A DNA stretch of 64,000 nucleotides from Sodalis ligni (GTDB lineage: Bacteria > Pseudomonadota > Gammaproteobacteria > Enterobacterales > Enterobacteriaceae), in the NCBI RefSeq assembly GCF_016865525.2, contig NZ_CP075169.1, positions 186,001-250,000 on the forward strand. The letters run 5' to 3'. Made by a program: the position numbers and the translations under genes. Each line of letters begins with the position of its first letter. Within the stretch, counting starts at the first letter, position 1. The notes beneath the pieces were generated by a model, which was given only the letters and a program-made list of their open reading frames with translations, was not told the origin of the DNA and ran no database searches. Of this stretch, positions 1 to 64,000 are shown in pieces.

Positions 1-149
1 TGCTGATGATTATCATTTTTATCAATAGGTTAATTCTGTTTCACCCGGCGTTTTTTCGCGCGGCTGGCGTCTGCCGCGGTGGATGGCTACAATCAGGTGC
101 CCCGCCAAACGCGCCGACCGGGGGTATCCCCCTTAAAAACAAAGGCGGG

Positions 150-362
150 TGCACATAAGTCAATTGAGCATGATAAGAGTAAGAATAAGTTTGGTTTGTA
201 TTTATTGAGCGAATATAAATTGTTTAAGCATCAGTCGAAAGTGCAGACATTGAATGGATATAAATTGACTGAATACCAGTCGAGCAGACTCCTGTTGAAG
301 AGTGATAAATTGATTGAGAATCAGTCAAGCGAGAATAGATTGGTCGGGCTTAAGGTGATTGA
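150..362 (+). repeat. Degenerate ~46-bp tandem repeat leader before baiN
   Basis: This AT-rich stretch contains at least three diverged units of about 45-48 bp, each carrying ATAAATTG followed by a CAGTC block (near 218, 260 and 306). Read in the one open frame (GTG/ATG-type start near 79 to TGA at 364-366) the units give peptides such as YKLFKHQS, YKLTEYQSS and KLIENQSS. That frame ends in a GTGA overlap with the presumed start of the downstream flavoprotein gene, as in translational coupling. Composition is unlike the GC-rich neighbours. I cannot tell whether it is a translated leader or a non-coding repeat; no homologue is recognised. The first ~80 bases hold nothing recognisable. Confidence 0.45.
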
Positions 363-1589
363 GTGAGCACAGGGGAACAATTTGACGCCATTATCATCGG
401 TGCCGGGGCCGCGGGCCTGTTTTGCGCCGCCCAGGCCGGCCAGCGCGGCCTCAGGGTACTGCTGCTGGATAACGGCAAAAAACCGGGCCGGAAGATCCTG
501 ATGTCCGGCGGCGGCCGCTGCAACTTCACCAACCTGCACGTGGAGCCCGCCGCCTTTCTCTCGCAAAATCCGCATTTTTGCAAATCGGCCCTATCCCGTT
601 ACAGCCAATGGGATTTTATCGAGCTGGTACGGCGGCACCGCATTGCCTTCCATGAAAAAACCCTGGGCCAGCTGTTTTGCGACGATTCGGCCCAGCAGAT
701 CGTGACGCTGCTCCTGGATGAATGCCAGCGCGGCGGGGTGACCTTGCGGATGCGCAGCGAGGTGGCGGCGGTAGAAAAGCGTGGACTAGAAAAGCGCAGT
801 GAACAGTTCCATGTGCTCCTCCCCGGCGGCGAGGTCACGGCGCCGTCGCTGGTGGTCGCCACCGGCGGCCTCTCAATGCCCGGACTCGGCGCCACGCCGC
901 TGGGTTACCGCATTGCCGAACGGTTCGGTATTCCGGTGGTGCCCACCCGCGCCGCGCTGGTGCCGTTTACCCTGCATAAACCGCTGCTGGAGTCTTTAGG
1001 CGCTCTCGCCGGCGTCGCCCTGCCAACGCAGGTGGAAGCCGCCGGAGGCATGTCCTTTCGGGAAAATCTGCTGTTTACCCATCGGGGCCTGTCCGGCCCG
1101 GCGATGCTGCAAATTTCCAGCTACTGGCAAAACGGCGAATTTCTTAACCTCAACCTGGTGCCGGAGCGGGATCTGGGGGCGTTTCTCACCGAAGAGCGAC
1201 GGGATCACCCCAACCAAACGCTGAAAAATACCCTGGCAAAGGTGCTGCCGCGCCGGTTTGTAGAGTGCTGGCATACCCTGTTGAACATCCCGGAATGCAC
1301 CTTGACGCAGCTCAGCCGCCGCCAGCAAAACGACTGGGTGATGTCTTTGCGGCAGTGGCGCGTACAGCCCAACGGCACCGAGGGCTATCGCACCGCCGAG
1401 GTCACCCAGGGCGGCGTGGATACCCGCCGCCTCTCCTCCAAAACCATGGAAAGCCGGCAGGTGCCGGGGCTCTATTTTATCGGCGAGGTGGTGGACGTCA
1501 CCGGCTGGCTGGGGGGCTATAACTTCCAGTGGGCCTGGAGCTCGGCCTGGGCCTGCGGGCAGGCGCTGGCCGAAGTCGCCGGCCTGTGA
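363..1589 (+). CDS. yhiN: BaiN/YhiN-family FAD-dependent oxidoreductase
   Basis: A 408-residue flavoprotein of the HI0933/BaiN family, cytosolic, fold of two FAD-binding segments; the physiological substrate in enterobacteria is not established. The N-terminal dinucleotide motif GAGAAGLFCA lies near residues 13-22, the family motif GRKILMSGGGRCNFTN near 43-58, and the C-terminal FAD motif YFIGEVVDVTGWLGGYN near 378-394. Length and sequence agree with E. coli YhiN (about 400 residues) throughout. The GTG at 363 is the first start that keeps the family N-terminus; it overlaps the stop of an upstream repeat-coded frame. It converges on an alpha/beta hydrolase gene with 84 bases between, in which TACGGC/GCCGTA can pair but has no T-tract. 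Confidence 0.9.
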   Translation: MSTGEQFDAIIIGAGAAGLFCAAQAGQRGLRVLLLDNGKKPGRKILMSGGGRCNFTNLHVEPAAFLSQNPHFCKSALSRYSQWDFIELVRRHRIAFHEKTLGQLFCDDSAQQIVTLLLDECQRGGVTLRMRSEVAAVEKRGLEKRSEQFHVLLPGGEVTAPSLVVATGGLSMPGLGATPLGYRIAERFGIPVVPTRAALVPFTLHKPLLESLGALAGVALPTQVEAAGGMSFRENLLFTHRGLSGPAMLQISSYWQNGEFLNLNLVPERDLGAFLTEERRDHPNQTLKNTLAKVLPRRFVECWHTLLNIPECTLTQLSRRQQNDWVMSLRQWRVQPNGTEGYRTAEVTQGGVDTRRLSSKTMESRQVPGLYFIGEVVDVTGWLGGYNFQWAWSSAWACGQALAEVAGL

Positions 1590-1673
1590 GCAGAGGAGCT
1601 TTATCCCCTCACCATGTCACCTCTATCTTGGCGGTGACCGTACGGCTGGTTCGGCCGTAGCCCCGGCAAAACA

Positions 1674-2606
1674 TCATCGATACACCTTATGGAGAAATAG
1701 GTGTAACGACGCTGCTATGTCATCCACCTGCTCATCGAGCGCAAAGTGACCGGCATCAACCAGTTGAACCTCTGCATCAGGCACATCGCGCTGGTAGGCT
1801 TCAGCTCCCGGCACCAGGAACGAGCTGTCGTAGCGGCCCCAGATTACCAGCGTCGGCGGCTTATGCGCGCGCAGCCATGCTTGCCACCGCGGATATGCCG
1901 CGACGTTGGTCTGATAGTCATACAGCAATGCCGTTTGGATCTCCTTTTCGCCGGGCCGGGAAAGAAAGGCGTATTCGTCCGTCCAGCTATCGGGGTTGTA
2001 ACATTCCGGGTTTGGGCTATCGCCGGCATGGCGGAATTTTGTACCCTCTAATGACATAAAGGCTTCAGGCACTTCCGGATGATTCTTTGGGTCGGCCCAA
2101 TAAGCCTTGATGCCTTGCCATTTGGGCCCTAAGCCCTCTTCGTAGCTGTTGGCGTTTTGAATAATGAGGCCCTGAACGCGGGCCGGATGCGCCAACATGA
2201 CGCGAAAACCTATGGGGCCGCCGTAATCCTGCAGGTAAAGGCTGTAGCGATCGATCTTCAATTGCTCAATCAGCCTATTGGTTGTTTCGGCCAGGTGGTC
2301 GAACGTATAGCGGTAGTGGGACGGGGGAGGGGCGTCACTTTGTCCGAAGCCGGGATAGTCGGGCGCGACGACATGATAGCGGGTGGCGAGCAGCGGAATC
2401 AGCGTATCAAACATCCTTGATGACGAAGGGAAACCGTGGAGCAACACGATGGTCGGTGCGTCCTTGGGGCCTGCTTCGCGGTAAAAGACACCGACGCCGT
2501 CTACCTGGACCTTATGATAGGTCGTGTTCGAATGCGTGGCAGGTAGGGCCGCGGGTGTCTTGTATGTAAACAAAGACAACGCGGCGGAGATGCTGGAACG
2601 GGACAT
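1674..2606 (-). CDS. Alpha/beta hydrolase, epoxide hydrolase/haloalkane dehalogenase-like
   Basis: A 310-residue alpha/beta hydrolase. The oxyanion-hole motif VLLHGFPSSS lies near residue 54, the nucleophile elbow reads LQDYGGP near 128 so the nucleophile is Asp rather than Ser, and the catalytic His is in DAGHFALDE near the C-terminus. An Asp nucleophile is typical of epoxide hydrolases, haloalkane dehalogenases and fluoroacetate dehalogenases. The chain starts with about 35 residues before the core that are not clearly a signal peptide. It stands alone, convergent with yhiN, and the decayed SymE/hicB region lies directly upstream. Substrate unknown. Confidence 0.8.
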   Translation of the reverse strand: MSRSSISAALSLFTYKTPAALPATHSNTTYHKVQVDGVGVFYREAGPKDAPTIVLLHGFPSSSRMFDTLIPLLATRYHVVAPDYPGFGQSDAPPPSHYRYTFDHLAETTNRLIEQLKIDRYSLYLQDYGGPIGFRVMLAHPARVQGLIIQNANSYEEGLGPKWQGIKAYWADPKNHPEVPEAFMSLEGTKFRHAGDSPNPECYNPDSWTDEYAFLSRPGEKEIQTALLYDYQTNVAAYPRWQAWLRAHKPPTLVIWGRYDSSFLVPGAEAYQRDVPDAEVQLVDAGHFALDEQVDDIAASLHLFLHKVYR

Positions 2607-2682
2607 TGCGTCCTCCTTTGGGCGTGCCGATTAATGGGTTGGATAGCGACCGATTAGCGCGGTACTGGCTCGACCGTAGCGT

Positions 2683-2834
2683 TCAGTTAACGTCGCGATG
2701 ATTACATACAATTTTATCCGCCGCGACCCGTGAAAGAAAGCCCTACTGCTTTCGTATTCCGGATGGCTGGCAACGAACTGGTCGATGCGACGAATCAGCA
2801 ATGATGGCAAGGTAACATAAGCTGCCCGTTTATT
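2683..2834 (-). pseudogene. HicB antitoxin C-terminal remnant
   Basis: On the minus strand the frame reads AYVTLPSLLIRRIDQFVASH and then PEYESS, which is the ribbon-helix-helix C-terminus of HicB-like antitoxins (usual form: V-N-I-T-L-P, L-L-x-R-I-D, H-P-E-Y). After S at about 2745 the frame is lost, but the next frame continues GFLSRVAADKIV, the expected HicB end, to a TGA at 2683-2685. The rest of hicB is missing here; a matching middle part lies about 2.1 kb upstream on the same strand (4985-5062). I infer a split and frameshifted gene. It overlaps the end of the SymE-like frame by about 40 bases. Confidence 0.6.
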
Positions 2835-3010
2835 ATCGCAACGGTCACCTGCTTTCCGGTGGTGAAACCGCAATGATGCCGCCAACGACCTTTCAAATTT
2901 ATGGCGGGCCGGGCATTGGGCCTGCCGCCATTTGGAATGTAGCCTACCGTATAACAATGGCTTTTCATGTGTTCAGGTTTCTGGCGGCTGTTTTTATAGA
3001 ACATGGTCAT
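2795..3010 (-). CDS. SymE-like type I toxin (possibly truncated)
   Basis: A 71-residue protein with TVGYIPNGGRPNARPAINLK near residues 21-40 followed by GRW, GF-TTG and a hydrophobic strand, the core of the SymE family (AbrB-like fold; SOS-induced endoribonuclease-type toxin in E. coli, held down by an antisense RNA). Family members are usually 70-115 residues; the last residues here (LPCHHC) overlap hicB-derived DNA, so the C-terminus may have been replaced. The ATG overlaps the TGA of the immunity lipoprotein gene as ATGA; a second ATG lies two codons in. No antisense SymR could be identified by eye. SymE-like genes often sit near Rhs/T6SS cassettes. Confidence 0.65.
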   Translation of the reverse strand: MTMFYKNSRQKPEHMKSHCYTVGYIPNGGRPNARPAINLKGRWRHHCGFTTGKQVTVAIINGQLMLPCHHC

Positions 3011-3408
3011 TGGGAAATTCTATATTTAATAGCGGGTTTTCTATAAGTTATCATCCTATTACCTTCAATTTCAGATAAAGAAAAACTTGTTGAAAAACGT
3101 CGAAATTTATCATCTGAAGTAATTAACATCACTGTATAATGATACGTCTTTTCGTTCTCAAAATTAAAATCTTTATTGGATATGCATTGATTCTGTAAGG
3201 GTCTATAATGCACTTTAGTATTATCGAAAGGCGTAAATAACTTATTACTGTGATTGCCAGCTTCTTCAATGAATATGAAACTCACTTCTTCTTCCGGATA
3301 GGCGGCGACGGTTACACAAATTTCATTATTAATAATATTCACTTTCGCTTGATAATCAAGATCTACAGGGTCGCCTAGTAAATGGCATGCTGTTATAAAA
3401 CAAGTCAT
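3007..3408 (-). CDS. Putative T6SS immunity periplasmic lipoprotein
   Basis: A 133-residue protein. The mature part (DPVDLDYQAKVNIINNEICV onward, ending in a RRFSTSFSLSE strand) resembles the enterobacterial family annotated as putative T6SS immunity periplasmic lipoproteins. A lipobox ITAC is present, but only seven residues precede the Cys from the ATG at 3408, too short for a signal peptide. The preceding effector gene ends in an ATG (3428-3430) plus A-run that is out of frame by one base; removing one A would give a short lipoprotein signal MKRNNTFMTCFITAC. So the signal may be broken or the sequence has an indel. It lies 8 bp downstream of the PAAR effector pseudogene, as expected for an effector-immunity pair, and overlaps symE. 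Confidence 0.6.
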   Translation of the reverse strand: MTCFITACHLLGDPVDLDYQAKVNIINNEICVTVAAYPEEEVSFIFIEEAGNHSNKLFTPFDNTKVHYRPLQNQCISNKDFNFENEKTYHYTVMLITSDDKFRRFSTSFSLSEIEGNRMITYRKPAIKYRISQ

Positions 3409-3415
3409 AAAGGTA

Positions 3416-4376
3416 TTATTTCTTTTTCATTCGCTCACATTCCTGGGGAAATTTGGATAATGCACTTCTATAATGTAATAGTATTTCTTTATTTGGATCG
3501 CCTTTGAGATTTACCGCTTTTCCCAACTCTTTATGCCAATAGGATGGCCCATGTACAGTTAAAAGAAAATAATCCGCAATAATAGACGCCTGCTGTTCCA
3601 TACCATATTCCCTTAGCATTTTTTGCCATCAAGCTGATATTGATAATTCGCAGCCCAGCTGAAAAGCCCTCTTGCTTTTACCCACATCCCTTTCTGATAT
3701 TGCCAAACATGGGCCATTTCGTGAATGAACAAATGCTGTTCTCTATATCTTTCTTTGAAAAGTCAGGTGAATAGGTCGCTTCCCTGAAGTACAGCTCGCC
3801 ATTAGGGGTCATAGCCACATTTTTCCCCTGCATACCAAAGGGTAAATAACCATCACAATGTACCCATACCTTGTGATATTCGATCTCATCAGCGTAAATT
3901 GATCGGGCAAGAGCGATCTCGCCTGAGGTTAATAAACGCAGCTTACCTTCCTTGGATTCCCGCAGTAAGACTGGGGCGTCATCAACGATTGGCGGTGGTG
4001 GTGGCGCAGTGAGGGGTTTCTTGGCCGACTGGGCAAATTGCACAGGCTCGTCCCGCATCGCTGGGGATGACGCCATTACCTGTTTTGCCGCGTTCTGAGC
4101 CCGGCAGTAGGTCGCATTGTGCAGTGAGATGATAAGTAGGGCTTTGCAGGGGCAGCCGCTCCTGCTGTCCAGCGTTCCGGCCAGGGGAATGACTTGGCTC
4201 GACATATCGCGGATGCCGCCGATGATGGCATAGGTTTTTTTATCTTTACCGCACGAGACTTTATCCCCGAGTCGGGCAACGGCGAACCCGCCCATTTTCC
4301 ATGCAGGATCACCGGTGAGGATTCGCCCGCCGCAGGTGGTCTTATCACCGATACGAAGATAATTGCCTACCGCCAT
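3416..4376 (-). pseudogene. PAAR-domain T6SS effector with zinc metallopeptidase tail, frameshifted
   Basis: The first 232 codons encode an N-terminal PAAR domain (about residues 1-85, MAVGNYLRIGDKTTCGG start and a CPC near the end) that would cap a VgrG spike, then a toxin domain. That frame stops at 3678 after a switch near 3738, where one base seems lost (family reads ENQHLF). The shifted frame restores HLFIHEMAHVWQYQKGMW, a HExxH zincin site at 3709-3723, and runs to TGC-TAA at an A6 tract (3619-3624). One more A would rejoin the last 67 codons (MLREYGMEQQASIIADYFLL), a typical end for this effector family. Two single-base losses therefore inactivate it, unless they are sequencing errors. 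The immunity gene follows directly. Confidence 0.75.
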
Positions 4377-4984
4377 AATTAATCTCTCCTTGTGGACTTT
4401 ATTTTATCCATGACCAAATAATACTTTGTTTCAATAATTATGCGCTAAACAATCAGTCGAAAAGTATGATGCTGACACAGCCATAAATATGATGTTGGTA
4501 TGATTTTATTTGGCTTTTGGTGGCAGGCGGGATATATCCTGCGTCTTTTAAAATAACCGTGTTTATTATCCTAATGAAGCTTATTCAATTCCAAAAGAGG
4601 TTGTTTCTCATTAATGGCAAACGTTATCGTCTTTAGCTGACGAAAATAGGCAACATTGCATTTCAGTCATGATGACCTTGTAGGCCAATGTACACAGGGA
4701 CGGTCCTTTGTCGCCCTTGCTGTTCAACGATTTCAAGATTGCGATAAAGGCCGCAATAATGGCTTGTTGCCTACCTGGGACAGCTTATCGCCAAGCCACT
4801 GCATGAATTCGATGACATGCTACGCCCAAAGAACGGGGCGTATCATGGTGAGGTGACCAAGTGAGGTGGGTGTGCCCGCGTGCCCGCGTGCACGATATAA
4901 CGGCATGTTTAAGCTTCGGTACAAGATGTTCGAGGGCGTGTAGGTGTATTCGCCGTCGTTCCAATGTGGATCGGTGCGAATACC

Positions 4985-5175
4985 GTCGAATACCAAGGCC
5001 CAGATAGTCCCTTCATACTCCGGGTCATCCAGGTAATTGTCGATATTGGTGGCTTTCGGCACTGACTCTCCAACCCCATTTTTGCCGGGTGCTTGAACGG
5101 GTGGTGGCTGCCTTTTACTCTCACCAGATACCTTCCTTCAGCTTCAATCAACGCTATTGCGTTCCCGCTGCCCAT
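4985..5175 (-). pseudogene. HicA-HicB fusion remnant
   Basis: From an ATG at 5175 the minus strand reads LIEAEGRYLVRVKGSHHPFK then HPAKMG, the double-stranded-RNA-binding core of HicA mRNA interferases including the catalytic-type G-S-H-H. The frame then degenerates, and the neighbouring frame from about 5070 reads VPKATNIDNYLDDPEYEGTI then WALVFD, which matches the middle of HicB-like antitoxins (P-x-x-x-x-x-x-L-x-D-P-E-Y ... W-A-L-V). The end of hicA and the start of hicB are deleted. The missing HicB C-terminus (V-T-L-P-x-L-L) is found on the same strand at 2683-2834, exactly continuing where this part stops. Confidence 0.6.
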
Positions 5176-5327
5176 CCGCCGGTTTTTTCCTTACTTCTGG
5201 GGTTATAAAGATGAAGTATTATCGGAAGTATTGCCAAGCTCCGAAGGTAACACGGTGGAATTTTTGAAATTATTTTGTTCAGGCTATTATGTTATCGTTG
5301 CACAATAAGCCAGTCCGCGGTTAATCG

Positions 5328-5486
5328 CTACGAATCAGTTTGCCCCCAGCCCGTCGGGAAGGATTCTTTGTCGATAAGGCTGGGTTCATTCATGGCATCT
5401 TTAGGGTACTTGCAGGGCACATAGTAACTCCTATAATAGTAGTAGCTAGAGATACGAGCAAACCGAGCCTCGCTGTGGGATGACAT
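5328..5486 (-). other. Short unidentified frame, possible gene fragment
   Basis: A minus-strand open frame of 52 codons starts with ATG at 5484-5486 and ends with TAG at 5328-5330. It is rich in Tyr and Ser at the start (SSYYYYRSYYVPC) and ends in PTGWGQTDS. No good ribosome-binding site is visible and no family is recognised. It lies between the araC-like gene, with which it is divergent, and the toxin remnants, and could be the C-terminus of a lost cassette gene. Confidence 0.2.
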
Positions 5487-5489
5487 CTT

Positions 5490-6350
5490 ATGAAAACCTC
5501 CTCAAATGAGTGGGCAAAATTCATCGCAGCCCCTGAGTTGGGAATGCAGGGACTGCATGCCTATTTTAATAAGCATCAATACGAGCGCCACTCTCACGAT
5601 TATTATGTCCTCGGCACCATAGACGCCGGCGCGCCGAAAGTCGCCCTGGAAAACAGCTCATTTATCGCCCCCGCGGGAAGCGCCATGATCATCAATCCGG
5701 GTGATTCCCACGATGGCAAGGCCTGCGGGGATCAGGGCTACCTGTACAGCATGGTCTACGTGGAGCCTTGGGCCATTGCGGACATTGCCGGAGAATTCGG
5801 CGTTTCCACGCCTGCTTCCATACTCTTTACCCGTTCGGTGCTTACCGATCCGGACGTGGTCTTCGCCTTGAGGCGGCTCCATCGCACATTATTCTATGGG
5901 CAGGATCGGCTGGCGGTGGAAATACATCTGATTGAAGCGCTTAAACCGCTGTTGACCCGGTATTCCACGCGTCCCGCGACGTTGAGGGCGAAGGCGCATG
6001 ATCCTCGCATCGAGCGGGTGCGGGAGCTTATCCATGCCTGTTTTGCCGATTCGCTGACCACAGCCGATATGGCCGACGCCGCGGGTCTTAGCCGGGTTCG
6101 TTTGAACCAGCTGTTTCGCGCCGCTTATGGACTTCCCCTCCATGCCTATCTCAATGGGGTTAGGCTGGAAGCCGCCAAAAAACTGCTGGCCTCCGGGCTA
6201 TCGTCCGCCGACGTCGCGGCAACCATCGGTCTGTTCGATCAGAGCCATTTGATCCGGCGCTTCAAGGGCTGCTTTGGCATCACGCCGGCCCAGTTTGTCG
6301 ATGCGCATTTTCCAGTTGTCCAATACGGCACGTCTCTAAGCCTTCCATAA
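5490..6350 (+). CDS. AraC-family transcriptional regulator
   Basis: A 286-residue regulator with the usual two-part layout. The N-terminal cupin (about 1-165) carries the H-SHDYYVLGTI and PGDSHDGKACGDQGY segments of arabinose-binding-like domains; the C-terminal double helix-turn-helix (about 178-282) contains SLTTADMADAAGLSRVRLNQ and the second-helix segment with QSHLIRRFKGCFGITPAQF. It is 38 bp upstream of, and on the same strand as, a DHA2 exporter gene, so control of that exporter by an unknown ligand is the simplest inference. No weak spot in the key helices is apparent. Confidence 0.88.
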   Translation: MKTSSNEWAKFIAAPELGMQGLHAYFNKHQYERHSHDYYVLGTIDAGAPKVALENSSFIAPAGSAMIINPGDSHDGKACGDQGYLYSMVYVEPWAIADIAGEFGVSTPASILFTRSVLTDPDVVFALRRLHRTLFYGQDRLAVEIHLIEALKPLLTRYSTRPATLRAKAHDPRIERVRELIHACFADSLTTADMADAAGLSRVRLNQLFRAAYGLPLHAYLNGVRLEAAKKLLASGLSSADVAATIGLFDQSHLIRRFKGCFGITPAQFVDAHFPVVQYGTSLSLP

Positions 6351-6388
6351 TCCCCTTCAGCCACAACAACCCACTTGGAGCGGACCGT

Positions 6389-7768
6389 ATGCCTGATACA
6401 ACCAATGAGCGGCAGCGTGGGCGCGCCTATGTCAGTCCTTCCGCCTGGGCCCTGGTAGTGATTGGCGCCGGAAGCGTGCTGTCATCCCTTGATCTTTTTG
6501 TAGTGAACGTAGCCTTTCCGGCGATCCGCGACGGCTTTCCCGGCGTCACCAACCAGACCATGTCTTGGGTGATAAGTGCTTACTCCATTGCGTTTGCCGC
6601 ATTCCTGGTGCCCAGTGGCCGGATTGCCGATATTTACGGACGTAAGCGGGTTTTCAAAGCGGGTTTGCTGGTGTTCACGGTTGCAAGCGTAGCCTGCGCA
6701 ATCGCGCCCGGCGCGCTGACTCTGATTGGCGCCCGCGGCCTGCAAGGCTTGGGAGCGGCGCTGATGATCCCCACCAGCCTGGGTTTGCTGTTGGCGGCCT
6801 ATCCCCAAGAGCGCCACAAGCAGATGGTGGGCATCTGGGCGGCGACCGGGTCGGTTGCCTCGGCGTTAGGACCCATTCTGGGCGGCGCGCTGGTGGACAT
6901 TAACTGGCGGCTGATTTTTATCGTTAATCTGTTTGTCGCCGCGCCGGCATGGCGGCTAAGCAAACATTTGACCGAAACGCCCATCGTTAACAGCGCCTTC
7001 CCCGATGTCATGGGCTCGCTACTGCTTATCATCGGCCTTGCGCTGTTGGTGGCCGGGATTTCATATGCAGGCGATTGGGGTGTGACGATCACGGCGCTTT
7101 GGTCGGTGTATTGTGGGGCCGCCCTGTCTTTGGCGCTATTTGTCCGGCGTTGCCTGACCTGCGCCTCGCCTGCATTGGATCTGCGCGTCTTTGCCGTATC
7201 CACTTTTACCGTCGCCACGGTGGGCATGGCCTTTTTCTACATGGGTTTCGCCATCATGCTGCTGGGCGGTTCGCTTTTCCTGACCGAGGTCTGGCGCTGG
7301 GCGCCGATGTTGACGGGCGCCGCCCTCGGCGTGGGCCCTTGCGCTGCGGTGGCGGCAGCGCTGCTGGCCGGCAGAACGACATTCTCACCCAAACAGCTGA
7401 CGCTCGCCGCCGGGCTGCTGTTCTTTATCGCCGGGCTTTGGTGGTATGCCCTGTTAGGCGCCGAATCTCAGTATTTTTTCGCCTATCTGCCCGGCATTCT
7501 ATTCACCGGCGCGGGCGCCGGGATCGGGCAAACCGGATTTCTTGCCGGGGGAGCTTCCGCTCTCCCGGCCCATCAATACGCCACCGGCACCGCCATTATC
7601 AATACCTCAAGACAAATCGGCGCGGCTATCGGCGTCGCCGTATTCGTGGCGGTAGCCGGGACCGCGCTGCATGCCGGGCAGTTCAAGACCGCCTGGCTGC
7701 TGATGGCGGCTTTCGGTTTGATGGCGACGCTTTCCGCGCTCTTGCTGACCGTCCGGACCGGGGATTGA
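6389..7768 (+). CDS. MFS transporter, DHA2 (EmrB/QacA-type) exporter
   Basis: A 459-residue inner-membrane protein with about 14 hydrophobic segments. The motif-A loop reads GRIADIYGRKR near residue 75, and motif C-like GPILGG occurs near 160, as in proton-driven drug exporters of the DHA2 family. The ATG at 6389 has GGAG eight or nine bases upstream. It follows an AraC-type regulator gene by 38 bp and probably forms a regulator-exporter unit. It is somewhat shorter than the usual 470-510 residues but shows no frame break. Substrate unknown. Confidence 0.88.
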   Translation: MPDTTNERQRGRAYVSPSAWALVVIGAGSVLSSLDLFVVNVAFPAIRDGFPGVTNQTMSWVISAYSIAFAAFLVPSGRIADIYGRKRVFKAGLLVFTVASVACAIAPGALTLIGARGLQGLGAALMIPTSLGLLLAAYPQERHKQMVGIWAATGSVASALGPILGGALVDINWRLIFIVNLFVAAPAWRLSKHLTETPIVNSAFPDVMGSLLLIIGLALLVAGISYAGDWGVTITALWSVYCGAALSLALFVRRCLTCASPALDLRVFAVSTFTVATVGMAFFYMGFAIMLLGGSLFLTEVWRWAPMLTGAALGVGPCAAVAAALLAGRTTFSPKQLTLAAGLLFFIAGLWWYALLGAESQYFFAYLPGILFTGAGAGIGQTGFLAGGASALPAHQYATGTAIINTSRQIGAAIGVAVFVAVAGTALHAGQFKTAWLLMAAFGLMATLSALLLTVRTGD

Positions 7769-7991
7769 CGCTTTCGGTAATAGCCGGTGGGGGCCATCTA
7801 TGATCTGCCCATTTCCAAAGGCGGTTTAGTTTGCGGCATGGAAGACCGCACTGCAATCCGCCACCAAGAAACATGGCGGCATAATGTCGTTAAAATCGGA
7901 CATTAGAGCCAAAATTGAGGCTTAATGTTCGCAAATGCCGGCATTGAAATGAGTGGAGTTTGATGCCGCGGAATAGGCCATACAGGCCCAC

Positions 7992-8375
7992 TCAGTCGGC
8001 GTACTGGGCAATACCGTTGCCAAATGACCAATTCTCCTTTTTCACCTCTACCAGATTGATAAAAACGTCGCCGGGAGAGACGCCGAGCTGATGATTCAGC
8101 TCATCGGCGATAGTCTGGTAAAGCCGCTTTTTTTGATCCAGGGTTCGGCCCTCATTGAGGGTTATCTGGATCATCACCAGCCGGTCGGTTCGCTTGATGC
8201 CCAGATATTGTGCGTCATAAACGAAATGCTCATGATCGTGCTCATTCAGCACCTGGAAGTTGTCGTTTTCCGGAACGGAAATGGCGGTTCGCATAGCATC
8301 GTACACGATATGGCCGATTTTTCCGATGTAGCCGCCGTCCTGATTCTTCATGGTATCTATACGTACTATAGGCAT
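7992..8375 (-). CDS. Tautomerase family protein
   Basis: A 127-residue protein of the tautomerase (4-oxalocrotonate tautomerase/CaaD/MIF) superfamily. Starting at the ATG at 8373-8375 (AGGAG nine bases upstream) it begins MPIVRIDT, placing the catalytic Pro at position 1 after Met removal; longer reading frames upstream run into the next gene and are not supported. The C-terminal part has the second beta-alpha-beta unit (DRLVMIQITLNEGRTLDQKK, then LGVSPGDVFINLVEV). The gene lies 32 bp behind a DHA2 exporter on the same strand, so the two are probably co-transcribed. Substrate unknown. Confidence 0.85.
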   Translation of the reverse strand: MPIVRIDTMKNQDGGYIGKIGHIVYDAMRTAISVPENDNFQVLNEHDHEHFVYDAQYLGIKRTDRLVMIQITLNEGRTLDQKKRLYQTIADELNHQLGVSPGDVFINLVEVKKENWSFGNGIAQYAD

Positions 8376-8407
8376 CGCTGGTGCTCCTGTTGCCGAGGAT
8401 GTTTGAA

Positions 8408-9949
8408 TCAGAGACGCTGCGAAGAGCGTCCCAACAGTATAAATGTCGCTAACGCCGATAGGGCGGCGATAACCGCCGCGCACCCCATCAGCAGGCTGAA
8501 GCCGAAAATGAATCCCTGATGGGCCGTTTGCAACCAAAGGGCGGTATCGGCGGACGGGATTTTTCCCGCCAGCCATGACTGCAGCTGGCCGGTTGCCACA
8601 TGATGAACGGCGTCCCGCAGGTTGACGGTATCCGCCAGGGGAAGATTAAGACGCTTTAGAGCAAAAAAGCGGCTGATGCCCGCCGTTAACACCGCCCCCA
8701 GTCCGGTCAGCCCGATAAGCAGCCCGACAAAACGGAACGTGGATGCCAGCCCCGACGCCATTCCGGCACGCTCCAACGGTACGACCTGCATGGAGACCCT
8801 GGCGGTTTCACCGTTAAGCAGGCCGGCGCCCATGCCCAATATAAACATGCCTATGGCGACAAAAAGGTAACTGCCCACCGCGGCCCAGGCGATGTCGGCA
8901 TTACCCGCCGCCGCCAGCAGCAGTCCGATAACCAATATCCCACGGCCGGAAAAGCGTTGCGAAAGGCGCGCGGCGAACCAGGGGCCGGCCAACAGGGGAA
9001 TACTGAAAGGGAGCAGCGCCAGTCCGGTTTTACCCGGATTGGAAAAGAAGGTTCCCTGCAGGAAAACCGGCAGATAGGTGGTCATGACATAACAGGTGGA
9101 CGCAAAGGCAAGCATCGCAAGGCTGCAACCGATAAATGCCGGGTTGCGAAAGAGCCGCAGATCCACCATCGGCCGTTTCTGGCGCCGTTCGGCGTAAATG
9201 AAGGCCATCATTAACAGGGCGCCGGCAAGAAAGAGCATCTTAACGGAAAGGAGGTTGAATCCCTGATTGCCGCCGTCAATCAATGCGGTGGCAAAGCAGG
9301 CCAATGCCGCGGCAAACAGTACCGCTCCGCCGATATCAAGGCGGGCGTGGAGCAGATCCCGTGATTCGATAACCGAACGCGTCGCCAGGATAAACAGCGC
9401 CGCGCCAATGGGCGCATTGATTAAAAAAGCCCATTGCCAGCCTAAACCGGCGGTGATGACGCCGCCCACGATCGGCCCCGCCGTGGCCGCTACGCCTATC
9501 ACCACGCCCCAGGTCGCGAATGCCTTGGCTCGCTCGCTGCCCTGGAATTCATGGCCCAGCACGGCAAGGGCCGAGCTCAGCTGCAACGCGGCCCCGATCC
9601 CCTGCAGGGCCCGGCCGATATTGAGCTGCATAATGGTTTCCGACAAACCGCAGAGCACGGACGCTAAAGTGAATATCGCCACTCCCCACTGCAGGCTTTT
9701 TTTTCTGCCGAAGCGATCGGCCATGGCCCCGGCGGGCATCAGGCAGGCGACGAATGCCAGGATATAAGCGCTGACTACCCACTCCACGCCGCTGAAGGCG
9801 CTGTGCAGGGAGCCGGCGATGGACGGAAGAGAGACCGCAACAATATTGGCATCGAGCATGATCATAAACGAGACGCCGGAGGTCGCCACCAGGACTTCGT
9901 AACGCCGCTGCTTTTCCGACGGAGCCGCAATGATATTGGTTAAGGACAT
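8408..9949 (-). CDS. MFS transporter, DHA2 (EmrB/QacA-type) exporter
   Basis: A 513-residue inner-membrane protein with about 14 hydrophobic segments. Motif A is present as GAMADRFGRKK near residue 75 and motif C as GPIVGGVI near 160. The first membrane helix carries the D-A-N-I-V motif (MLDANIVAVSLPSIAG) typical of DHA2 exporters. It heads an apparent operon with the tautomerase gene. Upstream (9950-10074) lies an AT-rich promoter-like stretch with TATAATATATTTTAAT near 9985-10005. Its relation to the exporter at 6.4-7.8 kb is family-level only. Confidence 0.9.
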   Translation of the reverse strand: MSLTNIIAAPSEKQRRYEVLVATSGVSFMIMLDANIVAVSLPSIAGSLHSAFSGVEWVVSAYILAFVACLMPAGAMADRFGRKKSLQWGVAIFTLASVLCGLSETIMQLNIGRALQGIGAALQLSSALAVLGHEFQGSERAKAFATWGVVIGVAATAGPIVGGVITAGLGWQWAFLINAPIGAALFILATRSVIESRDLLHARLDIGGAVLFAAALACFATALIDGGNQGFNLLSVKMLFLAGALLMMAFIYAERRQKRPMVDLRLFRNPAFIGCSLAMLAFASTCYVMTTYLPVFLQGTFFSNPGKTGLALLPFSIPLLAGPWFAARLSQRFSGRGILVIGLLLAAAGNADIAWAAVGSYLFVAIGMFILGMGAGLLNGETARVSMQVVPLERAGMASGLASTFRFVGLLIGLTGLGAVLTAGISRFFALKRLNLPLADTVNLRDAVHHVATGQLQSWLAGKIPSADTALWLQTAHQGFIFGFSLLMGCAAVIAALSALATFILLGRSSQRL

Positions 9950-10074
9950 CGTCTTCTCTTTCGTTGAATGGCTAAAATAGATTATGACTATAATATATTT
10001 TAATCAACAAAAAAACTCAACGCAAATGAGAAGCCGATGTCCGGCGCAGCAAGGGGAAACCGTGCTGCCGTTAC

Positions 10075-10494
10075 TTATTCCGCAAGTTCCACCGCCCTGC
10101 GTCTGTCATATTCCAGCTGGGCCCGTTCGATATCGGATTGATGGTGAGCCGCCCAGCCGTACAGGGCGGTAAAAGGTTCCTGCAATGAGTGTCCCATCGC
10201 GGTGAGAGAATATTCCACCGCGATGGGGGATGAGGTGATGACCCGTCGGGAGACCAGCCCGTTTCTTTCAAGGCGGCGGAGCGCTTCGGTCAGCGCTTTG
10301 TGGGTGATCCCGTCCAGACGCCGTTTGATGGCGTTGAAACGCGCGGGTTCCGCGCAGAGGAAGGTGAGGATCAATACCGACCACTTATTAGCGATCTGGT
10401 CAAGAATCGGCCTGGTGGACAAGGCTTCTACCAGTAGGCAGTCTTTGATTTTCGGCCTGGCTTCTTCCCGTATCGGGTTCTCAATTTTCGGCAT
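10075..10494 (-). CDS. HxlR-family winged-helix regulator
   Basis: A 139-residue DNA-binding protein. The HxlR core is clear: an early Cys (DCLLVEAL, residue 18), then LDQIANKWSVLILTFL, FNAIKRRLDGITHKALTEAL and RRLERNGLVSR, followed by the winged segment PIAVEYSLTAMGHSL. HxlR proteins act as dimers and often sense electrophiles or oxidants through a Cys. It is divergent from an SDR gene; the 99-bp spacer contains a perfect 19-bp palindrome (10545-10563) that is the obvious operator for both genes. The stop is close to the start of the exporter promoter region. Confidence 0.9.
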   Translation of the reverse strand: MPKIENPIREEARPKIKDCLLVEALSTRPILDQIANKWSVLILTFLCAEPARFNAIKRRLDGITHKALTEALRRLERNGLVSRRVITSSPIAVEYSLTAMGHSLQEPFTALYGWAAHHQSDIERAQLEYDRRRAVELAE

Positions 10495-10544
10495 GGGGGT
10501 TACCTCGTCTATATCTGGGCTACTTCAGGTGCGTAATTGACATT

Positions 10545-10563
10545 AGATATACGTCGTATATCT
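10545..10563. promoter_or_regulatory. Palindromic operator between hxlR-type and SDR genes
   Basis: The sequence AGATATACGTCGTATATCT is a perfect inverted repeat with 9-bp arms around a central T. The symmetry continues imperfectly outward (TGACAT on the left, ATGTCA on the right). It sits 31 bp upstream of the SDR start and 50 bp upstream of the regulator start, the usual place for an HxlR dimer to control both promoters. Confidence 0.65.
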
Positions 10564-10593
10564 TGATGTCAACCTAAAAGATGAGGAGTGACC

Positions 10594-11325
10594 ATGTCGA
10601 GATTAAACGGAAAGATTGCGGTTATCACCGGCGGCAACAGCGGAATCGGCTTTGCCGTGGCGCAGCGGTTTGTGCGGGAAGGGGCCTATGTCTTTATCAC
10701 CGGGCGCCGGCAGGGGGAGCTGGACAGCGCGGCGGCATCGCTGGGAGCGAACGCCCAGGCGGTGTGCGGCGACATTACCTCTGAAGCGGATATGCAGCGT
10801 TTATACCAAACGGTTAAGGATAAAAAAGGCAAACTGGATATCCTGGTGGTGAACTCGGGAATATCGGAATACGCCACCTTGGACGACATCACGGCGTCCC
10901 ATTTTGATAAGACCTTCAATCTGAACGCCCGCGCCTCGCTGTTCACCGTGCAAGGCGCCGTGCCGTTGATGCCTGATGGCGGCGCCATCGTGCTGATGGG
11001 GTCCATCGCCGGATTTATCGGCACGGAAGGATACGGCGTTTACGGCGCCACCAAGGCGGTGATGCGATCCTATTCCCGCACCTGGGCCAAGGAGCTTTCC
11101 GGCCGGGGTATTCGCGTGAACACCCTCAGCCCCGGTCCCATTGATACGCCGATGTTTGACAGCGCATCCGATGAACTGAGAAAAACGATGACGGGGCTGA
11201 TTCCGCTGGGTCGTCTCGGCCGTCCGGAAGAGGTGGCGGCTGCCGCGCTTTTTCTCGCCTCGGACGAGAGCAGCTTTATCACCGGCGCGGAGCTCTGCAT
11301 CGACGGCGGAATGGCGCAGATTTGA
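10594..11325 (+). CDS. SDR-family NAD(P)-dependent oxidoreductase
   Basis: A 243-residue classical short-chain dehydrogenase/reductase. The cofactor motif TGGNSGIG is at residues 12-19, NSG for the NAG motif near 88, catalytic Ser in MGSIAG near 138, and the YGATK pair (Tyr-x-x-x-Lys) near 150. The C-terminus GAELCIDGGMAQ is typical. GAGGAG ends five bases before the ATG at 10594, which is preferred over the GTG six bases upstream. Divergent from the HxlR-type regulator; probably induced when the regulator leaves the shared palindrome. Quinone- or electrophile-reduction is the common role for such pairs but the substrate is unknown. Confidence 0.9.
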   Translation: MSRLNGKIAVITGGNSGIGFAVAQRFVREGAYVFITGRRQGELDSAAASLGANAQAVCGDITSEADMQRLYQTVKDKKGKLDILVVNSGISEYATLDDITASHFDKTFNLNARASLFTVQGAVPLMPDGGAIVLMGSIAGFIGTEGYGVYGATKAVMRSYSRTWAKELSGRGIRVNTLSPGPIDTPMFDSASDELRKTMTGLIPLGRLGRPEEVAAAALFLASDESSFITGAELCIDGGMAQI

Positions 11326-11412
11326 TGCGGTCTGTTTTAGATAGCTTAAGCCTGGAGATGCGTTCCGTCAGCCGGTCTTACGTCCATGGGTTAAGGCGGA
11401 ATTCGCGTTCGG

Positions 11413-12330
11413 TTAAAGGCGCTTAAGCCGTTCGGCCAACAGCGCCAGAAAGCGCGGATTATCTACCTGGGTCATCACCTGTATATTCGGCGGGGCGTCG
11501 CCGGGGTGGCCCGAGGCAAGGGTTACCAAGGTCTGGCCGCGCAAACCATCGTCTTGGCAGTTAACCCGTACCCGTCCCGATACGCCGTCAAACAGCGGCG
11601 GATCGATAAGCCAGGCGATCACGCAGGGGTCATGCAGGCAACGATCGCCGGTGCCGTAACGCTGGATCATGGCGCTGACTGTCGACGGCAGCGGGCCGGA
11701 CTGCCGCAGGTCATCAAGAAAGGGTCCGCTGGTTTTGGCCTGGTGGGTGACATCCAGCCCGAACATCACCTGGGGTATGCCGGCATCAAGGACAATCCGG
11801 GCGGCCCAGGGATCGAAAAAAACATTGAATTCCGCCACCGGCGAGACATTGCCCGGACAAAAAGCCGCGCCGCCCATAAAGACGATCTGTTTGATTTTTG
11901 GCGCGATGTCGGGCTGTTTGACGATGGCCAGGGCGATATTGGTCATCGGACCGATGGGACACAGCGTGATTTCTCCCGGCGCCTCGTTGACGGTGCGGAT
12001 AATGAAATCCACTCCGTGCAGGTCCTGCAGGGGCACCTTGGGCTCAGGAAACGGCACATCCCCCAGCCCGTCGCTGCCGTGTATCGGGGCGGACCGGCCC
12101 TGGGCCTCAATCATCGGCCTGCCGCAACCGGCATACACCGGAATATCGCCGCGGCCTGCCAGCGTGCATATCCGGCGTGCATTGTACTGAGTCTGTTCCA
12201 GCGGCCTGTTGCCCGCCACGGTGGTGATCCCCACGACCTCTATTTCCGCCGGCGAGGCCAGCGCCAGCAGAATCGCCACGGCGTCATCCACCCCCGGATC
12301 GCAATCCAGAATAATTTTATGTGTAGCCAT
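11413..12330 (-). CDS. Nucleoside hydrolase (IunH/Rih family)
   Basis: A 305-residue ribonucleoside hydrolase that cleaves the N-glycosidic bond of nucleosides. The N-terminal calcium-binding motif DCDPGVDDAVAI lies at residues 8-19, and the later motifs FMGGAAFCPGN and EFNVFFDPWAA are present, with the family's C-terminal segment HDPCVIAWL. The ATG at 12330 has GGAG seven bases upstream; a longer frame starting 12 codons earlier has no such site. It follows dhaM on the same strand after about 150 bp, so it may be read from the dha promoter or from its own. Confidence 0.88.
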   Translation of the reverse strand: MATHKIILDCDPGVDDAVAILLALASPAEIEVVGITTVAGNRPLEQTQYNARRICTLAGRGDIPVYAGCGRPMIEAQGRSAPIHGSDGLGDVPFPEPKVPLQDLHGVDFIIRTVNEAPGEITLCPIGPMTNIALAIVKQPDIAPKIKQIVFMGGAAFCPGNVSPVAEFNVFFDPWAARIVLDAGIPQVMFGLDVTHQAKTSGPFLDDLRQSGPLPSTVSAMIQRYGTGDRCLHDPCVIAWLIDPPLFDGVSGRVRVNCQDDGLRGQTLVTLASGHPGDAPPNIQVMTQVDNPRFLALLAERLKRL

Positions 12331-12483
12331 TACGGTGCTCCGGTTGCGGCGCGCAAAGCCCGCCATCCTTTAATTTATCGCCGCCGATAAGAGGCTTAAA
12401 TAAAGCTTTAATAGAGTCCTGAGTCTTTAAGCGCTTTATATGACACTTCAAACCCGTCTTCCTAAATGCCAAAGAGGCAAATT

Positions 12484-13992
12484 TCAGGCTATCCTCAGGA
12501 CTCCCCGCGCCGGGTCCAGAGTGACCGTTTGCCCGTCATGAATCCGGTCCATAAGGCCGGTTATGCCCACCAGTATGGGAATGCCCATCGCCCGCGCCAG
12601 GATAGCGGTATGGGACAGAGGATGCCCTCCCTCCAGGGCAATGCCCGCCACCTTGGCGCGGTCCAGCGACGCCAGCCGGGAGGGGTATAATTCCTTGCCG
12701 ATCAGGATGTATTCTTCACTGGGCGGCGGTGGCGGTGGCGGAGCCGTGTCAATCAGCGCCAGTACCGTGGCCTGCATATCGCGGACATCCAGCTCACGTA
12801 CCCGTAAATACTCATCCTGCAGGCCGGCATAATCAGCTGCCATCGCCGCGGTCTCCTTACGCCAGGCTGCGGCCGCGCTGCCGAACCGAGGGATATTTTC
12901 CGCAACCGCGGCCCGTAGCCCCTCGTCCGACAGCAGCATGGCCTGCGCCTCGAAAATGCCGGCGAAGCGCGGTCCGAGCCGCAGTCTGATGGCGGCGGCG
13001 AGCTGCTCCAGCTGACGCTGCGCCTGGTCAATCGCCTCGGCAAAACGCCGCTGCTCCGGCTGCATGCAATCTAATGGGGCATCCGCGCGCGGTTGCGCCG
13101 ACTGGGTTTGATTGCCCGTCATGGCCGGGATCCCTACCGCATTTTGCCTCGGGTCGCCGGTAAGACGCCAAGCGCGGGCGGTGACGGGGGGCTCCGCTAC
13201 CGTTGTTCCTTGCAGCATTTCACCCTCTTGCGTCGGGATGGTCTCGCCAAAGCCGGTCCGGGCCTCCTGGAGAAATGCCGCCAGCGCCGCGTCGGCCTGC
13301 TCGCCTTCGGCGTACAGTACTATCTCGTCCCCCTGGCGCACCTGCAGGGCGGCTACCTGGTTTAGCCGCGTGGCGTCGGCGAACTGTCCGGTTTTTTCCA
13401 GCGTCAGCCTGGCGGCGAACGGCGAGAGCACCGATACCAGCCGGGCGGCGGGACGGGCGTGTAAACCGTGGGGATTCTCTATTCGCCAGAACGCGCGGCG
13501 CGCGCCTTCCCCCGGCGGGGTTGCCTGCGCCCCGGCGGCAGTGGCGGTTTCATCCGGCGGCGCTTTCCCGCCGGCGGGCACGGTTTCCCCTAATTGGGCC
13601 CGTTTGGCGGCCAGGGCATCCATGGCGTCGGCCATCACCCGGTCAAGATCGGCGCCGTTGGAAGCCGCCACCGCGGCCGCCAGCGTGCCTTCCACCAGCG
13701 GTGCGGCACAGAGCCTGACCTGCCGCGCCATATCCGGATCAAGGAGTTCCAAGGCCGTTTCGGCGCTGAGCAACGCGCTGCCCAAATCCATCATGACCAC
13801 CACGCCGGAGGGATCGAACACCTCTTCAATAGCCGCCATGATCTTTACCGCATCGGTCCCGATGGGGTGCGCTTCGTCATCCACGCCGGCCGCCGTGATG
13901 AGGCGGCAGCCGCCCTGTATCATTTGACCCGCCAGTTCCGCCACCCCCTCCGCCAGTTTGGCGCTGTGGGAAACCACCACCAGATTCACCAT
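12484..13992 (-). CDS. dhaM: PTS-dependent dihydroxyacetone kinase, phosphotransferase subunit DhaM
   Basis: A 502-residue multidomain phosphocarrier that passes phosphate from PEP via EI/HPr to the ADP bound on DhaL. Domain order is EIIA-mannose-like (1-~130, VSHSAKLAEG with His9), HPr-like (~155-245, GLHARPAARL) and an EI N-terminal-like domain (~300-500, GGHPLSHTAILARAMG). This matches E. coli DhaM (about 470 residues). The ATG at 13992 is chosen because it places the EIIA histidine at 9 and has GGAG upstream; an earlier ATG four codons before lacks a site. Last gene of dhaKLM. Confidence 0.93.
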   Translation of the reverse strand: MVNLVVVSHSAKLAEGVAELAGQMIQGGCRLITAAGVDDEAHPIGTDAVKIMAAIEEVFDPSGVVVMMDLGSALLSAETALELLDPDMARQVRLCAAPLVEGTLAAAVAASNGADLDRVMADAMDALAAKRAQLGETVPAGGKAPPDETATAAGAQATPPGEGARRAFWRIENPHGLHARPAARLVSVLSPFAARLTLEKTGQFADATRLNQVAALQVRQGDEIVLYAEGEQADAALAAFLQEARTGFGETIPTQEGEMLQGTTVAEPPVTARAWRLTGDPRQNAVGIPAMTGNQTQSAQPRADAPLDCMQPEQRRFAEAIDQAQRQLEQLAAAIRLRLGPRFAGIFEAQAMLLSDEGLRAAVAENIPRFGSAAAAWRKETAAMAADYAGLQDEYLRVRELDVRDMQATVLALIDTAPPPPPPPSEEYILIGKELYPSRLASLDRAKVAGIALEGGHPLSHTAILARAMGIPILVGITGLMDRIHDGQTVTLDPARGVLRIA

Positions 13993-14073
13993 AGCTTGCT
14001 CCATTCCGCCTGCCGCGCCGCTGACATCACGCCGTCGGCGTTTTCGCCGCCGGATTAACCTTGGCTAGCCCCG

Positions 14074-14709
14074 TTACCCTTGATGCACCGTGGCCGCCAG
14101 CGCCTCCACCATCAGCATCGCCGAGGTGGCGCCGGGATCCTGGTGACCGATGCTGCGCTCACCCAGATAGCTGGCGCGCCCTTTGCGCGCCTGCATGCCG
14201 ACGGTTTCCTCCACTCCCCGGCGGGCCTCCGCCAAAGCGTGATCCAGCGCGGCGGCGAGGGTATCCCCTTCGCCCTGCGCCCGCTCGAGCGCCGCCACCA
14301 CCGGCCGCCAGACGTCGCACATGGTTTTATCCCCTGGCTCCGCCTTGCCCCGCGCCGTCACGCCGTCCACGCCGTCCTTAATCATTCGATACAGTTCCGG
14401 TAGCTCAAGGCTCTCAAGGGAGGCGGTGCTTTGCGCGGCGCGGATAAAGAAAGAACCGAACAGCGGGCCGCTGGCCCCGCCGACGCTGGAGAGCAGGGTC
14501 ATGCCGGTATTTTTCAGGATGAAACCGATATCCTTATCGGCGAAAGAGGGCAGCTTTTCCACTACCTTGCTGAATCCACGGTGCATATTAAGACCATGAT
14601 CGCCATCGCCGATCTCGGTATCCAGTCCGGTGAGAAAATCCCGCTGCTGTTGAAAAACCTCGCCGCAGCGCTGTAGCCAAGCCACAATCTGCTGTTTGGT
14701 TAATGCCAT
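14074..14709 (-). CDS. dhaL: Dihydroxyacetone kinase ADP-binding subunit DhaL
   Basis: A 211-residue soluble subunit holding ADP as a cofactor that DhaM re-phosphorylates in place, and that phosphorylates dihydroxyacetone on DhaK. The magnesium-binding aspartates are D30, D35 and D37 in LDTEIGDGDHGLNMH, the same numbers as in E. coli DhaL. The nucleotide loop segment LLSSVGGASGPLFG follows near residues 73-86. It lies between dhaK (16 bp) and dhaM (81 bp) on the same strand. Confidence 0.94.
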   Translation of the reverse strand: MALTKQQIVAWLQRCGEVFQQQRDFLTGLDTEIGDGDHGLNMHRGFSKVVEKLPSFADKDIGFILKNTGMTLLSSVGGASGPLFGSFFIRAAQSTASLESLELPELYRMIKDGVDGVTARGKAEPGDKTMCDVWRPVVAALERAQGEGDTLAAALDHALAEARRGVEETVGMQARKGRASYLGERSIGHQDPGATSAMLMVEALAATVHQG

Positions 14710-14725
14710 GTCTGTCTCCCGTTAA

Positions 14726-15796
14726 CTAACAATGCCAGCGCAGGGCGGGGGTATTCACCGGCGCGTCCCATAGCGCTAGGGTTTCTTCATCGGCCCGCAT
14801 CAGCGTGATGGAAACGCCGTACATATCCAGCGACGTGCACCAGGAGCCCACCAGGTTGCGGGCAATTTCAATGCCGGCCTCGGCGCAACGCTCGGCAAGG
14901 CGCCGGTAAACGTCGTAGAGTTCGGAAAGCGGCGTGCCGCCAAGATTGTTCACCACGGCAATGACCCGTTCACCCCGTTGCAGCGCGTGTTTATCCTGGA
15001 TCTCATCCTGCCAGTCCCCGAGTTCGCGATCCCAGCGGCGGATAGTGCGCTGGTAATTGCCGTTTTCAATCAGTGTAGCGAACATCTGGTCCACCGTGTC
15101 ATCCAGGTTGTGAAAGTTCCGCCGCTCAATACCCGGCTCACCGTGGATGCCGACGCCGAATTCCATCTCGTTTTCCGCCAGGATAAACGACGGGCGGCCC
15201 GCGGCCGGCACGGTGCAGGCGCTGAGCGCTACGCCCAGGGAAAATCCGTCGTTGTTGAGCCGGTGCCCCAGGGCCTGCAGTTCATCGAGGTTGTCTCCCC
15301 GGGCCGTCGCCGCCCCCAGCAGTTTTTCCAGCACCACGGTATTGGCGACGCCGCGCCGGCCGGCGGTGAAGAGGCTGTCCTTGACCGCGACGTCGTCGTC
15401 CACCAATACGGTGGCCACCGGAATGCCGGCATCGTGCAGCAGCTCGGCGGCGGTTTCGAAGTTCATCACATCGCCGGTATAGTTCTTGATAAGCAGCAGA
15501 ACGCCGTGGCCGCCATCCAGCGCCATGGCGCATTCGAACATTTGATCCGGCGTCGGGGAGGTAAAGATCTCACCCGGACAGGCGCCGTCCAGCATGCCTT
15601 CGCCGACATAGCCGGCATGCATGGGCTCATGGCCGCTGCCGCCGCCGGAGAGCAGCGCCACCTTGCCGGTGACCGGCGCATCGACACGGGTAACATACAC
15701 CGGGTCCCGGTGCAGAATAAGAGCGGGATGAGCCGCCACCAGGCCGGCCAGCTGACCGGCCAGCAGATCGTCCACGCCGTTAATGAATTTTTTCAT
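14726..15796 (-). CDS. dhaK: Dihydroxyacetone kinase substrate-binding subunit DhaK
   Basis: A 356-residue subunit, the same length as E. coli DhaK, that binds dihydroxyacetone covalently as a hemiaminal through a His in GVGIHGEPGIERR. The N-terminal start MKKFINGVDDLL at 15796 has AAGGA upstream and matches the family; a frame beginning 12 codons earlier is not needed. The GGGSGHEPMHAGYVG segment near residue 55 forms the substrate pocket. First gene of dhaKLM. No dhaR-type activator or glycerol dehydrogenase gene lies nearby, unlike in E. coli, so control here is unclear. Confidence 0.94.
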   Translation of the reverse strand: MKKFINGVDDLLAGQLAGLVAAHPALILHRDPVYVTRVDAPVTGKVALLSGGGSGHEPMHAGYVGEGMLDGACPGEIFTSPTPDQMFECAMALDGGHGVLLLIKNYTGDVMNFETAAELLHDAGIPVATVLVDDDVAVKDSLFTAGRRGVANTVVLEKLLGAATARGDNLDELQALGHRLNNDGFSLGVALSACTVPAAGRPSFILAENEMEFGVGIHGEPGIERRNFHNLDDTVDQMFATLIENGNYQRTIRRWDRELGDWQDEIQDKHALQRGERVIAVVNNLGGTPLSELYDVYRRLAERCAEAGIEIARNLVGSWCTSLDMYGVSITLMRADEETLALWDAPVNTPALRWHC

Positions 15797-16029
15797 AGTG
15801 CGTTCCTTGGAAATAAGGGGGCCTTCCGGCATCGTTGCCGATCAAAAGCAGCGCCTCCGGATGCCGGCAAAAGCCGGCAGCGAACCGGATAGTCTTCAAC
15901 ATGTGCCTTCTCCTGTTCAGAATAGGCGGTTTATGTCCAGAGGCTGTCGGGCGAATGCAAGGAGCAAAATTACTGCGGAAAATCATTGAATTGTAGGAGG
16001 GGTTGAGACCAATTTCTGAGGGTGGCGTC

Positions 16030-17754
16030 TCATAACGGAACATCCCGTTCCAGCCGATGATGTACGCCGATATAACGTTCATAACGGGCGGGTTTTAACT
16101 GGTGTAAATCCACCAGCACCAGGCCGTCGACGCAGTTGTTGAAGGCCGGATCGGAACCGAAGTCAATAAACTGCACGCCGCCCGCTTCGCACAGTTCGGA
16201 ATACTGTTTATACAGCGGGGGTATACTGCAGCCGAAGTTGGCAAACAGGCGTTTTAGCCGGTGGAGGTCTTCCTGGTAGTTATCGCCGGTGAATTGGGCC
16301 AGGACTTCGGGCAGCGAAGCGGGGTAAGGCCGGCGGGACGCGGCCAGCGGCAGCGAGGGGGCAAAATAGAGCCGGTAGAAGGCAATCAGCAGATCCCGCG
16401 CCGCCACGGGCATGCCGCCGGAAATGGACACCGGGCCGAACAGGTAACGGTACCGGGGGTATTTGGCCAGATAGGCGCCGATGCCAATCCAGAGATAATC
16501 CAGGCTGCGTTTTCCCCAGTAGGCCGGCTGGACAAAACTTCGCCCAAGTTCGATACCCTGCGCCAGAATGTCGTCCATCTGGTGGCCGTAATGGAACAGG
16601 CTGTGGGTGTAGATACCGTCAATGCCTTTGAGCCGGTATTGTTCCGCCGTGGGAATAAAGCGATAGGCGCCGACAATTTCCAGCCCCTGGGCATCCCAGA
16701 GGATCAAATGATAATAATCATCGTCATAGCCGTCCAGATCACGGCGGCGGCCGCTGCCTTCACCCACCGCGCGAAAGGCGATTTCACGCAAACGCCCCAG
16801 CTCGCGCAGTATGGGGACATAATCCTCGCCGTTACGTCGGTACAGATAAATGATCTTGCCGTCCGGTAAATGGCCCAGGATTTCACTGCCCTCCAGGGCG
16901 CGTTTCAGCACGGCGCGGTCTTCCGCCCGCGCTATGGCGGATTCGCTGTGGAAAAACCCTTCTTTACCTTGCCCCAGCCGGTAAACATGGCGACGGAAAC
17001 GTTCGGCGAGATCCTTGGCCTGGGTATGGCCGTCATGCCAGTTGGCAAAGGGGATGCGCGCGCCTACCCTCAGCCGCAGCCGGTTGCCGCCCTGCAGGAA
17101 CATCTCCCGTACCAGCAACAGCATGGACAATGGCCGGTATAATAGGGCAGAGGCATAAAACAGCGCGCTGTTGCGTCCGCCGATGTGCACCGGCACGATG
17201 CAGGCGCGGGTTTTGGCCGCCAGACGGATAAATCCGGTGTGCCAGTGGCCGTCCCGGATGCCTTTGCCGCCGAGGCGGGAAACTTCGCCGGCCGGGAAGA
17301 GTATCAATACCCCTTGCTTCTCCAGATGCTGCTGCATCATGGCCACCTGGTTGCGGCTGGTGCGATTGCCCATGTTATCCACCGGGATCATCAGACTGCC
17401 CAGGGCATCCACGCAGGACAATACGCGATTGGCCACGACCTTCACATCCGCCCTTACCGAAGAGACGGCATGCAGCAGCGCCAGGCCGTCCAAGATGCCC
17501 AGGGGATGATTGGCCACCAGGACCACCGGTCCGTAGCTGGGTATTTGCTCCAAATCCCGTTCGGACAGCTCACAGCGCAGGTTAAAATGCTCCAGCATCT
17601 GCTCCACCATATCCATGCCTTTGAGATGCCGGTAATCTTCCGCCAATTGCCGGAAATATTTTTCGCGGAATAAATAACGCAGCAGACTGAGTTTCCAGGG
17701 CGCGGTTTTATGCAGCGGATCAAGATCCTGCAGCACCATATCCATACTAAACAT
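16030..17754 (-). CDS. OlsF-like bifunctional ornithine-lipid synthase (acyltransferase)
   Basis: A 574-residue protein joining two acyltransferase domains. The N-terminal PlsC-like half (about 1-270) has ANHPLGILDG at 81-90 and ILFPAGEVSR at 151-160; the C-terminal half (about 290-574) is a GNAT-like/OlsB-type N-acyltransferase (LGRSFVQPAYWGKRSLDYLW, FGPVSISGG). This order is that of OlsF of Serratia, which makes ornithine lipids from ornithine and two acyl chains at the inner membrane. GGAGG lies seven bases before the ATG at 17754. It may instead be a general hemolysin/acyltransferase fusion. Monocistronic, divergent from zntB. Confidence 0.75.
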   Translation of the reverse strand: MFSMDMVLQDLDPLHKTAPWKLSLLRYLFREKYFRQLAEDYRHLKGMDMVEQMLEHFNLRCELSERDLEQIPSYGPVVLVANHPLGILDGLALLHAVSSVRADVKVVANRVLSCVDALGSLMIPVDNMGNRTSRNQVAMMQQHLEKQGVLILFPAGEVSRLGGKGIRDGHWHTGFIRLAAKTRACIVPVHIGGRNSALFYASALLYRPLSMLLLVREMFLQGGNRLRLRVGARIPFANWHDGHTQAKDLAERFRRHVYRLGQGKEGFFHSESAIARAEDRAVLKRALEGSEILGHLPDGKIIYLYRRNGEDYVPILRELGRLREIAFRAVGEGSGRRRDLDGYDDDYYHLILWDAQGLEIVGAYRFIPTAEQYRLKGIDGIYTHSLFHYGHQMDDILAQGIELGRSFVQPAYWGKRSLDYLWIGIGAYLAKYPRYRYLFGPVSISGGMPVAARDLLIAFYRLYFAPSLPLAASRRPYPASLPEVLAQFTGDNYQEDLHRLKRLFANFGCSIPPLYKQYSELCEAGGVQFIDFGSDPAFNNCVDGLVLVDLHQLKPARYERYIGVHHRLERDVPL

Positions 17755-18116
17755 GGTATTACCTCCGGGTAACTTGCTTTGAACATAATCCGGACAGATG
17801 ACAGTTCAATGGCAGGTAAATGATGATAAGGAGAATGATGCGTGCTTCCTAAAAACGACCAGCGCCGCGAGGAAATTATCTGCGCCGGGCCAGACAGATA
17901 TAAAATAGTTGCTCATAAAAAATAATCGCTGCACTGAACCGGACCTTAGGTATAGCATTCTGTGTCTGAAATAAAGATTTCATTTATATGACATTCCTGT
18001 GACTATCAGATCATGCGGTGTTATTGAGCTTGTACTGCGTCGGCACGATAAAAGAGATTGCTTTTATTTTATTAACTGTCGTAATAATGTTTTCTCATGA
18101 TTTGACGATATGAAAA
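17755..18116. other. Divergent AT-rich promoter region olsF-like / zntB
   Basis: These 362 bases separate two divergent genes. The part from about 17930 to 18110 is AT-rich with several TATAAA/TTTATT-type stretches that could serve as promoters, and there are long single-base asymmetries but no clear palindrome. No gene of useful length is present. Confidence 0.4.
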
Positions 18117-19136
18117 ATGCCGGCGGAAATTACTCAGCAATTAAACTTTAACGATGAAGTGACCGGGCTTATTTACGGCTATGTTTTTGAACCGGATACG
18201 GCGGCGCGTCGTATTCCCTCCCGTGAAGTGCTCAATGAATTTCAATCCATCGAGCCGGGCCGGGGGTTCATCTGGCTACATGTGAATCTTAATCACGCCA
18301 CGGCCGAGAAATGGCTGAAAAAACATTTCGCCATGGCGGATTTTTTCTTCGAGGAGATTCGCCAGGGTTCGCGCAGTACCCGGATAGAACGCCAGGGCGA
18401 AGTGCTTTTCGCCGTGCTCAACGATGTGATATTTCGCCCCGAGGGCGGCGGGGAAGATGCGGCGACGCTCTGGCTATATTGCCGGCCCCAACTGGTGGTG
18501 ACCGCGCGCCATAAGCCGGTGCGCCTGATCGAGAATCTGTTTCGCAAGCTGGATCAATTGATGCCTGCGTCGCCTACGGCATTATTGGTCGACTTGCTGG
18601 AAGAGCAGGAGGATGTGCTGGAGCAAATAGTCCGCCAGGCCAACCTGTACGTAGACGCCATCGAGGAGCGGCTGCTCAGCCACCATATCAAAAACAACCG
18701 TACCGCCTTGGGCCGCCTGCGTCGGCTGTTGTTGCGCTATCAGCGTTTGCTGGCTCCCGAGCCGGCGGCATTATTTCGTCTGATGAGCCGTCCTCCGGCA
18801 TGGCTCGAGACCGTGGTAGTGCAGGATATACGGCATTTCGCCGAAGAGTTCACGGTAGTGCTCAATGATTTGGTGGGTTTGACCGAGCGGATTCGTTTAT
18901 TGCAAGAAGAGATCGCCGCCAAACAGATGGAGCAAAATAACCGTACGCTGTTTCAGTTGACCATCATCACGGTACTGGCGCTGCCTATTAATATCGTTGC
19001 CGGTTTTTTCGGCATGAATGTCGGCGGTATCCCCTTTGCCAATAATCGCCATGGCTTCCTGCTGCTGGTGCTTATCGTGACGGGCTTTACCCTGATTACG
19101 GCCTATTGGGCGCTTAGGCGCCGGGACAATGATTAA
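18117..19136 (+). CDS. zntB: Zinc transporter ZntB (CorA family)
   Basis: A 339-residue CorA-type channel/transporter. A long cytosolic N-terminal funnel with coiled helices (1-~275) is followed by two membrane segments at the C-terminus; the pore signature reads FFGMNVGGIPF near 300-310, the GMN motif in the ZntB form. E. coli ZntB (327 residues) moves zinc across the inner membrane and forms a pentamer. The ribosome-binding site before ATG 18117 is weak (only an A-rich stretch), and no better in-frame start exists. Stand-alone gene. Confidence 0.9.
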   Translation: MPAEITQQLNFNDEVTGLIYGYVFEPDTAARRIPSREVLNEFQSIEPGRGFIWLHVNLNHATAEKWLKKHFAMADFFFEEIRQGSRSTRIERQGEVLFAVLNDVIFRPEGGGEDAATLWLYCRPQLVVTARHKPVRLIENLFRKLDQLMPASPTALLVDLLEEQEDVLEQIVRQANLYVDAIEERLLSHHIKNNRTALGRLRRLLLRYQRLLAPEPAALFRLMSRPPAWLETVVVQDIRHFAEEFTVVLNDLVGLTERIRLLQEEIAAKQMEQNNRTLFQLTIITVLALPINIVAGFFGMNVGGIPFANNRHGFLLLVLIVTGFTLITAYWALRRRDND

Positions 19137-19228
19137 GCCGGTGGGATTTCAAGGCGTCGATCGTCAATGTCTCAACCCCCCGGCATGCCCGGAGCGAATA
19201 AATGCACGTCGGACGAACGTGAGAACCG

Positions 19229-20392
19229 TTACTGATTATTTAAAATCAATGCGCTCGGAATGTGATAATTGAGACGAATTTCCCGGCCGGCGGGAATATC
19301 TTCCGTGGCGAATAACGCGATAACATTAACTCTTCGCCCACCCTCGAGGCAGGCCTTGAATTTCGCGCTTTCAGCGTTGTAGCCGGTTTTCGCCTGGCTG
19401 ACGGGCGTGCCGTGATCATCGTATTTATAACGCGTATTGATTTTTGACAGTATGCCGTCACTGTCCAGATAGGTTATCGGCTGTCCTTTTAACGAGAGGT
19501 CGATAATATAAGCATGGTCAAACAGATCGGCGTCTCCCATTTCCTGCGGCGAGACCAGAACACCGGCAAAAATCCCTAAACAGGTTGCCCGAGGGATGAG
19601 TTTGGCGGCCAATACTCCCCATTGACCGATAAGGCAGGATTCCTGCGGCGGTACATCATCGCCGGTTAAGATGCGACAATCCAGATAATGAAATAACCTC
19701 CCTCTTTCGGCGCCGGTTGACGTTAATGATATAAAGGGCCTAACCGCTTGTGCACGGTAATGTTTCCCTGAATCGGCGATGGCGGAAAGGTCGGCGATAT
19801 TTTGTATGGTTATGGTCTTTCCGGCGGTATCCCGGTATGGAGGCAAATCATTATCTCCGGAATAATAATCACGATTACGATTAATTATGGTTTGACGCAG
19901 CCGGTATTTTATCGCCATTTTCAATAAACCATTCATGGCCTGTCGGGAATAATAATGCATGGCGGCGCGCTCGATATCGTCGGCCTGTGCTTCCGATTTG
20001 CCGTTACGCATATTCACCAAGCGGGTAATGTATATTAGGGTAGATTCCGGCAAGTCCTCCGTAGGGAGAGAGGCGGGGTTGATGCCGATGGGGGCCAGAG
20101 CGGCCCGATCTTCTTGCGTTATCAATCTGGTGCTAAGGGAACGCATGCATTTCAGGGCTATAAGGATAGGCTTGCTGGGATGCGCCGCATTTATCCCCCG
20201 GGCGGCGGCGGATAATAATGCGCTGTCCGCTATCTGCCGCCATTGCCGCCAGAGCGGACGGCAATGGCGGCAGCAATTCTGCGCGGCGCGCAGGCGTTGC
20301 CGTAAAGCCTCAGTTTGGCGGGGCAATTCATTACGCAAGGCAGGGAACGAGATAAGATAGCCTGCGACATCCGGGGGGGCGATAGCGTCCAT
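19229..20392 (-). CDS. SET-domain-containing protein, effector-like
   Basis: A 387-residue protein. The first 245 residues are helical, Arg/Cys-rich near 40-60 (NCCRHCRPLWRQWR), and not recognised. The C-terminal part has the SET lysine-methyltransferase signature order: GVLAAKLIPRATCLGIFAGV (259-278, as in G-V-F-A, I-P-x-G-T, G-x-x-x-G), YLDSDGILSKINT (308-320, the N-H-x-C strand with Thr for His), NAESAKF (339-345), and FATEDIPAGREIRLNYH (361-377) with the catalytic-type Tyr. Such domains are eukaryote-like and in bacteria are often secreted effectors that modify host proteins. AAGGAAG lies seven bases before the ATG at 20392. Single gene between zntB and an MFS gene; no secretion genes nearby. 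Confidence 0.65.
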   Translation of the reverse strand: MDAIAPPDVAGYLISFPALRNELPRQTEALRQRLRAAQNCCRHCRPLWRQWRQIADSALLSAAARGINAAHPSKPILIALKCMRSLSTRLITQEDRAALAPIGINPASLPTEDLPESTLIYITRLVNMRNGKSEAQADDIERAAMHYYSRQAMNGLLKMAIKYRLRQTIINRNRDYYSGDNDLPPYRDTAGKTITIQNIADLSAIADSGKHYRAQAVRPFISLTSTGAERGRLFHYLDCRILTGDDVPPQESCLIGQWGVLAAKLIPRATCLGIFAGVLVSPQEMGDADLFDHAYIIDLSLKGQPITYLDSDGILSKINTRYKYDDHGTPVSQAKTGYNAESAKFKACLEGGRRVNVIALFATEDIPAGREIRLNYHIPSALILNNQ

Positions 20393-20554
20393 AGTAGTTC
20401 TTCCTTTTTGAGGCAACGGCTTTTATGCGTTATGGATTGGGTCACTGAATGCTCAGCGTTTCCATAGGGTAACATCGCAGGAAAAAGAGTATAGGGCCGG
20501 GCATGCACCGGAAGGAAAAGTGTTATTGCCGGGGGTGTCCCCGGCCTGATACGG

Positions 20555-21748
20555 TCACTCTGTAGCGGGTCGCTCGGAGGCGAAATAACATAATGCAATC
20601 GCCGGCAGTGCGGTGCCCAGAAGAGAGGCAAGCCCCCACCCGCCCTGGGCATAGGCCCATCCCCCCAGGGCCGAACCTATGGCGCCGCCGACAAAAAAGG
20701 TGGCCATATAGATGCCGTTCAGACGGCTTCGGTAGTGTTCTCCCAGAGCAAAAATGGCCCGCTGGCCAATCACCAGGTTCATGGTGACGCCAAAATCCAG
20801 CAGTATCGCCGCCAAGACCAGGATGCCCAGCTTCAGGTGGGAACCCGTATCGCCGATATGGGTAAGCAGAAACGCCGTGCCGGCGGCCAGCATGGCAAAC
20901 AGCGTGGCGGGCTTGCTTAAACCGCGATCGGCAACGCGTCCGGCTATGGGTGCGGCGATGGCGCCGGCCACCCCGGCAAAGGCGAACAGCGCCACCCCCA
21001 CCTGGGAAAGATGAAATTCCGGTCCGGTGAGGAGCAACGGCGTCACGGTCCAGAACAGGCTGAACGCGCCGAACAGGGCGGCGTGGTAAAGGGCGCGCCG
21101 CCGCAGGGTAAGATTATGCACCGCCAGGCTGCCGATAGAGGCCATCAGCGCGCGATAGCGTAGTCCCGGGGCCGGTCTGCGGACGGGTAAAACATATCCC
21201 AGCGTCAGCGTCAGCAGGATCATTACCAGGGTGGATATAATGAATACCATCCGCCACGACGACAAATGCGTGATCAGGCTCGATACCGGGCGGGCGAGCA
21301 TGATGCCCAGCATCAGACCGCTCATCACGTCGCCCACCGCTTTGCCTCGCAGAGCGGGGGCGGAAAGATGCGCCGCATAGGGCACCAGTATTTGCACCGC
21401 CACCGAACCCAGCCCGATAAACACCGCGGCGGTCAAAAACAGGCTGACGGTATGGGCGAGTACCGCCGTCGCCAGGGCGGCAATACCCACGCCCATGACG
21501 CATAGCGTCAGCCCGCGGTTTTCGAACAGGTCACCTAGGGGCACGATCAAAAGCAGTCCCAGTCCATAGCCGATTTGCGTCATTGTCACGATAAGTCCGG
21601 CCGCCTGGGGCGATAGGCCAAGGGCGCGGCTGATTTCTCCGGCCAGGGGCTGGGCATAGTAGATATTGGCGACGATCAGGCCGCAGGCGGTGGCCAGGAT
21701 CAGCGTCAGACGCCTGGATAAAGCCGGTGGTTGCGATGGTTGTGTCAT
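20555..21748 (-). CDS. MFS transporter, DHA1-like
   Basis: A 397-residue, 12-segment inner-membrane transporter. It carries the subgroup hallmarks ANIYYAQPLAGEIS in helix 1, GYGLGLLLIVPLGD before the first loop, and GRVADRG in the middle loop. The ATG at 21748 has AAGGGA four bases upstream; a longer frame reaches 21781. It is a clear paralogue of the MFS gene 280 bp upstream (22028-23206), with the same start motif and layout. Substrate unknown; family members export drugs or sugars. Confidence 0.85.
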   Translation of the reverse strand: MTQPSQPPALSRRLTLILATACGLIVANIYYAQPLAGEISRALGLSPQAAGLIVTMTQIGYGLGLLLIVPLGDLFENRGLTLCVMGVGIAALATAVLAHTVSLFLTAAVFIGLGSVAVQILVPYAAHLSAPALRGKAVGDVMSGLMLGIMLARPVSSLITHLSSWRMVFIISTLVMILLTLTLGYVLPVRRPAPGLRYRALMASIGSLAVHNLTLRRRALYHAALFGAFSLFWTVTPLLLTGPEFHLSQVGVALFAFAGVAGAIAAPIAGRVADRGLSKPATLFAMLAAGTAFLLTHIGDTGSHLKLGILVLAAILLDFGVTMNLVIGQRAIFALGEHYRSRLNGIYMATFFVGGAIGSALGGWAYAQGGWGLASLLGTALPAIALCYFASERPATE

Positions 21749-21811
21749 GGGATCCCTTAAATGGGAATAACTATTCCCCAATAAAAAAGGGCCGATTTCT
21801 CAAGACGAAAT

Positions 21812-21964
21812 CTACCCTACGACTTTAAGGGCCAGTTCAACCAGCCCAGGCATTTCTTCTTTGGCGCGTCCGGTTTTCCCCGGCACGCGCAAACCGAACC
21901 GTATGCATGACATCAGTTCCGCGTCGCTGCCGCCATAAATGCCGGCAGCGGTTTTTAATGCCAT
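21812..21964 (-). other. 50-codon frame, possible gene remnant
   Basis: Between the two MFS genes the minus strand has an open frame from ATG 21962-21964 to TAG 21812-21814 that reads like real protein (AAGIYGGSDAELMSCIRFGL at residues 6-25) but has no ribosome-binding site and matches no family I can name. It may be the C-terminal stub of a lost gene. Confidence 0.25.
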
Positions 21965-22027
21965 GGGCGGATTGTAGGTAATGAATGTTTCTCAATCAAA
22001 TTAATCATTGGTAAATAACCATGGAAT

Positions 22028-23206
22028 TTATTTTTTCGGCATGACGGCTGCCGCCGCCAGCAGCGTCAGCAGGATGGCGAGATAACCCACGCCTTGCCAG
22101 CCCGCCCGTTCCCAGGCCAGCATCGCGCACATGGAACCGAAAGTGCCGCCGAGAAACATCCCGCCCATAAACAGAGTATTCACCCGGCCTTTAGCCTCTT
22201 CGCGCAAACCGAAGATAATGTGTTGATTGGCCACCAGCGCGCTCTGCACCCCAAGGTCCAGCAATATTACGCCTACCGTTAAGCCGGTTAAGGATGTCCA
22301 GCCCACGAACAGCAGCCATGCCGCCAATACCAGCCCCACACCGCTCATGATTACCCGGCGGCCGCCAAGCTTGTCCGACAGCCTGCCGGCGGCGGGAGCG
22401 GCGAACACGCCCGCCGCGCCCACCACACCGAACAAACCGGCATATCCGGCGCCGAGGTGAAAGGCGGGCTGGGCCAGATAGAGCGCCAGTACGGTCCAAA
22501 AAGCGCTGAACGCGGCGAACAGCGCCCCTTGGGTCAGGGTTGCCTGGCGCAGGCGGGGTTCTTCACGCCACAGATGCACCAGGGAAGCCATCAGCGCGCC
22601 GTAGCCCAGGGCGGTTTGCGCCTGGGTTTTCGGCAGCATCCGGGCCATCAGCCAGGCGCCGAGCAGCGACAGGGGCACGCCCAGCATAAACATTCCCCGC
22701 CAGCCGACATAGACGGCTACCAGACCCGCCAGGGTTCTGCTCAGTAAAATGCCGCACAATAAACCGCTCATTACGCTGCCCACTACGGCGCCGCGACGGG
22801 CAGGTTCCGCCATGGAGGCCGCCAGCGGGACGATTTGCTGCGCCGCCGTGGCGCCGATGCCCAGCACCAGCGAAGCCGCCAACAGCACCCAGGCTGAAGG
22901 GGCAAACGCCGCCAGCAGGGACGCCAGCGCCAGAGTCAAAAACTGGGCCACTATCAATTTGCGCCTTTCCAGCAAATCCCCCAGCGGCACCAGTAGCAAT
23001 AGCCCCGCCGCGTAACCCAACTGGGTGATGGTGGGTATAAGGCCGGTGGCGAACCGGCCGGGGAAACTGGCGGAAATGACCACCAGCATCGGCTGGTTGT
23101 AATAGATATTGGCGACCGCGATACCGCAGGCCGCCGCCATGGCGAAAATAAGCCAGGCGCCGAGCGCGTCGGTCTTTTCATTGGGTATTAACGTTGCGAC
23201 AGACAT
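22028..23206 (-). CDS. MFS transporter, DHA1-like
   Basis: A 392-residue 12-segment transporter, paralogue of the neighbouring MFS protein: ANIYYNQPMLVVISASF in helix 1, GYAAGLLLLVPLGDLLERR at the first loop and GRLSDKLGGRR in the middle loop. The start has GGATGGAATAAG upstream. It lies 99 bp downstream of a LysR-type gene on the same strand, so both could be one unit. Exporters of this type with a LysR partner are common; the substrate is not known. Confidence 0.87.
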   Translation of the reverse strand: MSVATLIPNEKTDALGAWLIFAMAAACGIAVANIYYNQPMLVVISASFPGRFATGLIPTITQLGYAAGLLLLVPLGDLLERRKLIVAQFLTLALASLLAAFAPSAWVLLAASLVLGIGATAAQQIVPLAASMAEPARRGAVVGSVMSGLLCGILLSRTLAGLVAVYVGWRGMFMLGVPLSLLGAWLMARMLPKTQAQTALGYGALMASLVHLWREEPRLRQATLTQGALFAAFSAFWTVLALYLAQPAFHLGAGYAGLFGVVGAAGVFAAPAAGRLSDKLGGRRVIMSGVGLVLAAWLLFVGWTSLTGLTVGVILLDLGVQSALVANQHIIFGLREEAKGRVNTLFMGGMFLGGTFGSMCAMLAWERAGWQGVGYLAILLTLLAAAAVMPKK

Positions 23207-23305
23207 CTTATTCCATCCATTCAGTGGCCGACTCCGGTCGGCGTTCGATGACGGAAGAATAAAGGATGTCCCGCCGGGCGGGTAGTGGGGGTAAAAAGAT
23301 AGTAT

Positions 23306-24235
23306 TTATTCCTGTTGAGAATAAAGCGGGTTCGCCAGGGGCGACGAAGCGCCTTGAACCACTTCGGCGAGGTAGGCGACAAATGCCCGGGCCTTGGCGC
23401 TGGCCATGCGGCCGGTAGGAAAAACCGCCCATAGATCCATGGTGGGCAGATGCCAGTCGTTCAGCACCGGAACCACCAGGCCGGCGGCCAATTCCGGTGC
23501 GAACATCCATTCCGACGCCATGGCAAGCCCCAGGCCCGACAGTACCAAGGTGCGGATGCCCTCCGCCGCGGATGCCCTCACCCGGCCCCGTCCATGGACG
23601 ATGCGCTCCTCCCCATGGCGGCTGAAAACCCATTTGGAGCCGCCGCCGCCGCGCTGGGTATAGACTACCGCCTGATGAGCCACTAAATCCTCCGGTATCC
23701 GGGGTTCGCCGGCGCGGGTGAAATAGTCCGGCGTACCTAAAATCAGCAGGCGACAGGTAGCGAGGCGGCGGGCTATCAGGCTTGAATCCCGCAGATCGCC
23801 CAGCCGCAGCGCCACATCGATGCCTTCGGAAACAAGGTCGATATGGCGATCGTCCAGCACCACATCAATATAAAGGTCGGGATTGCGGGCCAGGAAGGCG
23901 CCCAGATGGGGCAGAATATGCAGGCGGGCAAAGGTGACCGGCGCGCAAATGCGCAGCCGGCCGGTTAATCCCGATCCCGAACCGCGGGCGGCCACCTCGG
24001 CTTCATTAATATCGTCCATGGCGCGTTTGGATCGCTGGTAATACTCCTCACCGGCCTCGGTGGGGGTCAGGCCGCGGGTAGAGCGAATCAATAGCCTGAC
24101 GCCGAGCCGCTCTTCCAACTGGGCGACGGTTTTGGACACCGCCGGCTGGCCTAGATTCAAGCGCCGGGATGCCGCCGTAAACGATCCGCTTTCCACCACG
24201 CAAATGAACGTCTCCATCGCCGCCAGCCGATCCAT
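23306..24235 (-). CDS. LysR-family transcriptional regulator
   Basis: A 309-residue regulator with N-terminal winged helix (MDRLAAMETFICVVESGSF, then AASRRLNLGQPAVSKTVAQL) and a periplasmic-binding-protein-like effector domain (about 90-300) beginning GRLRICAPVTFARLHILPHL. GGAGG precedes the ATG at 24235. The domain layout is that of the large DsdC/AaeR-like subgroup. It is transcribed toward, not away from, the MFS genes, so the usual divergent arrangement is absent; the target is unclear. Confidence 0.9.
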   Translation of the reverse strand: MDRLAAMETFICVVESGSFTAASRRLNLGQPAVSKTVAQLEERLGVRLLIRSTRGLTPTEAGEEYYQRSKRAMDDINEAEVAARGSGSGLTGRLRICAPVTFARLHILPHLGAFLARNPDLYIDVVLDDRHIDLVSEGIDVALRLGDLRDSSLIARRLATCRLLILGTPDYFTRAGEPRIPEDLVAHQAVVYTQRGGGGSKWVFSRHGEERIVHGRGRVRASAAEGIRTLVLSGLGLAMASEWMFAPELAAGLVVPVLNDWHLPTMDLWAVFPTGRMASAKARAFVAYLAEVVQGASSPLANPLYSQQE

Positions 24236-24350
24236 GGTATTCCTCCCGGGAATGATTAAATCACTCCCGTCAGTCTACCTTTCAGGCTGGGGAAGCGGAA
24301 GGGGAAAGTATATTCCCTTATTACGTGCGGAGAATAGTGCGGCCTCGCGT

Positions 24351-25631
24351 TTAGCGGGCGTGCCCCATCAGCGCCGCATCATGCAAATCCAGGCGTTGCC
24401 AGAAATTCTGCTCCCCTTCGCCGGCGGACAGCGGGTAGCCGTTCGGTATGGCGGTTTTAACCAGCAGGGCCCGGCGCTGAGCTGCCGAAAGGTTAGGCAA
24501 CGGCCCTTCCAGTAACACTTCGGCGCCAGCGGGCACCTTGACGGCACTGGCCGGCGCGGCGCTATCCTTCGGCAAACCGTAGGTCATGGTATAGCGATAG
24601 AACGAGGTCATGCCGCTGCCCAGATAAGGGTCGGCCTGGCCCTGGCTTTTGGCGCATTCGGCCAACGAGACGCCGCACTCTTTCTCCAGCGCGCCGCGCA
24701 ACTGCTGTTTGGCTTCTTCGAACAGGGCGCGGTAGCGGGGATCGTTAAGAAAATGGGCAACGTTGCGTTCAGCCACCATACGGGAACCGATTATATCCAG
24801 CGGATAATGCACCCCAAGCACGATACGGGAGTAGCCGTAGCGGGCGCCGCGATCCACCAGCGGCACGAAGCGTTCCGGGATCATCTCCCCCATCAGCAGG
24901 GCATCGGTGTAACCGGTATTGGTATGGCCGCTGGGGAAGGCGCCCTGGGTGGCTGTGTAAGGATGGTTATCCTGGACCACCATGTCATCCGGCACCAGGT
25001 GAATTTCATTACCGGGCTGCAGGAAAGGGCGGGGATAATTGAAGTGGTCTTTGGCCGCGCCGGTGCTGATTTCCGAGGTTTTTATCAGCGCGGCGGCCTT
25101 GCCCATTTCGCCGTTTTGATAGGCGGCGAGGAAAGCTTTACCGAGCCGCGGACCGAGTGCATCGGCGATGAAAAACAGATAGTTCTGCCCTTCCGCATCC
25201 ACCAGCGCCTGCTGCCGCTGTCCCTTGGTGGCGTCACGATTGATTTGGGTGACTATCGCCATGCTGCGCTTTTGTACTTCCGGCGTTAACTGCGAAAAAT
25301 CAGATAAAAGGGCGATGCCTGCCTGTTGATTTTGTTTAACGGCAAAATCATAGCCGGATTGGGTCAGCCACTTTTTATCCGCTTGCTTGGCGGTTTGCTT
25401 GGCTTTATCCAACTGCGGACGGGTCAGGGTTGCCGCGTCGCCTTGCAGAGATTTGCGCAACGCATCCTGCACGTGCTGATCCAGCTCCAGGTAGTCGGCG
25501 TTCAGGCTGTAGAACGAGGTGGTATCCACGATGGCGCTGATTTGGGCCGGATCCTCCGCATTCGGTCGCGCCCAGGCCGAGGAAATGAGCATCGCGGTAG
25601 CCGCGACGACGAAAGAATAGGTATGCCGCAT
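24351..25631 (-). CDS. Acid phosphatase, PAP2 superfamily (class A-like)
   Basis: A 426-residue secreted phosphatase. Residues 1-21 form a signal peptide (VVAATAMLISSAWA). The three PAP2 motifs are all present: K194 with R201-P (KDHFNYPRP), PSGH at 233-236, and SRIVLGVHYPLD at 268-279 with the catalytic His275. It should act in the periplasm on phosphate monoesters. It is longer than typical PhoC/PhoN (about 250 residues), with an extra N-terminal helical part (22-180) and a C-terminal tail (290-426). AAGGA precedes the ATG. Single gene. Confidence 0.85.
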   Translation of the reverse strand: MRHTYSFVVAATAMLISSAWARPNAEDPAQISAIVDTTSFYSLNADYLELDQHVQDALRKSLQGDAATLTRPQLDKAKQTAKQADKKWLTQSGYDFAVKQNQQAGIALLSDFSQLTPEVQKRSMAIVTQINRDATKGQRQQALVDAEGQNYLFFIADALGPRLGKAFLAAYQNGEMGKAAALIKTSEISTGAAKDHFNYPRPFLQPGNEIHLVPDDMVVQDNHPYTATQGAFPSGHTNTGYTDALLMGEMIPERFVPLVDRGARYGYSRIVLGVHYPLDIIGSRMVAERNVAHFLNDPRYRALFEEAKQQLRGALEKECGVSLAECAKSQGQADPYLGSGMTSFYRYTMTYGLPKDSAAPASAVKVPAGAEVLLEGPLPNLSAAQRRALLVKTAIPNGYPLSAGEGEQNFWQRLDLHDAALMGHAR

Positions 25632-25734
25632 GTCGAGTCCTTTTAGCTAATCGAGACAAAAGAAGGAAAACGTCACAACATCATTAAGCTAGGCCGCGTT
25701 TATGACAATTTAATGTCAAAAGATACGGCCCCGT

Positions 25735-25800
25735 GATGTGGCCCTCCTTTAACACGCTCGGTTCAAGCTTCGGTGATTGATGGCCGGTCTGCCATCGCGG
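25735..25800. repeat. Degenerate single copy of the 107/108-bp intergenic repeat
   Basis: The run CTCCTTTAACACGCTCGG followed by TTCAAGC and a diverged CGGTGATTGATGG part matches the start of the repeat units at 58313-58680 (CTCCCTTTAACACGTACGG, TTCAGGC). The hairpin half is missing. It lies in the aegA/phosphatase spacer, in the same orientation as the 58-kb array. Confidence 0.5.
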
Positions 25801-25831
25801 CCGGCACAGGCATCGCATTGATAAGCTGCGG

Positions 25832-27844
25832 TTATAAATCCTTCAGGTAGCAGCCGATGCTCTGCGCCGCTTTGCGTCCTTCCGCGATGGCGGTGACGAT
25901 CAGGTCCGCCCCGCGTACGATATCGCCGCCGGCGAATATCTTGGGGTTGCTGGTCTGCAGCGGATAACCCGACACCACCGGCGCCACTACCCGTCCCTGT
26001 TTATCCAGCGTCACGTTATGATCCGCCAGCCAGGACATTCGGTGCGGACGGAAACCAAACGCCAGCAGTACCGCATCGGCGCTGATTATCTCCTCGGATC
26101 CGGCGATGGGCACCGCCTGCCGGCGGCCCGATCCATCCGGTTCGCCCATGGCGGTATGGATCATGGTAACGCCGGTGACCTGTCCCTGTTCATTAACCTC
26201 AAAGCGCAGGGGCTGGAGGTTGAACATGAATTCCCCCCCTTCCTCCCGGGCGTTTTTCACTTCCTTCTTCGAGCCGGGCATGTTTTTCTCATCGCGGCGA
26301 TAGGCGCAGACAACCCGGGCGGCACCCTGGCGCAGCGAGGTGCGCACGCAGTCCATGGCGGTATCGCCGCCTCCCAACACCAGAACGGTTTTCTTTTCCA
26401 TACTGGTAAAAGTGTGCTCATCGGTATCGGGATAGCCCATTAAATGGCGGGTATTGGCAATTAAAAAGGGCAGGGCGTCAAGCACGCCGGCGGAGTCTTC
26501 ATGGTCCAGGCCGGAACGCATAGATTGATAGGTCCCCACCCCCAAAAACAACGCATCGAACTGTTCCAGTAATTGCTCCATGGTGATGTCCCGCCCGATT
26601 TCGGTATTCAACCGGAATTCCACGCCCATGGCGCTGAAAATTTCCCGCCGGCGGATCATGACGCTTTTATCCAGCTTAAAGGCCGGAATGCCGAAGGTCA
26701 GCAGGCCGCCGATTTCGGGGTAACGGTCAAACACTACCGGCTGGATACCGTTGCGCACCAATATGTCGGCGCAGCCCAGCCCGGCGGGGCCGGCCCCGAT
26801 TACCGCTACCCGTTTGCCGGTGGGCTTAACCTGCGTCAAATCCGGCCGCCAACCCGCGGCGAGCGCCGTTTCAGTAATGTAGCGCTCGATATGGCCGATG
26901 GTCACCGCGCCCTGGTGTTCGTTAAGAGTGCAGGACTGTTCGCAGAGGCGATCCTGCGGACAGACCCGACCGCAGACTTCAGGCAGGCTACTGGTGCTAT
27001 GGCTGAGCTCCGCCGCCTCAATGATGCGGCCCTGTCCGGCCAGCGCGATCCACTGCGCAATGGCGTTGTGCAGTGGGCAGGTCCATTGGCAAAAGGTCTG
27101 TTCGCCGCAATGCAGGCAGCGCGCGGACTGTTCGCCGATCTGCGCCTCGGTAAACGGCCGGTAAATCTCGGCGAAGGTGGTCTTTCGCTGTTCAAGGGGA
27201 ATTTTGCTCGCTTCCAGCCGGGCAGGACGCGGCGCATCGAGCAGATTTACCACCGGCAGCGGGCCGGGAACGGTAAACGATGGCGGCACAACGGTCCGGC
27301 GGTCCGGACCGAACAGATGGCCGGCGGGATCCCTGAGGGCGGCGGCCAGACGTTTTTGCTGCTGCCGTTCATTCATCTGCCGTTCATCCATGATGTGCAG
27401 CGCCCGTGTCGGGCAGGCGCGGACACAGGCCGGATCGTAGTTTTGGTCGGCGCATAAATCGCATTTTTGCGCTTCGGTCCGTTGGTAGGACTCCGCCAGA
27501 CGCCGGCTGGCGGGCTGCACAGTCTCGGTTACCACGGTTATCATGCCGAACGGACAGGCGATGACACAGCTTTTGCAACCGATGCAGAGCGCCTGACGCA
27601 CCTGAATGGAATCATGGCTGCGGATAATGGCGTCGTTGGGACAGACGGCGGCGCAAGGGGCATCTTCACAATGGCGACAGGACACGGCAAAACTGGCGGA
27701 GGCGCCTTTCATTACCTGCAGCCGCGGCGTGAAGTATTCGCGTTTATCGGGGAAGAGGCCGCCGTGATGGCTGACGACACAGGCCACTTCGCAGCTGCGG
27801 CAGCCGATACAGGTTTCTGGTTCTGCGACGACAAATCTGTTCAT
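25832..27844 (-). CDS. aegA: AegA-like Fe-S oxidoreductase (ferredoxin + GltD-like)
   Basis: A 670-residue fusion. The N-terminal part (1-~190) is a polyferredoxin with CIGCRSCEVAC, CRHCEDAPCAAVCP, CIGCKSCVIACPFG and CDLC clusters; the C-terminal part (~200-670) is like the glutamate synthase small subunit, with CLHCGEQTFCQWTCP, the FAD motif GAGPAGLGCADIL and the NAD(P)H motif GGGDTAMDC. It aligns with E. coli AegA (about 660 residues), linked there to formate-dependent urate use. AGGAAAAATACC precedes the ATG at 27844. Divergent from the esterase gene. Confidence 0.9.
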   Translation of the reverse strand: MNRFVVAEPETCIGCRSCEVACVVSHHGGLFPDKREYFTPRLQVMKGASASFAVSCRHCEDAPCAAVCPNDAIIRSHDSIQVRQALCIGCKSCVIACPFGMITVVTETVQPASRRLAESYQRTEAQKCDLCADQNYDPACVRACPTRALHIMDERQMNERQQQKRLAAALRDPAGHLFGPDRRTVVPPSFTVPGPLPVVNLLDAPRPARLEASKIPLEQRKTTFAEIYRPFTEAQIGEQSARCLHCGEQTFCQWTCPLHNAIAQWIALAGQGRIIEAAELSHSTSSLPEVCGRVCPQDRLCEQSCTLNEHQGAVTIGHIERYITETALAAGWRPDLTQVKPTGKRVAVIGAGPAGLGCADILVRNGIQPVVFDRYPEIGGLLTFGIPAFKLDKSVMIRRREIFSAMGVEFRLNTEIGRDITMEQLLEQFDALFLGVGTYQSMRSGLDHEDSAGVLDALPFLIANTRHLMGYPDTDEHTFTSMEKKTVLVLGGGDTAMDCVRTSLRQGAARVVCAYRRDEKNMPGSKKEVKNAREEGGEFMFNLQPLRFEVNEQGQVTGVTMIHTAMGEPDGSGRRQAVPIAGSEEIISADAVLLAFGFRPHRMSWLADHNVTLDKQGRVVAPVVSGYPLQTSNPKIFAGGDIVRGADLIVTAIAEGRKAAQSIGCYLKDL

Positions 27845-28175
27845 GGTATTTTTCCTGCGGCGGGTATAGCCCCTCGCCGCATACATAATAGGAGAGTTCT
27901 GCCCGGAGCCGGGCAGCCAGGCGGCAAAATAACCTTACCTTTATAAAGGTTACTATTCCGCGAGCGCAATCCTTTTTTTACAATAAAACCGGGCGGCAGC
28001 GCCGGTTTGTGCAGGCTGCGGTAAACATTCCTCCCTTTTGGTGTAAATGCCCAACCCCGATGGGCGGGGTGGCAAAAGAGGCGCGCCTGCCTGCCGCCGC
28101 TTTTTCTGCGTGCCGGCGGTTTCGCGGCTATTCTTTTGCTTAGAACCCATCGATTTTTGTATGCAGGAGACGTGT
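27845..28175. other. Divergent aegA / esterase promoter region
   Basis: 331 bases. Near aegA lies the palindrome CTGCCCGGAGCCGGGCAG (27899-27916), likely an mRNA hairpin in the leader, and further out the perfect 14-bp palindrome ACCTTTATAAAGGT (27937-27950), a candidate operator or promoter element. The rest is GC-rich with no gene. Confidence 0.45.
27937..27950. promoter_or_regulatory. 14-bp perfect palindrome upstream of aegA
   Basis: ACCTTTATAAAGGT is self-complementary and lies 93 bp upstream of the aegA start and 226 bp upstream of the esterase start, in AT-rich DNA within an otherwise GC-rich spacer. A dimeric regulator site is inferred; no matching regulator is adjacent. Confidence 0.35.
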
Positions 28176-29150
28176 ATGAGTCACTCACCCATTGCCCCTG
28201 AACGGGCCGAAACCGACCGGCAGGTGGAAGCCTTTCTCAAATCACTTAACGCCGCCGATGCGCCGCCGGTTGAATCCTTATCGCCACAGGCTGCCCGTGA
28301 AGTGCTGATCCGGCTGCAAAAATCTGTTGGGGTCAATCTCGACGGCATTGATGAGTCCGAACAAATCATTATGGTGGACGGCCAGGAGCTGAGCCTGAAT
28401 ATCGTCCGTCCCGCCGGGCATAACGAAGCGTTACCGGCATTTATGTTTTTCCACGGCGGCGGCTGGGTAATGGGTGACTACTTCACCCATAAACGCCTGC
28501 TGCGGGATTTGGTAGTGGAAAGCGGCGCAGCCGGAGTGTTTGTGAACTATACCCCCTCCCCGCAAGCGCAATATCCGACGGCGATCCAGCAGGCATACGG
28601 CGCTACGCGTTGGGTGGCGGAGCATGGCGCCGCCGTCAATATCGACGGATCCCGGCTGGCGGTGGCGGGCAACAGCGTAGGCGGCAATATGGCGACGGTG
28701 GTCAGCCTGATGGCAAAAGAGCACGGCCGGCCTTCCCTTAAGTATCAGGTCTTGTTCTGGCCGGTGACCAACGCGGATTTTGCTACCGAATCCTACCAGC
28801 GTTATCCGGAAGGCTATTTTCTGACCAAGGGCATGATGGAGTGGTTCTGGGATAATTACACCACCGACCCGGCGCAGCGGCGGGAAATCACCGCCTCGCC
28901 CCTGCAGGCGCTGCCGGGACAATTGGCCGGTTTGCCGCCGGCCCTGGTTCAGGTGGCGGAGTACGATGTACTGAAAGATGAAGGCATCGCATATGCGCGT
29001 AAACTTAACGAGGCGGGCGTGGATACCACCCTGACATGCTATTACGGTTTGATCCATGATTTCGGCCTGCTCAATCCCTTGCAGCAGGTGCCGGGAGTGC
29101 GCAGCGCGCTGCTGCAGGCCGCGGCACAGCTGAAAAAACATCTGTTTTAA
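28176..29150 (+). CDS. Alpha/beta hydrolase, HSL-type esterase (fold-3)
   Basis: A 324-residue esterase of the hormone-sensitive-lipase family. The oxyanion motif FHGGGWVMGD is near residue 101, the nucleophile elbow GNSVGG near 170, the acid-bearing VAEYDVLKDEG near 269 and the catalytic His in YGLIHDFGLL near 299. The ATG at 28176 has AGGAGA five bases upstream; longer frames have no such site. Cytosolic, no signal peptide. Single gene divergent from aegA; substrate unknown. Confidence 0.88.
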   Translation: MSHSPIAPERAETDRQVEAFLKSLNAADAPPVESLSPQAAREVLIRLQKSVGVNLDGIDESEQIIMVDGQELSLNIVRPAGHNEALPAFMFFHGGGWVMGDYFTHKRLLRDLVVESGAAGVFVNYTPSPQAQYPTAIQQAYGATRWVAEHGAAVNIDGSRLAVAGNSVGGNMATVVSLMAKEHGRPSLKYQVLFWPVTNADFATESYQRYPEGYFLTKGMMEWFWDNYTTDPAQRREITASPLQALPGQLAGLPPALVQVAEYDVLKDEGIAYARKLNEAGVDTTLTCYYGLIHDFGLLNPLQQVPGVRSALLQAAAQLKKHLF

Positions 29151-29312
29151 CGCCTTGCGCAAGAAATGAGGGCCATGCAGGAGCACAAAAAGTGCGCTTT
29201 TGGGCAAATGCCCGGTGATTCTGGCATCCCCACGATGAATTGATCGTTACCATTCGTTATAGTTATTAACTATTTGTTCACAGGGCGGCTTCGGTGAGAC
29301 CGCCCCTTTTGT

Positions 29313-30545
29313 ATGAGTATGATGATGGCCATGCGTGGTACCTCTCCCCAGCCGGCCGCCAGCGGATGGCGTCTCAACCTGAAAATAATGTCCGTCGTTG
29401 TCTTTAATTTTGTTAATTATCTGACTATCGGACTGCCATTGGCGGTGTTACCCGGCTATGTGCATAACCATATGGGCTATAGCGCCTTTTGGGCCGGACT
29501 GGTCATCAGCCTGCAATATCTTGCTACCTTGATAAGCCGTCCCTGGGCCGGCCGGTATGCCGACCGGGTCGGGCCAAAACGCATTGTCGTGCTGGGATTG
29601 GGCGGCTGTCTGTTAAGCGGCGTAGGCTATCTGCTGTCATTACTTATGGATTCCTGGCCGGTAACGGCCCTGCTTTTTCTGTGCGCCGGACGCATCATTC
29701 TCGGTATCGGGCAGAGCTTTGTCGGTACCGGCGCCACCCTGTGGGGCGTGGGCTCGGTGGGATCTATGCATATCGGCCGGGTGATTTCCTGGAACGGCGT
29801 GGCCAGTTACGGCGCGCTGGCGGTTGGGGCGCCGCTGGGGGTCTGGCTGCACGCCATCGGCGGCCTGGGACTGCTGTCGGCATTTATCATCCTGGTGGCC
29901 GGCCTTGCCATCGCGGCGGCCATACCGCGTCCCAAGGTGAAAACCGTCGCCGGTAAACAAATCCCGTTCAGTGCGGTAGTTGGGATTATCTGGCGTTATG
30001 GCCTGGTTTTGGCCTTTGCCTCCTGCGGTTTCGGCGTTATTGCGACTTTCATCACCTTGTTTTATGCCGACAAGGACTGGAGCGGGGCGGCTTTTGCCCT
30101 TACGCTGTTCAGCGTGGCGTTTGTCGGTACCCGGCTGTTTTTCCCCAACAGTATTAATCGCTTCGGCGGCCTGCGGGTATCCATGGGCTGCTTTACCGTG
30201 GAAGCGCTGGGCCTGTTGCTGGTGTGGCAGGCCCCTTTGCCCTGGCTGGCGGGTGCGGGGGCATTGCTTACCGGGGCGGGATTTTCCCTGGTGTTCCCTG
30301 CGCTGGGGGTGGGGGCGATGAAAGAGGTGCCGCCGCAAAATCAGGGCAGCGCCCTGGCCACCTTCACGGCGTTTATGGATTTATCCCTGGGGATTGTCGG
30401 CCCCTTGGCGGGGTTGCTGATGGCCCACGCCGGCGTTTCGTCGATTTATCTCGCCGCCGCGGTTCTGGTGATAATCGCCTTGTTAATGACTCTGTCGCTT
30501 CAGCGCCGCGTTTTACGGCACCGGGCTTCCGGCCAGGAAGGCTGA
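29313..30545 (+). CDS. yhhS: MFS transporter YhhS
   Basis: A 410-residue 12-segment transporter that aligns with E. coli YhhS along its length (NYLTIGLPLAVLPGYVHNHM, SRPWAGRYADRVGPKRIVVL, LGIGQSFVGTGATLWGVG). E. coli YhhS has been linked to export of arabinose and glyphosate tolerance, but its native substrate is unsettled. It lies next to dcrB in convergent orientation, close to the E. coli order around tusA-yhhQ-dcrB-yhhS. Several Met codons at the start leave the exact first residue open. Confidence 0.9.
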   Translation: MSMMMAMRGTSPQPAASGWRLNLKIMSVVVFNFVNYLTIGLPLAVLPGYVHNHMGYSAFWAGLVISLQYLATLISRPWAGRYADRVGPKRIVVLGLGGCLLSGVGYLLSLLMDSWPVTALLFLCAGRIILGIGQSFVGTGATLWGVGSVGSMHIGRVISWNGVASYGALAVGAPLGVWLHAIGGLGLLSAFIILVAGLAIAAAIPRPKVKTVAGKQIPFSAVVGIIWRYGLVLAFASCGFGVIATFITLFYADKDWSGAAFALTLFSVAFVGTRLFFPNSINRFGGLRVSMGCFTVEALGLLLVWQAPLPWLAGAGALLTGAGFSLVFPALGVGAMKEVPPQNQGSALATFTAFMDLSLGIVGPLAGLLMAHAGVSSIYLAAAVLVIIALLMTLSLQRRVLRHRASGQEG

Positions 30546-30737
30546 AGGGCGCGGGCTTTATACCGGAACACTTCGCGGTATGGGCCTGCCGGGGCGGAAG
30601 ATTGCATTCCGGGGACGCATTATACTCTCGCGTTAAGCGCTGCCGACAGCCGCCGGGATAGCGCCGGCGACGCATGATTTACCGACGGCATTACGGCCCC
30701 TCGTCGCCGCGAGCCGTGGTCGCCGAGGGTAGAGCGG

Positions 30738-31295
30738 TTATTTGATGGTGATGGTATTCAGTATGGTTTGGGCGTCGCTTTGGGCTTTTTGCTGATTGCC
30801 GGCCGGCAGCGTGACTTGCATGGTCAACAAATGATTGTCCACCTTGCCGAAGACCACCGAGGAATAGGCCGGCTTGCCGCCGCTGGAAACGATGCTGTCC
30901 AGCTGTTGCAGGGGCGCTCCGTTAACGGTGATGGCTTTGTTGGTCACCACCTGCAGGTCCGGATCCCGGGCGCGCTGCTGCTCTTCCATCCGCTGCGCCA
31001 ACTGCTCCAGGCTTTCGGGGGTATCGTCGCCAAGAATCACGATAACCGCCTTATGGCCGGATTCATCGGCGTAAACGTGCATATTATTGGCCTGAGTGCC
31101 CACTTTACCGCTTTGATCGGTAATATCAGACGGCAAAGCAAAGGCCAGCTTGCCTCCCAGCAGATTCACCTTGTTGGTCGTCTGGGTCTGGGCCGCGCTG
31201 TTGCCGGCGGTGGCGTTTTGATCATTTTTATTATCACAAGCCGCCAGACCGATAACCAGCATGCCGATACCCACATACTTCGCTACATTCCGCAT
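30738..31295 (-). CDS. dcrB: DcrB family lipoprotein
   Basis: A 185-residue envelope lipoprotein: signal with lipobox LAAC (VIGLAAC, Cys20), a Thr/Asn-rich linker, then the conserved domain ([50 protein letters not shown]). In E. coli DcrB is needed for phage C1/C6 DNA entry and, with YciB, for envelope stability. GAGGAAATAT precedes the ATG at 31295; an ATG seven codons earlier is less likely. Conserved place between yhhS and yhhQ. Confidence 0.95.
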
Positions 31296-31394
31296 ATATT
31301 TCCTCAATGACTCCATTTTCTCAGCCGGTAGGTCGGCATTTAGTCTGATAGCCCGTACGAATTATTCAGGGTATGAAAAGTCATTAACACTGAG

Positions 31395-31829
31395 TCAAAG
31401 GCTTTTTGCCAGCCATACCAAATTTTCCTCTTCATCATCCTGCGCGTCCACTCGCGTCAACCGATAATGATTTGTTATGAGAAACAATAGCATCCCTTTG
31501 AAGCGGTTGCGTGTTTTTACAGTAATCTTACTATAACCCCGCGCTCGGGCCCACTCCTCCTGTGCCGTCCATAGGGCGCTAGCGTAACCCCGGCGGCGGT
31601 ACTCGGGTGATACACCCCCCAGCCAGCTGCAAAATAGCATACTGTCCAACGCATAACCGGCGATGAACCCTGCGGGACGACCGTCCGCTTCCGCCATCAG
31701 CAGATGATGCGGCTGGTTTTGCAGCCGCATTTCGATTTCCAGCAGGGTATGCCGCGTATCAAACTCGGGTAACTGAGCATAGAGCAGATGAATTTCTTTC
31801 GCACTGGCGGTGCGCAAGAAGACAGTCAT
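31395..31829 (-). CDS. GNAT-family N-acetyltransferase
   Basis: A 144-residue GNAT protein. Motif A with the acetyl-CoA loop is SPEYRRRGYASALWTAQEEW near residues 76-95, preceded by the beta-4 strand FIAGYALDSMLFCSWLGGV and followed by SKITVKTRNRFKGMLLFL. GGGAG lies before the ATG at 31829. It sits between dcrB and yhhQ, 47 bp from the latter, an insertion relative to the E. coli order. Substrate unknown. Confidence 0.85.
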   Translation of the reverse strand: MTVFLRTASAKEIHLLYAQLPEFDTRHTLLEIEMRLQNQPHHLLMAEADGRPAGFIAGYALDSMLFCSWLGGVSPEYRRRGYASALWTAQEEWARARGYSKITVKTRNRFKGMLLFLITNHYRLTRVDAQDDEEENLVWLAKSL

Positions 31830-31876
31830 GGCAATCTCCCGATAGCGAGTACGCCAAGAATAGACCAATCCGGACG

Positions 31877-32542
31877 TTAACTCAGTTGGAGAAATCCGGT
31901 TTCCGGCTGTTGCCTTAATTTCTTTAACAGCAGATTGAGCAACACCCCGTACATCGGCAAAAAGAAAAGCAAACTTATCAGTAGTTTAAAAGTATAGTCT
32001 ACGATGGCTATTTCCACCCAATGGGTTGCCATAAAAGCATCGGTGCTGTGATAAAAAGCGATAAAAAAGAACGCCAGCGTATCGCTGAGATTGCCCAATA
32101 CCGTTGATGCAGACGGCGCCACCCACCAGCGCCGGCCTTGGCGCAGGCGGTTAAATACATGGACATCAAGAATTTGGCCCAAAGCGTACGCCATGAAACT
32201 GGCGCAGGCGATGCGCGCTACGAACAGGTTGAATACGCCCAGGGCGCCAAATCCTTGGCACCGGCCCAGGAAGAACAGCGATGAGACGCCATAGGACACC
32301 AGCAGCGCCGGGACCATGACCGCCAGTATTATCCGGCGGGCCAGCGGCGCGCCAAAAATCCGGACCGTCAGGTCGGTGGCCAGAAAAATAAAGGGAAAGG
32401 TAAAGGCGCCCCAAGTGGTATGGAAACCCAGAATGGTCACCGGCAGTTGCACCAGGTAGTTACTCGAGGTAATGACAATGATATGAAACAAGGCAAGCCA
32501 GAACAGCGCGCGCAGACGCTGCCGGGGAGTAAATTCAAACAT
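31877..32542 (-). CDS. yhhQ: Queuosine precursor transporter YhhQ
   Basis: A 221-residue inner-membrane protein of the QPTR (DUF165) family, the same length as E. coli YhhQ, which imports queuosine precursors preQ0/preQ1. Family signatures are QLPVTILGFHTTWGAFTFPF, FLATDLTVRIFGAPLARRII and ARIACASFMAYALGQILDVH; six membrane segments. No riboswitch was recognised in its short leader. Likely co-transcribed with the GNAT gene. Confidence 0.95.
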   Translation of the reverse strand: MFEFTPRQRLRALFWLALFHIIVITSSNYLVQLPVTILGFHTTWGAFTFPFIFLATDLTVRIFGAPLARRIILAVMVPALLVSYGVSSLFFLGRCQGFGALGVFNLFVARIACASFMAYALGQILDVHVFNRLRQGRRWWVAPSASTVLGNLSDTLAFFFIAFYHSTDAFMATHWVEIAIVDYTFKLLISLLFFLPMYGVLLNLLLKKLRQQPETGFLQLS

Positions 32543-33450
32543 ATTGCGGCCTTTTTTAGCTATGGGGTGAGGGAACCCAAAACAACCAGCGCGCCATTTT
32601 TGTTACGCGGCGCGCATCCTATCAGGTTATGCTGCTATCCGTTTATACTGATAACGCAGCCGCAGAGTTTATCATTGAACCCGCTGAAGCTTGCAACGGA
32701 ATTTCACCGAGGTAAACTTCACGTGTGCGGGTGAACGCGGAATCAGGCACAGCGCTCGTGCTTAGCTTCTCAACGGAAGGCGAGCGCCCCATGGTGCGGT
32801 AGGCCCGCCGACACCGAGTCTGGACCGGACGTGTTAAAGGGAGACCGTGCTGATGGGGTCGAAGCGGGCGTGGTTTTCCCGCCCGCCGGAGCGCCCCATG
32901 GTGCGGTAGGCCCGCGATCATCGAACGTGCAGCGAGCATGTTAAAGGGAGACCGTGCTGATGGGGTCGAAGCGGGCGTGGTTTTCCCGCCCGCCGGAGCG
33001 CCCCACAGCGCGGTAGGCCCGCGATCACCGAACGCGCAGCGAACGTGTTAAAGGGAGACCGTGCCAATGGGGTCGAAGCGGGCGTGGTTTTACCGCCCGC
33101 CGGAGCGCCCCACAGCGCGGTAGGCCCGCGATCATCGAACGTGCAGCGAGCATGTTAAAGGGAGACCGTACCAATGGGGTCGAAGCGGGCGTGGTTTTAC
33201 CGCCCGCCGGAGCGCCCCACAGCGCGGTAGGCCCGCGATCACCGATCGCGCAGCGAACGTGTTAAAGGGAGACCGTGCTGATGGGGTCGAAGCGGGCGTG
33301 GTTTTACCGCCCGCCGGAGCGCCCCACAGCGCGGTAGGCCCGCGATCATCGAACGTGCAGCGAGCATGTTAAAGGGAGAGCATGCCGCTGGGCGACAATA
33401 TCCCCCTACGCTGTTCCTTTTATTTAGATACTGAATGCGGAAACATCTTT
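32543..33450. other. Long yhhQ-tusA spacer filled by a repeat array
   Basis: 908 bases without a gene. 32543-32770 is ordinary spacer with likely yhhQ promoter DNA (TTATACTGATAACG near 32642). 32771-33381 is the 107-bp repeat array described separately. 33382-33450 is the tusA leader. In E. coli yhhQ and tusA are divergent across a short spacer, so the array is an expansion. Confidence 0.6.
32771..33381. repeat. Six-copy 107-bp tandem repeat array
   Basis: The core TTAAAGGGAGA recurs at 32834, 32941, 33048, 33155, 33262 and 33369, exactly 107 bp apart each time. A unit runs GAGCGCCCCACAGCGCGG, TAGGCCCGCGATCA, AACGTGTTAAAGGGAGACCG, GGGGTCGAAGCGGGCG, TGGTTTTAC, CGCCCGCC. The first unit is the most diverged. 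Each full unit has a hairpin with stem GCGGGCG/CGCCCGC and a 9-base loop (for example 32864-32886). There are no unique spacers, so it is not CRISPR. A related array in opposite orientation is at 58313-58680. Confidence 0.92.
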
Positions 33451-33693
33451 ATGTCAGATCCATTCGCCGAAGCCGACCGTACCCTTGATGCCCAGGGGCT
33501 GCGATGTCCCGAACCGGTCATGCTGGTACGCAAAACCGTCCGCGGCATGGATACCGGACAAACCCTGCTGATCATTGCCGACGATCCGGCCACCACCCGC
33601 GACATCCCCGGTTTTTGCCGCTATATGGAGCATACCCTGGTGGCGCAGACAATCGATCGTCCGCCCTACCGTTACCTACTGCGCAAAGGGTAA
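33451..33693 (+). CDS. tusA: Sulfur carrier protein TusA
   Basis: An 80-residue cytosolic protein that takes sulfur from IscS and passes it to TusBCD for 2-thiouridine formation in tRNA. The acceptor Cys is in [20 protein letters not shown] (Cys19 in E. coli) and the C-terminus [10 protein letters not shown] matches E. coli TusA (81 residues). The ATG at 33451 is chosen by homology; a frame from 33382 would add a non-conserved extension running into the repeat array. yhhN converges on it with only two bases between stops; zntA, between them in E. coli, is absent. Confidence 0.95.
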
Positions 33694-33695
33694 TA

Positions 33696-34322
33696 TCAGA
33701 CGTACAGCGAACGAACGATCAAAAAGTGACCGGCGAAATAACCGGCTGCGATCGCCGCCCTGGCCGCCCCGAACGGATAGCGGTAATGGCTGACCAGCCA
33801 TACCACGGTAGCCAGCAGCAGCAGCGCGGTGCCGGCCAGCAATGAAAACCCATGGTCGTTGCTGCGGGCAAAATACTGCTCTCCCGCCACCCAAACCATC
33901 AGCAGGGTCATCGCGATATAGGTGCAAACCGGCCAGCGCAGCTCCTCAAGACGAGACCATATCACCGCTATCAACACCGCGCCAACGATCAACAATGCCG
34001 CCGGCAGCGGCCAGAAAACGGTAAAGGTCATCTGGCTGGCGAAACCGACGGTATAAAGCAGATGCGAGAGGAAATACGCGCCGATGACATACATCATCCG
34101 TTCCCTTGGCAAAAGCAGCAAGGTATCGGCCACCATGGTCGCCAGTAAACCAAGAATGATCAGATAACCGGTGGCGGTGATGACCGGCGCCTGGCATGCC
34201 AGGGCCAACAGCAGCAAAAGGGTGACCGGCCTGAATAACCAGCGCTGCCAGACCGGGCCGCGATAGGCGGCATCAACAAAAAGCCAGCCCGACAGCACAA
34301 CCGCGATAAATGACCAGAGCAT
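33696..34322 (-). CDS. yhhN: YhhN family lysoplasmalogenase-like membrane protein
   Basis: A 208-residue protein with about eight membrane segments, the same length as E. coli YhhN. The YhhN/TMEM86 family includes lysoplasmalogenases, but activity in enterobacteria is unproven. Recognisable family stretches are [20 protein letters not shown] and [14 protein letters not shown] with the conserved acidic and His residues of the membrane core. It abuts tusA tail to tail, and a DUF1820 gene lies divergent across 218 bp. Confidence 0.9.
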
Positions 34323-34540
34323 TTTTTTTCCTTATAGATGTGCAGAACTAATAATCCATGAAACAGCGAAATCAAAAGTTGGAATTCGGGTGCCGATCGT
34401 CGCTCCAAAGTAGGGATCGGTATATGTTTAAGCAAGATTAAGCAAGGAAGATGCGTCGCGACTGCGCTTCATGCTATGTTAGCGCCAGATTTTTTATATG
34501 CAAAATGCATTAACCCAGAATTTAGGGAGATAGCCGGGTT

Positions 34541-34867
34541 ATGAGCAGCGAACAACCCCTATATCGGATTCAATTTATCAACAATGGCAAAAACTATCAG
34601 CTTTTTGTCCGTGAGCTTATCCAGAGCGCCATGTTCGGCTTTATTGAAATCGGCGATTTTGTTTTTTACAGTCATAGCACCGTGCTGGTGGATCCGTCCG
34701 AGGAGAAGCTGAAAACCGAATTCGAAGGCGTCACCCGCAGTTATATTCCGCTTCATGCCGTGATTCGTATTGATGTGGTGACCGAAAAAGGCAGCGCGCG
34801 AATTTCCGAACTGGGCGACAATGTCACGGTATTACCCTATTTTCCGGGTAAAAGCCCCAGAACATGA
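34541..34867 (+). CDS. DUF1820 family protein
   Basis: A 108-residue small cytosolic protein of the DUF1820 family: YRIQFINNGKNYQLFVREL, IQSAMFGFIEIGDFVF, PSEEKLKTEFEGVTRSYIPL and RIDVV. The function is not known. GGGAG lies about eight bases before the ATG. It occupies the place of yhhM in the E. coli order (yhhN, yhhM, yhhL, rsmD) but is unrelated to YhhM and in opposite orientation to yhhL. Confidence 0.85.
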   Translation: MSSEQPLYRIQFINNGKNYQLFVRELIQSAMFGFIEIGDFVFYSHSTVLVDPSEEKLKTEFEGVTRSYIPLHAVIRIDVVTEKGSARISELGDNVTVLPYFPGKSPRT

Positions 34868-34944
34868 ACCGTTCGCCGCGACACTTCTGAGCGCGCGGCG
34901 CCCCTGCGCGAAAGCCCTGCGTTTGACAAGCATTTGCGTATAAC

Positions 34945-35211
34945 TCAGGGCCGCCGCAATTTTTTCTGCCAGGCCAGCATCTCGAATATGCCGAAAAGAA
35001 ACATCCTGATCTGAAAGAGGATCGTGAATTTGGGCTCGTTTTTCGTCAGGGAGATCTTGAGCAGCAGCAGTTGCAAAACATGCATCAGCACCATGAATAT
35101 CAGGGCAACATCAAAAAAATATTTCAGCGGCCTGGGGAAGGGCTGGATCACGTTCAGAATCAAAAAACACCAGACCAGCACCATCATTAAACGACCGAGA
35201 TTAATCCACAT
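34945..35211 (-). CDS. yhhL: DUF1145 membrane protein YhhL
   Basis: An 88-residue inner-membrane protein with two or three hydrophobic segments (MMVLVWCFLILN, FDVALIFMVLMHVLQLLLL), matching YhhL/DUF1145; function unknown. The ATG at 35211 has CAGGAG seven bases upstream, and the gene overlaps the end of rsmD by 11 bp, as in related genomes. A longer reading frame covers rsmD and is not real. Confidence 0.9.
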   Translation of the reverse strand: MWINLGRLMMVLVWCFLILNVIQPFPRPLKYFFDVALIFMVLMHVLQLLLLKISLTKNEPKFTILFQIRMFLFGIFEMLAWQKKLRRP

Positions 35212-35806
35212 CGTTGTGCTCCTGTGGTATGCCTTGACGGACAAATAGCCGGTATGCCACCTGGCCTGCGGATTTTTCGCGATGCAGGCGCCAGTTGGCG
35301 GGTATCGCCGGCGTACCGGTTTCCGTCTCTGTTTCGATATAAATCCACGCGTCCGGCGACAGCCAGTGATGTTGTTCCAGTAATTGCGCCGTCTGTTCGA
35401 TAAGCCCCTTGCGAAACGGCGGATCGAGGAAAACCACATCGTAGGGTTCTCCAGGCTGCGCCAGCCAGCGCAGGCTGTCGGTTACCACCACCTGTCCGTT
35501 GCGGGCCCCCAGCAGCCGCAGGTTTTTATCCAGCTGCGCCGCCACGGCCCGATCCTGTTCCAGCAGCGTGGCCGCCGCCGCATGGCGGGACAGCGCCTCC
35601 AGACCCAATGCGCCGCTGCCGGCGAAACAATCCAGGCAACGGGAGTCCTGCACCTTCGGCGCCAGCCAATTGAACAAGGTTTCCCGCACCCGGTCGGTGG
35701 TGGGGCGCAGGCCGGGGCTGTCGGGAACCGGCAATTTACGTCCGCGCCATTGACCGCCGATCAGACGTATTTGCCCGGCGGGACGGGAGGGGGGATTTTT
35801 CGCCAT
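35201..35806 (-). CDS. rsmD: 16S rRNA (guanine966-N2)-methyltransferase RsmD
   Basis: A 201-residue SAM-dependent enzyme that methylates G966 of 16S rRNA. Family motifs are IRLIGGQWRGRKLPVPDSPG, LRPTTDRVRETLFNWL, the SAM-binding CLDCFAGSGALGLEALSR and the catalytic DPPF (VVFLDPPFRKG). The ATG at 35806 has AAGG close upstream and matches the E. coli N-terminus; another ATG seven codons earlier is possible. Divergent from ftsY, as in E. coli. Confidence 0.95.
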   Translation of the reverse strand: MAKNPPSRPAGQIRLIGGQWRGRKLPVPDSPGLRPTTDRVRETLFNWLAPKVQDSRCLDCFAGSGALGLEALSRHAAAATLLEQDRAVAAQLDKNLRLLGARNGQVVVTDSLRWLAQPGEPYDVVFLDPPFRKGLIEQTAQLLEQHHWLSPDAWIYIETETETGTPAIPANWRLHREKSAGQVAYRLFVRQGIPQEHNDVD

Positions 35807-35980
35807 ATGCGCCTTGTGGTCACTCAAACGGTTGATAAGCCGTATCAGGGGATATTCTACCGGCCCGATGGCCCGGGGGGAATGTTAATTCGTCACAGTT
35901 CGCCAATAGAGCTGAAAAGCCGAGCCTTACGTGTTGGGGCACGGGGAAAAGTGATAAACTATCAGGTTAATCAGTCACGT

Positions 35981-36012
35981 TATACCCAATAGCTTCAAAG
36001 ATGACGGGTATA
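35981..36012. repeat. Short enterobacterial palindromic repeat before ftsY
   Basis: The 32 bases begin TATACCCAATAGCTTC and end GATGACGGGTATA. The outer 7 bp (TATACCC/GGGTATA) pair. The same core (ATACCCGTCAT ... CTTTGAAG in reverse) is a common dispersed element in Yersinia, Serratia and relatives. It lies within the likely ftsY leader. Confidence 0.5.
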
Positions 36013-36052
36013 TTCATCCGCCATGATTATCAGGCGAGGAGTCTAGTCGCAA

Positions 36053-37540
36053 ATGGCAAAAGATAAAAAACGCGGTTTCTTGTCCTGGTTAGGCCTCAAG
36101 CGCCCGGATGAGGAACAGGAAAACCCCCGGCCGGCGCCGGGGGAAGCTGATGACCGGGCCGTTGAGCAAAACGCGGATACCGTAGCGAAGCAGGCTGCGC
36201 CCGTGGCCGGTGAATCTGACGCCGTGCGCACCGCCAAGGATATCGTCGACGTCACCGAGCGGGTGGCGCAAGAGCAGGCCGCGGTCACGCCGGCTGCCGA
36301 TGGCGGCCGCAATACGGCGCAGGCGGCAGAAACGGCGTCCTCCTCTCCGGTGCCCCGTGATGCCTCCGTCTTGGACAGTGTTCCCGCCCCCCGTGATGCC
36401 CCCGCCTTGGACAGTGTTTCCGCTCCGCATGATGCCTCCGCCTTGGACAGTGCCCTCCCTCCGGCGGACGAGCGCCCCGTCCAACGCGATGAGGCCGCAT
36501 TGACGCTGGCGGAGGATGTCCGCCCCGACCGGGATCTCGCGCCGGCGGACGAATGGGAACCGGAACCTTTGGGCGCCGTTATGGCTGAGCCGCCGGTCAC
36601 CGAGCAGGCGCGTCCGACCCGCGAAGGACTTTTTGCCCGTCTCAAACGGGGGCTGCTTAAAACCAAACAAAATCTCGGATCCGGATTTATCGGATTGTTC
36701 CGCGGTAAAAAAATAGACGATGATTTGTTCGACGAGCTGGAAGAGCAATTGCTGATTGCCGACGTGGGGGTGGAAACCACGCGTAAAATCATCTCCAGCC
36801 TGGTTGAACATGCCGATCGCAGCCATCTGAAAGACGCGGATGCGTTGTACGGCAAGCTCAAAGAGGAAATGGCCGCTATACTGGCCAAGGTCAGCCAGCC
36901 TCTGCAGGTGGGCGGCAAAACCCCGTTCGTTATTTTGATGGTGGGAGTGAACGGCGTCGGTAAAACCACCACTATCGGCAAATTGGCGCACCAGTACCAG
37001 GCGGAAGGCAAAACCGTTATGCTGGCGGCCGGCGACACCTTCCGGGCGGCGGCGGTGGAGCAACTGCAAATCTGGGGCCAGCGCAATCAAATCCCGGTGG
37101 TGGCGCAGCATACCGGCGCCGATTCCGCATCGGTGATTTTTGATGCCATCCAGGCGGCCAAGGCCCGCGGCATCGATGTCCTGATTGCCGACACCGCCGG
37201 CCGATTGCAGAACAAAAGCCATCTTATGGATGAGCTGAAGAAGATTGTCCGCGTCATGAAAAAGCTGGACGCGGACGCCCCCCACGAGGTTATGCTGACC
37301 CTGGACGCCAGCACCGGCCAGAACGCCGTCAGCCAGGCGAGACTCTTTAATGAAACGGTGCCGTTAACCGGGATTACGCTGACGAAACTGGACGGCACCG
37401 CCAAGGGCGGGGTTATTTTTGCCGTAGCCGATCAGTTCGGCATCCCGATTCGTTATATCGGTGTCGGGGAAGGCATCGAGGATTTGCGGCCCTTTAACGC
37501 CGATGATTTTATAGAGGCACTATTTGCCCGAGAGGATTAA
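36053..37540 (+). CDS. ftsY: Signal recognition particle receptor FtsY
   Basis: A 495-residue SRP receptor that brings ribosome-nascent chain complexes to SecYEG. A basic N-terminus (MAKDKKRGFLSWLG) and a long acidic A domain (to ~185) precede the NG GTPase domain with P-loop GVNGVGKTTTIGKL, DTAGRLQNK and TKLDGTAKGG. The A domain carries three 12-residue tandem repeats (D-A-x-x-L-D-S-V-x-A-P-x, about 36355-36470). GGAG lies upstream of the ATG. First gene of ftsYEX. Confidence 0.97.
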   Translation: MAKDKKRGFLSWLGLKRPDEEQENPRPAPGEADDRAVEQNADTVAKQAAPVAGESDAVRTAKDIVDVTERVAQEQAAVTPAADGGRNTAQAAETASSSPVPRDASVLDSVPAPRDAPALDSVSAPHDASALDSALPPADERPVQRDEAALTLAEDVRPDRDLAPADEWEPEPLGAVMAEPPVTEQARPTREGLFARLKRGLLKTKQNLGSGFIGLFRGKKIDDDLFDELEEQLLIADVGVETTRKIISSLVEHADRSHLKDADALYGKLKEEMAAILAKVSQPLQVGGKTPFVILMVGVNGVGKTTTIGKLAHQYQAEGKTVMLAAGDTFRAAAVEQLQIWGQRNQIPVVAQHTGADSASVIFDAIQAAKARGIDVLIADTAGRLQNKSHLMDELKKIVRVMKKLDADAPHEVMLTLDASTGQNAVSQARLFNETVPLTGITLTKLDGTAKGGVIFAVADQFGIPIRYIGVGEGIEDLRPFNADDFIEALFARED

Positions 37541-37545
37541 CTAGG

Positions 37546-38214
37546 ATGATTCGCTTTGAACACGTCAGCAAAGCTTATCTCGGCGGACGGCAGGCACTGC
37601 AAAGTGTCAATTTCCACCTTCGTCCGGCCGAGATGGCCTTTTTGACGGGCCATTCGGGAGCGGGTAAGAGTACCTTGCTCAAACTGATTTGCGGTATTGA
37701 ACGGCCTAGCGCGGGTCATATCTTTTTTGACGGTCACGATATCAGCCGCTTGAGAAATGGCGAAGTGCCCTTCTTGCGTCGCCAGATCGGCATGATCTTC
37801 CAGGATCATCATTTGCTGCTGGACAGAACCATTTACGACAACGTGGCGATGCCGTTGATTATCTCGGGAGCGAGCACCGAGGATATCAGGCGCCGGGTGT
37901 CGGCGGCGCTGGACAAGGTCGGCTTGCTGGATAAAGCGCGTAACTATCCCATCCAATTGTCCGGCGGCGAACAGCAGCGGGTGGGCATTGCCCGCGCCGT
38001 GGTGAACAAGCCCGCGGTTCTGCTGGCGGATGAGCCCACCGGCAATCTTGACGACGCACTGTCGGAGGATATTTTGCGGCTGTTCGAAGAATTCAACCGG
38101 GTAGGCGTGACGGTACTGATGGCCACCCACGACCTGGCGCTGATCGCTCGGCGGCGGTATCGTATCATGTCGCTGAATCAGGGAAGAATGGGCGGGGGCG
38201 TTGATGGCGAATAA
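37546..38214 (+). CDS. ftsE: Cell division ATP-binding protein FtsE
   Basis: A 222-residue ABC ATPase that with FtsX controls septal peptidoglycan hydrolysis through EnvC. Walker A is GHSGAGKST at residues 36-44, the signature [12 protein letters not shown] near 137-148 and Walker [13 protein letters not shown] near 157-168. It follows ftsY by 5 bp and overlaps ftsX by 14 bp. Length equals that of E. coli FtsE. Confidence 0.97.
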
Positions 38215-39184
38215 ACTTAACCGGCCGCAGACCGCGAGCGGCGCCAAAGCGGCCAAGAGCAAGGCTTTGCGGGGCGGCTGGCGCGAACAGTGGGCTTATG
38301 CCTGGAGCAATGCCTTCGGAGATATGCGGCGCCAGCCGTTAGCAACTCTCCTAACCGTTACCGTTATTGCCATATCGTTGACGTTGCCCAGCATATGCTA
38401 TCTGGTATGGAAAAACGTCAGCCAGGCGGCGGCGCAGTGGTATCCAAGCCCGCAGCTCACCGTCTATCTGGATAAAACCCTGGATGATGATGCGGCCCTC
38501 AAGGTCATGAATCGCCTGAAGCAGGAAGCCGGCGTGGATAAGGTGAATTACCTTTCCAAAGAAGAGGCGATGGGGGAATTCCGTAACTGGTCGGGCTTTG
38601 GCGGCGCGCTGGATATGCTGGAGCAGAATCCGCTGCCGGCGGTGGCCATCATCACGCCGAAGCTGGATTTCCAAAGCGCCGACACCCTTAAAACGCTGCG
38701 GGATCGGGTCGCGGCGGTGCCTGGGGTGGATGAGGTGCGAATGGACGACAGCTGGTTCGCCCGACTGGCGGCCCTGACCGATTTGGTGGGACAGGTCGCG
38801 GCCACCATCGGCGTGTTGATGATCGTTGCGGTATTCCTGGTTATCGGCAACAGCATCCGTCTGAGCATCTTCAGCCGCCGTGACACCATCAACGTGATGA
38901 AGCTGCTGGGGGCCACCGATGGGTTTATCCTGCGGCCGTTTCTCAACGGCGGGGCTTTGCTGGGGCTGGGCGGCGCCATTGTTTCGCTGATCCTGTCGGA
39001 AGCCCTGGTATGGCGGCTGCAATCCGTGGTGGAGAAGGTGGCCTCGGTGTTCGGCACCACCTTTGCCCTGCACGGGCTTGACTGGTCGGAGATTCTGCTG
39101 CTATTACTGATTTCCACCATGATTGGCTGGCTGGCGGCCTGGCTGGCGACGGTGCAACATTTACGTCGTTTTACACCCCAATGA
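38201..39184 (+). CDS. ftsX: Cell division protein FtsX
   Basis: A 327-residue membrane partner of FtsE. Cytosolic basic N-terminus, a first membrane segment (about 50-72), a periplasmic domain that would meet EnvC (about 75-195), then three membrane segments to the C-terminus, with the family stretch [20 protein letters not shown] before the third. Start overlaps the ftsE stop, giving translational coupling. Length is close to E. coli FtsX (352), with a shorter N-terminal tail. Confidence 0.95.
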
Positions 39185-39252
39185 TGTTTTTTTGTTATAC
39201 TCGGATAACGATATTACAACCGCACAAGCTGATCTACGTTACGTTTTAACCT

Positions 39253-39280
39253 GAACTAATATGCTGCGAGTGGGTCTTAA
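39253..39280 (+). promoter_or_regulatory. Sigma-E-type promoter candidate for rpoH
   Basis: GAACTA, then 16 bases, then TCTTAA, placed about 85 bases upstream of rpoH. E. coli rpoH P3, which sigma-E reads, is GAACTT-N16-TCTGA at a like position. The -10 part deviates by one base. This would link sigma-32 supply to envelope stress; not tested. Confidence 0.5.
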
Positions 39281-39363
39281 TATCGGCTGTTGATACAAAA
39301 GTTGCCCGTAAAACAACGGCCGCTTGATGTGACAGCATATGAGAATTTAGCGAGAGGACTTGA

Positions 39364-40221
39364 ATGATTAAAGATATGCAAGCTTTAGCCCTGGTTCCCC
39401 AAGGCAGTCTGGAAGCCTACATCCGGGCAGCCAATGCCTATCCTATGCTTACGGCGGAGGAAGAGAGGTCTTTGGCTGAACAACTGCATTATCAGGGCGA
39501 TTTGGAGGCGGCCAAGCGGCTTATCCTGTCTCACCTGCGCTTTGTCGTCCATATCGCGCGTAATTATTCCGGTTATGGTCTGCCGCAGGCGGATTTAATC
39601 CAGGAAGGCAATATCGGCCTTATGAAAGCGGTGCGCCGCTTCAATCCTGAAGTAGGGGTCCGGCTGGTTTCTTTCGCCGTGCACTGGATTAAAGCTGAAA
39701 TTCACGAATACGTTCTGCGCAACTGGCGCATCGTGAAGGTGGCCACTACCAAGGCCCAGCGCAAGCTGTTCTTCAATTTGCGCAAAACCAAACAGCGCCT
39801 GGGCTGGTTCAATCAGGCCGAAGTCGAGATGGTGGCGCAAGAACTCGGCGTCACCAGTAAAGACGTGCGTGAAATGGAATCGCGCATGGCGGCTCAGGAC
39901 ATGACCTTTGATCCGACCCCGGATGAAGATGTCCGCGAGGGGCAATCCATGGCCCCGATGCTCTATTTGCAGGATAAGTCTTCCGATTTCGCCGACGGCA
40001 TTGAAGAAGACAACTGGGATGATCATGCGGCGGACAAGCTCGGCCTGGCGCTGGAAGGCCTGGATGAGCGCAGCCAGCATATTATCCGCGCCAGATGGCT
40101 GGATGACGACAACAAGACCACGCTGCAGGAACTGGCGGATAAATACGGCGTTTCTGCGGAACGCGTGCGCCAGCTGGAAAAAAACGCCATGAAAAAAATG
40201 CGGATGGCGATAGAGTCGTAA
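39364..40221 (+). CDS. rpoH: RNA polymerase heat-shock sigma factor RpoH
   Basis: A 285-residue sigma-32. Region 2 has [20 protein letters not shown], the RpoH box [13 protein letters not shown] is intact, and region 4.2 ends [27 protein letters not shown] lies before the ATG. The first codons (ATGATTAAAGATATGCAA) keep the ATGCAA...TTTAGCC pattern that in E. coli pairs with the start region to form the mRNA thermometer, so heat control of translation is likely kept. A sigma-E-type promoter is seen upstream. A palindromic element splits its terminator region. Confidence 0.97.
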
Positions 40222-40234
40222 TTTGAAAGGCCTG

Positions 40235-40254
40235 CCTCATTGCTGAGGGCGGCC
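40235..40254. repeat. First copy of duplicated 20-bp terminator stem
   Basis: CCTCATTGCTGAGGGCGGCC here recurs exactly at 40425-40444. The first copy is followed by CTAGAC instead of a T-run, so it has lost terminator function. The two copies flank the palindromic element at 40291-40394, which suggests duplication when the element entered. Confidence 0.7.
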
Positions 40255-40290
40255 CTAGACTGCTGACAAGCGTACTCGGAGTCAATAAGG

Positions 40291-40394
40291 CGGGACAGGC
40301 TGCCAGAAGAGTAAACCGTCCGCGCCAGGGATGGCGCGGATCGAGCCTACATGGATGTATTCACGGCGAGTTTACGATCTGGCAGCCTGTCCCG
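40291..40394. repeat. MITE-like palindromic element with 17-bp perfect ends
   Basis: The ends CGGGACAGGCTGCCAGA (40291-40307) and its exact complement (40378-40394) enclose about 70 bases that hold further pairing (GAGTAAAC with GTTTAC; GTCCGCGCC with GGCGCGGAT). The middle part CGAGCCTACATGGATGTA is one I recall as a dispersed motif in Serratia/Yersinia-type genomes. No coding capacity, so a non-autonomous mobile or RNA-hairpin repeat. Confidence 0.7.
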
Positions 40395-40423
40395 ACCGGG
40401 CAGTTTGTCAATAAGCTCAGGCA

Positions 40424-40449
40424 CCCTCATTGCTGAGGGCGGCCTTTTT
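40424..40449. terminator. Rho-independent terminator (rpoH end)
   Basis: CCCTCA-TTGC-TGAGGG followed by CGGCCTTTTT forms a stem-loop and T-run on the plus strand, 200 bases after the rpoH stop and 11 bases from the end of the convergent transketolase gene. Confidence 0.75.
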
Positions 40450-40460
40450 GCTTTCGGTGG

Positions 40461-42512
40461 TTAGCCCTTGACGCTGGCTATCACTTCGCGGGCGGTGCGC
40501 ACGATGGCATCGGTCGTGATATCGAACTTGGCGTACACGTCTTGAATCTTGCCCGATTCGCCGAAGTCGTGCATGCCGACGAATTTGCCTTCAAAGCCGA
40601 TGTACCTTTCCCAGCCCAGTTCAACCGCCGCCTCGATGGCGACTCTGGCCGCCGTATCCCCTAATACCGATTTTTGGTATTGGCGATCCTGCTCTTCAAA
40701 AAGCAGCCGGCACGGCATGGAGACCACGGCGGTGGGCACGCCTTCTTTTTGCATTATTTCCCGCGCCTCAACGGCAAGATGCAGTTCCGAGCCCGTTGCT
40801 ATCAGGGTCAGCTGACGGGGTCCGCCCTGGGCCTCCAGCAGAACGTAGGCGCCCCGGGCCGATTTATTTTCGGTCCCGGCTTCTTTTCGCAACAGCGGCA
40901 TGGGCTGCCGGGACAGCGCGATAAGGGCGGCGCGGCGCGGCTGCTCCAGGATCAGTTCCCAGCATTCGGCGGTCTCCACCGGATCCCCCGGCCGGTATAC
41001 GCCCAGATGGGGAATCGCCCTAAGCGCCGCCAGATGCTCAACGGGCTGATGCGTCGGTCCGTCTTCCCCCAGCCCGATGGAATCATGGGTCATGACAAAA
41101 ATTGTGCGTATACGCATCATCGCCGCCAGCCGGATGGCCGGTCGGCAATAGTCGGAGAAGCAAAGAAACGTGCCGCCGTAGGGGATTAAACCGCCATGCA
41201 GCGCCAAACCGTTCATGGCCGCGGCCATGCCGTGCTCGCGCACGCCGTAATGGATATACGAGCCATCATAGTGACCGGGGGTGATCTCCACCTGATTTTT
41301 CGCTTTGGTATTGTTTGACGGCGTCAGATCCGCCGACCCTCCCAGCATTTCCGGTATCGCATCGAACAGATGATTAAGCACGGCGCCGCTGGCTTGGCGG
41401 GTGGCCATGTCGGCTCCGCTTTTGATGAATTCTTCGCGCGCGGCGGCGATGGCGGCTTTCCAGTTTACCGGCAGCTCACCGCGGGTGCGGCGTTCGAACT
41501 CCCTGCGCAGATCCTCAGGCGTATTTTTCACGCGTTCCGCCCAGGCCATCCGGGCGGTCCGGCCTTTTTCGCCGATGGCGCGCCACTCTTTTAACAACTC
41601 CTCCGGGATCACGAACGGCGGTGAATCCCAGCCGAGGATTTTACGGGCGCCGGCGATTTCTTCCTCGCCGGGAGCATCGCTATGGGCTTTCTGGGTCCCG
41701 GCCTTGGTAGGGAAGCCAAAACCGATGATGGTCTTGCAGGCAATCAAGGTGGGTTGATCTTCTATCCCACGAGCCGTGGTGATGGCGTTGCGGATGGCGT
41801 CGGTGTCATGGCCGTCGATTTCCAATACGTACCAGCCCGACGCGCGGAAACGTTCAATCTCATTGTCAGAGACCGACAGGCTGGTGGCGCCGTCAATGGA
41901 GATGGAATTGTTATCCCAAAACGCAATAAGGCGGCCTAGCTTGAGGTGGCCCGCCAGGGAGATAGCCTCCTGGCTGATCCCCTCCATCAAACAGCCGTCA
42001 CCGAGAAAAACGTAAGTGTAGTGGTTAACCAGGTCATCGCCGAAGGTTGCATTCATGATGCGTTCACCCAGCGCCATGCCGACCGATTCCGCAATGCCCT
42101 GGCCCAGCGGTCCGGTGGTCAGCTCAATCCCATCCGCGTGCCGGTATTCAGGATGGCCCGGCGTCTTGCTCCCTACCTGGCGGAAACGCTCCAATTCCTC
42201 CACCGGCATGTCCGCATAACCCGTCAAATACAACAGGCTGTAGAGCAGCATCGATCCGTGGCCGTTGGAGAGCACGAAGCGGTCGCGGTCCAGCCAGTGC
42301 GGGTCCGCGGCATCGAACTGCATGAATTCTTTGAACAGGACGGTGGCGATGTCGGCCATACCCATGGGCGCGCCGGGATGGCCGCTTTTCGCCTTTTGTA
42401 CAGCATCCATGGAAAGGAACCGGATACAGTCCGCCATATCGCGAAGGTGCCGGTCACGAGGCGCCGGTACGCTTTTCGGCGCTGTTGGTGTTCCGGAAGG
42501 TTGTTCTGTCAT
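40461..42512 (-). CDS. Transketolase, alphaproteobacterial type
   Basis: A 683-residue thiamine-diphosphate enzyme moving two-carbon units between sugar phosphates in the pentose phosphate pathway. N-terminal TPP site GDGCLMEG with DNNSISIDG, the FLSMDAVQKAKSGHPGAPMG start, and GLGEDGPTHQPVEH in the pyrimidine domain are complete. Outside the motifs it differs from enteric TktA/TktB: an N-terminal extension ending RDRHLRDMADCIRF, and YGGTFLCFSDYCRPAIRLAA, which recall alphaproteobacterial enzymes. I infer horizontal transfer. It converges on rpoH and may serve the island to its right. Promoter lies in 42513-42700. Confidence 0.9.
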   Translation of the reverse strand: MTEQPSGTPTAPKSVPAPRDRHLRDMADCIRFLSMDAVQKAKSGHPGAPMGMADIATVLFKEFMQFDAADPHWLDRDRFVLSNGHGSMLLYSLLYLTGYADMPVEELERFRQVGSKTPGHPEYRHADGIELTTGPLGQGIAESVGMALGERIMNATFGDDLVNHYTYVFLGDGCLMEGISQEAISLAGHLKLGRLIAFWDNNSISIDGATSLSVSDNEIERFRASGWYVLEIDGHDTDAIRNAITTARGIEDQPTLIACKTIIGFGFPTKAGTQKAHSDAPGEEEIAGARKILGWDSPPFVIPEELLKEWRAIGEKGRTARMAWAERVKNTPEDLRREFERRTRGELPVNWKAAIAAAREEFIKSGADMATRQASGAVLNHLFDAIPEMLGGSADLTPSNNTKAKNQVEITPGHYDGSYIHYGVREHGMAAAMNGLALHGGLIPYGGTFLCFSDYCRPAIRLAAMMRIRTIFVMTHDSIGLGEDGPTHQPVEHLAALRAIPHLGVYRPGDPVETAECWELILEQPRRAALIALSRQPMPLLRKEAGTENKSARGAYVLLEAQGGPRQLTLIATGSELHLAVEAREIMQKEGVPTAVVSMPCRLLFEEQDRQYQKSVLGDTAARVAIEAAVELGWERYIGFEGKFVGMHDFGESGKIQDVYAKFDITTDAIVRTAREVIASVKG

Positions 42513-43074
42513 CGTTATACCCTCTTATGTCATTGACGTTTAGCGTTCATCATCGAGTAAATGGGTAAGCGCAAGGCGTAAGACAACGGCATCCTGACCG
42601 GTGGAGCGACGGCATCCCATCCAGCGGAGATTAGGCCGAGCGGACCGTCTATCGTTTTGCTCGGCATTGGCCCCATGTGCTGCCCGCAAGTTACTTCGAC
42701 GATCAACAGCTTAGTGGGAAAGGTATTGATACCACGGCATCTGATGGTTCTCTGTTCTACATAATAGCGTAAGACGTCGGTTCACGCCGCTCTTCGGTCA
42801 TCACCTGGCGGCTTTCGGGACGGCGACTTCCCTTTTGAGACGAACGGAGCCAGCATCGGTAGTCTTTTGGTTATCAATAAAATAAAGATGCGGCTTCCCA
42901 TACGCCTTTACCGCAATAATATTAATTGTTATTTTGCCTGTTACCGAAGGAATATATAGCAGTGAAGGAAAAATATATTAATTTTCATAAAATGATTATT
43001 GTTAATATTTTAATTTTTCATTGTAAGCGTGAACGGTATCTATCAATAACAACGCTGTCTCAAGGAGCGTAATA
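42513..43074. other. Spacer upstream of transketolase
   Basis: About 560 bases without a gene. The half near the transketolase is GC-rich and shows nothing I can name. From about 42880 to 43030 it becomes strongly AT-rich (many ATTAAT/TATTAA runs), which suits a promoter for the following orphan gene and perhaps silencing by H-NS; this is inference from composition. Confidence 0.4.
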
Positions 43075-43598
43075 ATGGACTATAGGGCTATTTACATTCT
43101 TATTATCAGCCGTATGTATTACCTGTTTACCCGCGGCCGGGTCAATATAATACAATGAATATGCCGTTATATTACTACCCGGTCATGGGCAGTTACTACG
43201 TCCCGCTACAGCGAGTGATGATGCCGTTAATCAATGTCGGTTATGCTTTACCCGGAGAATATGCCGCCAGGGCTGTACCGGAGCATATTCCCGCTATGAA
43301 TGGCATACCGGGTATACGTGAAAGGCTCAGGGGCGCCGGGCAGGCCGCGCCGTTATTGCACTGTCCCTGCCTTAGTCAACGCCCGTCCCGCGTCGCCGCT
43401 CCGTTTAATACCGCCAGGGTATCCCGCGCCGCCTCCCGTCCGGTTGAGCATTCTCCCCCTCAACGGGCGCAGGCTCCTGACTCCGCCCGTGGCAGACGAA
43501 GTCCCGCATTGCCGTTAACCCGCCACAACGTCAAACAATGGGAGGGGGCGAATCCCGCGCCGGCAAATCCCAGTGGTGCGTGGCTGGTGAAAAAATGA
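43075..43598 (+). pseudogene. Frameshifted Tyr/Pro-rich orphan gene
   Basis: AAGGAG seven bases before ATG 43075 is the best start, but that frame stops after 27 codons. Shifting by one base at the GGG run (43085-43087) gives one continuous frame: GYLHSYYQPYVLPVYPRPGQ, then a segment from 43155 (MNMPLYYYPVMGSYYVPL) to a stop at 43598. The protein would be about 175 residues: Tyr/Pro-rich at first, then Arg/Pro/Ala-rich, with no family I recognise. One G deleted is the simplest reading; translation from 43155 lacks a good ribosome site. It follows a very AT-rich stretch, as transferred genes often do. Confidence 0.5.
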
Positions 43599-43660
43599 AT
43601 CACCGGTTAGCCATGGCGAAAGGGGGCAGGTGAAGTCCGGCGGAAATCATATTGCATACA

Positions 43661-43686
43661 TTATACAAAAATGAGATATTGTATAA
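43661..43686. promoter_or_regulatory. Inverted-repeat operator upstream of ridA-like gene
   Basis: TTATACAA and TTGTATAA are exact complements separated by 10 bases, 38 bp upstream of the ridA-like start. FCD-type GntR regulators commonly bind TTGTATACAA-like sites, and such regulators are coded 0.6 and 3.9 kb away. A related ATACAATAT sequence occurs twice at 47396-47416. Confidence 0.5.
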
Positions 43687-43723
43687 AATAATTGCCTATC
43701 AATGTGATTAAAAGAGGATTTCA

Positions 43724-44152
43724 ATGAACACCGCCCCGGTCTATCTCAATCCCGAAGGCGCCTGCCCGGCGCAAGGACTCTATTCCCACGCGACGCGGGT
43801 GAGCACCGGCACGATGTATTATCTGGCCGGTCAGCTCTCCGTGGCGGAGGATGGCGGCGTTGCCGGGAAGGGAGACTTCGCCGCTCAGTTTATCCAGGTG
43901 TTCGCCAATCTTGAGGCGGTGCTGAAGGGCTTGGGTCTGGGCTGGCGGGATATCGTCAAATTCACCACCTTTATGGTGCACTCACAGCATATTGAATTGT
44001 TTATGCGGCTGCGCGCCGAGCACTTTCCCCATTTTTTTTCCGGCGATCTGTTTCCCCCCAATACCTTGCTGGTGGTGAACCGGCTGGTGAAAGAGGACTT
44101 TTTGCTGGAAGTGGAGGCTATTGCCTGCAAAAGCGCTGAAGATTTACGGTGA
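43724..44152 (+). CDS. RidA/YjgF-family protein
   Basis: A 142-residue protein of the Rid family, which includes enamine/imine deaminases. The fold signatures are MYYLAGQLSVAEDG, AAQFIQVFANLEAVLKGLGL, DIVKFTTFMVHSQH and PPNTLLVVNRLVKEDFLLEV. In RidA proper an Arg (R105) binds the substrate carboxylate; here an Arg is present in VVNRLVKEDF, though the R-x-x-V context differs. AGAGGA precedes the ATG. It opens the catabolic island and faces a GntR-type gene 150 bp downstream. Probably removes reactive intermediates in this pathway. Confidence 0.85.
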   Translation: MNTAPVYLNPEGACPAQGLYSHATRVSTGTMYYLAGQLSVAEDGGVAGKGDFAAQFIQVFANLEAVLKGLGLGWRDIVKFTTFMVHSQHIELFMRLRAEHFPHFFSGDLFPPNTLLVVNRLVKEDFLLEVEAIACKSAEDLR

Positions 44153-44304
44153 GATTGAAATAATTCCCGGCGGACAGGAAAGGCATGAAATAGTACACTG
44201 TTGCAGTTGGCGGGGCCGATAAGCAGCGATATTCCGGATGCCGCGGTGCGATAGCTCCGGGCTGGGGCGGCCTATGACAAATGAATTGATGACGGAATAA
44301 CAAC

Positions 44305-44997
44305 ATGCCCTCAGTGATGCTCGCCGGCGGGTCCGCAATGCCGGAGCCGATGTCGTTGCCGGAAATAGTCTACCGAAAACTGCGTGATGCGATTCTCAAC
44401 GGCGTCTATGCCCCCGGCGCCATGCTGCGCCAGGAAGAAGTGGCCGCCCAGTTGGGCGTCAGCCGCAATCCGCTGCGGGAGGCGCTGCCCCGTTTGGAGT
44501 CCGAGGGCATCGTGGTGCTGTATCCCCGGCGCGGTTATGCGGTGGTGAAACTGGATCCCACAGAAATATGCAATGTGTTTGATTTGCGTATTTTATTGGA
44601 AACGGACCTGGTGGCCCGCTCCGTCGTGCTGAAGACCAAAGCCGATGAGCAGCGGGTCCAATCCATTCTCGACGATATGGCGCTGCTGGTGGAGCAGGCG
44701 GAAGCCGCTGACAGAACCCGCTGGTTCGATTTGAACCTGCGCTTTCATGACGCCATGCTGCTGCCGGCCCGCTGTCCGCACCATATGAAAGCGCTGGCCC
44801 AGTCGCGAGGTGCGCTGGAGGCCTATATACGCGCCGAGGTCCGGTTGACGGGGGATCTTAACCAGGCCCAAAGGGAACATGCCGAACTGACCCTGGCGTT
44901 TATCTCCGGCGATAAGGACCGGCTGATCCGGCTGACCCGGGAACATTCCGAACACACCCGCGATCGACTGTTGCGCGGGCTGCCGCGCTGGCAATAG
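44305..44997 (+). CDS. GntR-family regulator (FCD type)
   Basis: A 230-residue regulator: N-terminal winged helix with IVYRKLRDAILNGVYAPGAM, LRQEEVAAQLGVSRNPLREA and LPRLESEGIVV; C-terminal FCD helical domain (about 95-225) with the metal/effector-binding Asp/His pattern (FDLNLRFHDAML and HAELTLAFISG). The start at 44305 has a poor ribosome site; ATG 44338 is an alternative. One of three FCD regulators in the island; likely ligand a carboxylate of the pathway. Confidence 0.87.
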   Translation: MPSVMLAGGSAMPEPMSLPEIVYRKLRDAILNGVYAPGAMLRQEEVAAQLGVSRNPLREALPRLESEGIVVLYPRRGYAVVKLDPTEICNVFDLRILLETDLVARSVVLKTKADEQRVQSILDDMALLVEQAEAADRTRWFDLNLRFHDAMLLPARCPHHMKALAQSRGALEAYIRAEVRLTGDLNQAQREHAELTLAFISGDKDRLIRLTREHSEHTRDRLLRGLPRWQ

Positions 44998-45037
44998 ACG
45001 TCCCCGAAGAAAGGGACTCATCGTCCCCCTTCCTGAT

Positions 45038-46261
45038 TCAGCTCGCCTTCTTAAGATGACGGCTATAGGTTTCATACAGCCAGCGATTGAATTCCGGCAG
45101 GATTTTTTCCAGATGGGAATAGCGGCCGCGGGGGGCGAAGCGGGATTTAAAGGCCTTCTGCATGGTCATATTGGTCTCTTCATCCTGCTCGCCGAAGGTT
45201 TCCGTTGAGGAAATCTGTACTTTGCGCATCCAGTCAAAATTGGGCAGTTCGGTGGTTTCCTTCGGATAGTAGAAGTTAATCAATAGATCGATGGAACCCA
45301 CCGAACGGGGAAACACCCGGAAGGTGAACGCCTGGTCCGGCAGCAGACAGAAGAACAGCGTGGGGGGAACCGAGGAAAAAATCGTTCGGCGCCGCTCTTC
45401 GTCGGTAAGATCCTTTAGAATCGGGAACTGCGCTTTCTGGCTCGGGTTAAAGGCCGCATCCTGGCGCATACCTTCAAAGTAGGTGGAGTGGGTTAAGTAA
45501 TTTTCACCCTCCTGCCAGTCGTCCCATTCGGAGAAACGGGCGTTTTCCGCCGGGGCTATTTCATGGAATCCCTTGTGCACATAGGAGGTGTGATAGGGTT
45601 CCAGGCCGTTTTCCAGCGTGATCTTCCAGTTCCAGGGATAATTCTGGTGCGCCAGGGTCGGCATCACCTGCATGTCGGCGAAATTATAGTGCCGCAGCTC
45701 TTCGTCGGCTTTCGCCAAGGTCGGCGCCAGCGGCGCGGCGTTCATATCGAAGTTGGCGAAAATAAAGCCGTGGAACAGCTCCATCTTGAGCTCCGGCAGC
45801 GCGGTATCTTCACGCTGCTGGGTAATGGGAATGGTCATGCCCATTTCCGGCGCCGCGCGCAGTTTACCGTCCAGGCGATAGGACCAGGCATGGTAAGGGC
45901 AGCTGAAGGTGACGCAGTTACCGGTTTTTTCCTCCGCGCAGTCACGTATCAGCGGATGGCCGCGATGCTGGCAGATGGCGGACAACACCTTGATGGAGCC
46001 GTCGTTTTGCCGTACCACCAGCAGCGGTTCGTCGATGATTTCAACGGTGAAATAATCCCCCGGATTGGGAATCTGGTTTTGATGGCCCAAAGCCAGCCAG
46101 CTTTTGGAAAAAACCGCCTGCTTTTCGAATTCGAAAAAAGCCTCTGAGGTATAAAATTCACTGGGCAGCGAACGTGCCTGGGTGAAATCTTTAATGGACG
46201 CTTCCATCATTTTGAGCAGTTCATCGATATTCACATCTGATTGAGTTTGTTTAATGCCCAC
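45038..46261 (-). CDS. Rieske-type aromatic-ring-hydroxylating oxygenase, alpha subunit
   Basis: A 407-residue oxygenase component. The Rieske centre ligands are in CQHRGH (C97, H99) and CPYH (C121, H124); the mononuclear iron site is in LENGLEPYHTSYVH (H224, H229). This layout fits ring-hydroxylating or demethylating Rieske oxygenases that need a separate reductase. The start is a GTG at 46259-46261 with GGAGG five bases upstream; the reading frame runs 24 codons further without a site. It follows the NTF2-like and VOC genes on the same strand after 106 bp. The matching reductase is probably the PDR-type gene at 56.2 kb. Confidence 0.88.
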   Translation of the reverse strand: MGIKQTQSDVNIDELLKMMEASIKDFTQARSLPSEFYTSEAFFEFEKQAVFSKSWLALGHQNQIPNPGDYFTVEIIDEPLLVVRQNDGSIKVLSAICQHRGHPLIRDCAEEKTGNCVTFSCPYHAWSYRLDGKLRAAPEMGMTIPITQQREDTALPELKMELFHGFIFANFDMNAAPLAPTLAKADEELRHYNFADMQVMPTLAHQNYPWNWKITLENGLEPYHTSYVHKGFHEIAPAENARFSEWDDWQEGENYLTHSTYFEGMRQDAAFNPSQKAQFPILKDLTDEERRRTIFSSVPPTLFFCLLPDQAFTFRVFPRSVGSIDLLINFYYPKETTELPNFDWMRKVQISSTETFGEQDEETNMTMQKAFKSRFAPRGRYSHLEKILPEFNRWLYETYSRHLKKAS

Positions 46262-46367
46262 AGCTACCTCCGGCAAGAATGAGTTGTCATGAGTGACATC
46301 GGGATGGGTTGTTGGTAAATGCTGCAACCCCACAGCGAATCAACATCAAAGGGTTCGGCCTTTATGA

Positions 46368-46865
46368 TCAGGGCGATACCAATTCCATCTGCAATCCCCA
46401 GGGCGTCAGAAAATAAACCCAGCGGCGGCCCGCCAAGGGATGATCCGGGCCGATGACCGAAGGTTCGCCGAGAATTTTTACCCCCGGCACCTGCCGCAGG
46501 GCCGCCAGCGCCTGCGGGAGATTGTGCACGGTGATGCCAAGATGGGCGCCGCCGGCGTCACAGTTCCTCGGCATGGCCCGGTTAAGGTCCGGCGCCCGGT
46601 ATTCGAATAATTCCAGCGCCGTGCCCAGGAAATCCAGCTTGGCCAGGCGGCAGGCGGCCTCGGGGTGCGTATTGAAGCGTTCCGCCATCGACGCCGCATT
46701 GTCCGGACCGGGCCGGTAATGGCGGCGATATAATTCGCGCGCCCCCAGGACCTGGATAAAGAATGCCGTCGCCGCGTCCAGATCCGGGACGGTGAGGGCG
46801 ACGTGGTCCACCCTGCCGCATGACAGCACCGGCGCGGCGAGCGGCTGCGGAGTGCCGGGCTTCAT
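46368..46865 (-). CDS. VOC-family protein (glyoxalase/extradiol-like)
   Basis: A 165-residue single-chain VOC protein with paired beta-alpha-beta-beta-beta modules: RVDHVALTVPDLDAATAFFI, LELFEYRAPD, GGAHLGITVHNLPQALAAL and VYFLTPWGLQMELVS. Potential metal ligands are the His in VDHVAL, the His in AHLGIT and the final Glu in QMELV. It could isomerise or cleave a pathway intermediate. Start overlaps the stop of the NTF2-like gene as ATGA. Confidence 0.82.
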   Translation of the reverse strand: MKPGTPQPLAAPVLSCGRVDHVALTVPDLDAATAFFIQVLGARELYRRHYRPGPDNAASMAERFNTHPEAACRLAKLDFLGTALELFEYRAPDLNRAMPRNCDAGGAHLGITVHNLPQALAALRQVPGVKILGEPSVIGPDHPLAGRRWVYFLTPWGLQMELVSP

Positions 46866-47371
46866 GTTTTATCGTCCAGCGCGGCGAAGCGTTCTTTCAG
46901 CCAGCCCGCCCCATAAGGCGTGCGGAACTCGATATAAAGCTTGAGATGCCTGAAACGCCAGACGCCGTTACGGCGCTCAAACACATCGTCATAGCGGCCG
47001 CCCATCCACAGCGCCATCCGGTCCTGAAATGTGCAGGGTTCAAGAAGTTTCCAACTGCCGCGGCCCCGTTCGCCGGCGACGTATATAGATTCGTTCATTA
47101 AATAGTGAGTGGTAAAAGAGAGCCGGCGCGGGCTGGCCTCGAACATATCGGCAATGGCGTCATGGCCGGTAACCTTGTTGGCCGTACCCTGCGCCTCGCT
47201 TTCCCAGATACCGTCCGGCCAGAACAAATCGGCCACCGCCCGCCCGAGCTTATCGTCGCAAGCCTGCATATAGTCCGCTTTCAAACGGCGGATGGCATCT
47301 TGGGATTCCAGGGCGTCCAGGCGCTGTAGCAAAGACTGTTCGTCACCGGTCAGGTTTCTGTCAATGGGCAT
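46862..47371 (-). CDS. NTF2-like (SnoaL/ring-hydroxylase beta-like) protein
   Basis: A 169-residue NTF2-fold protein: RLDALESQDAIRRLKADYMQ, LFWPDGIWES, HYLMNESIYVAGERGRGSWK and RRNGVWRFRHLKLYIEFRTP. This fold includes the small beta subunits of ring-hydroxylating dioxygenases and also SnoaL-like cyclases and isomerases, so it may be the partner of the Rieske alpha subunit or a separate enzyme. It heads an operon with the VOC and Rieske genes, and its promoter shares a direct repeat with the transport operon. Confidence 0.78.
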   Translation of the reverse strand: MPIDRNLTGDEQSLLQRLDALESQDAIRRLKADYMQACDDKLGRAVADLFWPDGIWESEAQGTANKVTGHDAIADMFEASPRRLSFTTHYLMNESIYVAGERGRGSWKLLEPCTFQDRMALWMGGRYDDVFERRNGVWRFRHLKLYIEFRTPYGAGWLKERFAALDDKT

Positions 47372-47378
47372 GATGTTC

Positions 47379-47416
47379 TTTGGATATTATTTTGGATACA
47401 ATATAAAATACAATAT
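47379..47416. promoter_or_regulatory. GGATA direct repeat and ATACAATAT repeat, island operon promoter
   Basis: TTTGGATA occurs twice, 12 bp apart (47379-47386 and 47391-47398), and ATACAATAT follows twice, also 12 bp apart (47396-47404 and 47408-47416). The GGATA pair recurs with the same spacing at 53671-53692 upstream of the ABC operon. It lies between the NTF2-like gene and the divergent GntR gene at 47544. Confidence 0.5.
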
Positions 47417-47543
47417 GCGCCGGTGATTTATCACTGTCAACAGGCAAAAGTGGATATTGGAAAATGCGTATGACATGCTAGATTTCCTTGCCGGACATGA
47501 AACTTTTAACTTTCTTTTTTCAGCGATATAAGAAAAACAACCT

Positions 47544-48182
47544 ATGAAGACTTCGAAAAGGCAAACGGCCACCGGGCGGACAACCGAGCGCATCCGGGAA
47601 CTGATCATCAGCGGCGAAATCGGTGCCGGCGAAACCTTGCGTCAGGAAGAACTTTCGGTCCGTCTGGGCGTTTCACGCACACCGCTGCGGGAAGCGATTA
47701 TCATCCTGCAAGCCGAGGGTCTGGTGATTAACCATCCCCACAAAGGCACCGTGGTCTACAAACCCACCGTGGCGGAGCTTGAGGAAATTTACGCTACCCG
47801 CCTGCTGCTGGAGCCGGCGGCGGCCCGATTGGCGACCCGCAACATGACGCCGGAAGCGCTGCTGGACGTGGATCGCATCGTGCATGAGATGACCGCCACC
47901 ACCACGCCCTGGCAGTTAATCCGCCTTAATCATGAATTCCGCTATACCTTTTATTCCGCTTCCGGCAACCGAACGCTGGCGGACACCATCCGCGGTCTGA
48001 CGCTGCGCGCCGAACCCTATGTCGGCATACTGGTAAGCGGGCTGAACCGGCCTTTCACCGATCAAGCCTTCGCCGCCCTGTTGGACGCTATCCGCGCCGC
48101 TGACGGCGACCGCGCCGCCGCCGTCACCCAGGCGCACCTCGAGGCGACGGTGGCCAACGTTCTGCCGATGCTGCAGCGCTGA
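47544..48182 (+). CDS. GntR-family regulator (FCD type)
   Basis: A 212-residue regulator with the winged helix TTERIRELIISGEIGAGETL, RQEELSVRLGVSRTPLREAI and an FCD domain (about 80-210, ATRLLLEPAAARLATRN, LNHEFRYTFYSASGN). It is divergent from the NTF2-VOC-Rieske operon across 172 bp that contain paired repeats, so control of that operon is the likely role. Its last 17 codons are repeated, diverged, right after the stop (see the duplication at 48131-48241). Confidence 0.88.
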   Translation: MKTSKRQTATGRTTERIRELIISGEIGAGETLRQEELSVRLGVSRTPLREAIIILQAEGLVINHPHKGTVVYKPTVAELEEIYATRLLLEPAAARLATRNMTPEALLDVDRIVHEMTATTTPWQLIRLNHEFRYTFYSASGNRTLADTIRGLTLRAEPYVGILVSGLNRPFTDQAFAALLDAIRAADGDRAAAVTQAHLEATVANVLPMLQR

Positions 48183-48241
48183 GTCCGCTAAGGCGCACCT
48201 AGGAGCGGCGGTGGCCGGCGTCCTGCCGATGCCGCGGCGCT
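48131..48241 (+). repeat. Duplicated 3' end of the GntR gene
   Basis: GGCGCACCT begins two copies 61 bp apart, 48131-48180 (inside the gene) and 48192-48241 (after it). Both end CTGCCGATG with a C/G-rich CGGCGCT or CAGCGCT tail. The second copy reads AHLGAAVAGVLPMPRR and a stop, similar to the gene's own C-terminus. Confidence 0.7.
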
Positions 48242-49070
48242 AAAGCGCGTCGAGAAACCGGCTTACGGTGCGGTTGAATTCGCCGGGATGCTCGTAAAAA
48301 GGCAAATGTCCGCACCGTTCAATGGTGTGCAGCCGCGCCCTGGGGAAACATGCCACCGCGGCTTCGGCGCGGGCATGGCTGGCACGGGGATCCTGGCGTC
48401 CCCACAGCAGCAGGGTGGGGGCGGCGACCTCATTGAGCCGTTCGGCGACCCGGAAGGGCCGTGCCCGATTTACATCCAGCATGGCCGCCAGCAGCGATTT
48501 ATAAGCCTGGGCGGCGCCTTCCCTGGCATAGGCCGTTAATTGGCTCAAAATCAGCGGGTCGAAATCCAGCGTTCCGTCAAAACAGAGATTCGCCAGGCGC
48601 TGCCGGCAACTGTCCCAGGTGGCGGTATCAAAGGCGCTGCTGCCGTTGGCCAGGGTCTTGCCCAGGGTTGCCACGGTTTCGGCTTCGGTTTGCAGCGCGG
48701 TGCCGCTGCCCACCACCACCAGGCGCTTTATCCGCGCCGGCATACGTAAGCAGAGCAGCAGGGCAAGCTGGGCGCCGAATGAGCTGCCGACAATGGAGAA
48801 TTGTTCAAAGTCCAGCCGGTCCACCAGCGCCTCCAGATGCGTCATTAGGGCGGCATGGCCGATATCGCCGCGATCGTCATACAGATCGGTAAAGCCATGG
48901 CCGAGCAGATCCGGCGCGCAAACGCGCCGCCGTGCCCCCAGGTCGGCCAGATTACGCAGCCAGACATCGGCGGAAAACCCCACCGGATGCAATAACAGCA
49001 GCGGTTCTCCGCGACCCGATTCAATCACCCGGGTGCGGATGCCCCCCGCCGTCAAAAATTGGATATGCAT
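48240..49070 (-). CDS. Alpha/beta hydrolase, meta-cleavage-product-hydrolase-like
   Basis: A 276-residue alpha/beta hydrolase: oxyanion strand LLLLHPVGFSADVW near 26-39, nucleophile elbow VGSSFGAQLALLL near 93-105 with Ser, acid in LLWGRQDPRASHAR, and His in ERCGHLPFYEHPGEF. The fold and the gene order (directly after a VOC ring-cleavage-like gene) suit a C-C hydrolase such as MhpC/BphD, though lactonases (PcaD) look alike. ATG 49070 has GAGGAGG upstream, two bases after the preceding stop; longer frames overlap that gene. Last gene of the transport operon. Confidence 0.82.
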   Translation of the reverse strand: MHIQFLTAGGIRTRVIESGRGEPLLLLHPVGFSADVWLRNLADLGARRRVCAPDLLGHGFTDLYDDRGDIGHAALMTHLEALVDRLDFEQFSIVGSSFGAQLALLLCLRMPARIKRLVVVGSGTALQTEAETVATLGKTLANGSSAFDTATWDSCRQRLANLCFDGTLDFDPLILSQLTAYAREGAAQAYKSLLAAMLDVNRARPFRVAERLNEVAAPTLLLWGRQDPRASHARAEAAVACFPRARLHTIERCGHLPFYEHPGEFNRTVSRFLDAL

Positions 49071-49072
49071 GG

Positions 49073-50041
49073 TCAGGCCTCCTCGCGCAGGCAGGCCAAT
49101 GCGTCGGCGCGGGAAGCTTCTCGGGGCAGGAGGGCGGCGCCGGTATAAAACGCGAGATAGATGCTGTTCGGGTCGCGGGAAAAACAGCGGGCGCCTTCCT
49201 GCCGGGTTTGCCGAGCCATCCCCGCCGGCATGGCCGGCTGGGAGAGCAGAAAGGATTGGGGGGCGATTAAAAACCACAGGGAGTGCAGTCCCGCCTGCTC
49301 ATCCCTTCCCGCCGCCACCAGGGCCACGCAGGCATGTTGTTGCCCGGGCAGACCCAATAGCGCCGCCTCCCCGCTCTGGCTGATAAGCTCCAGACCGGCG
49401 ATGCGCCGATAGAAATCCAGTGAGCGCGGCAAATCGGCGACAAAAAATGTCCCGCCGCAGATCTCCATCGACTGGAGGGCCGCGCCGTCCACCCGGGTGT
49501 CTAGCCGGGGCAAAGGCTCAAAGGCCGGGAAAGGCGGCGTTGTCAGCGGATCCCAGCGGGCGCTGATCAGGTTATTTTGGTTTTCGGCATAAAAACCGCG
49601 CCAATCGGGCACGCTGTCGATATAGAACTCCACGGCGTTGCCGTCCGGATCGTAGAGATACAGGCTGCGGGACATGCCGTGATCCAGCGCCTTTTCCACT
49701 GCGATATCAAAACGTTCGGCGTTGCGGTAGGCCTCGATAAGCGACGCCTCGCTGCAGACGTGAAAAGCGATATGATTGAGGCCGGGCTGTCGGCCGCGAA
49801 CCATGGTGTTCTGTACGCTGCCGTCCCGGCCGATCAGCGGGGCGCTGGAAACCTGCATTAATCCCATGTCGTGATGGGTGGCGCCGTTGCTGAGGAATCC
49901 CGCCTTGATGCCGGGTTCGCGAAAGACTTCGGTCAGGCCGCAGACATCCCGGTAGAACGCCACGGACTCGTTCACATCCGCCACGAAAATATTCGCATGG
50001 GCGAAGCGGTCGGGACGGAAAAGTGCAGTATTTGCGGACAT
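49073..50041 (-). CDS. Two-domain VOC protein, extradiol-dioxygenase-like
   Basis: A 322-residue protein of two VOC modules. The first (about 10-150) keeps a likely iron triad: His in RFAHANIFVAD, His in GLNHIAFHV, Glu in DPDGNAVEFYID, and the family's Y-x-x-D-P-D-G-N run. The second (about 175-300) has the fold but lacks such ligands. This suits catechol 2,3-dioxygenase-like enzymes, but in classical ones the iron sits in the C-terminal module, so another reaction is possible. GGAGAG precedes the ATG at 50041. Between the permease and hydrolase genes of one operon. Confidence 0.8.
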   Translation of the reverse strand: MSANTALFRPDRFAHANIFVADVNESVAFYRDVCGLTEVFREPGIKAGFLSNGATHHDMGLMQVSSAPLIGRDGSVQNTMVRGRQPGLNHIAFHVCSEASLIEAYRNAERFDIAVEKALDHGMSRSLYLYDPDGNAVEFYIDSVPDWRGFYAENQNNLISARWDPLTTPPFPAFEPLPRLDTRVDGAALQSMEICGGTFFVADLPRSLDFYRRIAGLELISQSGEAALLGLPGQQHACVALVAAGRDEQAGLHSLWFLIAPQSFLLSQPAMPAGMARQTRQEGARCFSRDPNSIYLAFYTGAALLPREASRADALACLREEA

Positions 50042-50068
50042 TTTTCTCTCCAATCAATTACCCGGACA

Positions 50069-50824
50069 TTACCGGAAGCGGGCGACGACGCTTTTTTCCA
50101 AGGCCGACATCACCAAAAACAGCAGGATGCCGAAACCGCCGGCCATCAGCGTCGCGGCCCACAGCAGGGCGATGCTGTCGCTTTGCATGGCGGAAATCAG
50201 CAGCGGGCCGATACCCTGATCCAGCCCGAACCATTCGCCGAAAATGGCCCCCACCATGGCGGCCGGCGCCGCCACTTTCAGGCCGGACATAAACGTCGGC
50301 AGGCATGCCGGCAGTTCCAGATGAAAAAATCGTTTGTTGCCGGGGCAGTCCAATACCGCGAACAGATCGTAATGGGCCTGGTTGACCTCGGCGAAACCGG
50401 ACAATGTGGCGATAAATACGCTGAAAAAGACAAAAAAGGCGGCCACCGCGATGGGGAGATCCTGGCGTTCCATCGTCGCCAGCAGTACCGGCCCCAGGGC
50501 TATCACCGGCGTTGCGTTGATAATGGCCGCCAGCCGGGTGATACCCGGCCTGAGCCAATGGCCCAGCTGGGCCATGACCGCCAGCAGCGTGCCGATAAGG
50601 ATGCCGATAAAATAGCCGCGAAATGCGCTGTCGGCGGTGTGCAGCAGCGCATCAAGGAACACCGCGTGGTTTTCCGGCGCCAGAAATTGCCCGATAACCT
50701 CGCTCAGCGGCGGTATCACCCCGCGCAGCCAGGACGATCGGCCGCCGGCTTCCCATAACGCCGGCAAAATGAAGGCCCCGGCTAAAGCATACAGCCGCTG
50801 GCGCCGTAACAGGCGAGTCGTCAT
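50069..50824 (-). CDS. ABC transporter permease
   Basis: A 251-residue inner-membrane permease of the SsuC/TauC type with six predicted segments. The EAA loop reads ELPACLPTFMSGLKVAAPAAMVGAIFGEW, which contacts the ATPase. AGGTG precedes the ATG. Second permease of the importer; the pair with the 53-kb permease implies a heterodimer. Confidence 0.88.
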   Translation of the reverse strand: MTTRLLRRQRLYALAGAFILPALWEAGGRSSWLRGVIPPLSEVIGQFLAPENHAVFLDALLHTADSAFRGYFIGILIGTLLAVMAQLGHWLRPGITRLAAIINATPVIALGPVLLATMERQDLPIAVAAFFVFFSVFIATLSGFAEVNQAHYDLFAVLDCPGNKRFFHLELPACLPTFMSGLKVAAPAAMVGAIFGEWFGLDQGIGPLLISAMQSDSIALLWAATLMAGGFGILLFLVMSALEKSVVARFR

Positions 50825-50837
50825 GTCGGCACCTCAG

Positions 50838-51704
50838 TCAACATAAATCCTCCCCGGCTTCCAGCTCATCCAGCGCCAGGGTCAATTCATCGGACAACGC
50901 ATGAAACTGCGGGCTGCGCATGATCTCCGGCTGGCGCGGGCGCTGGAAAGGTATGCGCCTTTCCATCCGCACCCGGCCCGGACGGGGCGACATCACAATG
51001 ACCCGATCGGCGAGAAAAATGGCCTCTTCCACCGAGTGGGTGACCAATAACGTCGTCAGCCGTTCGGCGCTCCACAGCGCCTGTAATTCAATATTCAGCC
51101 GCCGTCTCGTCACCGCGTCCAGTGCGCCGAACGGCTCGTCCAGCAGCAGCAATTCCGGCCGCAAAACCAGGGACCGTGCAATGGCTACCCGCTGGCGCAT
51201 GCCGCCGGAAAGCTGTTTCGGCCGGGATTTCTCGAAGCCGGTCAGGCCCATCAGATTGAGCAGCCAGGCGATGCGCTGTTCATTCACTTTATGTCCGGTG
51301 ATTTTGCAGGGCAGCGCCACATTGTCCCAAGCGGAAAGCCAGGGCAGCAGGGCATGGTCCTGAAAGGCCACGCCTAATCGGTTGTTTTTGATGAACTCTC
51401 CCGGTCCGTCGCAGCCGTCCATCACCAGTTTCCCGCCGCTTGGGGTCTCAAGGCCCGCGATAAGGCGCAGAATGGTGGATTTACCGCAGCCCGACGGGCC
51501 AATCAGCGCGACGAATTCATATTTACCGATGTGCAGATCGACATTATCCAGCGCGGTGAATTCGCCGCCGCCGCTGGCAAACCGCTTGGAAACCTGCTTG
51601 AGATCCACCAGCACATGCTGCCCGGACGCGGGCTGTTGCGCCGGTATGATTTCTTCAGCCGGCGTCCCGGCGGTCGCCGCCGTAGAGGTTGATGAAAGCT
51701 GCAT
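50838..51704 (-). CDS. ABC transporter ATP-binding protein
   Basis: A 288-residue ATPase of the nitrate/sulfonate/taurine importer family (SsuB/TauB-like). Walker A is GPSGCGKST, signature LSGGMRQRVAIARSL, Walker B LLLLDEPFGALD, and the His loop LLVTHSVEEA. A Thr/Ser/Ala-rich N-terminal tail precedes the core. The ATG at 51704 is ten bases after the binding-protein stop; longer frames run into that gene. Part of the island importer. Confidence 0.92.
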   Translation of the reverse strand: MQLSSTSTAATAGTPAEEIIPAQQPASGQHVLVDLKQVSKRFASGGGEFTALDNVDLHIGKYEFVALIGPSGCGKSTILRLIAGLETPSGGKLVMDGCDGPGEFIKNNRLGVAFQDHALLPWLSAWDNVALPCKITGHKVNEQRIAWLLNLMGLTGFEKSRPKQLSGGMRQRVAIARSLVLRPELLLLDEPFGALDAVTRRRLNIELQALWSAERLTTLLVTHSVEEAIFLADRVIVMSPRPGRVRMERRIPFQRPRQPEIMRSPQFHALSDELTLALDELEAGEDLC

Positions 51705-51714
51705 GGCGTGTCTC

Positions 51715-52752
51715 TTAGAGTAATTGGGTCCGATTGCCGAAGACCTCTTCGAGCAGGCTGGTATCCACATAGCTATCCACCGCGGGCAGCTGGGTTTCGC
51801 CGGCCGCGCGCAGCGCCGCATAAATGGGGCCGCTGATTTTGGTCTTGTCGATCCAGAGCATGCCTTTGTCGCGGGTCAAATCGCTTTGCGTCAGCGGAAC
51901 CATGGCCTGATTGACCCGGAGCTGATGGGGCTGATCGATTTTCATGGAGCCGGCGTAGCGTTCCGCCACCAGTTTCGGCGCCAGGGTGGGATCTTTGGCA
52001 TTCATTTCCCAGCCTTTGATACTGCCGCGCAGGAAGCCGAGAATAACTTTGCGGTTTTTGGCGATAGCGTCGCTGCTGACCACAATCGGGCTGGTATAGG
52101 TGGGCAGTCCCATAGCGGCGAACAGGATCATATTGGTTTTCACCCCCTGTTCCGCCAGCGTCACCGGTTCGGAGGTGGCGAACACGCTGATGATGTCGAC
52201 GCTGCCTTTGGTCAGCGGTGTGGAGTCATAGCCGATGGGCACAAAGGTATAGCCGTTGGCCGGCAGGCCATTGATTTTGAATACGGCGTCAAGCTCGCGC
52301 TGACGTCCTTGGGCGGCGCCGATCCGCTTGCCCACCAGATCCTTGGCGCTGTTCAGCGGCAGGCTTTGCAGGCTGATGAGGGCCAGGGGCGAAGTCTGGA
52401 ATACGGAGCCGATGACCGTCAGCTTGGCCTGGTGCTGAACAGCATTGATAGTGCTGGTGAGAAAGGTCGGCAAGCCGGCGGTACCGGCGCCGCCGGCCAC
52501 GACCTGCTCCACGCCCTGCATATTGGGGCCGCCGGGCAGGAACTTCACGCCGATGCCTTCCTGTTTGTAATAACCCAAGGCGTCGGCGATATAAAAGCCG
52601 GCGAAATCCACGCTCGGGATCCAGTTCAGCTGCAATGAGACCGTATTGCCGACGGCGGCAAGGACGACGCCGGGGCCGAACAGCGATGCGATGGTAATGC
52701 CTGCGCCGGCGGCGGTGAGTAAACGGCGACGGCTGATGTGACCTTCTTTCAT
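51715..52752 (-). CDS. ABC transporter substrate-binding protein, Tat signal (NMT1/SsuA-like)
   Basis: A 345-residue periplasmic binding protein. The N-terminus SRRRLLTAAGAGITIASLFG is a Tat-type signal ending near AAVG. The mature domain (VSLQLNWIPSVDFAGFYIAD, LGYYKQEGIGVKFLPGGPN) matches NMT1/THI5-like proteins, which bind thiamine precursors, sulfonates or aromatic acids such as phthalate. AAGAGGAAA precedes the ATG. The ligand cannot be told from sequence. Confidence 0.9.
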   Translation of the reverse strand: MKEGHISRRRLLTAAGAGITIASLFGPGVVLAAVGNTVSLQLNWIPSVDFAGFYIADALGYYKQEGIGVKFLPGGPNMQGVEQVVAGGAGTAGLPTFLTSTINAVQHQAKLTVIGSVFQTSPLALISLQSLPLNSAKDLVGKRIGAAQGRQRELDAVFKINGLPANGYTFVPIGYDSTPLTKGSVDIISVFATSEPVTLAEQGVKTNMILFAAMGLPTYTSPIVVSSDAIAKNRKVILGFLRGSIKGWEMNAKDPTLAPKLVAERYAGSMKIDQPHQLRVNQAMVPLTQSDLTRDKGMLWIDKTKISGPIYAALRAAGETQLPAVDSYVDTSLLEEVFGNRTQLL

Positions 52753-52785
52753 TTTTTTTCCTCTTTATAATATCTGTGCAGGGAA

Positions 52786-53595
52786 TTAACGAAACTTCAT
52801 GCTCACTTTTCTTTCCAACCCGCTTGCGATACCGAAGATCACCAGCGATAGCACTACGCCGATCAGGCTGACTTGCCAGGCCTGGTCGGTATCCATAATC
52901 TGTTGCGCTTTTGCCAGCCGGTAGCCCAGGCCGCGGGTGCCCAGCAGCCACTCGGCGGTCAGCGCGCCCACCACGCTGAGCATGGCGCTGATGCGCAGCG
53001 CGGTGATGATGTTCGGCACCGCGGCAGGCAAGGCCACGTGCAGATAATGCCGGCGTTTGCCGGCCCCCAGCACGTGGAGCAAATCCGCGGCCCCCGGCGG
53101 TATGCTGTCCAGGCCGGAGCGCGTCAGCACAAAGGCCGGAAAATAGGAAATCAGCGCGGCGATGACGATGATGGTGTAAAGGGTGTAGCCGAATATCGAC
53201 GCGACGATGGGAATCAGGGCGATGGACGGCAAGGTATTGAGCAAAATGGTCAGCGGCGTCAATACCCCCGACAGCATGGGAGAAAACCAGCTGAGGGAGG
53301 CCACCGTGATGCCTAGCAGCATTCCCAGGCCCAAGCCCGTACCGATGACCATCAGGGTGGTCAGCAGGTCGGGCAGGTATTGGGCGAATCCGGTCACCGT
53401 CCCGGCCAAGGTTTGCAGGGGGGAGGGGGCAATAAGCGCGGGAACATCGTCCAGCACCAGCCAACACTGCCACAGCAGGATGATCAGGCAGTAAGGCCAT
53501 ATCATTCGGATAAGTCCTGCGGCGGCCCGGCCGGCTCCGCGACCGATGTCCTTTGTGCCGGCGGGCGGCGGCGCGGGTACTTCTCTTGCGGCCAT
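52786..53595 (-). CDS. ABC transporter permease
   Basis: A 269-residue permease of the SsuC/TauC type with six segments; EAA loop LHVALPAAVPNIITALRISAML. The ATG at 53595 has AAGGGGG seven bases upstream; an earlier ATG 13 codons before has none. First gene of the operon permease-binding protein-ATPase-permease-VOC-hydrolase. Its promoter (53600-53700) holds the GGATA direct repeat shared with the 47-kb operon. Confidence 0.87.
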   Translation of the reverse strand: MAAREVPAPPPAGTKDIGRGAGRAAAGLIRMIWPYCLIILLWQCWLVLDDVPALIAPSPLQTLAGTVTGFAQYLPDLLTTLMVIGTGLGLGMLLGITVASLSWFSPMLSGVLTPLTILLNTLPSIALIPIVASIFGYTLYTIIVIAALISYFPAFVLTRSGLDSIPPGAADLLHVLGAGKRRHYLHVALPAAVPNIITALRISAMLSVVGALTAEWLLGTRGLGYRLAKAQQIMDTDQAWQVSLIGVVLSLVIFGIASGLERKVSMKFR

Positions 53596-53670
53596 AAAAA
53601 TCCCCCTTGTCCCGTTACGTCCAAAAAACTGCATTTTTTTCGCCCATGGCGGTTTGCACCGGTTTAATGC

Positions 53671-53692
53671 AATTTCGGATAAAATTTTGGAT
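53671..53692. promoter_or_regulatory. GGATA direct repeat, ABC operon promoter
   Basis: AATTTCGGAT and AATTTTGGAT (53671-53680, 53683-53692) are repeated with 12-bp spacing, about 80 bp upstream of the permease start. The 12-bp spacing and the GGATA-N2-ATTTTGGATA core equal those at 47379-47398, so one regulator probably binds both. Confidence 0.5.
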
Positions 53693-53707
53693 ATTTTGAA
53701 TTTTATG

Positions 53708-53736
53708 CAAAAGCCGCTCCAATTTCGGCGGCTTTA
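53708..53736 (-). terminator. Terminator after the FAH-family gene
   Basis: On the minus strand AGCCGC and GCGGCT pair around CGAAATTGGA and are followed by TTTTGC. It lies 33-61 bases after the stop of the FAH gene and before the promoter of the ABC operon. The T-run is short, so strength is uncertain; it could work in both directions. Confidence 0.5.
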
Positions 53737-53768
53737 CAGACAGAAGCAGTCTGTTTTTTGTACTTACC

Positions 53769-54647
53769 TTACTCGCGCAAGGCTAAAACGGGATTGACTA
53801 ACCTACCGATAGGCTGAATCTCAATCTCCACACGGTCGCCGTGACGCAGGAATCGGGGTGGAGTGAAACCGATTCCGACCCCGGCGCAGGTGCCGGTGGC
53901 GATGATATCGCCGCTCTCAAGGGACATGGTTCGGCTGATGGTTTCAATCAGCGTGGGGATATCGAAAATCAGGTCGGCAACGCCGGCATGCTGCCGCAGC
54001 TCGCCGTTGACCCAGGTTTTAAGCTGCAATTGCTCCGGGGCCGGGATTTCGTCCGCAGTGACGATGGCAGGCCCCATCGGGCAGTAGCCGTCCAGGCTTT
54101 TGCCCAGGAACCATTGGCGATGGGTCTGTTGCAGGGTGCGGGACGTCACGTCATTTACGATGGTATAGCCGAACACATGGGTAAGGGCGTCAGCTTTGGC
54201 GATATTACGGCCGCCCCGCCCTATTACCACCGCCAGTTCACCCTCGTAATCCGTGGATTCGCTGTAGTCGAGATAGGCGGGTATGGCCATCTCGGGGCCG
54301 ATGACCGACGACGGCGCCTTGGTAAAAATCACGGGGAATTCAGGGGTGTTTTCGCTGGCGCTGGCATCAAACCCGCTGGCCTGGAACTCCACGGCGTGCT
54401 GATGGTAGTTTTTACCGACGCATAGAATATTGCGCGCCGGGCGGGGAATCGGGGCCAGCAGCTGTACTCGGTCCAGCGCCACCCAGTCGCCATGGTCTTC
54501 GTCGGGGTTATCTATCTGTGCAAACCGCCGGATCAGATGCAGCATATCGCTGCCCGCCTCACCGGGAAAAGCCTGTACCGCGGTGCCGGCGGTATTAAGG
54601 CGGCCGACCCGCACCACTCCTTCCAAGGCATAACTCACCAATTTCAT
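53769..54647 (-). CDS. Fumarylacetoacetate hydrolase (FAH) family protein
   Basis: A 292-residue hydrolase/isomerase of the FAH family. The metal-binding acids are in STDYEGELAVVIG (E-x-E) and further Asp in the C-terminal half; family stretches NILCVGKNYHQHAVEF, HVFGYTIVNDVTSRTLQ, GKSLDGYCPMGPAIV and DIIATGTCAGVGIG are complete. Members hydrolyse fumarylpyruvate or hydrate/decarboxylate oxo-acids from ring cleavage, which fits the island. GAGGAG precedes the ATG. Upstream lie CCAA/TTGG repeats facing the GntR gene. Confidence 0.88.
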   Translation of the reverse strand: MKLVSYALEGVVRVGRLNTAGTAVQAFPGEAGSDMLHLIRRFAQIDNPDEDHGDWVALDRVQLLAPIPRPARNILCVGKNYHQHAVEFQASGFDASASENTPEFPVIFTKAPSSVIGPEMAIPAYLDYSESTDYEGELAVVIGRGGRNIAKADALTHVFGYTIVNDVTSRTLQQTHRQWFLGKSLDGYCPMGPAIVTADEIPAPEQLQLKTWVNGELRQHAGVADLIFDIPTLIETISRTMSLESGDIIATGTCAGVGIGFTPPRFLRHGDRVEIEIQPIGRLVNPVLALRE

Positions 54648-54718
54648 GATTGGTTTTTCTCCTCTATGATCTCTGTAACGAGAAATGACAGCCTAGACCT
54701 TCCGGCACCCATATTCAA

Positions 54719-54767
54719 CCAATATTGAATTGGACTGCATAATTGGCTTGATTGGGCTGAAATTGGC
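54719..54767. promoter_or_regulatory. CCAA/TTGG operator cluster upstream of FAH gene
   Basis: CCAATATTGAATTGG (54719-54733) is followed by three more ATTGG boxes to 54767. Similar elements occur before the GntR gene itself and before the reductase gene, so this is a candidate binding region for that GntR. Confidence 0.45.
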
Positions 54768-54961
54768 TATTCCCCTTGGCAAACCGGCGGATTGCGCGGC
54801 GCGCTCGCACTGAATCAGCCCATCAACTGCCGCCACCGATAACCTTTTGCACCTTTTGAAGGCAATACTCGTCTTCAATGGCGCAAAACAAGGGGGAACT
54901 GATTCATATTTAGCGCTCCGTAATCAGGATATGGTATCCTAATCTACGTTTCGGGCCGCCG

Positions 54962-54985
54962 TTGGTTGTTCCAATGGGTAACCAA
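54962..54985. promoter_or_regulatory. TTGGTT/AACCAA inverted repeat before GntR gene
   Basis: TTGGTT and AACCAA are complementary, separated by 12 bases that contain another CCAA. Located 95 bp before the GntR start; self-regulation is inferred. Confidence 0.4.
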
Positions 54986-55080
54986 TCCATATCGGCCTGT
55001 TTTCCACCATTCCCGTACCGCAGGGTTCACGTCCCCTGGCAAACCCGCCGGGCCGTCGGCCGGCTCTGAAGGAGATCCCT

Positions 55081-55818
55081 ATGAAACCCGCTATGGAAGC
55101 ACAATCGGCAGCATCCTCGTCATCGACGTCCGCCAGGATTAAAACAAAAACGCATTCCGTTGCCGATCAGATCAAATCCTACCTGGTCCAGTTGGATCTG
55201 GCGAAAGGCGCGCGGCTGCCCGCCGAGCGGGAGCTGGCCCAGGCGCTGGGGATTACGCGCTCGATTTTGCGCCGGGGGCTGGATCAGCTTGATGCGGAAG
55301 GCTTTATCTGGCGTCATGTCGGCAAGGGCACATTCATCGGTTCGTCCCCCGCCGGTACTGCTTCCCTCAGCGCCGGTATGGACAGCTACATGAACCCGCA
55401 CGATTTAATGGAAGTGCGGCTTTTCCTGGAGCCTCCCGCCGTGGGCCTGGCGGCCATTCGCGCCACCACCGCCGAGCTCGATGAAATCCAGGCCTGCCTG
55501 GAGAATTCCCTGAAAGCCTCTACGGCGCTGGAATATGAACATTGGGACGGACGTTTGCACCGGGCCATCATCAAAAGCACGAAAAATTTGCTGTTGGTGA
55601 AAATCGGCGAATTGTTCGAGTCGGCGCGGGACGAACGGGTCTGGGGTAAGCTCAAGGAGCGCTCCTCCACCCCCGAGCGGCGCGAGCACTATAGCCGGCA
55701 GCACCGGGCCATCGTGAACGCGCTGCTCGATCGTAACCGTCATGAAGCCGAGTCGCAAATGCGCGAACACCTTATCGATGTTCAGACCGATCTGCTGCGG
55801 GCCAGCGGACAGGCCTAG
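55081..55818 (+). CDS. GntR-family regulator (FCD/FadR type)
   Basis: A 245-residue regulator. After a Ser/Ala-rich start comes the winged helix SVADQIKSYLVQLDLAKGAR, LPAERELAQALGITRSILRR, GLDQLDAEGFIWRHVGKGTF; the FCD domain follows (about 100-240; EVRLFLEPPAVGLAAIRAT, HWDGRLHRAIIKSTKN, HRAIVNALLDRN). AAGGAG precedes the ATG. It is divergent from FAH and upstream of the reductase gene, and CCAA/TTGG elements near all three starts make it the probable local regulator. Confidence 0.88.
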   Translation: MKPAMEAQSAASSSSTSARIKTKTHSVADQIKSYLVQLDLAKGARLPAERELAQALGITRSILRRGLDQLDAEGFIWRHVGKGTFIGSSPAGTASLSAGMDSYMNPHDLMEVRLFLEPPAVGLAAIRATTAELDEIQACLENSLKASTALEYEHWDGRLHRAIIKSTKNLLLVKIGELFESARDERVWGKLKERSSTPERREHYSRQHRAIVNALLDRNRHEAESQMREHLIDVQTDLLRASGQA

Positions 55819-56153
55819 CGAGATCGGGCGGGCCTTCGGGGCGCGGGGCCGCCACCGCTATGCCATGATGAACAATTTATTTGCCCGGACCCGCCGGTCG
55901 TATAACCTTTTTAAAACCAATTTGGCATTAATTAAACCAATTTGGAGCCAATTTGCCTGTTTTATGCATGCAGCATTGGCGCTATCCCTGTTACAGCGTG
56001 TTTAATCTAAATTTTGTATAATCTCCCCGCTGTTTGTCCCTGACTTTGTCAAACCATTACAATATTGGTTGATTTCATCTCGGACCGAAGGCTATAGTTA
56101 TCGCCGGGCGCTGACGTGCAGCTGGTTATCCGTAGGTGGCAGAGGTTTTGAAC
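55819..56153. other. Spacer before the oxygenase reductase gene
   Basis: 335 bases with no gene. It includes an AT-rich part with a set of CCAATTTGG boxes (55917-55956) and a later CAATATTGG (56060-56068), then the reductase leader with AGAGG before the ATG. Confidence 0.5.
55917..55956. promoter_or_regulatory. CCAATTTGG repeats upstream of reductase gene
   Basis: CCAATTTGG at 55917-55925 and 55937-55945 are 20 bp apart (two helical turns), followed by CCAATTTGC at 55948-55956. They resemble the sites near the FAH and GntR starts. Cooperative binding of a dimeric regulator is inferred. Confidence 0.5.
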
Positions 56154-57110
56154 ATGACCCATTCTCCCGACACTCTCGCCGTAAGATTGGTGCGCGTTAC
56201 GTATCTTACGGAGCATGTCAGCCTGTTTGAATTCGCCTCGCTGGACGGCGCCCCATTGCCGACCGCCGCCGCCGGCGCGCATATCGCTCTGCAACTGCCG
56301 AACCTGGGGGAACGCGCCTATTCCCTGGTTACCGACAGCAGACATCCCGAGCGCTACGCCATCGCCGTGAAGCGCGAACCGGCCGGACGGGGCGGTTCGC
56401 GGCATATGCACGATGTGCTCAGGGTGGGGCAGGTGATTACCGTCACCCCGCCGCGCAATCTGTTTGAACTTAACGAGCAGGCGGAGGAAACGCTGCTGTT
56501 CGCCGGCGGTATCGGCGTCACGCCGATCCTGAGCATGGCCCGCCGTCTGCAAGCCCTTAACCGTCCGTTCAGGTTCTTCTATTCCAGCCGCTCCCGTATC
56601 CATGCGCCGTTTCTTGAAGAGATCGCCTGTCTTCCCGACAGTCATTGCCGTTTTGGCGATGAACACGGGCGCGATCCCTCCTTCGGGCAGACCCTCGCCG
56701 GCACCTCGAGAAATGCCCATCTCTACTGCTGCGGTCCGGTGCCGATGATGGACGACTTTCTGACGGCTGCCCGCGCCGCCGGTTTTGCCGAGGAACATAT
56801 TCATGTGGAATATTTCGCCGCCAAGGAGACGCCGGCCCTAACGGGCGGTTTTGTGGTGAAACTGGCCCGCAGTAACCGCAGCCTGACGGTGAAGCCCGGA
56901 CAATCCATATTGTCGGCCCTTCGTGCCGCCGGCGTGGCCATGACCACGTCCTGTGAACAGGGGATTTGCGGCGCCTGCGAAGTCCGGGTGCTTTCAGGCC
57001 TGCCGGATCATCGCGACAGCGTTTTGACGGATGAGGAGAAACTGGCCAACCAAACCATGATGGTGTGCTGTTCCGGCGCGTTAAGCGGTGAACTCGTCCT
57101 GGATTTATAA
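56154..57110 (+). CDS. PDR-type reductase of a Rieske oxygenase (FMN/NAD/[2Fe-2S])
   Basis: A 318-residue electron-transfer protein of the phthalate dioxygenase reductase type: flavin-binding barrel with ERAYSLVTDSRHPERYAIAV, nucleotide domain LLFAGGIGVTPILSMARRLQ and a C-terminal plant-type ferredoxin TTSCEQGICGACEVRVL with the fourth Cys in MVCCSGALSG. It would pass NADH electrons to the Rieske oxygenase 10 kb away. ATG 56154 has AGAGG upstream; a GTG six codons before is less likely. Followed closely by an amidohydrolase-like gene. Confidence 0.9.
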   Translation: MTHSPDTLAVRLVRVTYLTEHVSLFEFASLDGAPLPTAAAGAHIALQLPNLGERAYSLVTDSRHPERYAIAVKREPAGRGGSRHMHDVLRVGQVITVTPPRNLFELNEQAEETLLFAGGIGVTPILSMARRLQALNRPFRFFYSSRSRIHAPFLEEIACLPDSHCRFGDEHGRDPSFGQTLAGTSRNAHLYCCGPVPMMDDFLTAARAAGFAEEHIHVEYFAAKETPALTGGFVVKLARSNRSLTVKPGQSILSALRAAGVAMTTSCEQGICGACEVRVLSGLPDHRDSVLTDEEKLANQTMMVCCSGALSGELVLDL

Positions 57111-57197
57111 CGGCCCTTGCGCCGCCGCCGGTACATTGTCGGCAGCGGTACGTTCAATTGTGGCACCGGCCACCCAGCAAAAGGAATATCCAGCGCC

Positions 57198-58307
57198 ATG
57201 ACGCAGAACAGGCTTTTTACCACCGTGCATGATGTACTCGATCCCCTGACCGGATTCCGCCACTCTTTACGCTGGCCCGCCGGCGGCGCGCTGCTTCGGG
57301 CGGATGCCTGGCCGAAAGGGCAAGGGCGGGATATCGACGGCAGCCATTTGTGGGTGCTGCCGGCGCTGTATGATGCCGATGCCCATTTGCCCATGGTGCC
57401 GTTCGGGGTCCGTCAGAGCGATTTGTACCGCGCCATGGCGGGGGGGATAGGTCAGATGAACGTCGCGCTGCCCTGGCAGCAGGCCAAACACTTCACGCTG
57501 CGGGAACTGGTTAACGACAGCGCCGGGTATTTCCCGGCCATCATACCGGTGCTCTCGGTCTCGCCGAATGAGGACAGTCGCGATTTCCCGCAATGGCTCA
57601 AGCAATATGCCGGGGAGGTAAAAGAGTGCCTGCCGTCGGTCTGTAAACTCTATTCCTACGATCCGCATTTCGAGCGCAATCTGGAGGCGGTGTGGCAGGC
57701 CGGGCTCAAGGCGGTGGTGTGGAACTCTACCGACGAAGCCCTTGAGCGTCTGGTGGTCAATGCCAATGCTTCGGGCCGGCCGCTGCATCTGCGGCACGCC
57801 GTTTCGGCCGGCATGATTGGTGTGATGCGCCGTGCCCGTCAGGCCACGCTGCAAAGCAGCCCGCATTTTCTGCTGCCGCTGGGGAAGGGTAAGCGAGAGT
57901 CCCTCACCGTTTTGCCTCCGCCCCGTCCGCCGGAGGATATCCAATCTCTGGCGGACAGCGTTTTAGACCAGGTGGATTTGCTTTCCAGCGACCATGGCGC
58001 GCCGCATCAGAGCGGCATTTCAGTCGGGCCGGGCTTGCAAACCCAGCAGCATTTTCTGCCGGTGCTGCTTACCCTTTGCGAACGTTATTCCTGGCCGCTG
58101 GAGTCCATATTGGCCAAAGTAACCCGGGCGCCGGCGAAGATTTTCGGCACTCGCGTGCCGCAGGGGGTGCTGCTGGTGGATCCTGATTACCGGGAAACCG
58201 TCGCTCCCTGGCCGAACCAGGCTTCGGACCGCGCGCCTTATGAGGGGCTGGAATTGACCGGCCGGGTATTGGCTATTAGCAATGACCGGCAGGTTTTGCT
58301 GGTGTAG
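57198..58307 (+). CDS. Amidohydrolase/dihydroorotase-like protein
   Basis: A 369-residue protein with the general plan of cyclic amidohydrolases: a beta start, WVLPALYDADAHLPM in place of the H-x-H strand, LRHAVSAG near 206, and SSDHGAPHQSG near 268, then CERYSWPLESILAKVTRAPA and KIFGT typical of the C-terminal part. The first metal motif H-x-H is D-A-D-A-H here, so metal binding and activity may be changed. AAGGA lies upstream of ATG 57198. It follows the reductase gene by 87 bp and ends the island before the repeat array. A role on a cyclic amide or lactone is possible but unproven. Confidence 0.6.
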   Translation: MTQNRLFTTVHDVLDPLTGFRHSLRWPAGGALLRADAWPKGQGRDIDGSHLWVLPALYDADAHLPMVPFGVRQSDLYRAMAGGIGQMNVALPWQQAKHFTLRELVNDSAGYFPAIIPVLSVSPNEDSRDFPQWLKQYAGEVKECLPSVCKLYSYDPHFERNLEAVWQAGLKAVVWNSTDEALERLVVNANASGRPLHLRHAVSAGMIGVMRRARQATLQSSPHFLLPLGKGKRESLTVLPPPRPPEDIQSLADSVLDQVDLLSSDHGAPHQSGISVGPGLQTQQHFLPVLLTLCERYSWPLESILAKVTRAPAKIFGTRVPQGVLLVDPDYRETVAPWPNQASDRAPYEGLELTGRVLAISNDRQVLLV

Positions 58308-58312
58308 GCGCA

Positions 58313-58680
58313 GCCACGATCTCCCTTTAACACGTACGGTTCAGGCCTTGGTGGTAGCGGGCCTACCGCGCTGAGGGGCGCTCGGTCGGGCAGAAAAACC
58401 ATGCCCGATTCGACCCCACCAGCACGGTCTCCCTTTAACACGTACGGTTCAGGCCTTGGTGGTAGCGGGCCTACCGCGCTGAGGGGCGCTCGGTCGGGCA
58501 GAAAAACCATGCCCGATTCGACCCCATCAGCACGGTCTCCCTTTAACACGCACGGTTCAGGCCTTGGTGGTAGCGGGCCTACCGCGCTGTGGGGCGCTCT
58601 GTCGGGCAGAAAAACCATGCCCGATTCGACCCCATCAGCACGGTTTCCCTTTAACACGTACGGTTCAAGCCTTGGTGGTC
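58313..58680. repeat. Four-copy 108-bp tandem repeat array (inverted relative to 32.8 kb)
   Basis: The core CTCCCTTTAACACG recurs at 58321, 58429, 58537 and (as TTCCCTTTAACACG) 58645, each 108 bp apart. Read on the other strand the units match the 32.8-kb array. The hairpin stem here is TCGGGCA/TGCCCGA with a 9-base loop (58386-58408), different in two paired positions from the other array yet still fully paired. An open frame across it with a 36-residue period is a by-product of the 108-bp period. The last copy breaks off into the panM end. Confidence 0.92.
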
Positions 58681-58699
58681 GGAGGATTTTCCTGCCGCT

Positions 58700-59101
58700 T
58701 CAGCGCCTTTTATGCCAGCCGTCCTGCTCCAGGCAAAATCCGCAGGCGGCCATGAATTGCTCCATTACCGCCCGATCTTCCATCGGCTGGGCGCCGCTTA
58801 ACCACCAGTGATTGATCTCCGGCAACTGTCGCTGTGCTTCATTGAACAAATACAATCCCACGCCGCGGCGCCGGGTTACCGGCCGCACCAGGGGCGAGAC
58901 CAGCCTGCCTTCGCCCCATTCGTTATCAATGACCACCTGTACCGCGCCCAGCAACCGATCGTTGAACCTGGCGGCAAATACCGCATAGGAAGGTGAGAGT
59001 TTACCCGCCAGGGCGGCGATATCCTGTTCCGGCCATATTTTGGCCAGATCAATTTTATCCTGTTCGGTAAAATCGGAGAGTCGTTCGATTGTCAATTTCA
59101 T
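58700..59101 (-). CDS. panM: PanD regulatory factor PanM/PanZ
   Basis: A 133-residue GNAT-fold protein that binds acetyl-CoA and triggers maturation of aspartate decarboxylase PanD, then limits it, in pantothenate synthesis. It aligns with E. coli PanM (127 residues): MKLTIERLSDFTEQDKIDLA, KIWPE, YAVFAARFNDRLLGAV, VRPVTRRRGVGLYLF, and a C-terminal ACGFCLEQDGWHK. Start at 59101 by homology; no strong ribosome site. It is divergent from livK. Confidence 0.92.
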   Translation of the reverse strand: MKLTIERLSDFTEQDKIDLAKIWPEQDIAALAGKLSPSYAVFAARFNDRLLGAVQVVIDNEWGEGRLVSPLVRPVTRRRGVGLYLFNEAQRQLPEINHWWLSGAQPMEDRAVMEQFMAACGFCLEQDGWHKRR

Positions 59102-59503
59102 GCGTGTAATCACTTAAAGACGTAAAGGAATAATGTAGCGAATTTGTTTATAAAAGATTATGTAAATCTTGCTATCGCAAAACCTCAAGAAACCTTATGT
59201 CATTCAAACATTTTCGGAGCAATTAAACTTACATAAAATGACAATCTAGCATGACTATCTGAAAGATTATCGAATGATGGATAATTATACCATTATTTTG
59301 TGCTGCCAATGCAGGTTATTTCTTAAAGTATAAGTTGATTTACAGCATAATATTTCTGTTTAATAATATGAAAATAAAAGCTTATTTTGGATCTTGCGTT
59401 CCAGAAGGCTAAATCATTATTACGTATAATAAAAACATCTGGTTGCCGTGGAAAGCCGGTTAATAATCAGACAGCAAACACAACAAACATGGAGAAAAGG
59501 TGG
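59102..59503. other. AT-rich livK promoter region
   Basis: 402 bases, very AT-rich (59100-59450). In E. coli the liv genes are repressed by Lrp with leucine, which binds AT-rich leader DNA; the composition suits this but no definite site was picked. TATAAT-like boxes occur near 59340-59370. The ATG-rich run GGAGAAAAGGTGG precedes livK. Confidence 0.5.
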
Positions 59504-60613
59504 ATGAAATTCAACAAAGGTAACGCTTTGCTGGCCGGTTGTATGGCCATGGCGATGAGCCATACTGTCTGGGCGCAGGATATCAAGGTAGCGGTTGTCG
59601 GTGCAATGTCCGGTCCGGTTGCCCAATATGGCGACATGGAATTTACCGGCGCGCGTCAGGCGATTGCCGATATTAATGCCAAAGGCGGCATAAAAGGCAA
59701 TAAACTGGTGGCGGTGGAATACGACGACGCCTGTGATCCGAAACAGGCGGTGGCGGTGGCCAATAAGGTGATTAATGACGGCATAAAATATGTCATCGGC
59801 CATCTGTGCTCTTCCTCCACGCAGCCGGCGTCGGATATCTATGAAGACGAAGGGGTCATCATGATCACCCCGGCGGCCACCAATGCCGATCTCACCACGC
59901 GCGGCTATAAAATGATTCTGCGCACCACCGGCCTGGATTCGGATCAGGGCCCCACCGCCGCGAAATATATCCTCGATGAGGTCAAACCCAAACGCATCGC
60001 CGTGGTCCATGACAAACAGCAATATGGTGAAGGGTTGGCCCGCGCCGTGCAGGACAGCCTGAAGAAAAACGGCGGCAACGTGGTGCTGTTTGAGGGCATC
60101 ACCGCCGGCGACAAGGATTTTTCCACCCTGGTGGCGCGTCTGAAGAAAGAAAACGTCGATTTTGTTTATTTCGGCGGTTACTACCCGGAAATGGGGCAAA
60201 TCCTGCGGCAGTCCAGGCAAGCCGGCCTGAATATCCAGTTCATGGGGCCGGAAGGGGTGGGTAACTCATCGCTGTCCAATATTGCCGGCGCCGCCTCCGA
60301 GGGCATGCTGGTGACCCTGCCGAAGCGTTATGACCAGGTGCCTTCCAACCAGCCGATTGTCGCCGAGTTCAAAGCCAAAAAACTGGATTATACCGGGCCT
60401 TTCGTCTGGACGACCTATGCGGCGGTGCAGTCCCTCACCACCGGCATGGAACGGGCCGGCATGGATCCGGCGGATATCGTGAAGAACCTCAAAGCCAACT
60501 CGGTGGATACCGTGATGGGACCGCTGAGCTGGGATGATAAAGGCGATCTGAAAGGTTTCGAATTCGGTGTATTCAAATGGCATGCAGACGGCACTTCCAC
60601 CGCGGTGAAGTAA
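59504..60613 (+). CDS. livK: Branched-chain amino-acid binding protein LivK
   Basis: A 369-residue periplasmic binding protein for leucine (LivK) or leucine/isoleucine/valine. The signal peptide is [20 protein letters not shown] then TVWA, cleaved before QDIKV; the mature protein ([57 protein letters not shown]) aligns fully with E. coli LivK/LivJ. Place and the SHT signal segment favour LivK. ATG 59504 is preferred; 59489 is possible. livJ is absent from its usual place before panM. Confidence 0.92.
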
Positions 60614-60644
60614 TCTGCTCCCTCCCCTTGTCTTAAAAAATCGT

Positions 60645-60675
60645 CGCCCCCGGCATCAGTCCCGCGCCGGGGGCG
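60645..60675 (+). promoter_or_regulatory. Strong hairpin between livK and livH
   Basis: CGCCCCCGGC and GCCGGGGGCG are exact complements around 11 bases. There is no T-run, so it is more likely a stabiliser of the abundant livK mRNA or a processing/attenuation point than a true terminator, in line with higher need for binding protein than permease. Confidence 0.65.
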
Positions 60676-60692
60676 GCTACAAAGGTTATGGT

Positions 60693-61619
60693 ATGTCCGA
60701 GCAGTTCCTTTACTTTTTGCAGCAGTTGTTCAACGGTTTGACGTTGGGCAGCACCTATGCATTGATTGCCATTGGCTACACCATGGTTTACGGCATTATC
60801 GGCATGATTAACTTCGCCCATGGCGAGGTGTATATGATCGGTAGCTATGTTTCGTTTATTGTCATTGCCGCGTTGATGATGATGGGTATCGATGCCGGCT
60901 GGCTTTTGATAGGCGCCGGGTTTATCGCGGCCATCGTCATCGCCAGCGCGTATGGCTGGAGTATCGAGCGGGTGGCCTACAAGCCCGTGCGCTCCTCAAA
61001 ACGCCTGATAGCCCTGATTTCCGCTATCGGCATGTCCATCTTTCTGCAGAATTATGTCAGCCTGTCGCAGGGGTCCCGCGATCTGGCGCTGCCTAACCTG
61101 GTGAGCGGCCAGTGGATCCTGGGGCAAAACAACGGTTTTGTTACCAGCATCAGTACCATGCAATTCATTATCTGGGCAGTGACCTTTGTCGCCATGCTGG
61201 CATTGACGCTGTTTATCCGCTATTCCCGCATGGGACGCGCCTGCCGCGCCTGTGCTGAAGATTTGAAGATGGCCAGCCTGCTGGGCATCAGTACCGACCG
61301 GGTGATTTCGCTGACGTTTGTGATCGGCGCGGCGATGGCGGCGGTGGCGGGCGTGTTGCTCGGCCAGTTTTACGGCGTGATCAACCCCTATATCGGCTTT
61401 ATGGCCGGCATGAAGGCGTTTACCGCCGCGGTGCTGGGCGGTATCGGCAGTATTCCCGGCGCCATGCTGGGGGGATTGATTCTAGGCGTGGCGGAAGCCC
61501 TTACGTCGGCTTACCTGAGCAGCGAATACAAAGATGTGGTGTCGTTTGCCCTGCTTATCGTGGTGCTGCTGGTATTGCCTACCGGGATTCTGGGCCGTCC
61601 GGAGGTTGAGAAGGTATGA
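60693..61619 (+). CDS. livH: High-affinity branched-chain amino-acid permease LivH
   Basis: A 308-residue inner-membrane permease, length equal to E. coli LivH. Typical stretches are [35 protein letters not shown], and [20 protein letters not shown] (ATPase-contact loop). Its stop overlaps the livM start as ATGA. Confidence 0.96.
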
Positions 61620-62887
61620 AGATCAATACGTTCTTCGGCGCGCTGTTGTCCGCGCTGATGTTATTAGTGCTGGCCTCTATCGTCATGGGGATGCAGCTTA
61701 GCCTGGACGGCACCCGCCTGGTGGTGCACGGCGCCGGACAGGTGCGCTGGTATTGGATTGGCGCCGGCTGCGGGGTAGTGTTCCTGTTCCAGCTGCTGCG
61801 GCCCTCGTTCCAGCAGGGCCTGCAAAAAATCAGCGGCCCGTCCTGGGTGCTGCCCAGCTTCGACGGTTCCACGCCGCGCCAGAAATGGCTGGCGCTGGTG
61901 ATGATCCTGGCCGCCATCGCCTGGCCGTTCCTGGTGTCCCGCGGTACGGTGGATATCGCCACTCTGACCCTGATTTATATCATGCTGGGCCTCGGCCTGA
62001 ACGTGGTGGTGGGGTTGTCCGGCTTATTGGTATTGGGCTATGGCGGCTTTTATGCCATCGGGGCGTATACCTATGCCCTACTGACCCATTATTACGGCCT
62101 GAGTTTCTGGGAGTGCCTGCCGCTGTCCGGACTGGTCGCGGCGGTGTTCGGCCTGCTGCTGGGATTCCCGGTGTTGCGGCTGCGCGGGGACTATCTGGCG
62201 ATTGTCACGCTGGGATTCGGCGAAATCGTCCGTATCCTGCTGCTGAATAACACCGAATTGACCGGCGGTCCGAACGGCATCAGCCAGATACCGAAACCGA
62301 CCTTGTTCGGCCTTGAGTTCAGCCGTGAGGCACGGGAGGGGGGATGGGATACCTTTCATCACTTTTTCGGCCTGAAATATGACCCCAACGATCGCATCAT
62401 CTTCTTATATATGGTGGCGCTGCTGCTGGTTATCTTGACGCTGTTTATCATCAATCGCCTGCTGCGCATGCCGCTGGGCCGGGCCTGGGAGGCGCTGCGG
62501 GAAGATGAGATTGCCTGTCGTTCCCTGGGTTTGAGCCCTACAAGAATCAAACTGACCGCTTTCACCATCAGCTCGGCGTTCGCCGGTTTTGCCGGTACGC
62601 TGTTCGCCGCGCGGCAGGGGTTTGTCAGTCCGGAATCGTTCACCTTCGTCGAATCCGCCTTTGTGCTGGCCATTGTGGTCTTGGGAGGCATGGGATCGCA
62701 GTTCGCGGTGATCCTGGCGGCGATTCTGCTGGTGGTCTCCCGTGAACTGATGCGGGACCTGAACCAATACAGCATGCTGTTGCTGGGTGCCCTGATGGTA
62801 TTGATGATGATCTGGCGGCCGCAGGGCCTGCTGCCGATGAAACGTCCGCAAATGAAAATGAAAACCGGTAAAGGAGCGCAGGCATGA
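61616..62887 (+). CDS. livM: High-affinity branched-chain amino-acid permease LivM
   Basis: A 423-residue partner permease (E. coli LivM 425), with the extended N-terminal segment of the family, then [20 protein letters not shown] and [20 protein letters not shown] as ATPase-contact loop. It overlaps livH and livG by 4 bp each. Confidence 0.96.
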
Positions 62888-63663
62888 GCGACGCTGCTTT
62901 ACAGCCGTTATTGTCCGTCCGGCAATTGTCCATGCGTTTCGGCGGCCTGCTGGCGGTGAATCAAGTGGATCTGGACCTGTTCCCCGGCGAAATCGTCTCC
63001 CTTATCGGCCCCAACGGCGCCGGCAAGACCACGGTATTCAATTGCCTCACCGGTTTCTACCGCCCCACCGGCGGCACTATCCTGCTGCGGGATCAGCATC
63101 TGGAGGGACTGCCGGGCCAGAAAATCGCCCGGATGGGCGTGGTGCGGACATTCCAGCACGTGCGGCTGTTCCGCGAGATGACGGTGATTGAGAATTTGCT
63201 GGTGGCCCAACATCAGCACCTGAAGAGCGGGGTATTCGCCGGCTTGCTGAAAACCCGCGCCTTCCGCCAGGCGGAAGCCGAGGCGCAGGATTACGCCGGT
63301 ACCTGGCTGGACCGCGTGGGCTTGCTGGAGATGGCCAACCGCCAGGCGGGGAATCTGGCTTACGGCCAGCAGCGCCGGCTGGAAATCGCCCGCTGCATGG
63401 TGACCCGTCCTTCGCTGTTGATGCTGGACGAGCCGGCGGCGGGCCTGAACCCGAATGAAACCGCCGAACTGAATAATCTGATCGCGGAGCTGCGTTCACA
63501 ACATAACGTCTCGGTATTGTTAATCGAGCATGATATGAAGCTGGTGATGGGCATTTCCGATCGAATTTATGTCGTTAATCAGGGGACGCCTCTGGCGAAC
63601 GGCACCCCCGCTGAAATCCGTTCCAATCCGGACGTGATTCGGGCTTACCTGGGTGAGGCCTGA
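62884..63663 (+). CDS. livG: Branched-chain amino-acid ABC ATPase LivG
   Basis: A 259-residue ATPase. Walker [17 protein letters not shown], signature [15 protein letters not shown] (LivG form), Walker [16 protein letters not shown] and the His loop [11 protein letters not shown] are intact. Overlaps livM and livF by a few bases. Confidence 0.96.
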
Positions 63664-64000
63664 TGAGTAAGAGAACAGAGATGCTGTCATTTAATCAAGT
63701 ATCGGCCCATTACGGTAAAATCCAGGCGCTGCACGAGGTGAGTCTGCATATCGAACAGGGTGAAATCGTGACGCTTATCGGCGCCAACGGCGCGGGCAAG
63801 ACCACCCTGCTGGGCACATTATGCGGCGATCCCCGTGCCACCGCCGGGGAGATATTCTTCGACGGCAATGAGATAACCCATTGGCCCACGGCGCGCATTA
63901 CTCGCGCCACCATCGCTATCGTACCGGAAGGCCGCCGGGTCTTTTCGCGCATGACGGTGGAAGAGAACCTGGCGATGGGGGGCTTTTTTGCCGACCGCGT
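63663..64000 (+). CDS. livF: Branched-chain amino-acid ABC ATPase LivF (partial, cut by window edge)
   Basis: The first 112 codons of the second ATPase, running off the right edge. Walker A GANGAGKTTLLGTLCGDPRA and the LivF stretches VSAHYGKIQALHEVSLHI and IVPEGRRVFSRMTVEENLAM are seen. The ATG at 63663 overlaps the livG stop; an ATG six codons later (63681) would match the E. coli start better. Confidence 0.95.
   Translation, partial: MSKRTEMLSFNQVSAHYGKIQALHEVSLHIEQGEIVTLIGANGAGKTTLLGTLCGDPRATAGEIFFDGNEITHWPTARITRATIAIVPEGRRVFSRMTVEENLAMGGFFADR

Follow-up and report, generated by a model that had tools for sequence, protein, structure and literature searches.

The window, i.e., the whole 64,000-nucleotide stretch of Sodalis ligni DNA analysed, carries a set of 16 genes (Table 1). 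We give about an even chance to the reading that this is a conserved and hitherto undescribed cluster for the catabolism of a small N-heteroaromatic compound. Its ring would probably be pyridine- or pyrimidine-like and carry a hydroxyl or carboxyl group. None of the 16 genes (43724..58307) contained an internal stop in a reading-frame check. The start codons of the Rieske (46261), alpha/beta hydrolase (49070), ATPase (51704) and amidohydrolase (57198) genes were proposed from homologue lengths, and the frames from all four are open. The domain scan (Pfam) took in 18 window proteins between 43155 and 58811. All genes named in the first-pass annotation were found, among them three regulators of the GntR/FCD type; the amidohydrolase-like gene was recognised by sequence and by the fold of a relative. 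The importer and the cleavage/hydrolysis genes form one run, as had been claimed, with FAH, importer, VOC2 and hydrolase genes on the same strand at gaps of 2–134 bp. All NCBIfam matches listed for the scanned cluster proteins were below the curated cut-offs; hence, the substrate is not readable from homology names. Literature searches on the pathway, including those directed at thiamin, kynurenate and 2-hydroxypyridine, returned no operon with this gene set; the first-pass annotation likewise matched the combination to no pathway known to it. For the substrate, "N-heteroaromatic" is a better reading than "aromatic".

Table 1. Genes of the cluster, in order of position in the window.
Feature	Position	Strand	Basis and remarks
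RidA-family protein	43724..44152	+	Pfam PF01042
GntR/FCD regulator 1 (gntR1)	44305..44997	+	Pfam; genus-resident
Rieske oxygenase alpha subunit	45038..46261	-	Pfam, alignment, tree
Single-domain VOC (VOC1)	46368..46865	-	Pfam PF00903
SnoaL_4/NTF2-like protein	46862..47371	-	Pfam PF13577
GntR/FCD regulator 2	47544..48182	+	Pfam; divergent from SnoaL-VOC1-Rieske
Alpha/beta hydrolase (C-C hydrolase/deformylase type)	48240..49070	-	Pfam; NCBIfam below cut-off; alignment
Two-domain VOC (VOC2), extradiol dioxygenase-like	49073..50053	-	active site in N-terminal domain
ABC permease	50069..50824	-	Pfam PF00528
ABC ATPase	50838..51704	-	Pfam PF00005
NMT1/THI5-type substrate-binding protein	51715..52752	-	Pfam PF09084
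ABC permease	52786..53634	-	Pfam PF00528
FAH-family hydrolase	53769..54647	-	Pfam PF01557
GntR/FCD regulator 3 (gntR3)	55081..55818	+	Pfam
PDR-type reductase (FAD + plant-type 2Fe-2S)	56136..57110	+	Pfam PF00111 etc.; NCBIfam below cut-off
Cyclic-amidohydrolase-like protein	57198..58307	+	sequence match; fold of relative P0121

A check of other genomes for the same gene set revealed that much of it recurs across clusters of Actinomycetota and Pseudomonadota, which supports reading it as a dedicated set for uptake, oxygenation, cleavage and hydrolysis. Among the eight close loci (L003–L010), the amidohydrolase and RidA are each present in seven and FAH in six. The control consisted of 34 loci with a more distant Rieske homologue (L011–L044), where the amidohydrolase, RidA, VOC1, VOC2 and hydrolase each occurred in 0/34 and FAH in 1/34; the linkage is thus more than chance. 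SnoaL (12/34) and ABC ATPase matches (19/34) are common in the control loci, and these two genes are therefore not specific. SnoaL homologues were present in all 13 relative clusters and VOC1 homologues in six. VOC2 and the alpha/beta hydrolase are absent from 8 of the 13 relative stretches, so their role may lie in a side branch; a PDR homologue was not detected in any of the 13. Identity to the ABC ATPase is 57–61% for the ATPases in six relative clusters and 39–41% for those in five.

FAH, gntR1 and gntR3 occupy the same rpoH–panM site in sister genomes, with a divergence like that of panM (FAH identity 87% to G005 and 79% to G002; gntR1 81% and gntR3 75% in G002). The search of the sister genomes for cluster genes other than the Rieske gene covered this site only, and in two of them FAH stands there without the other cluster enzymes. 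In the tree, the FAHs of the actinobacterial clusters form a clade that does not include the window FAH. A single horizontal insertion of FAH, gntR1 and gntR3 was rejected on these grounds; of the previously annotated "oxygenase catabolic island", the catabolic set is supported, but one foreign insert is not, since these three genes are genus-resident. No tRNA gene marks a border of the cluster, nor did the protein scan show a transposase or integrase there. The gntR3 product shares 43% identity with a GntR protein encoded near the Acidocella amidohydrolase gene. The same site data and the separate clade of the window FAH would also suit a patchwork without joint function, made of resident FAH-GntR genes and unrelated neighbours. 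We consider this very improbable, because the other genes are linked repeatedly across phyla and because an 84% FAH match and a 78% amidohydrolase match come from contigs of one and the same length, 145257 bases, which suggests that linkage of the amidohydrolase to this type of FAH probably predates the window strain.

The Rieske C-x-H...C-x2-H motif and the non-haem iron motif E-N-x-x-E-P-Y-H are present in all 18 aligned homologues, the first of which is 99% identical to the window protein, and in all 18 Glu occupies the bridging place of the latter motif. Carnitine monooxygenase CntA is the closest solved match (4.3e-37), no heterocycle oxygenase being the best, and GbcA is the best among the NCBIfam matches listed. 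CntA and GbcA likewise have Glu at the bridging place. These three features point to a quaternary amine or betaine as the substrate, N-dealkylated or C-hydroxylated in the manner of CntAB/GbcAB; however, the GbcA model scored 131.6 against a cut-off of 670, below equivalog level, and the extradiol dioxygenase and amidohydrolase would be superfluous for such a route, which makes it quite improbable. The PDR reductase is likely the electron donor for the oxygenase. In the five other genomes of the genus searched, Rieske homologues of 29–31% identity were found in G001, G002 and G005, a match of 40% over about 210 residues in G003 and no homologue at the search threshold in G004. The 30% homologue in the window's own genome lies close to a glutamine-synthetase-like gene and a PDR reductase. 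The same-genus homologues were therefore not counted as orthologues. A Rieske search of 369 genomes of the class recovered the own genome alone. The best Rieske match among plasmid records (39%) lies on a plasmid of Kozakia, where most of the neighbouring genes differ; these records also included a Novosphingobium plasmid, the relevant stretch of which carries no annotation.

The amidohydrolase-like protein has no Pfam match at E 0.001. Its label, taken over from the first-pass annotation, is upheld by sequence matches to allantoinase and dihydroorotase and by the TIM-barrel amidohydrolase fold predicted for P0121, a 96% identical relative. The strand-1 motif is D-x-D-x-H rather than H-x-H in all 24 aligned family members, and a low-scoring profile alignment (3.8 bits) places it on VHVH of the CAD dihydroorotase. 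The first metal His of allantoinase, dihydroorotase and hydantoinase is thus replaced by Asp in 24/24, and the dihydroorotase HLR is mostly HLP or HMP in this family. The remaining predicted ligands, K150, H198, H221 and D263, are invariant in the 24 sequences; both His and the Asp were placed by the profile alignment and the Lys by motif only, that is, from sequence and not from geometry. The family counts at least 103 relatives at ≥38% identity, with no Pfam domain among the matches listed, and a search of 398 genomes of the phylum recovered the own genome alone. It is possible, though unlikely in our estimate, that this family represents a new kind of ring-opening enzyme, perhaps oxygen-dependent like KpiC and central to an undescribed N-heterocycle route common to actinobacteria and proteobacteria, e.g., for a vitamin-derived pyrimidine, a pyridine carboxylate or other widespread natural compounds. 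If the N-heteroaromatic reading of the cluster is right, this Pfam-less amidohydrolase would be a marker family for finding the pathway, and its altered metal site would bear on how amidohydrolase folds came to open aromatic N-rings.

VOC2 has the two-domain VOC fold of type I extradiol dioxygenases such as catechol 2,3-dioxygenase, with the same metal ligands. Residues H19, H94, E142, H125 and Y132 are invariant in six sequences; we take the first three to be the metal triad and the last two to be the acid-base His and Tyr. This putative ligand set lies in the N-terminal domain, unlike in known type I enzymes, where it is in the second domain, and VOC2 is 17–19% identical to its two best solved matches. 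The alpha/beta hydrolase aligns with a G-x-S-x-G nucleophile motif. A carbocyclic aromatic-acid route (phthalate-, homoprotocatechuate- or phenylpropionate-like), with Rieske dihydroxylation, extradiol cleavage, C-C hydrolysis and an FAH-type hydratase/isomerase, would draw on the Rieske-PDR pair, on the similarity of VOC2 to catechol and homoprotocatechuate 2,3-dioxygenases and on FAH, whose top-scoring model among the NCBIfam matches listed is of HpaG type, with a score under the cut-off. We regard it as unlikely, since no diol dehydrogenase, Ring_hydroxyl_B-type beta subunit or aldolase was present among the 18 proteins scanned, and such a route would need neither the cyclic-amidohydrolase marker nor the Mo-hydroxylase of the relatives. 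RidA carries P-x-N-T in all nine aligned sequences (window and eight cluster relatives) and lacks the catalytic Arg, which archetypal RidA has in P-A-R-S; it scored 53 bits against TIGR00004 (cut-off 106.25).

The binding protein was first described as of the NMT1/phthalate type. The NMT1 part of this label is supported (PF09084) and the phthalate part is not, as the nearest solved relatives are 4nmy, 3ix1 and THI5/THI13, of the THI5/ThiY type. By sequence it is akin to pyrimidine/thiamin-type NMT1/THI5 proteins; in the L-x-W...H stretch of THI5, ThiY and 4nmy, Phe replaces the His. One purified binding protein would be a direct way to test the substrate. Promoter and terminator scans stayed at chance level. 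Two candidate shared promoter words were discarded: ATATTGTAT, upstream of ridA and SnoaL, was noticed post hoc and given no evidential use, and AACCAATATTG, upstream of FAH and PDR and also noticed post hoc, had a count not above chance and was absent from the promoters of FAH in the two sister loci. Control of the cluster by the NMT1-motif riboswitch was rejected, as the RNA was neither among the five Rfam matches in window positions 40000–60000 (E up to 5) nor present at gathering score in eight relative loci. Its absence also weighs against purine or pterin oxidation, in which an HpxD-related Rieske oxygenase and an NMT1-type importer would act and the amidohydrolase open the ring, as in xanthine/urate riboswitch gene sets. 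The accessible part of the description of these sets lists NMT1/THI5-like, tauA, hcaE-type, PDR, DIOX_N and amidohydrolase genes (PMC7373994), and relatives fit in part: the Acidocella cluster has a DIOX_N/2OG-Fe(II) oxygenase, and an XDH-type Mo-hydroxylase and a TRZ/ATZ-like deaminase occur among the relatives. The purine or pterin reading, which leaves the extradiol dioxygenase, the C-C type hydrolase and FAH without obvious use, appears unlikely.

For the favoured N-heteroaromatic reading, the analysis shows the gene set, its intactness and conservation, the predicted folds and the metal-site residues; we infer the substrate class, the order of steps and the products, which would be as follows. 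The NMT1-type ABC importer would take up the substrate, and the two-component Rieske system (alpha subunit and PDR reductase) would hydroxylate the ring, possibly yielding a vicinal diol. The ring may then be opened by VOC2, which is of extradiol type, by the cyclic-amidohydrolase-like protein with a lactam or ureide as its substrate, or by both. Next, the alpha/beta hydrolase would release an acyl or formyl group, and FAH would cleave the final acylpyruvate-type acid; the carbon products would be acids at the level of pyruvate, and the nitrogen would leave as ammonia or an amide. RidA, SnoaL and VOC1 are presumed accessory proteins, and the three GntR proteins probably control the operons. 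Several observations weigh against this reading: no Mo-hydroxylase or deaminase was found in the 18 window proteins scanned, the closest solved Rieske match is a carnitine monooxygenase, RidA lacks the archetypal Arg, VOC2 and the alpha/beta hydrolase are often absent and PDR was not detected in the relative stretches, SnoaL and ABC genes also accompany distant Rieske genes, and the window FAH has a separate clade and stands apart from the other enzymes in two sister genomes. If this reading is right, the catabolic pathway is one defined by gene content and common to distantly related bacteria.

The Lum, HpxDE and Kpi systems were compared with the cluster by published description. The lum genes of Nocardioides simplex share with it Rieske, extradiol dioxygenase, FAH and transport genes, and their xanthine oxidase and cupin occur also in its actinobacterial relatives, which the lum set, with its retro-aldolase, resembles (PMC12746152). 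Lumichrome or quinoxaline degradation of this type nevertheless seems hardly probable at all: the P450 fusion, the TPP decarboxylase of two subunits and the alpha/beta-type Rieske oxygenase of lum (PMC12746152) have no domain counterpart among the 18 proteins scanned. Lum also differs in the separate ferredoxin and reductase of its Rieske oxygenase and in its larger, fused-ring substrate. The hpxDE/NMT1-motif riboswitch sets share a Rieske-type oxygenase, PDR, an NMT1-type transport protein and amidohydrolases, while the accessible part of their listing names no FAH, VOC2 or RidA (PMC7373994). The kpi route for 4-hydroxypyridine in Arthrobacter sp. IN13 leads from an N-heterocycle to formylpyruvate, and its authors identified no kpi gene homologous to known ring-opening dioxygenases (PMC7356986). 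Its first step is by a flavin monooxygenase, the text not mentioning "Rieske", where the cluster has a Rieske oxygenase; its permease is SLC-type, where the cluster has an ABC importer; and KpiC, at 475 aa, belongs to Pfam01979, where the window protein has no Pfam match (PMC7356986). No flavin monooxygenase for such a first hydroxylation was found among the 18 proteins scanned (43155–58811). Common to both are an alpha/beta hydrolase, an amidohydrolase-family ring-opening enzyme, FAH and a FadR-family regulator (PMC7356986), and the cluster, although not a kpi member, appears to follow a logic like that of the 4-hydroxypyridine route.

The cluster at 43724..58307 is read as one of the aerobic catabolic clusters for N-heteroaromatics, with one unusual enzyme family. 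It spans 14.6 kb and contains 16 genes, all intact, in the order ridA, gntR1, Rieske, VOC1 (single-domain), SnoaL, gntR2, alpha/beta hydrolase, VOC2 (two-domain, extradiol dioxygenase-like), permease, ATPase, binding protein, permease, FAH, gntR3, PDR reductase and amidohydrolase-like gene. The gene set named in the first-pass annotation is confirmed, and its placing of the importer and the cleavage and hydrolysis genes in one operon agrees with the single same-strand run from FAH through the alpha/beta hydrolase. The cluster is flanked by an rpoH-like sigma factor gene and a transketolase gene on one side and by panM(panZ)-liv genes on the other. The repeated word ATATTGTAT is a possible GntR operator; 0.06 occurrences were expected, for a word picked after inspection of the sequence.

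Gene runs and located features in the window, the same genome and related loci
Feature	Location	Observation
FAH to alpha/beta hydrolase		same strand; gaps 134, 33, 10, 13, 15, 2 bp
SnoaL-VOC1-Rieske		gaps −4, 106 bp
PDR-amidohydrolase		gap 87 bp
ridA-gntR1		gap 152 bp
Rfam Ysr224 (Yersinia sRNA 224) match	window 40313-40418, minus strand	90 bits; gathering score 70
Transketolase gene	window 40461-42512	between rpoH and cluster
147-aa ORF	window 43155-43598	no Pfam match
Product resembling this ORF (by eye)	L091 (sister genome) 15370-15951	near same place
ATATTGTAT	window 43676-43690, 47390-47404	upstream of ridA and of SnoaL-VOC1-Rieske
108-bp tandem repeat	window 58315-58679	3.4 copies, 96% match; between amidohydrolase-like gene and panM
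Relatives of the 108-bp repeat	L091 4774-5250	different place
Second Rieske oxygenase and PDR reductase	L069 (same genome, about 1.17 Mb) 7553-13329	intervening or neighbouring genes read from their translations as LLM-type, aldo/keto-reductase-like and glutamine-synthetase-like
Small cupin	e.g. L008 9546-9956	in 9/13 relatives adjoins RidA and/or Rieske
Urease alpha subunit gene	L003 (Acidimicrobiales contig) 257-1969	adjoins Rieske-RidA-cupin-Rieske
HpcH/HpaI-type aldolase, second Rieske, DIOX_N/2OG-Fe(II) oxygenase	L009 (Acidocella cluster) 4884-8914	

The amidohydrolase-like family is rare. Counting genomes already known to carry it, it occurs in 5/297 genomes of the genus of G753 (M. litorale), 4/35 of the family of G756 (F. 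canadensis), 1/249 of the family of G758 (Acidocella) and 2/198 of the order of G752; among 398 genomes of the phylum, it was found in the present genome only. Its linkage to the Rieske gene was assessed with equal contig size in bases as a proxy for the same contig. The first 66 contig sizes listed among Rieske matches gave 47 distinct ones of at least 5 kb, 15 of which reappear among amidohydrolase matches; of 35 sizes from Rieske matches listed later one recurs, already among the 15. The amidohydrolase is present in seven of the eight nearest-Rieske loci versus none of the 34 more distant ones, where SnoaL (12/34) and ABC ATPase matches (19/34) are common too.

Much of the gene set recurs among 13 amidohydrolase-bearing relatives, eight reached via Rieske (G752-G759) and five via the amidohydrolase alone (G815, G843, G1072, G1087 and G1478); stretches were examined, some on short contigs. 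Rieske and SnoaL occur in all 13, a homologous binding protein in 10 (six at 34-38% identity, four at 25-27%), cupin in nine, FAH and RidA in eight each, VOC1 in six, and VOC2, the alpha/beta hydrolase and Mo-hydroxylase in five each; a sixth Mo-hydroxylase case, G1478, matches only piecewise, at 30-40% identity. In G752, RidA and cupin lie on a different contig from the amidohydrolase, and the 12 kb contig of G1087 holds only a second-type Rieske (37%). The cupin is Cupin_2 by Pfam in L006, has no NCBIfam match, and none was seen in the window cluster. The urease gene of L003 may hint at urea release or be there by chance.

The cyclic-amidohydrolase fold, the relatives' Mo-hydroxylase and TRZ/ATZ-like deaminase, and the binding-protein type lead us to read the substrate as an N-heterocycle. 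Because VOC2 and the alpha/beta hydrolase are missing from 8/13 relative stretches, the amidohydrolase-like protein is suggested to be the constant ring opener of the route, although it was also the search key for these genomes.

In a tree of 23 chosen FAHs, the window protein groups with Variovorax-type FAHs (support 0.92), outside the group formed by the eight FAHs of the actinobacterial clusters (0.98), which points to a probable separate recruitment of a FAH. By its FAH homologues the host lies near the enterobacterial genus Acerihabitans, with 87% identity to Acerihabitans sp. KWT182. In a Rieske tree of chosen sequences, without support values, the window protein clusters with the first type of Rieske found in these clusters, neighbouring Pusillimonas and other relatives; the second type, which adjoins VOC2 in Frankiaceae and Acidimicrobiales, falls elsewhere.

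At the rpoH-panM site, the sister genome G002 has gntR1-FAH-gntR3 with the other cluster genes absent, G005 has FAH alone, and G001 and G004 have none; the contig of G003 stops too early. Protein identities to the window (FAH, 87% in G005 and 79% in G002; gntR1, 81%, and gntR3, 75%, in G002) track those of panM (91% and 78%, respectively), so all three appear to have been passed down within the genus. The gntR3 protein is 43% identical to a regulator near the Acidocella amidohydrolase. A 78% amidohydrolase match and an 84% FAH match lie on contigs of equal size (145257 bases), a size absent among the Rieske matches listed. The site is read as an old cluster lost piecemeal in sister lineages, the alternative history being insertion in three places. 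The earlier interpretation of the cluster stands in part: much of the set is found again in Actinomycetota and Pseudomonadota, but FAH, gntR1 and gntR3 seem to have come with the genus. The transketolase gene has a counterpart in G005 but none in the stretches retrieved from G001, G002 and G004. The G002 contig (L093) measures 225281 bases, the same as the contig carrying an FAH match labelled 'Martelella alba'; G002 itself is assigned to the enterobacterial genus of the window, so public records may conflict over its name.

In line with the first-pass annotation, whose author recognised no pathway in the combination, neither a matching published pathway nor a described operon with the same set was recognised among the papers that literature searches listed, which were covered mostly at the level of title and opening of the abstract, with subscription papers mostly outside. 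The lum system (PMC12746152) and the xanthine/urate riboswitch gene sets (PMC7373994) have parts in common with the cluster, but defining features of each were not found here: no fused P450 or TPP decarboxylase among the 18 proteins scanned, and no NMT1-motif riboswitch in window 40000-60000. The nearest worked precedent for the proposed mechanism is the kpi route (PMC7356986), in which 4-hydroxypyridine is converted to 3,4-dihydroxypyridine, an amidohydrolase-family dioxygenase opens the ring and an alpha/beta hydrolase follows, with FAH as a last step proposed, not demonstrated, by its authors.
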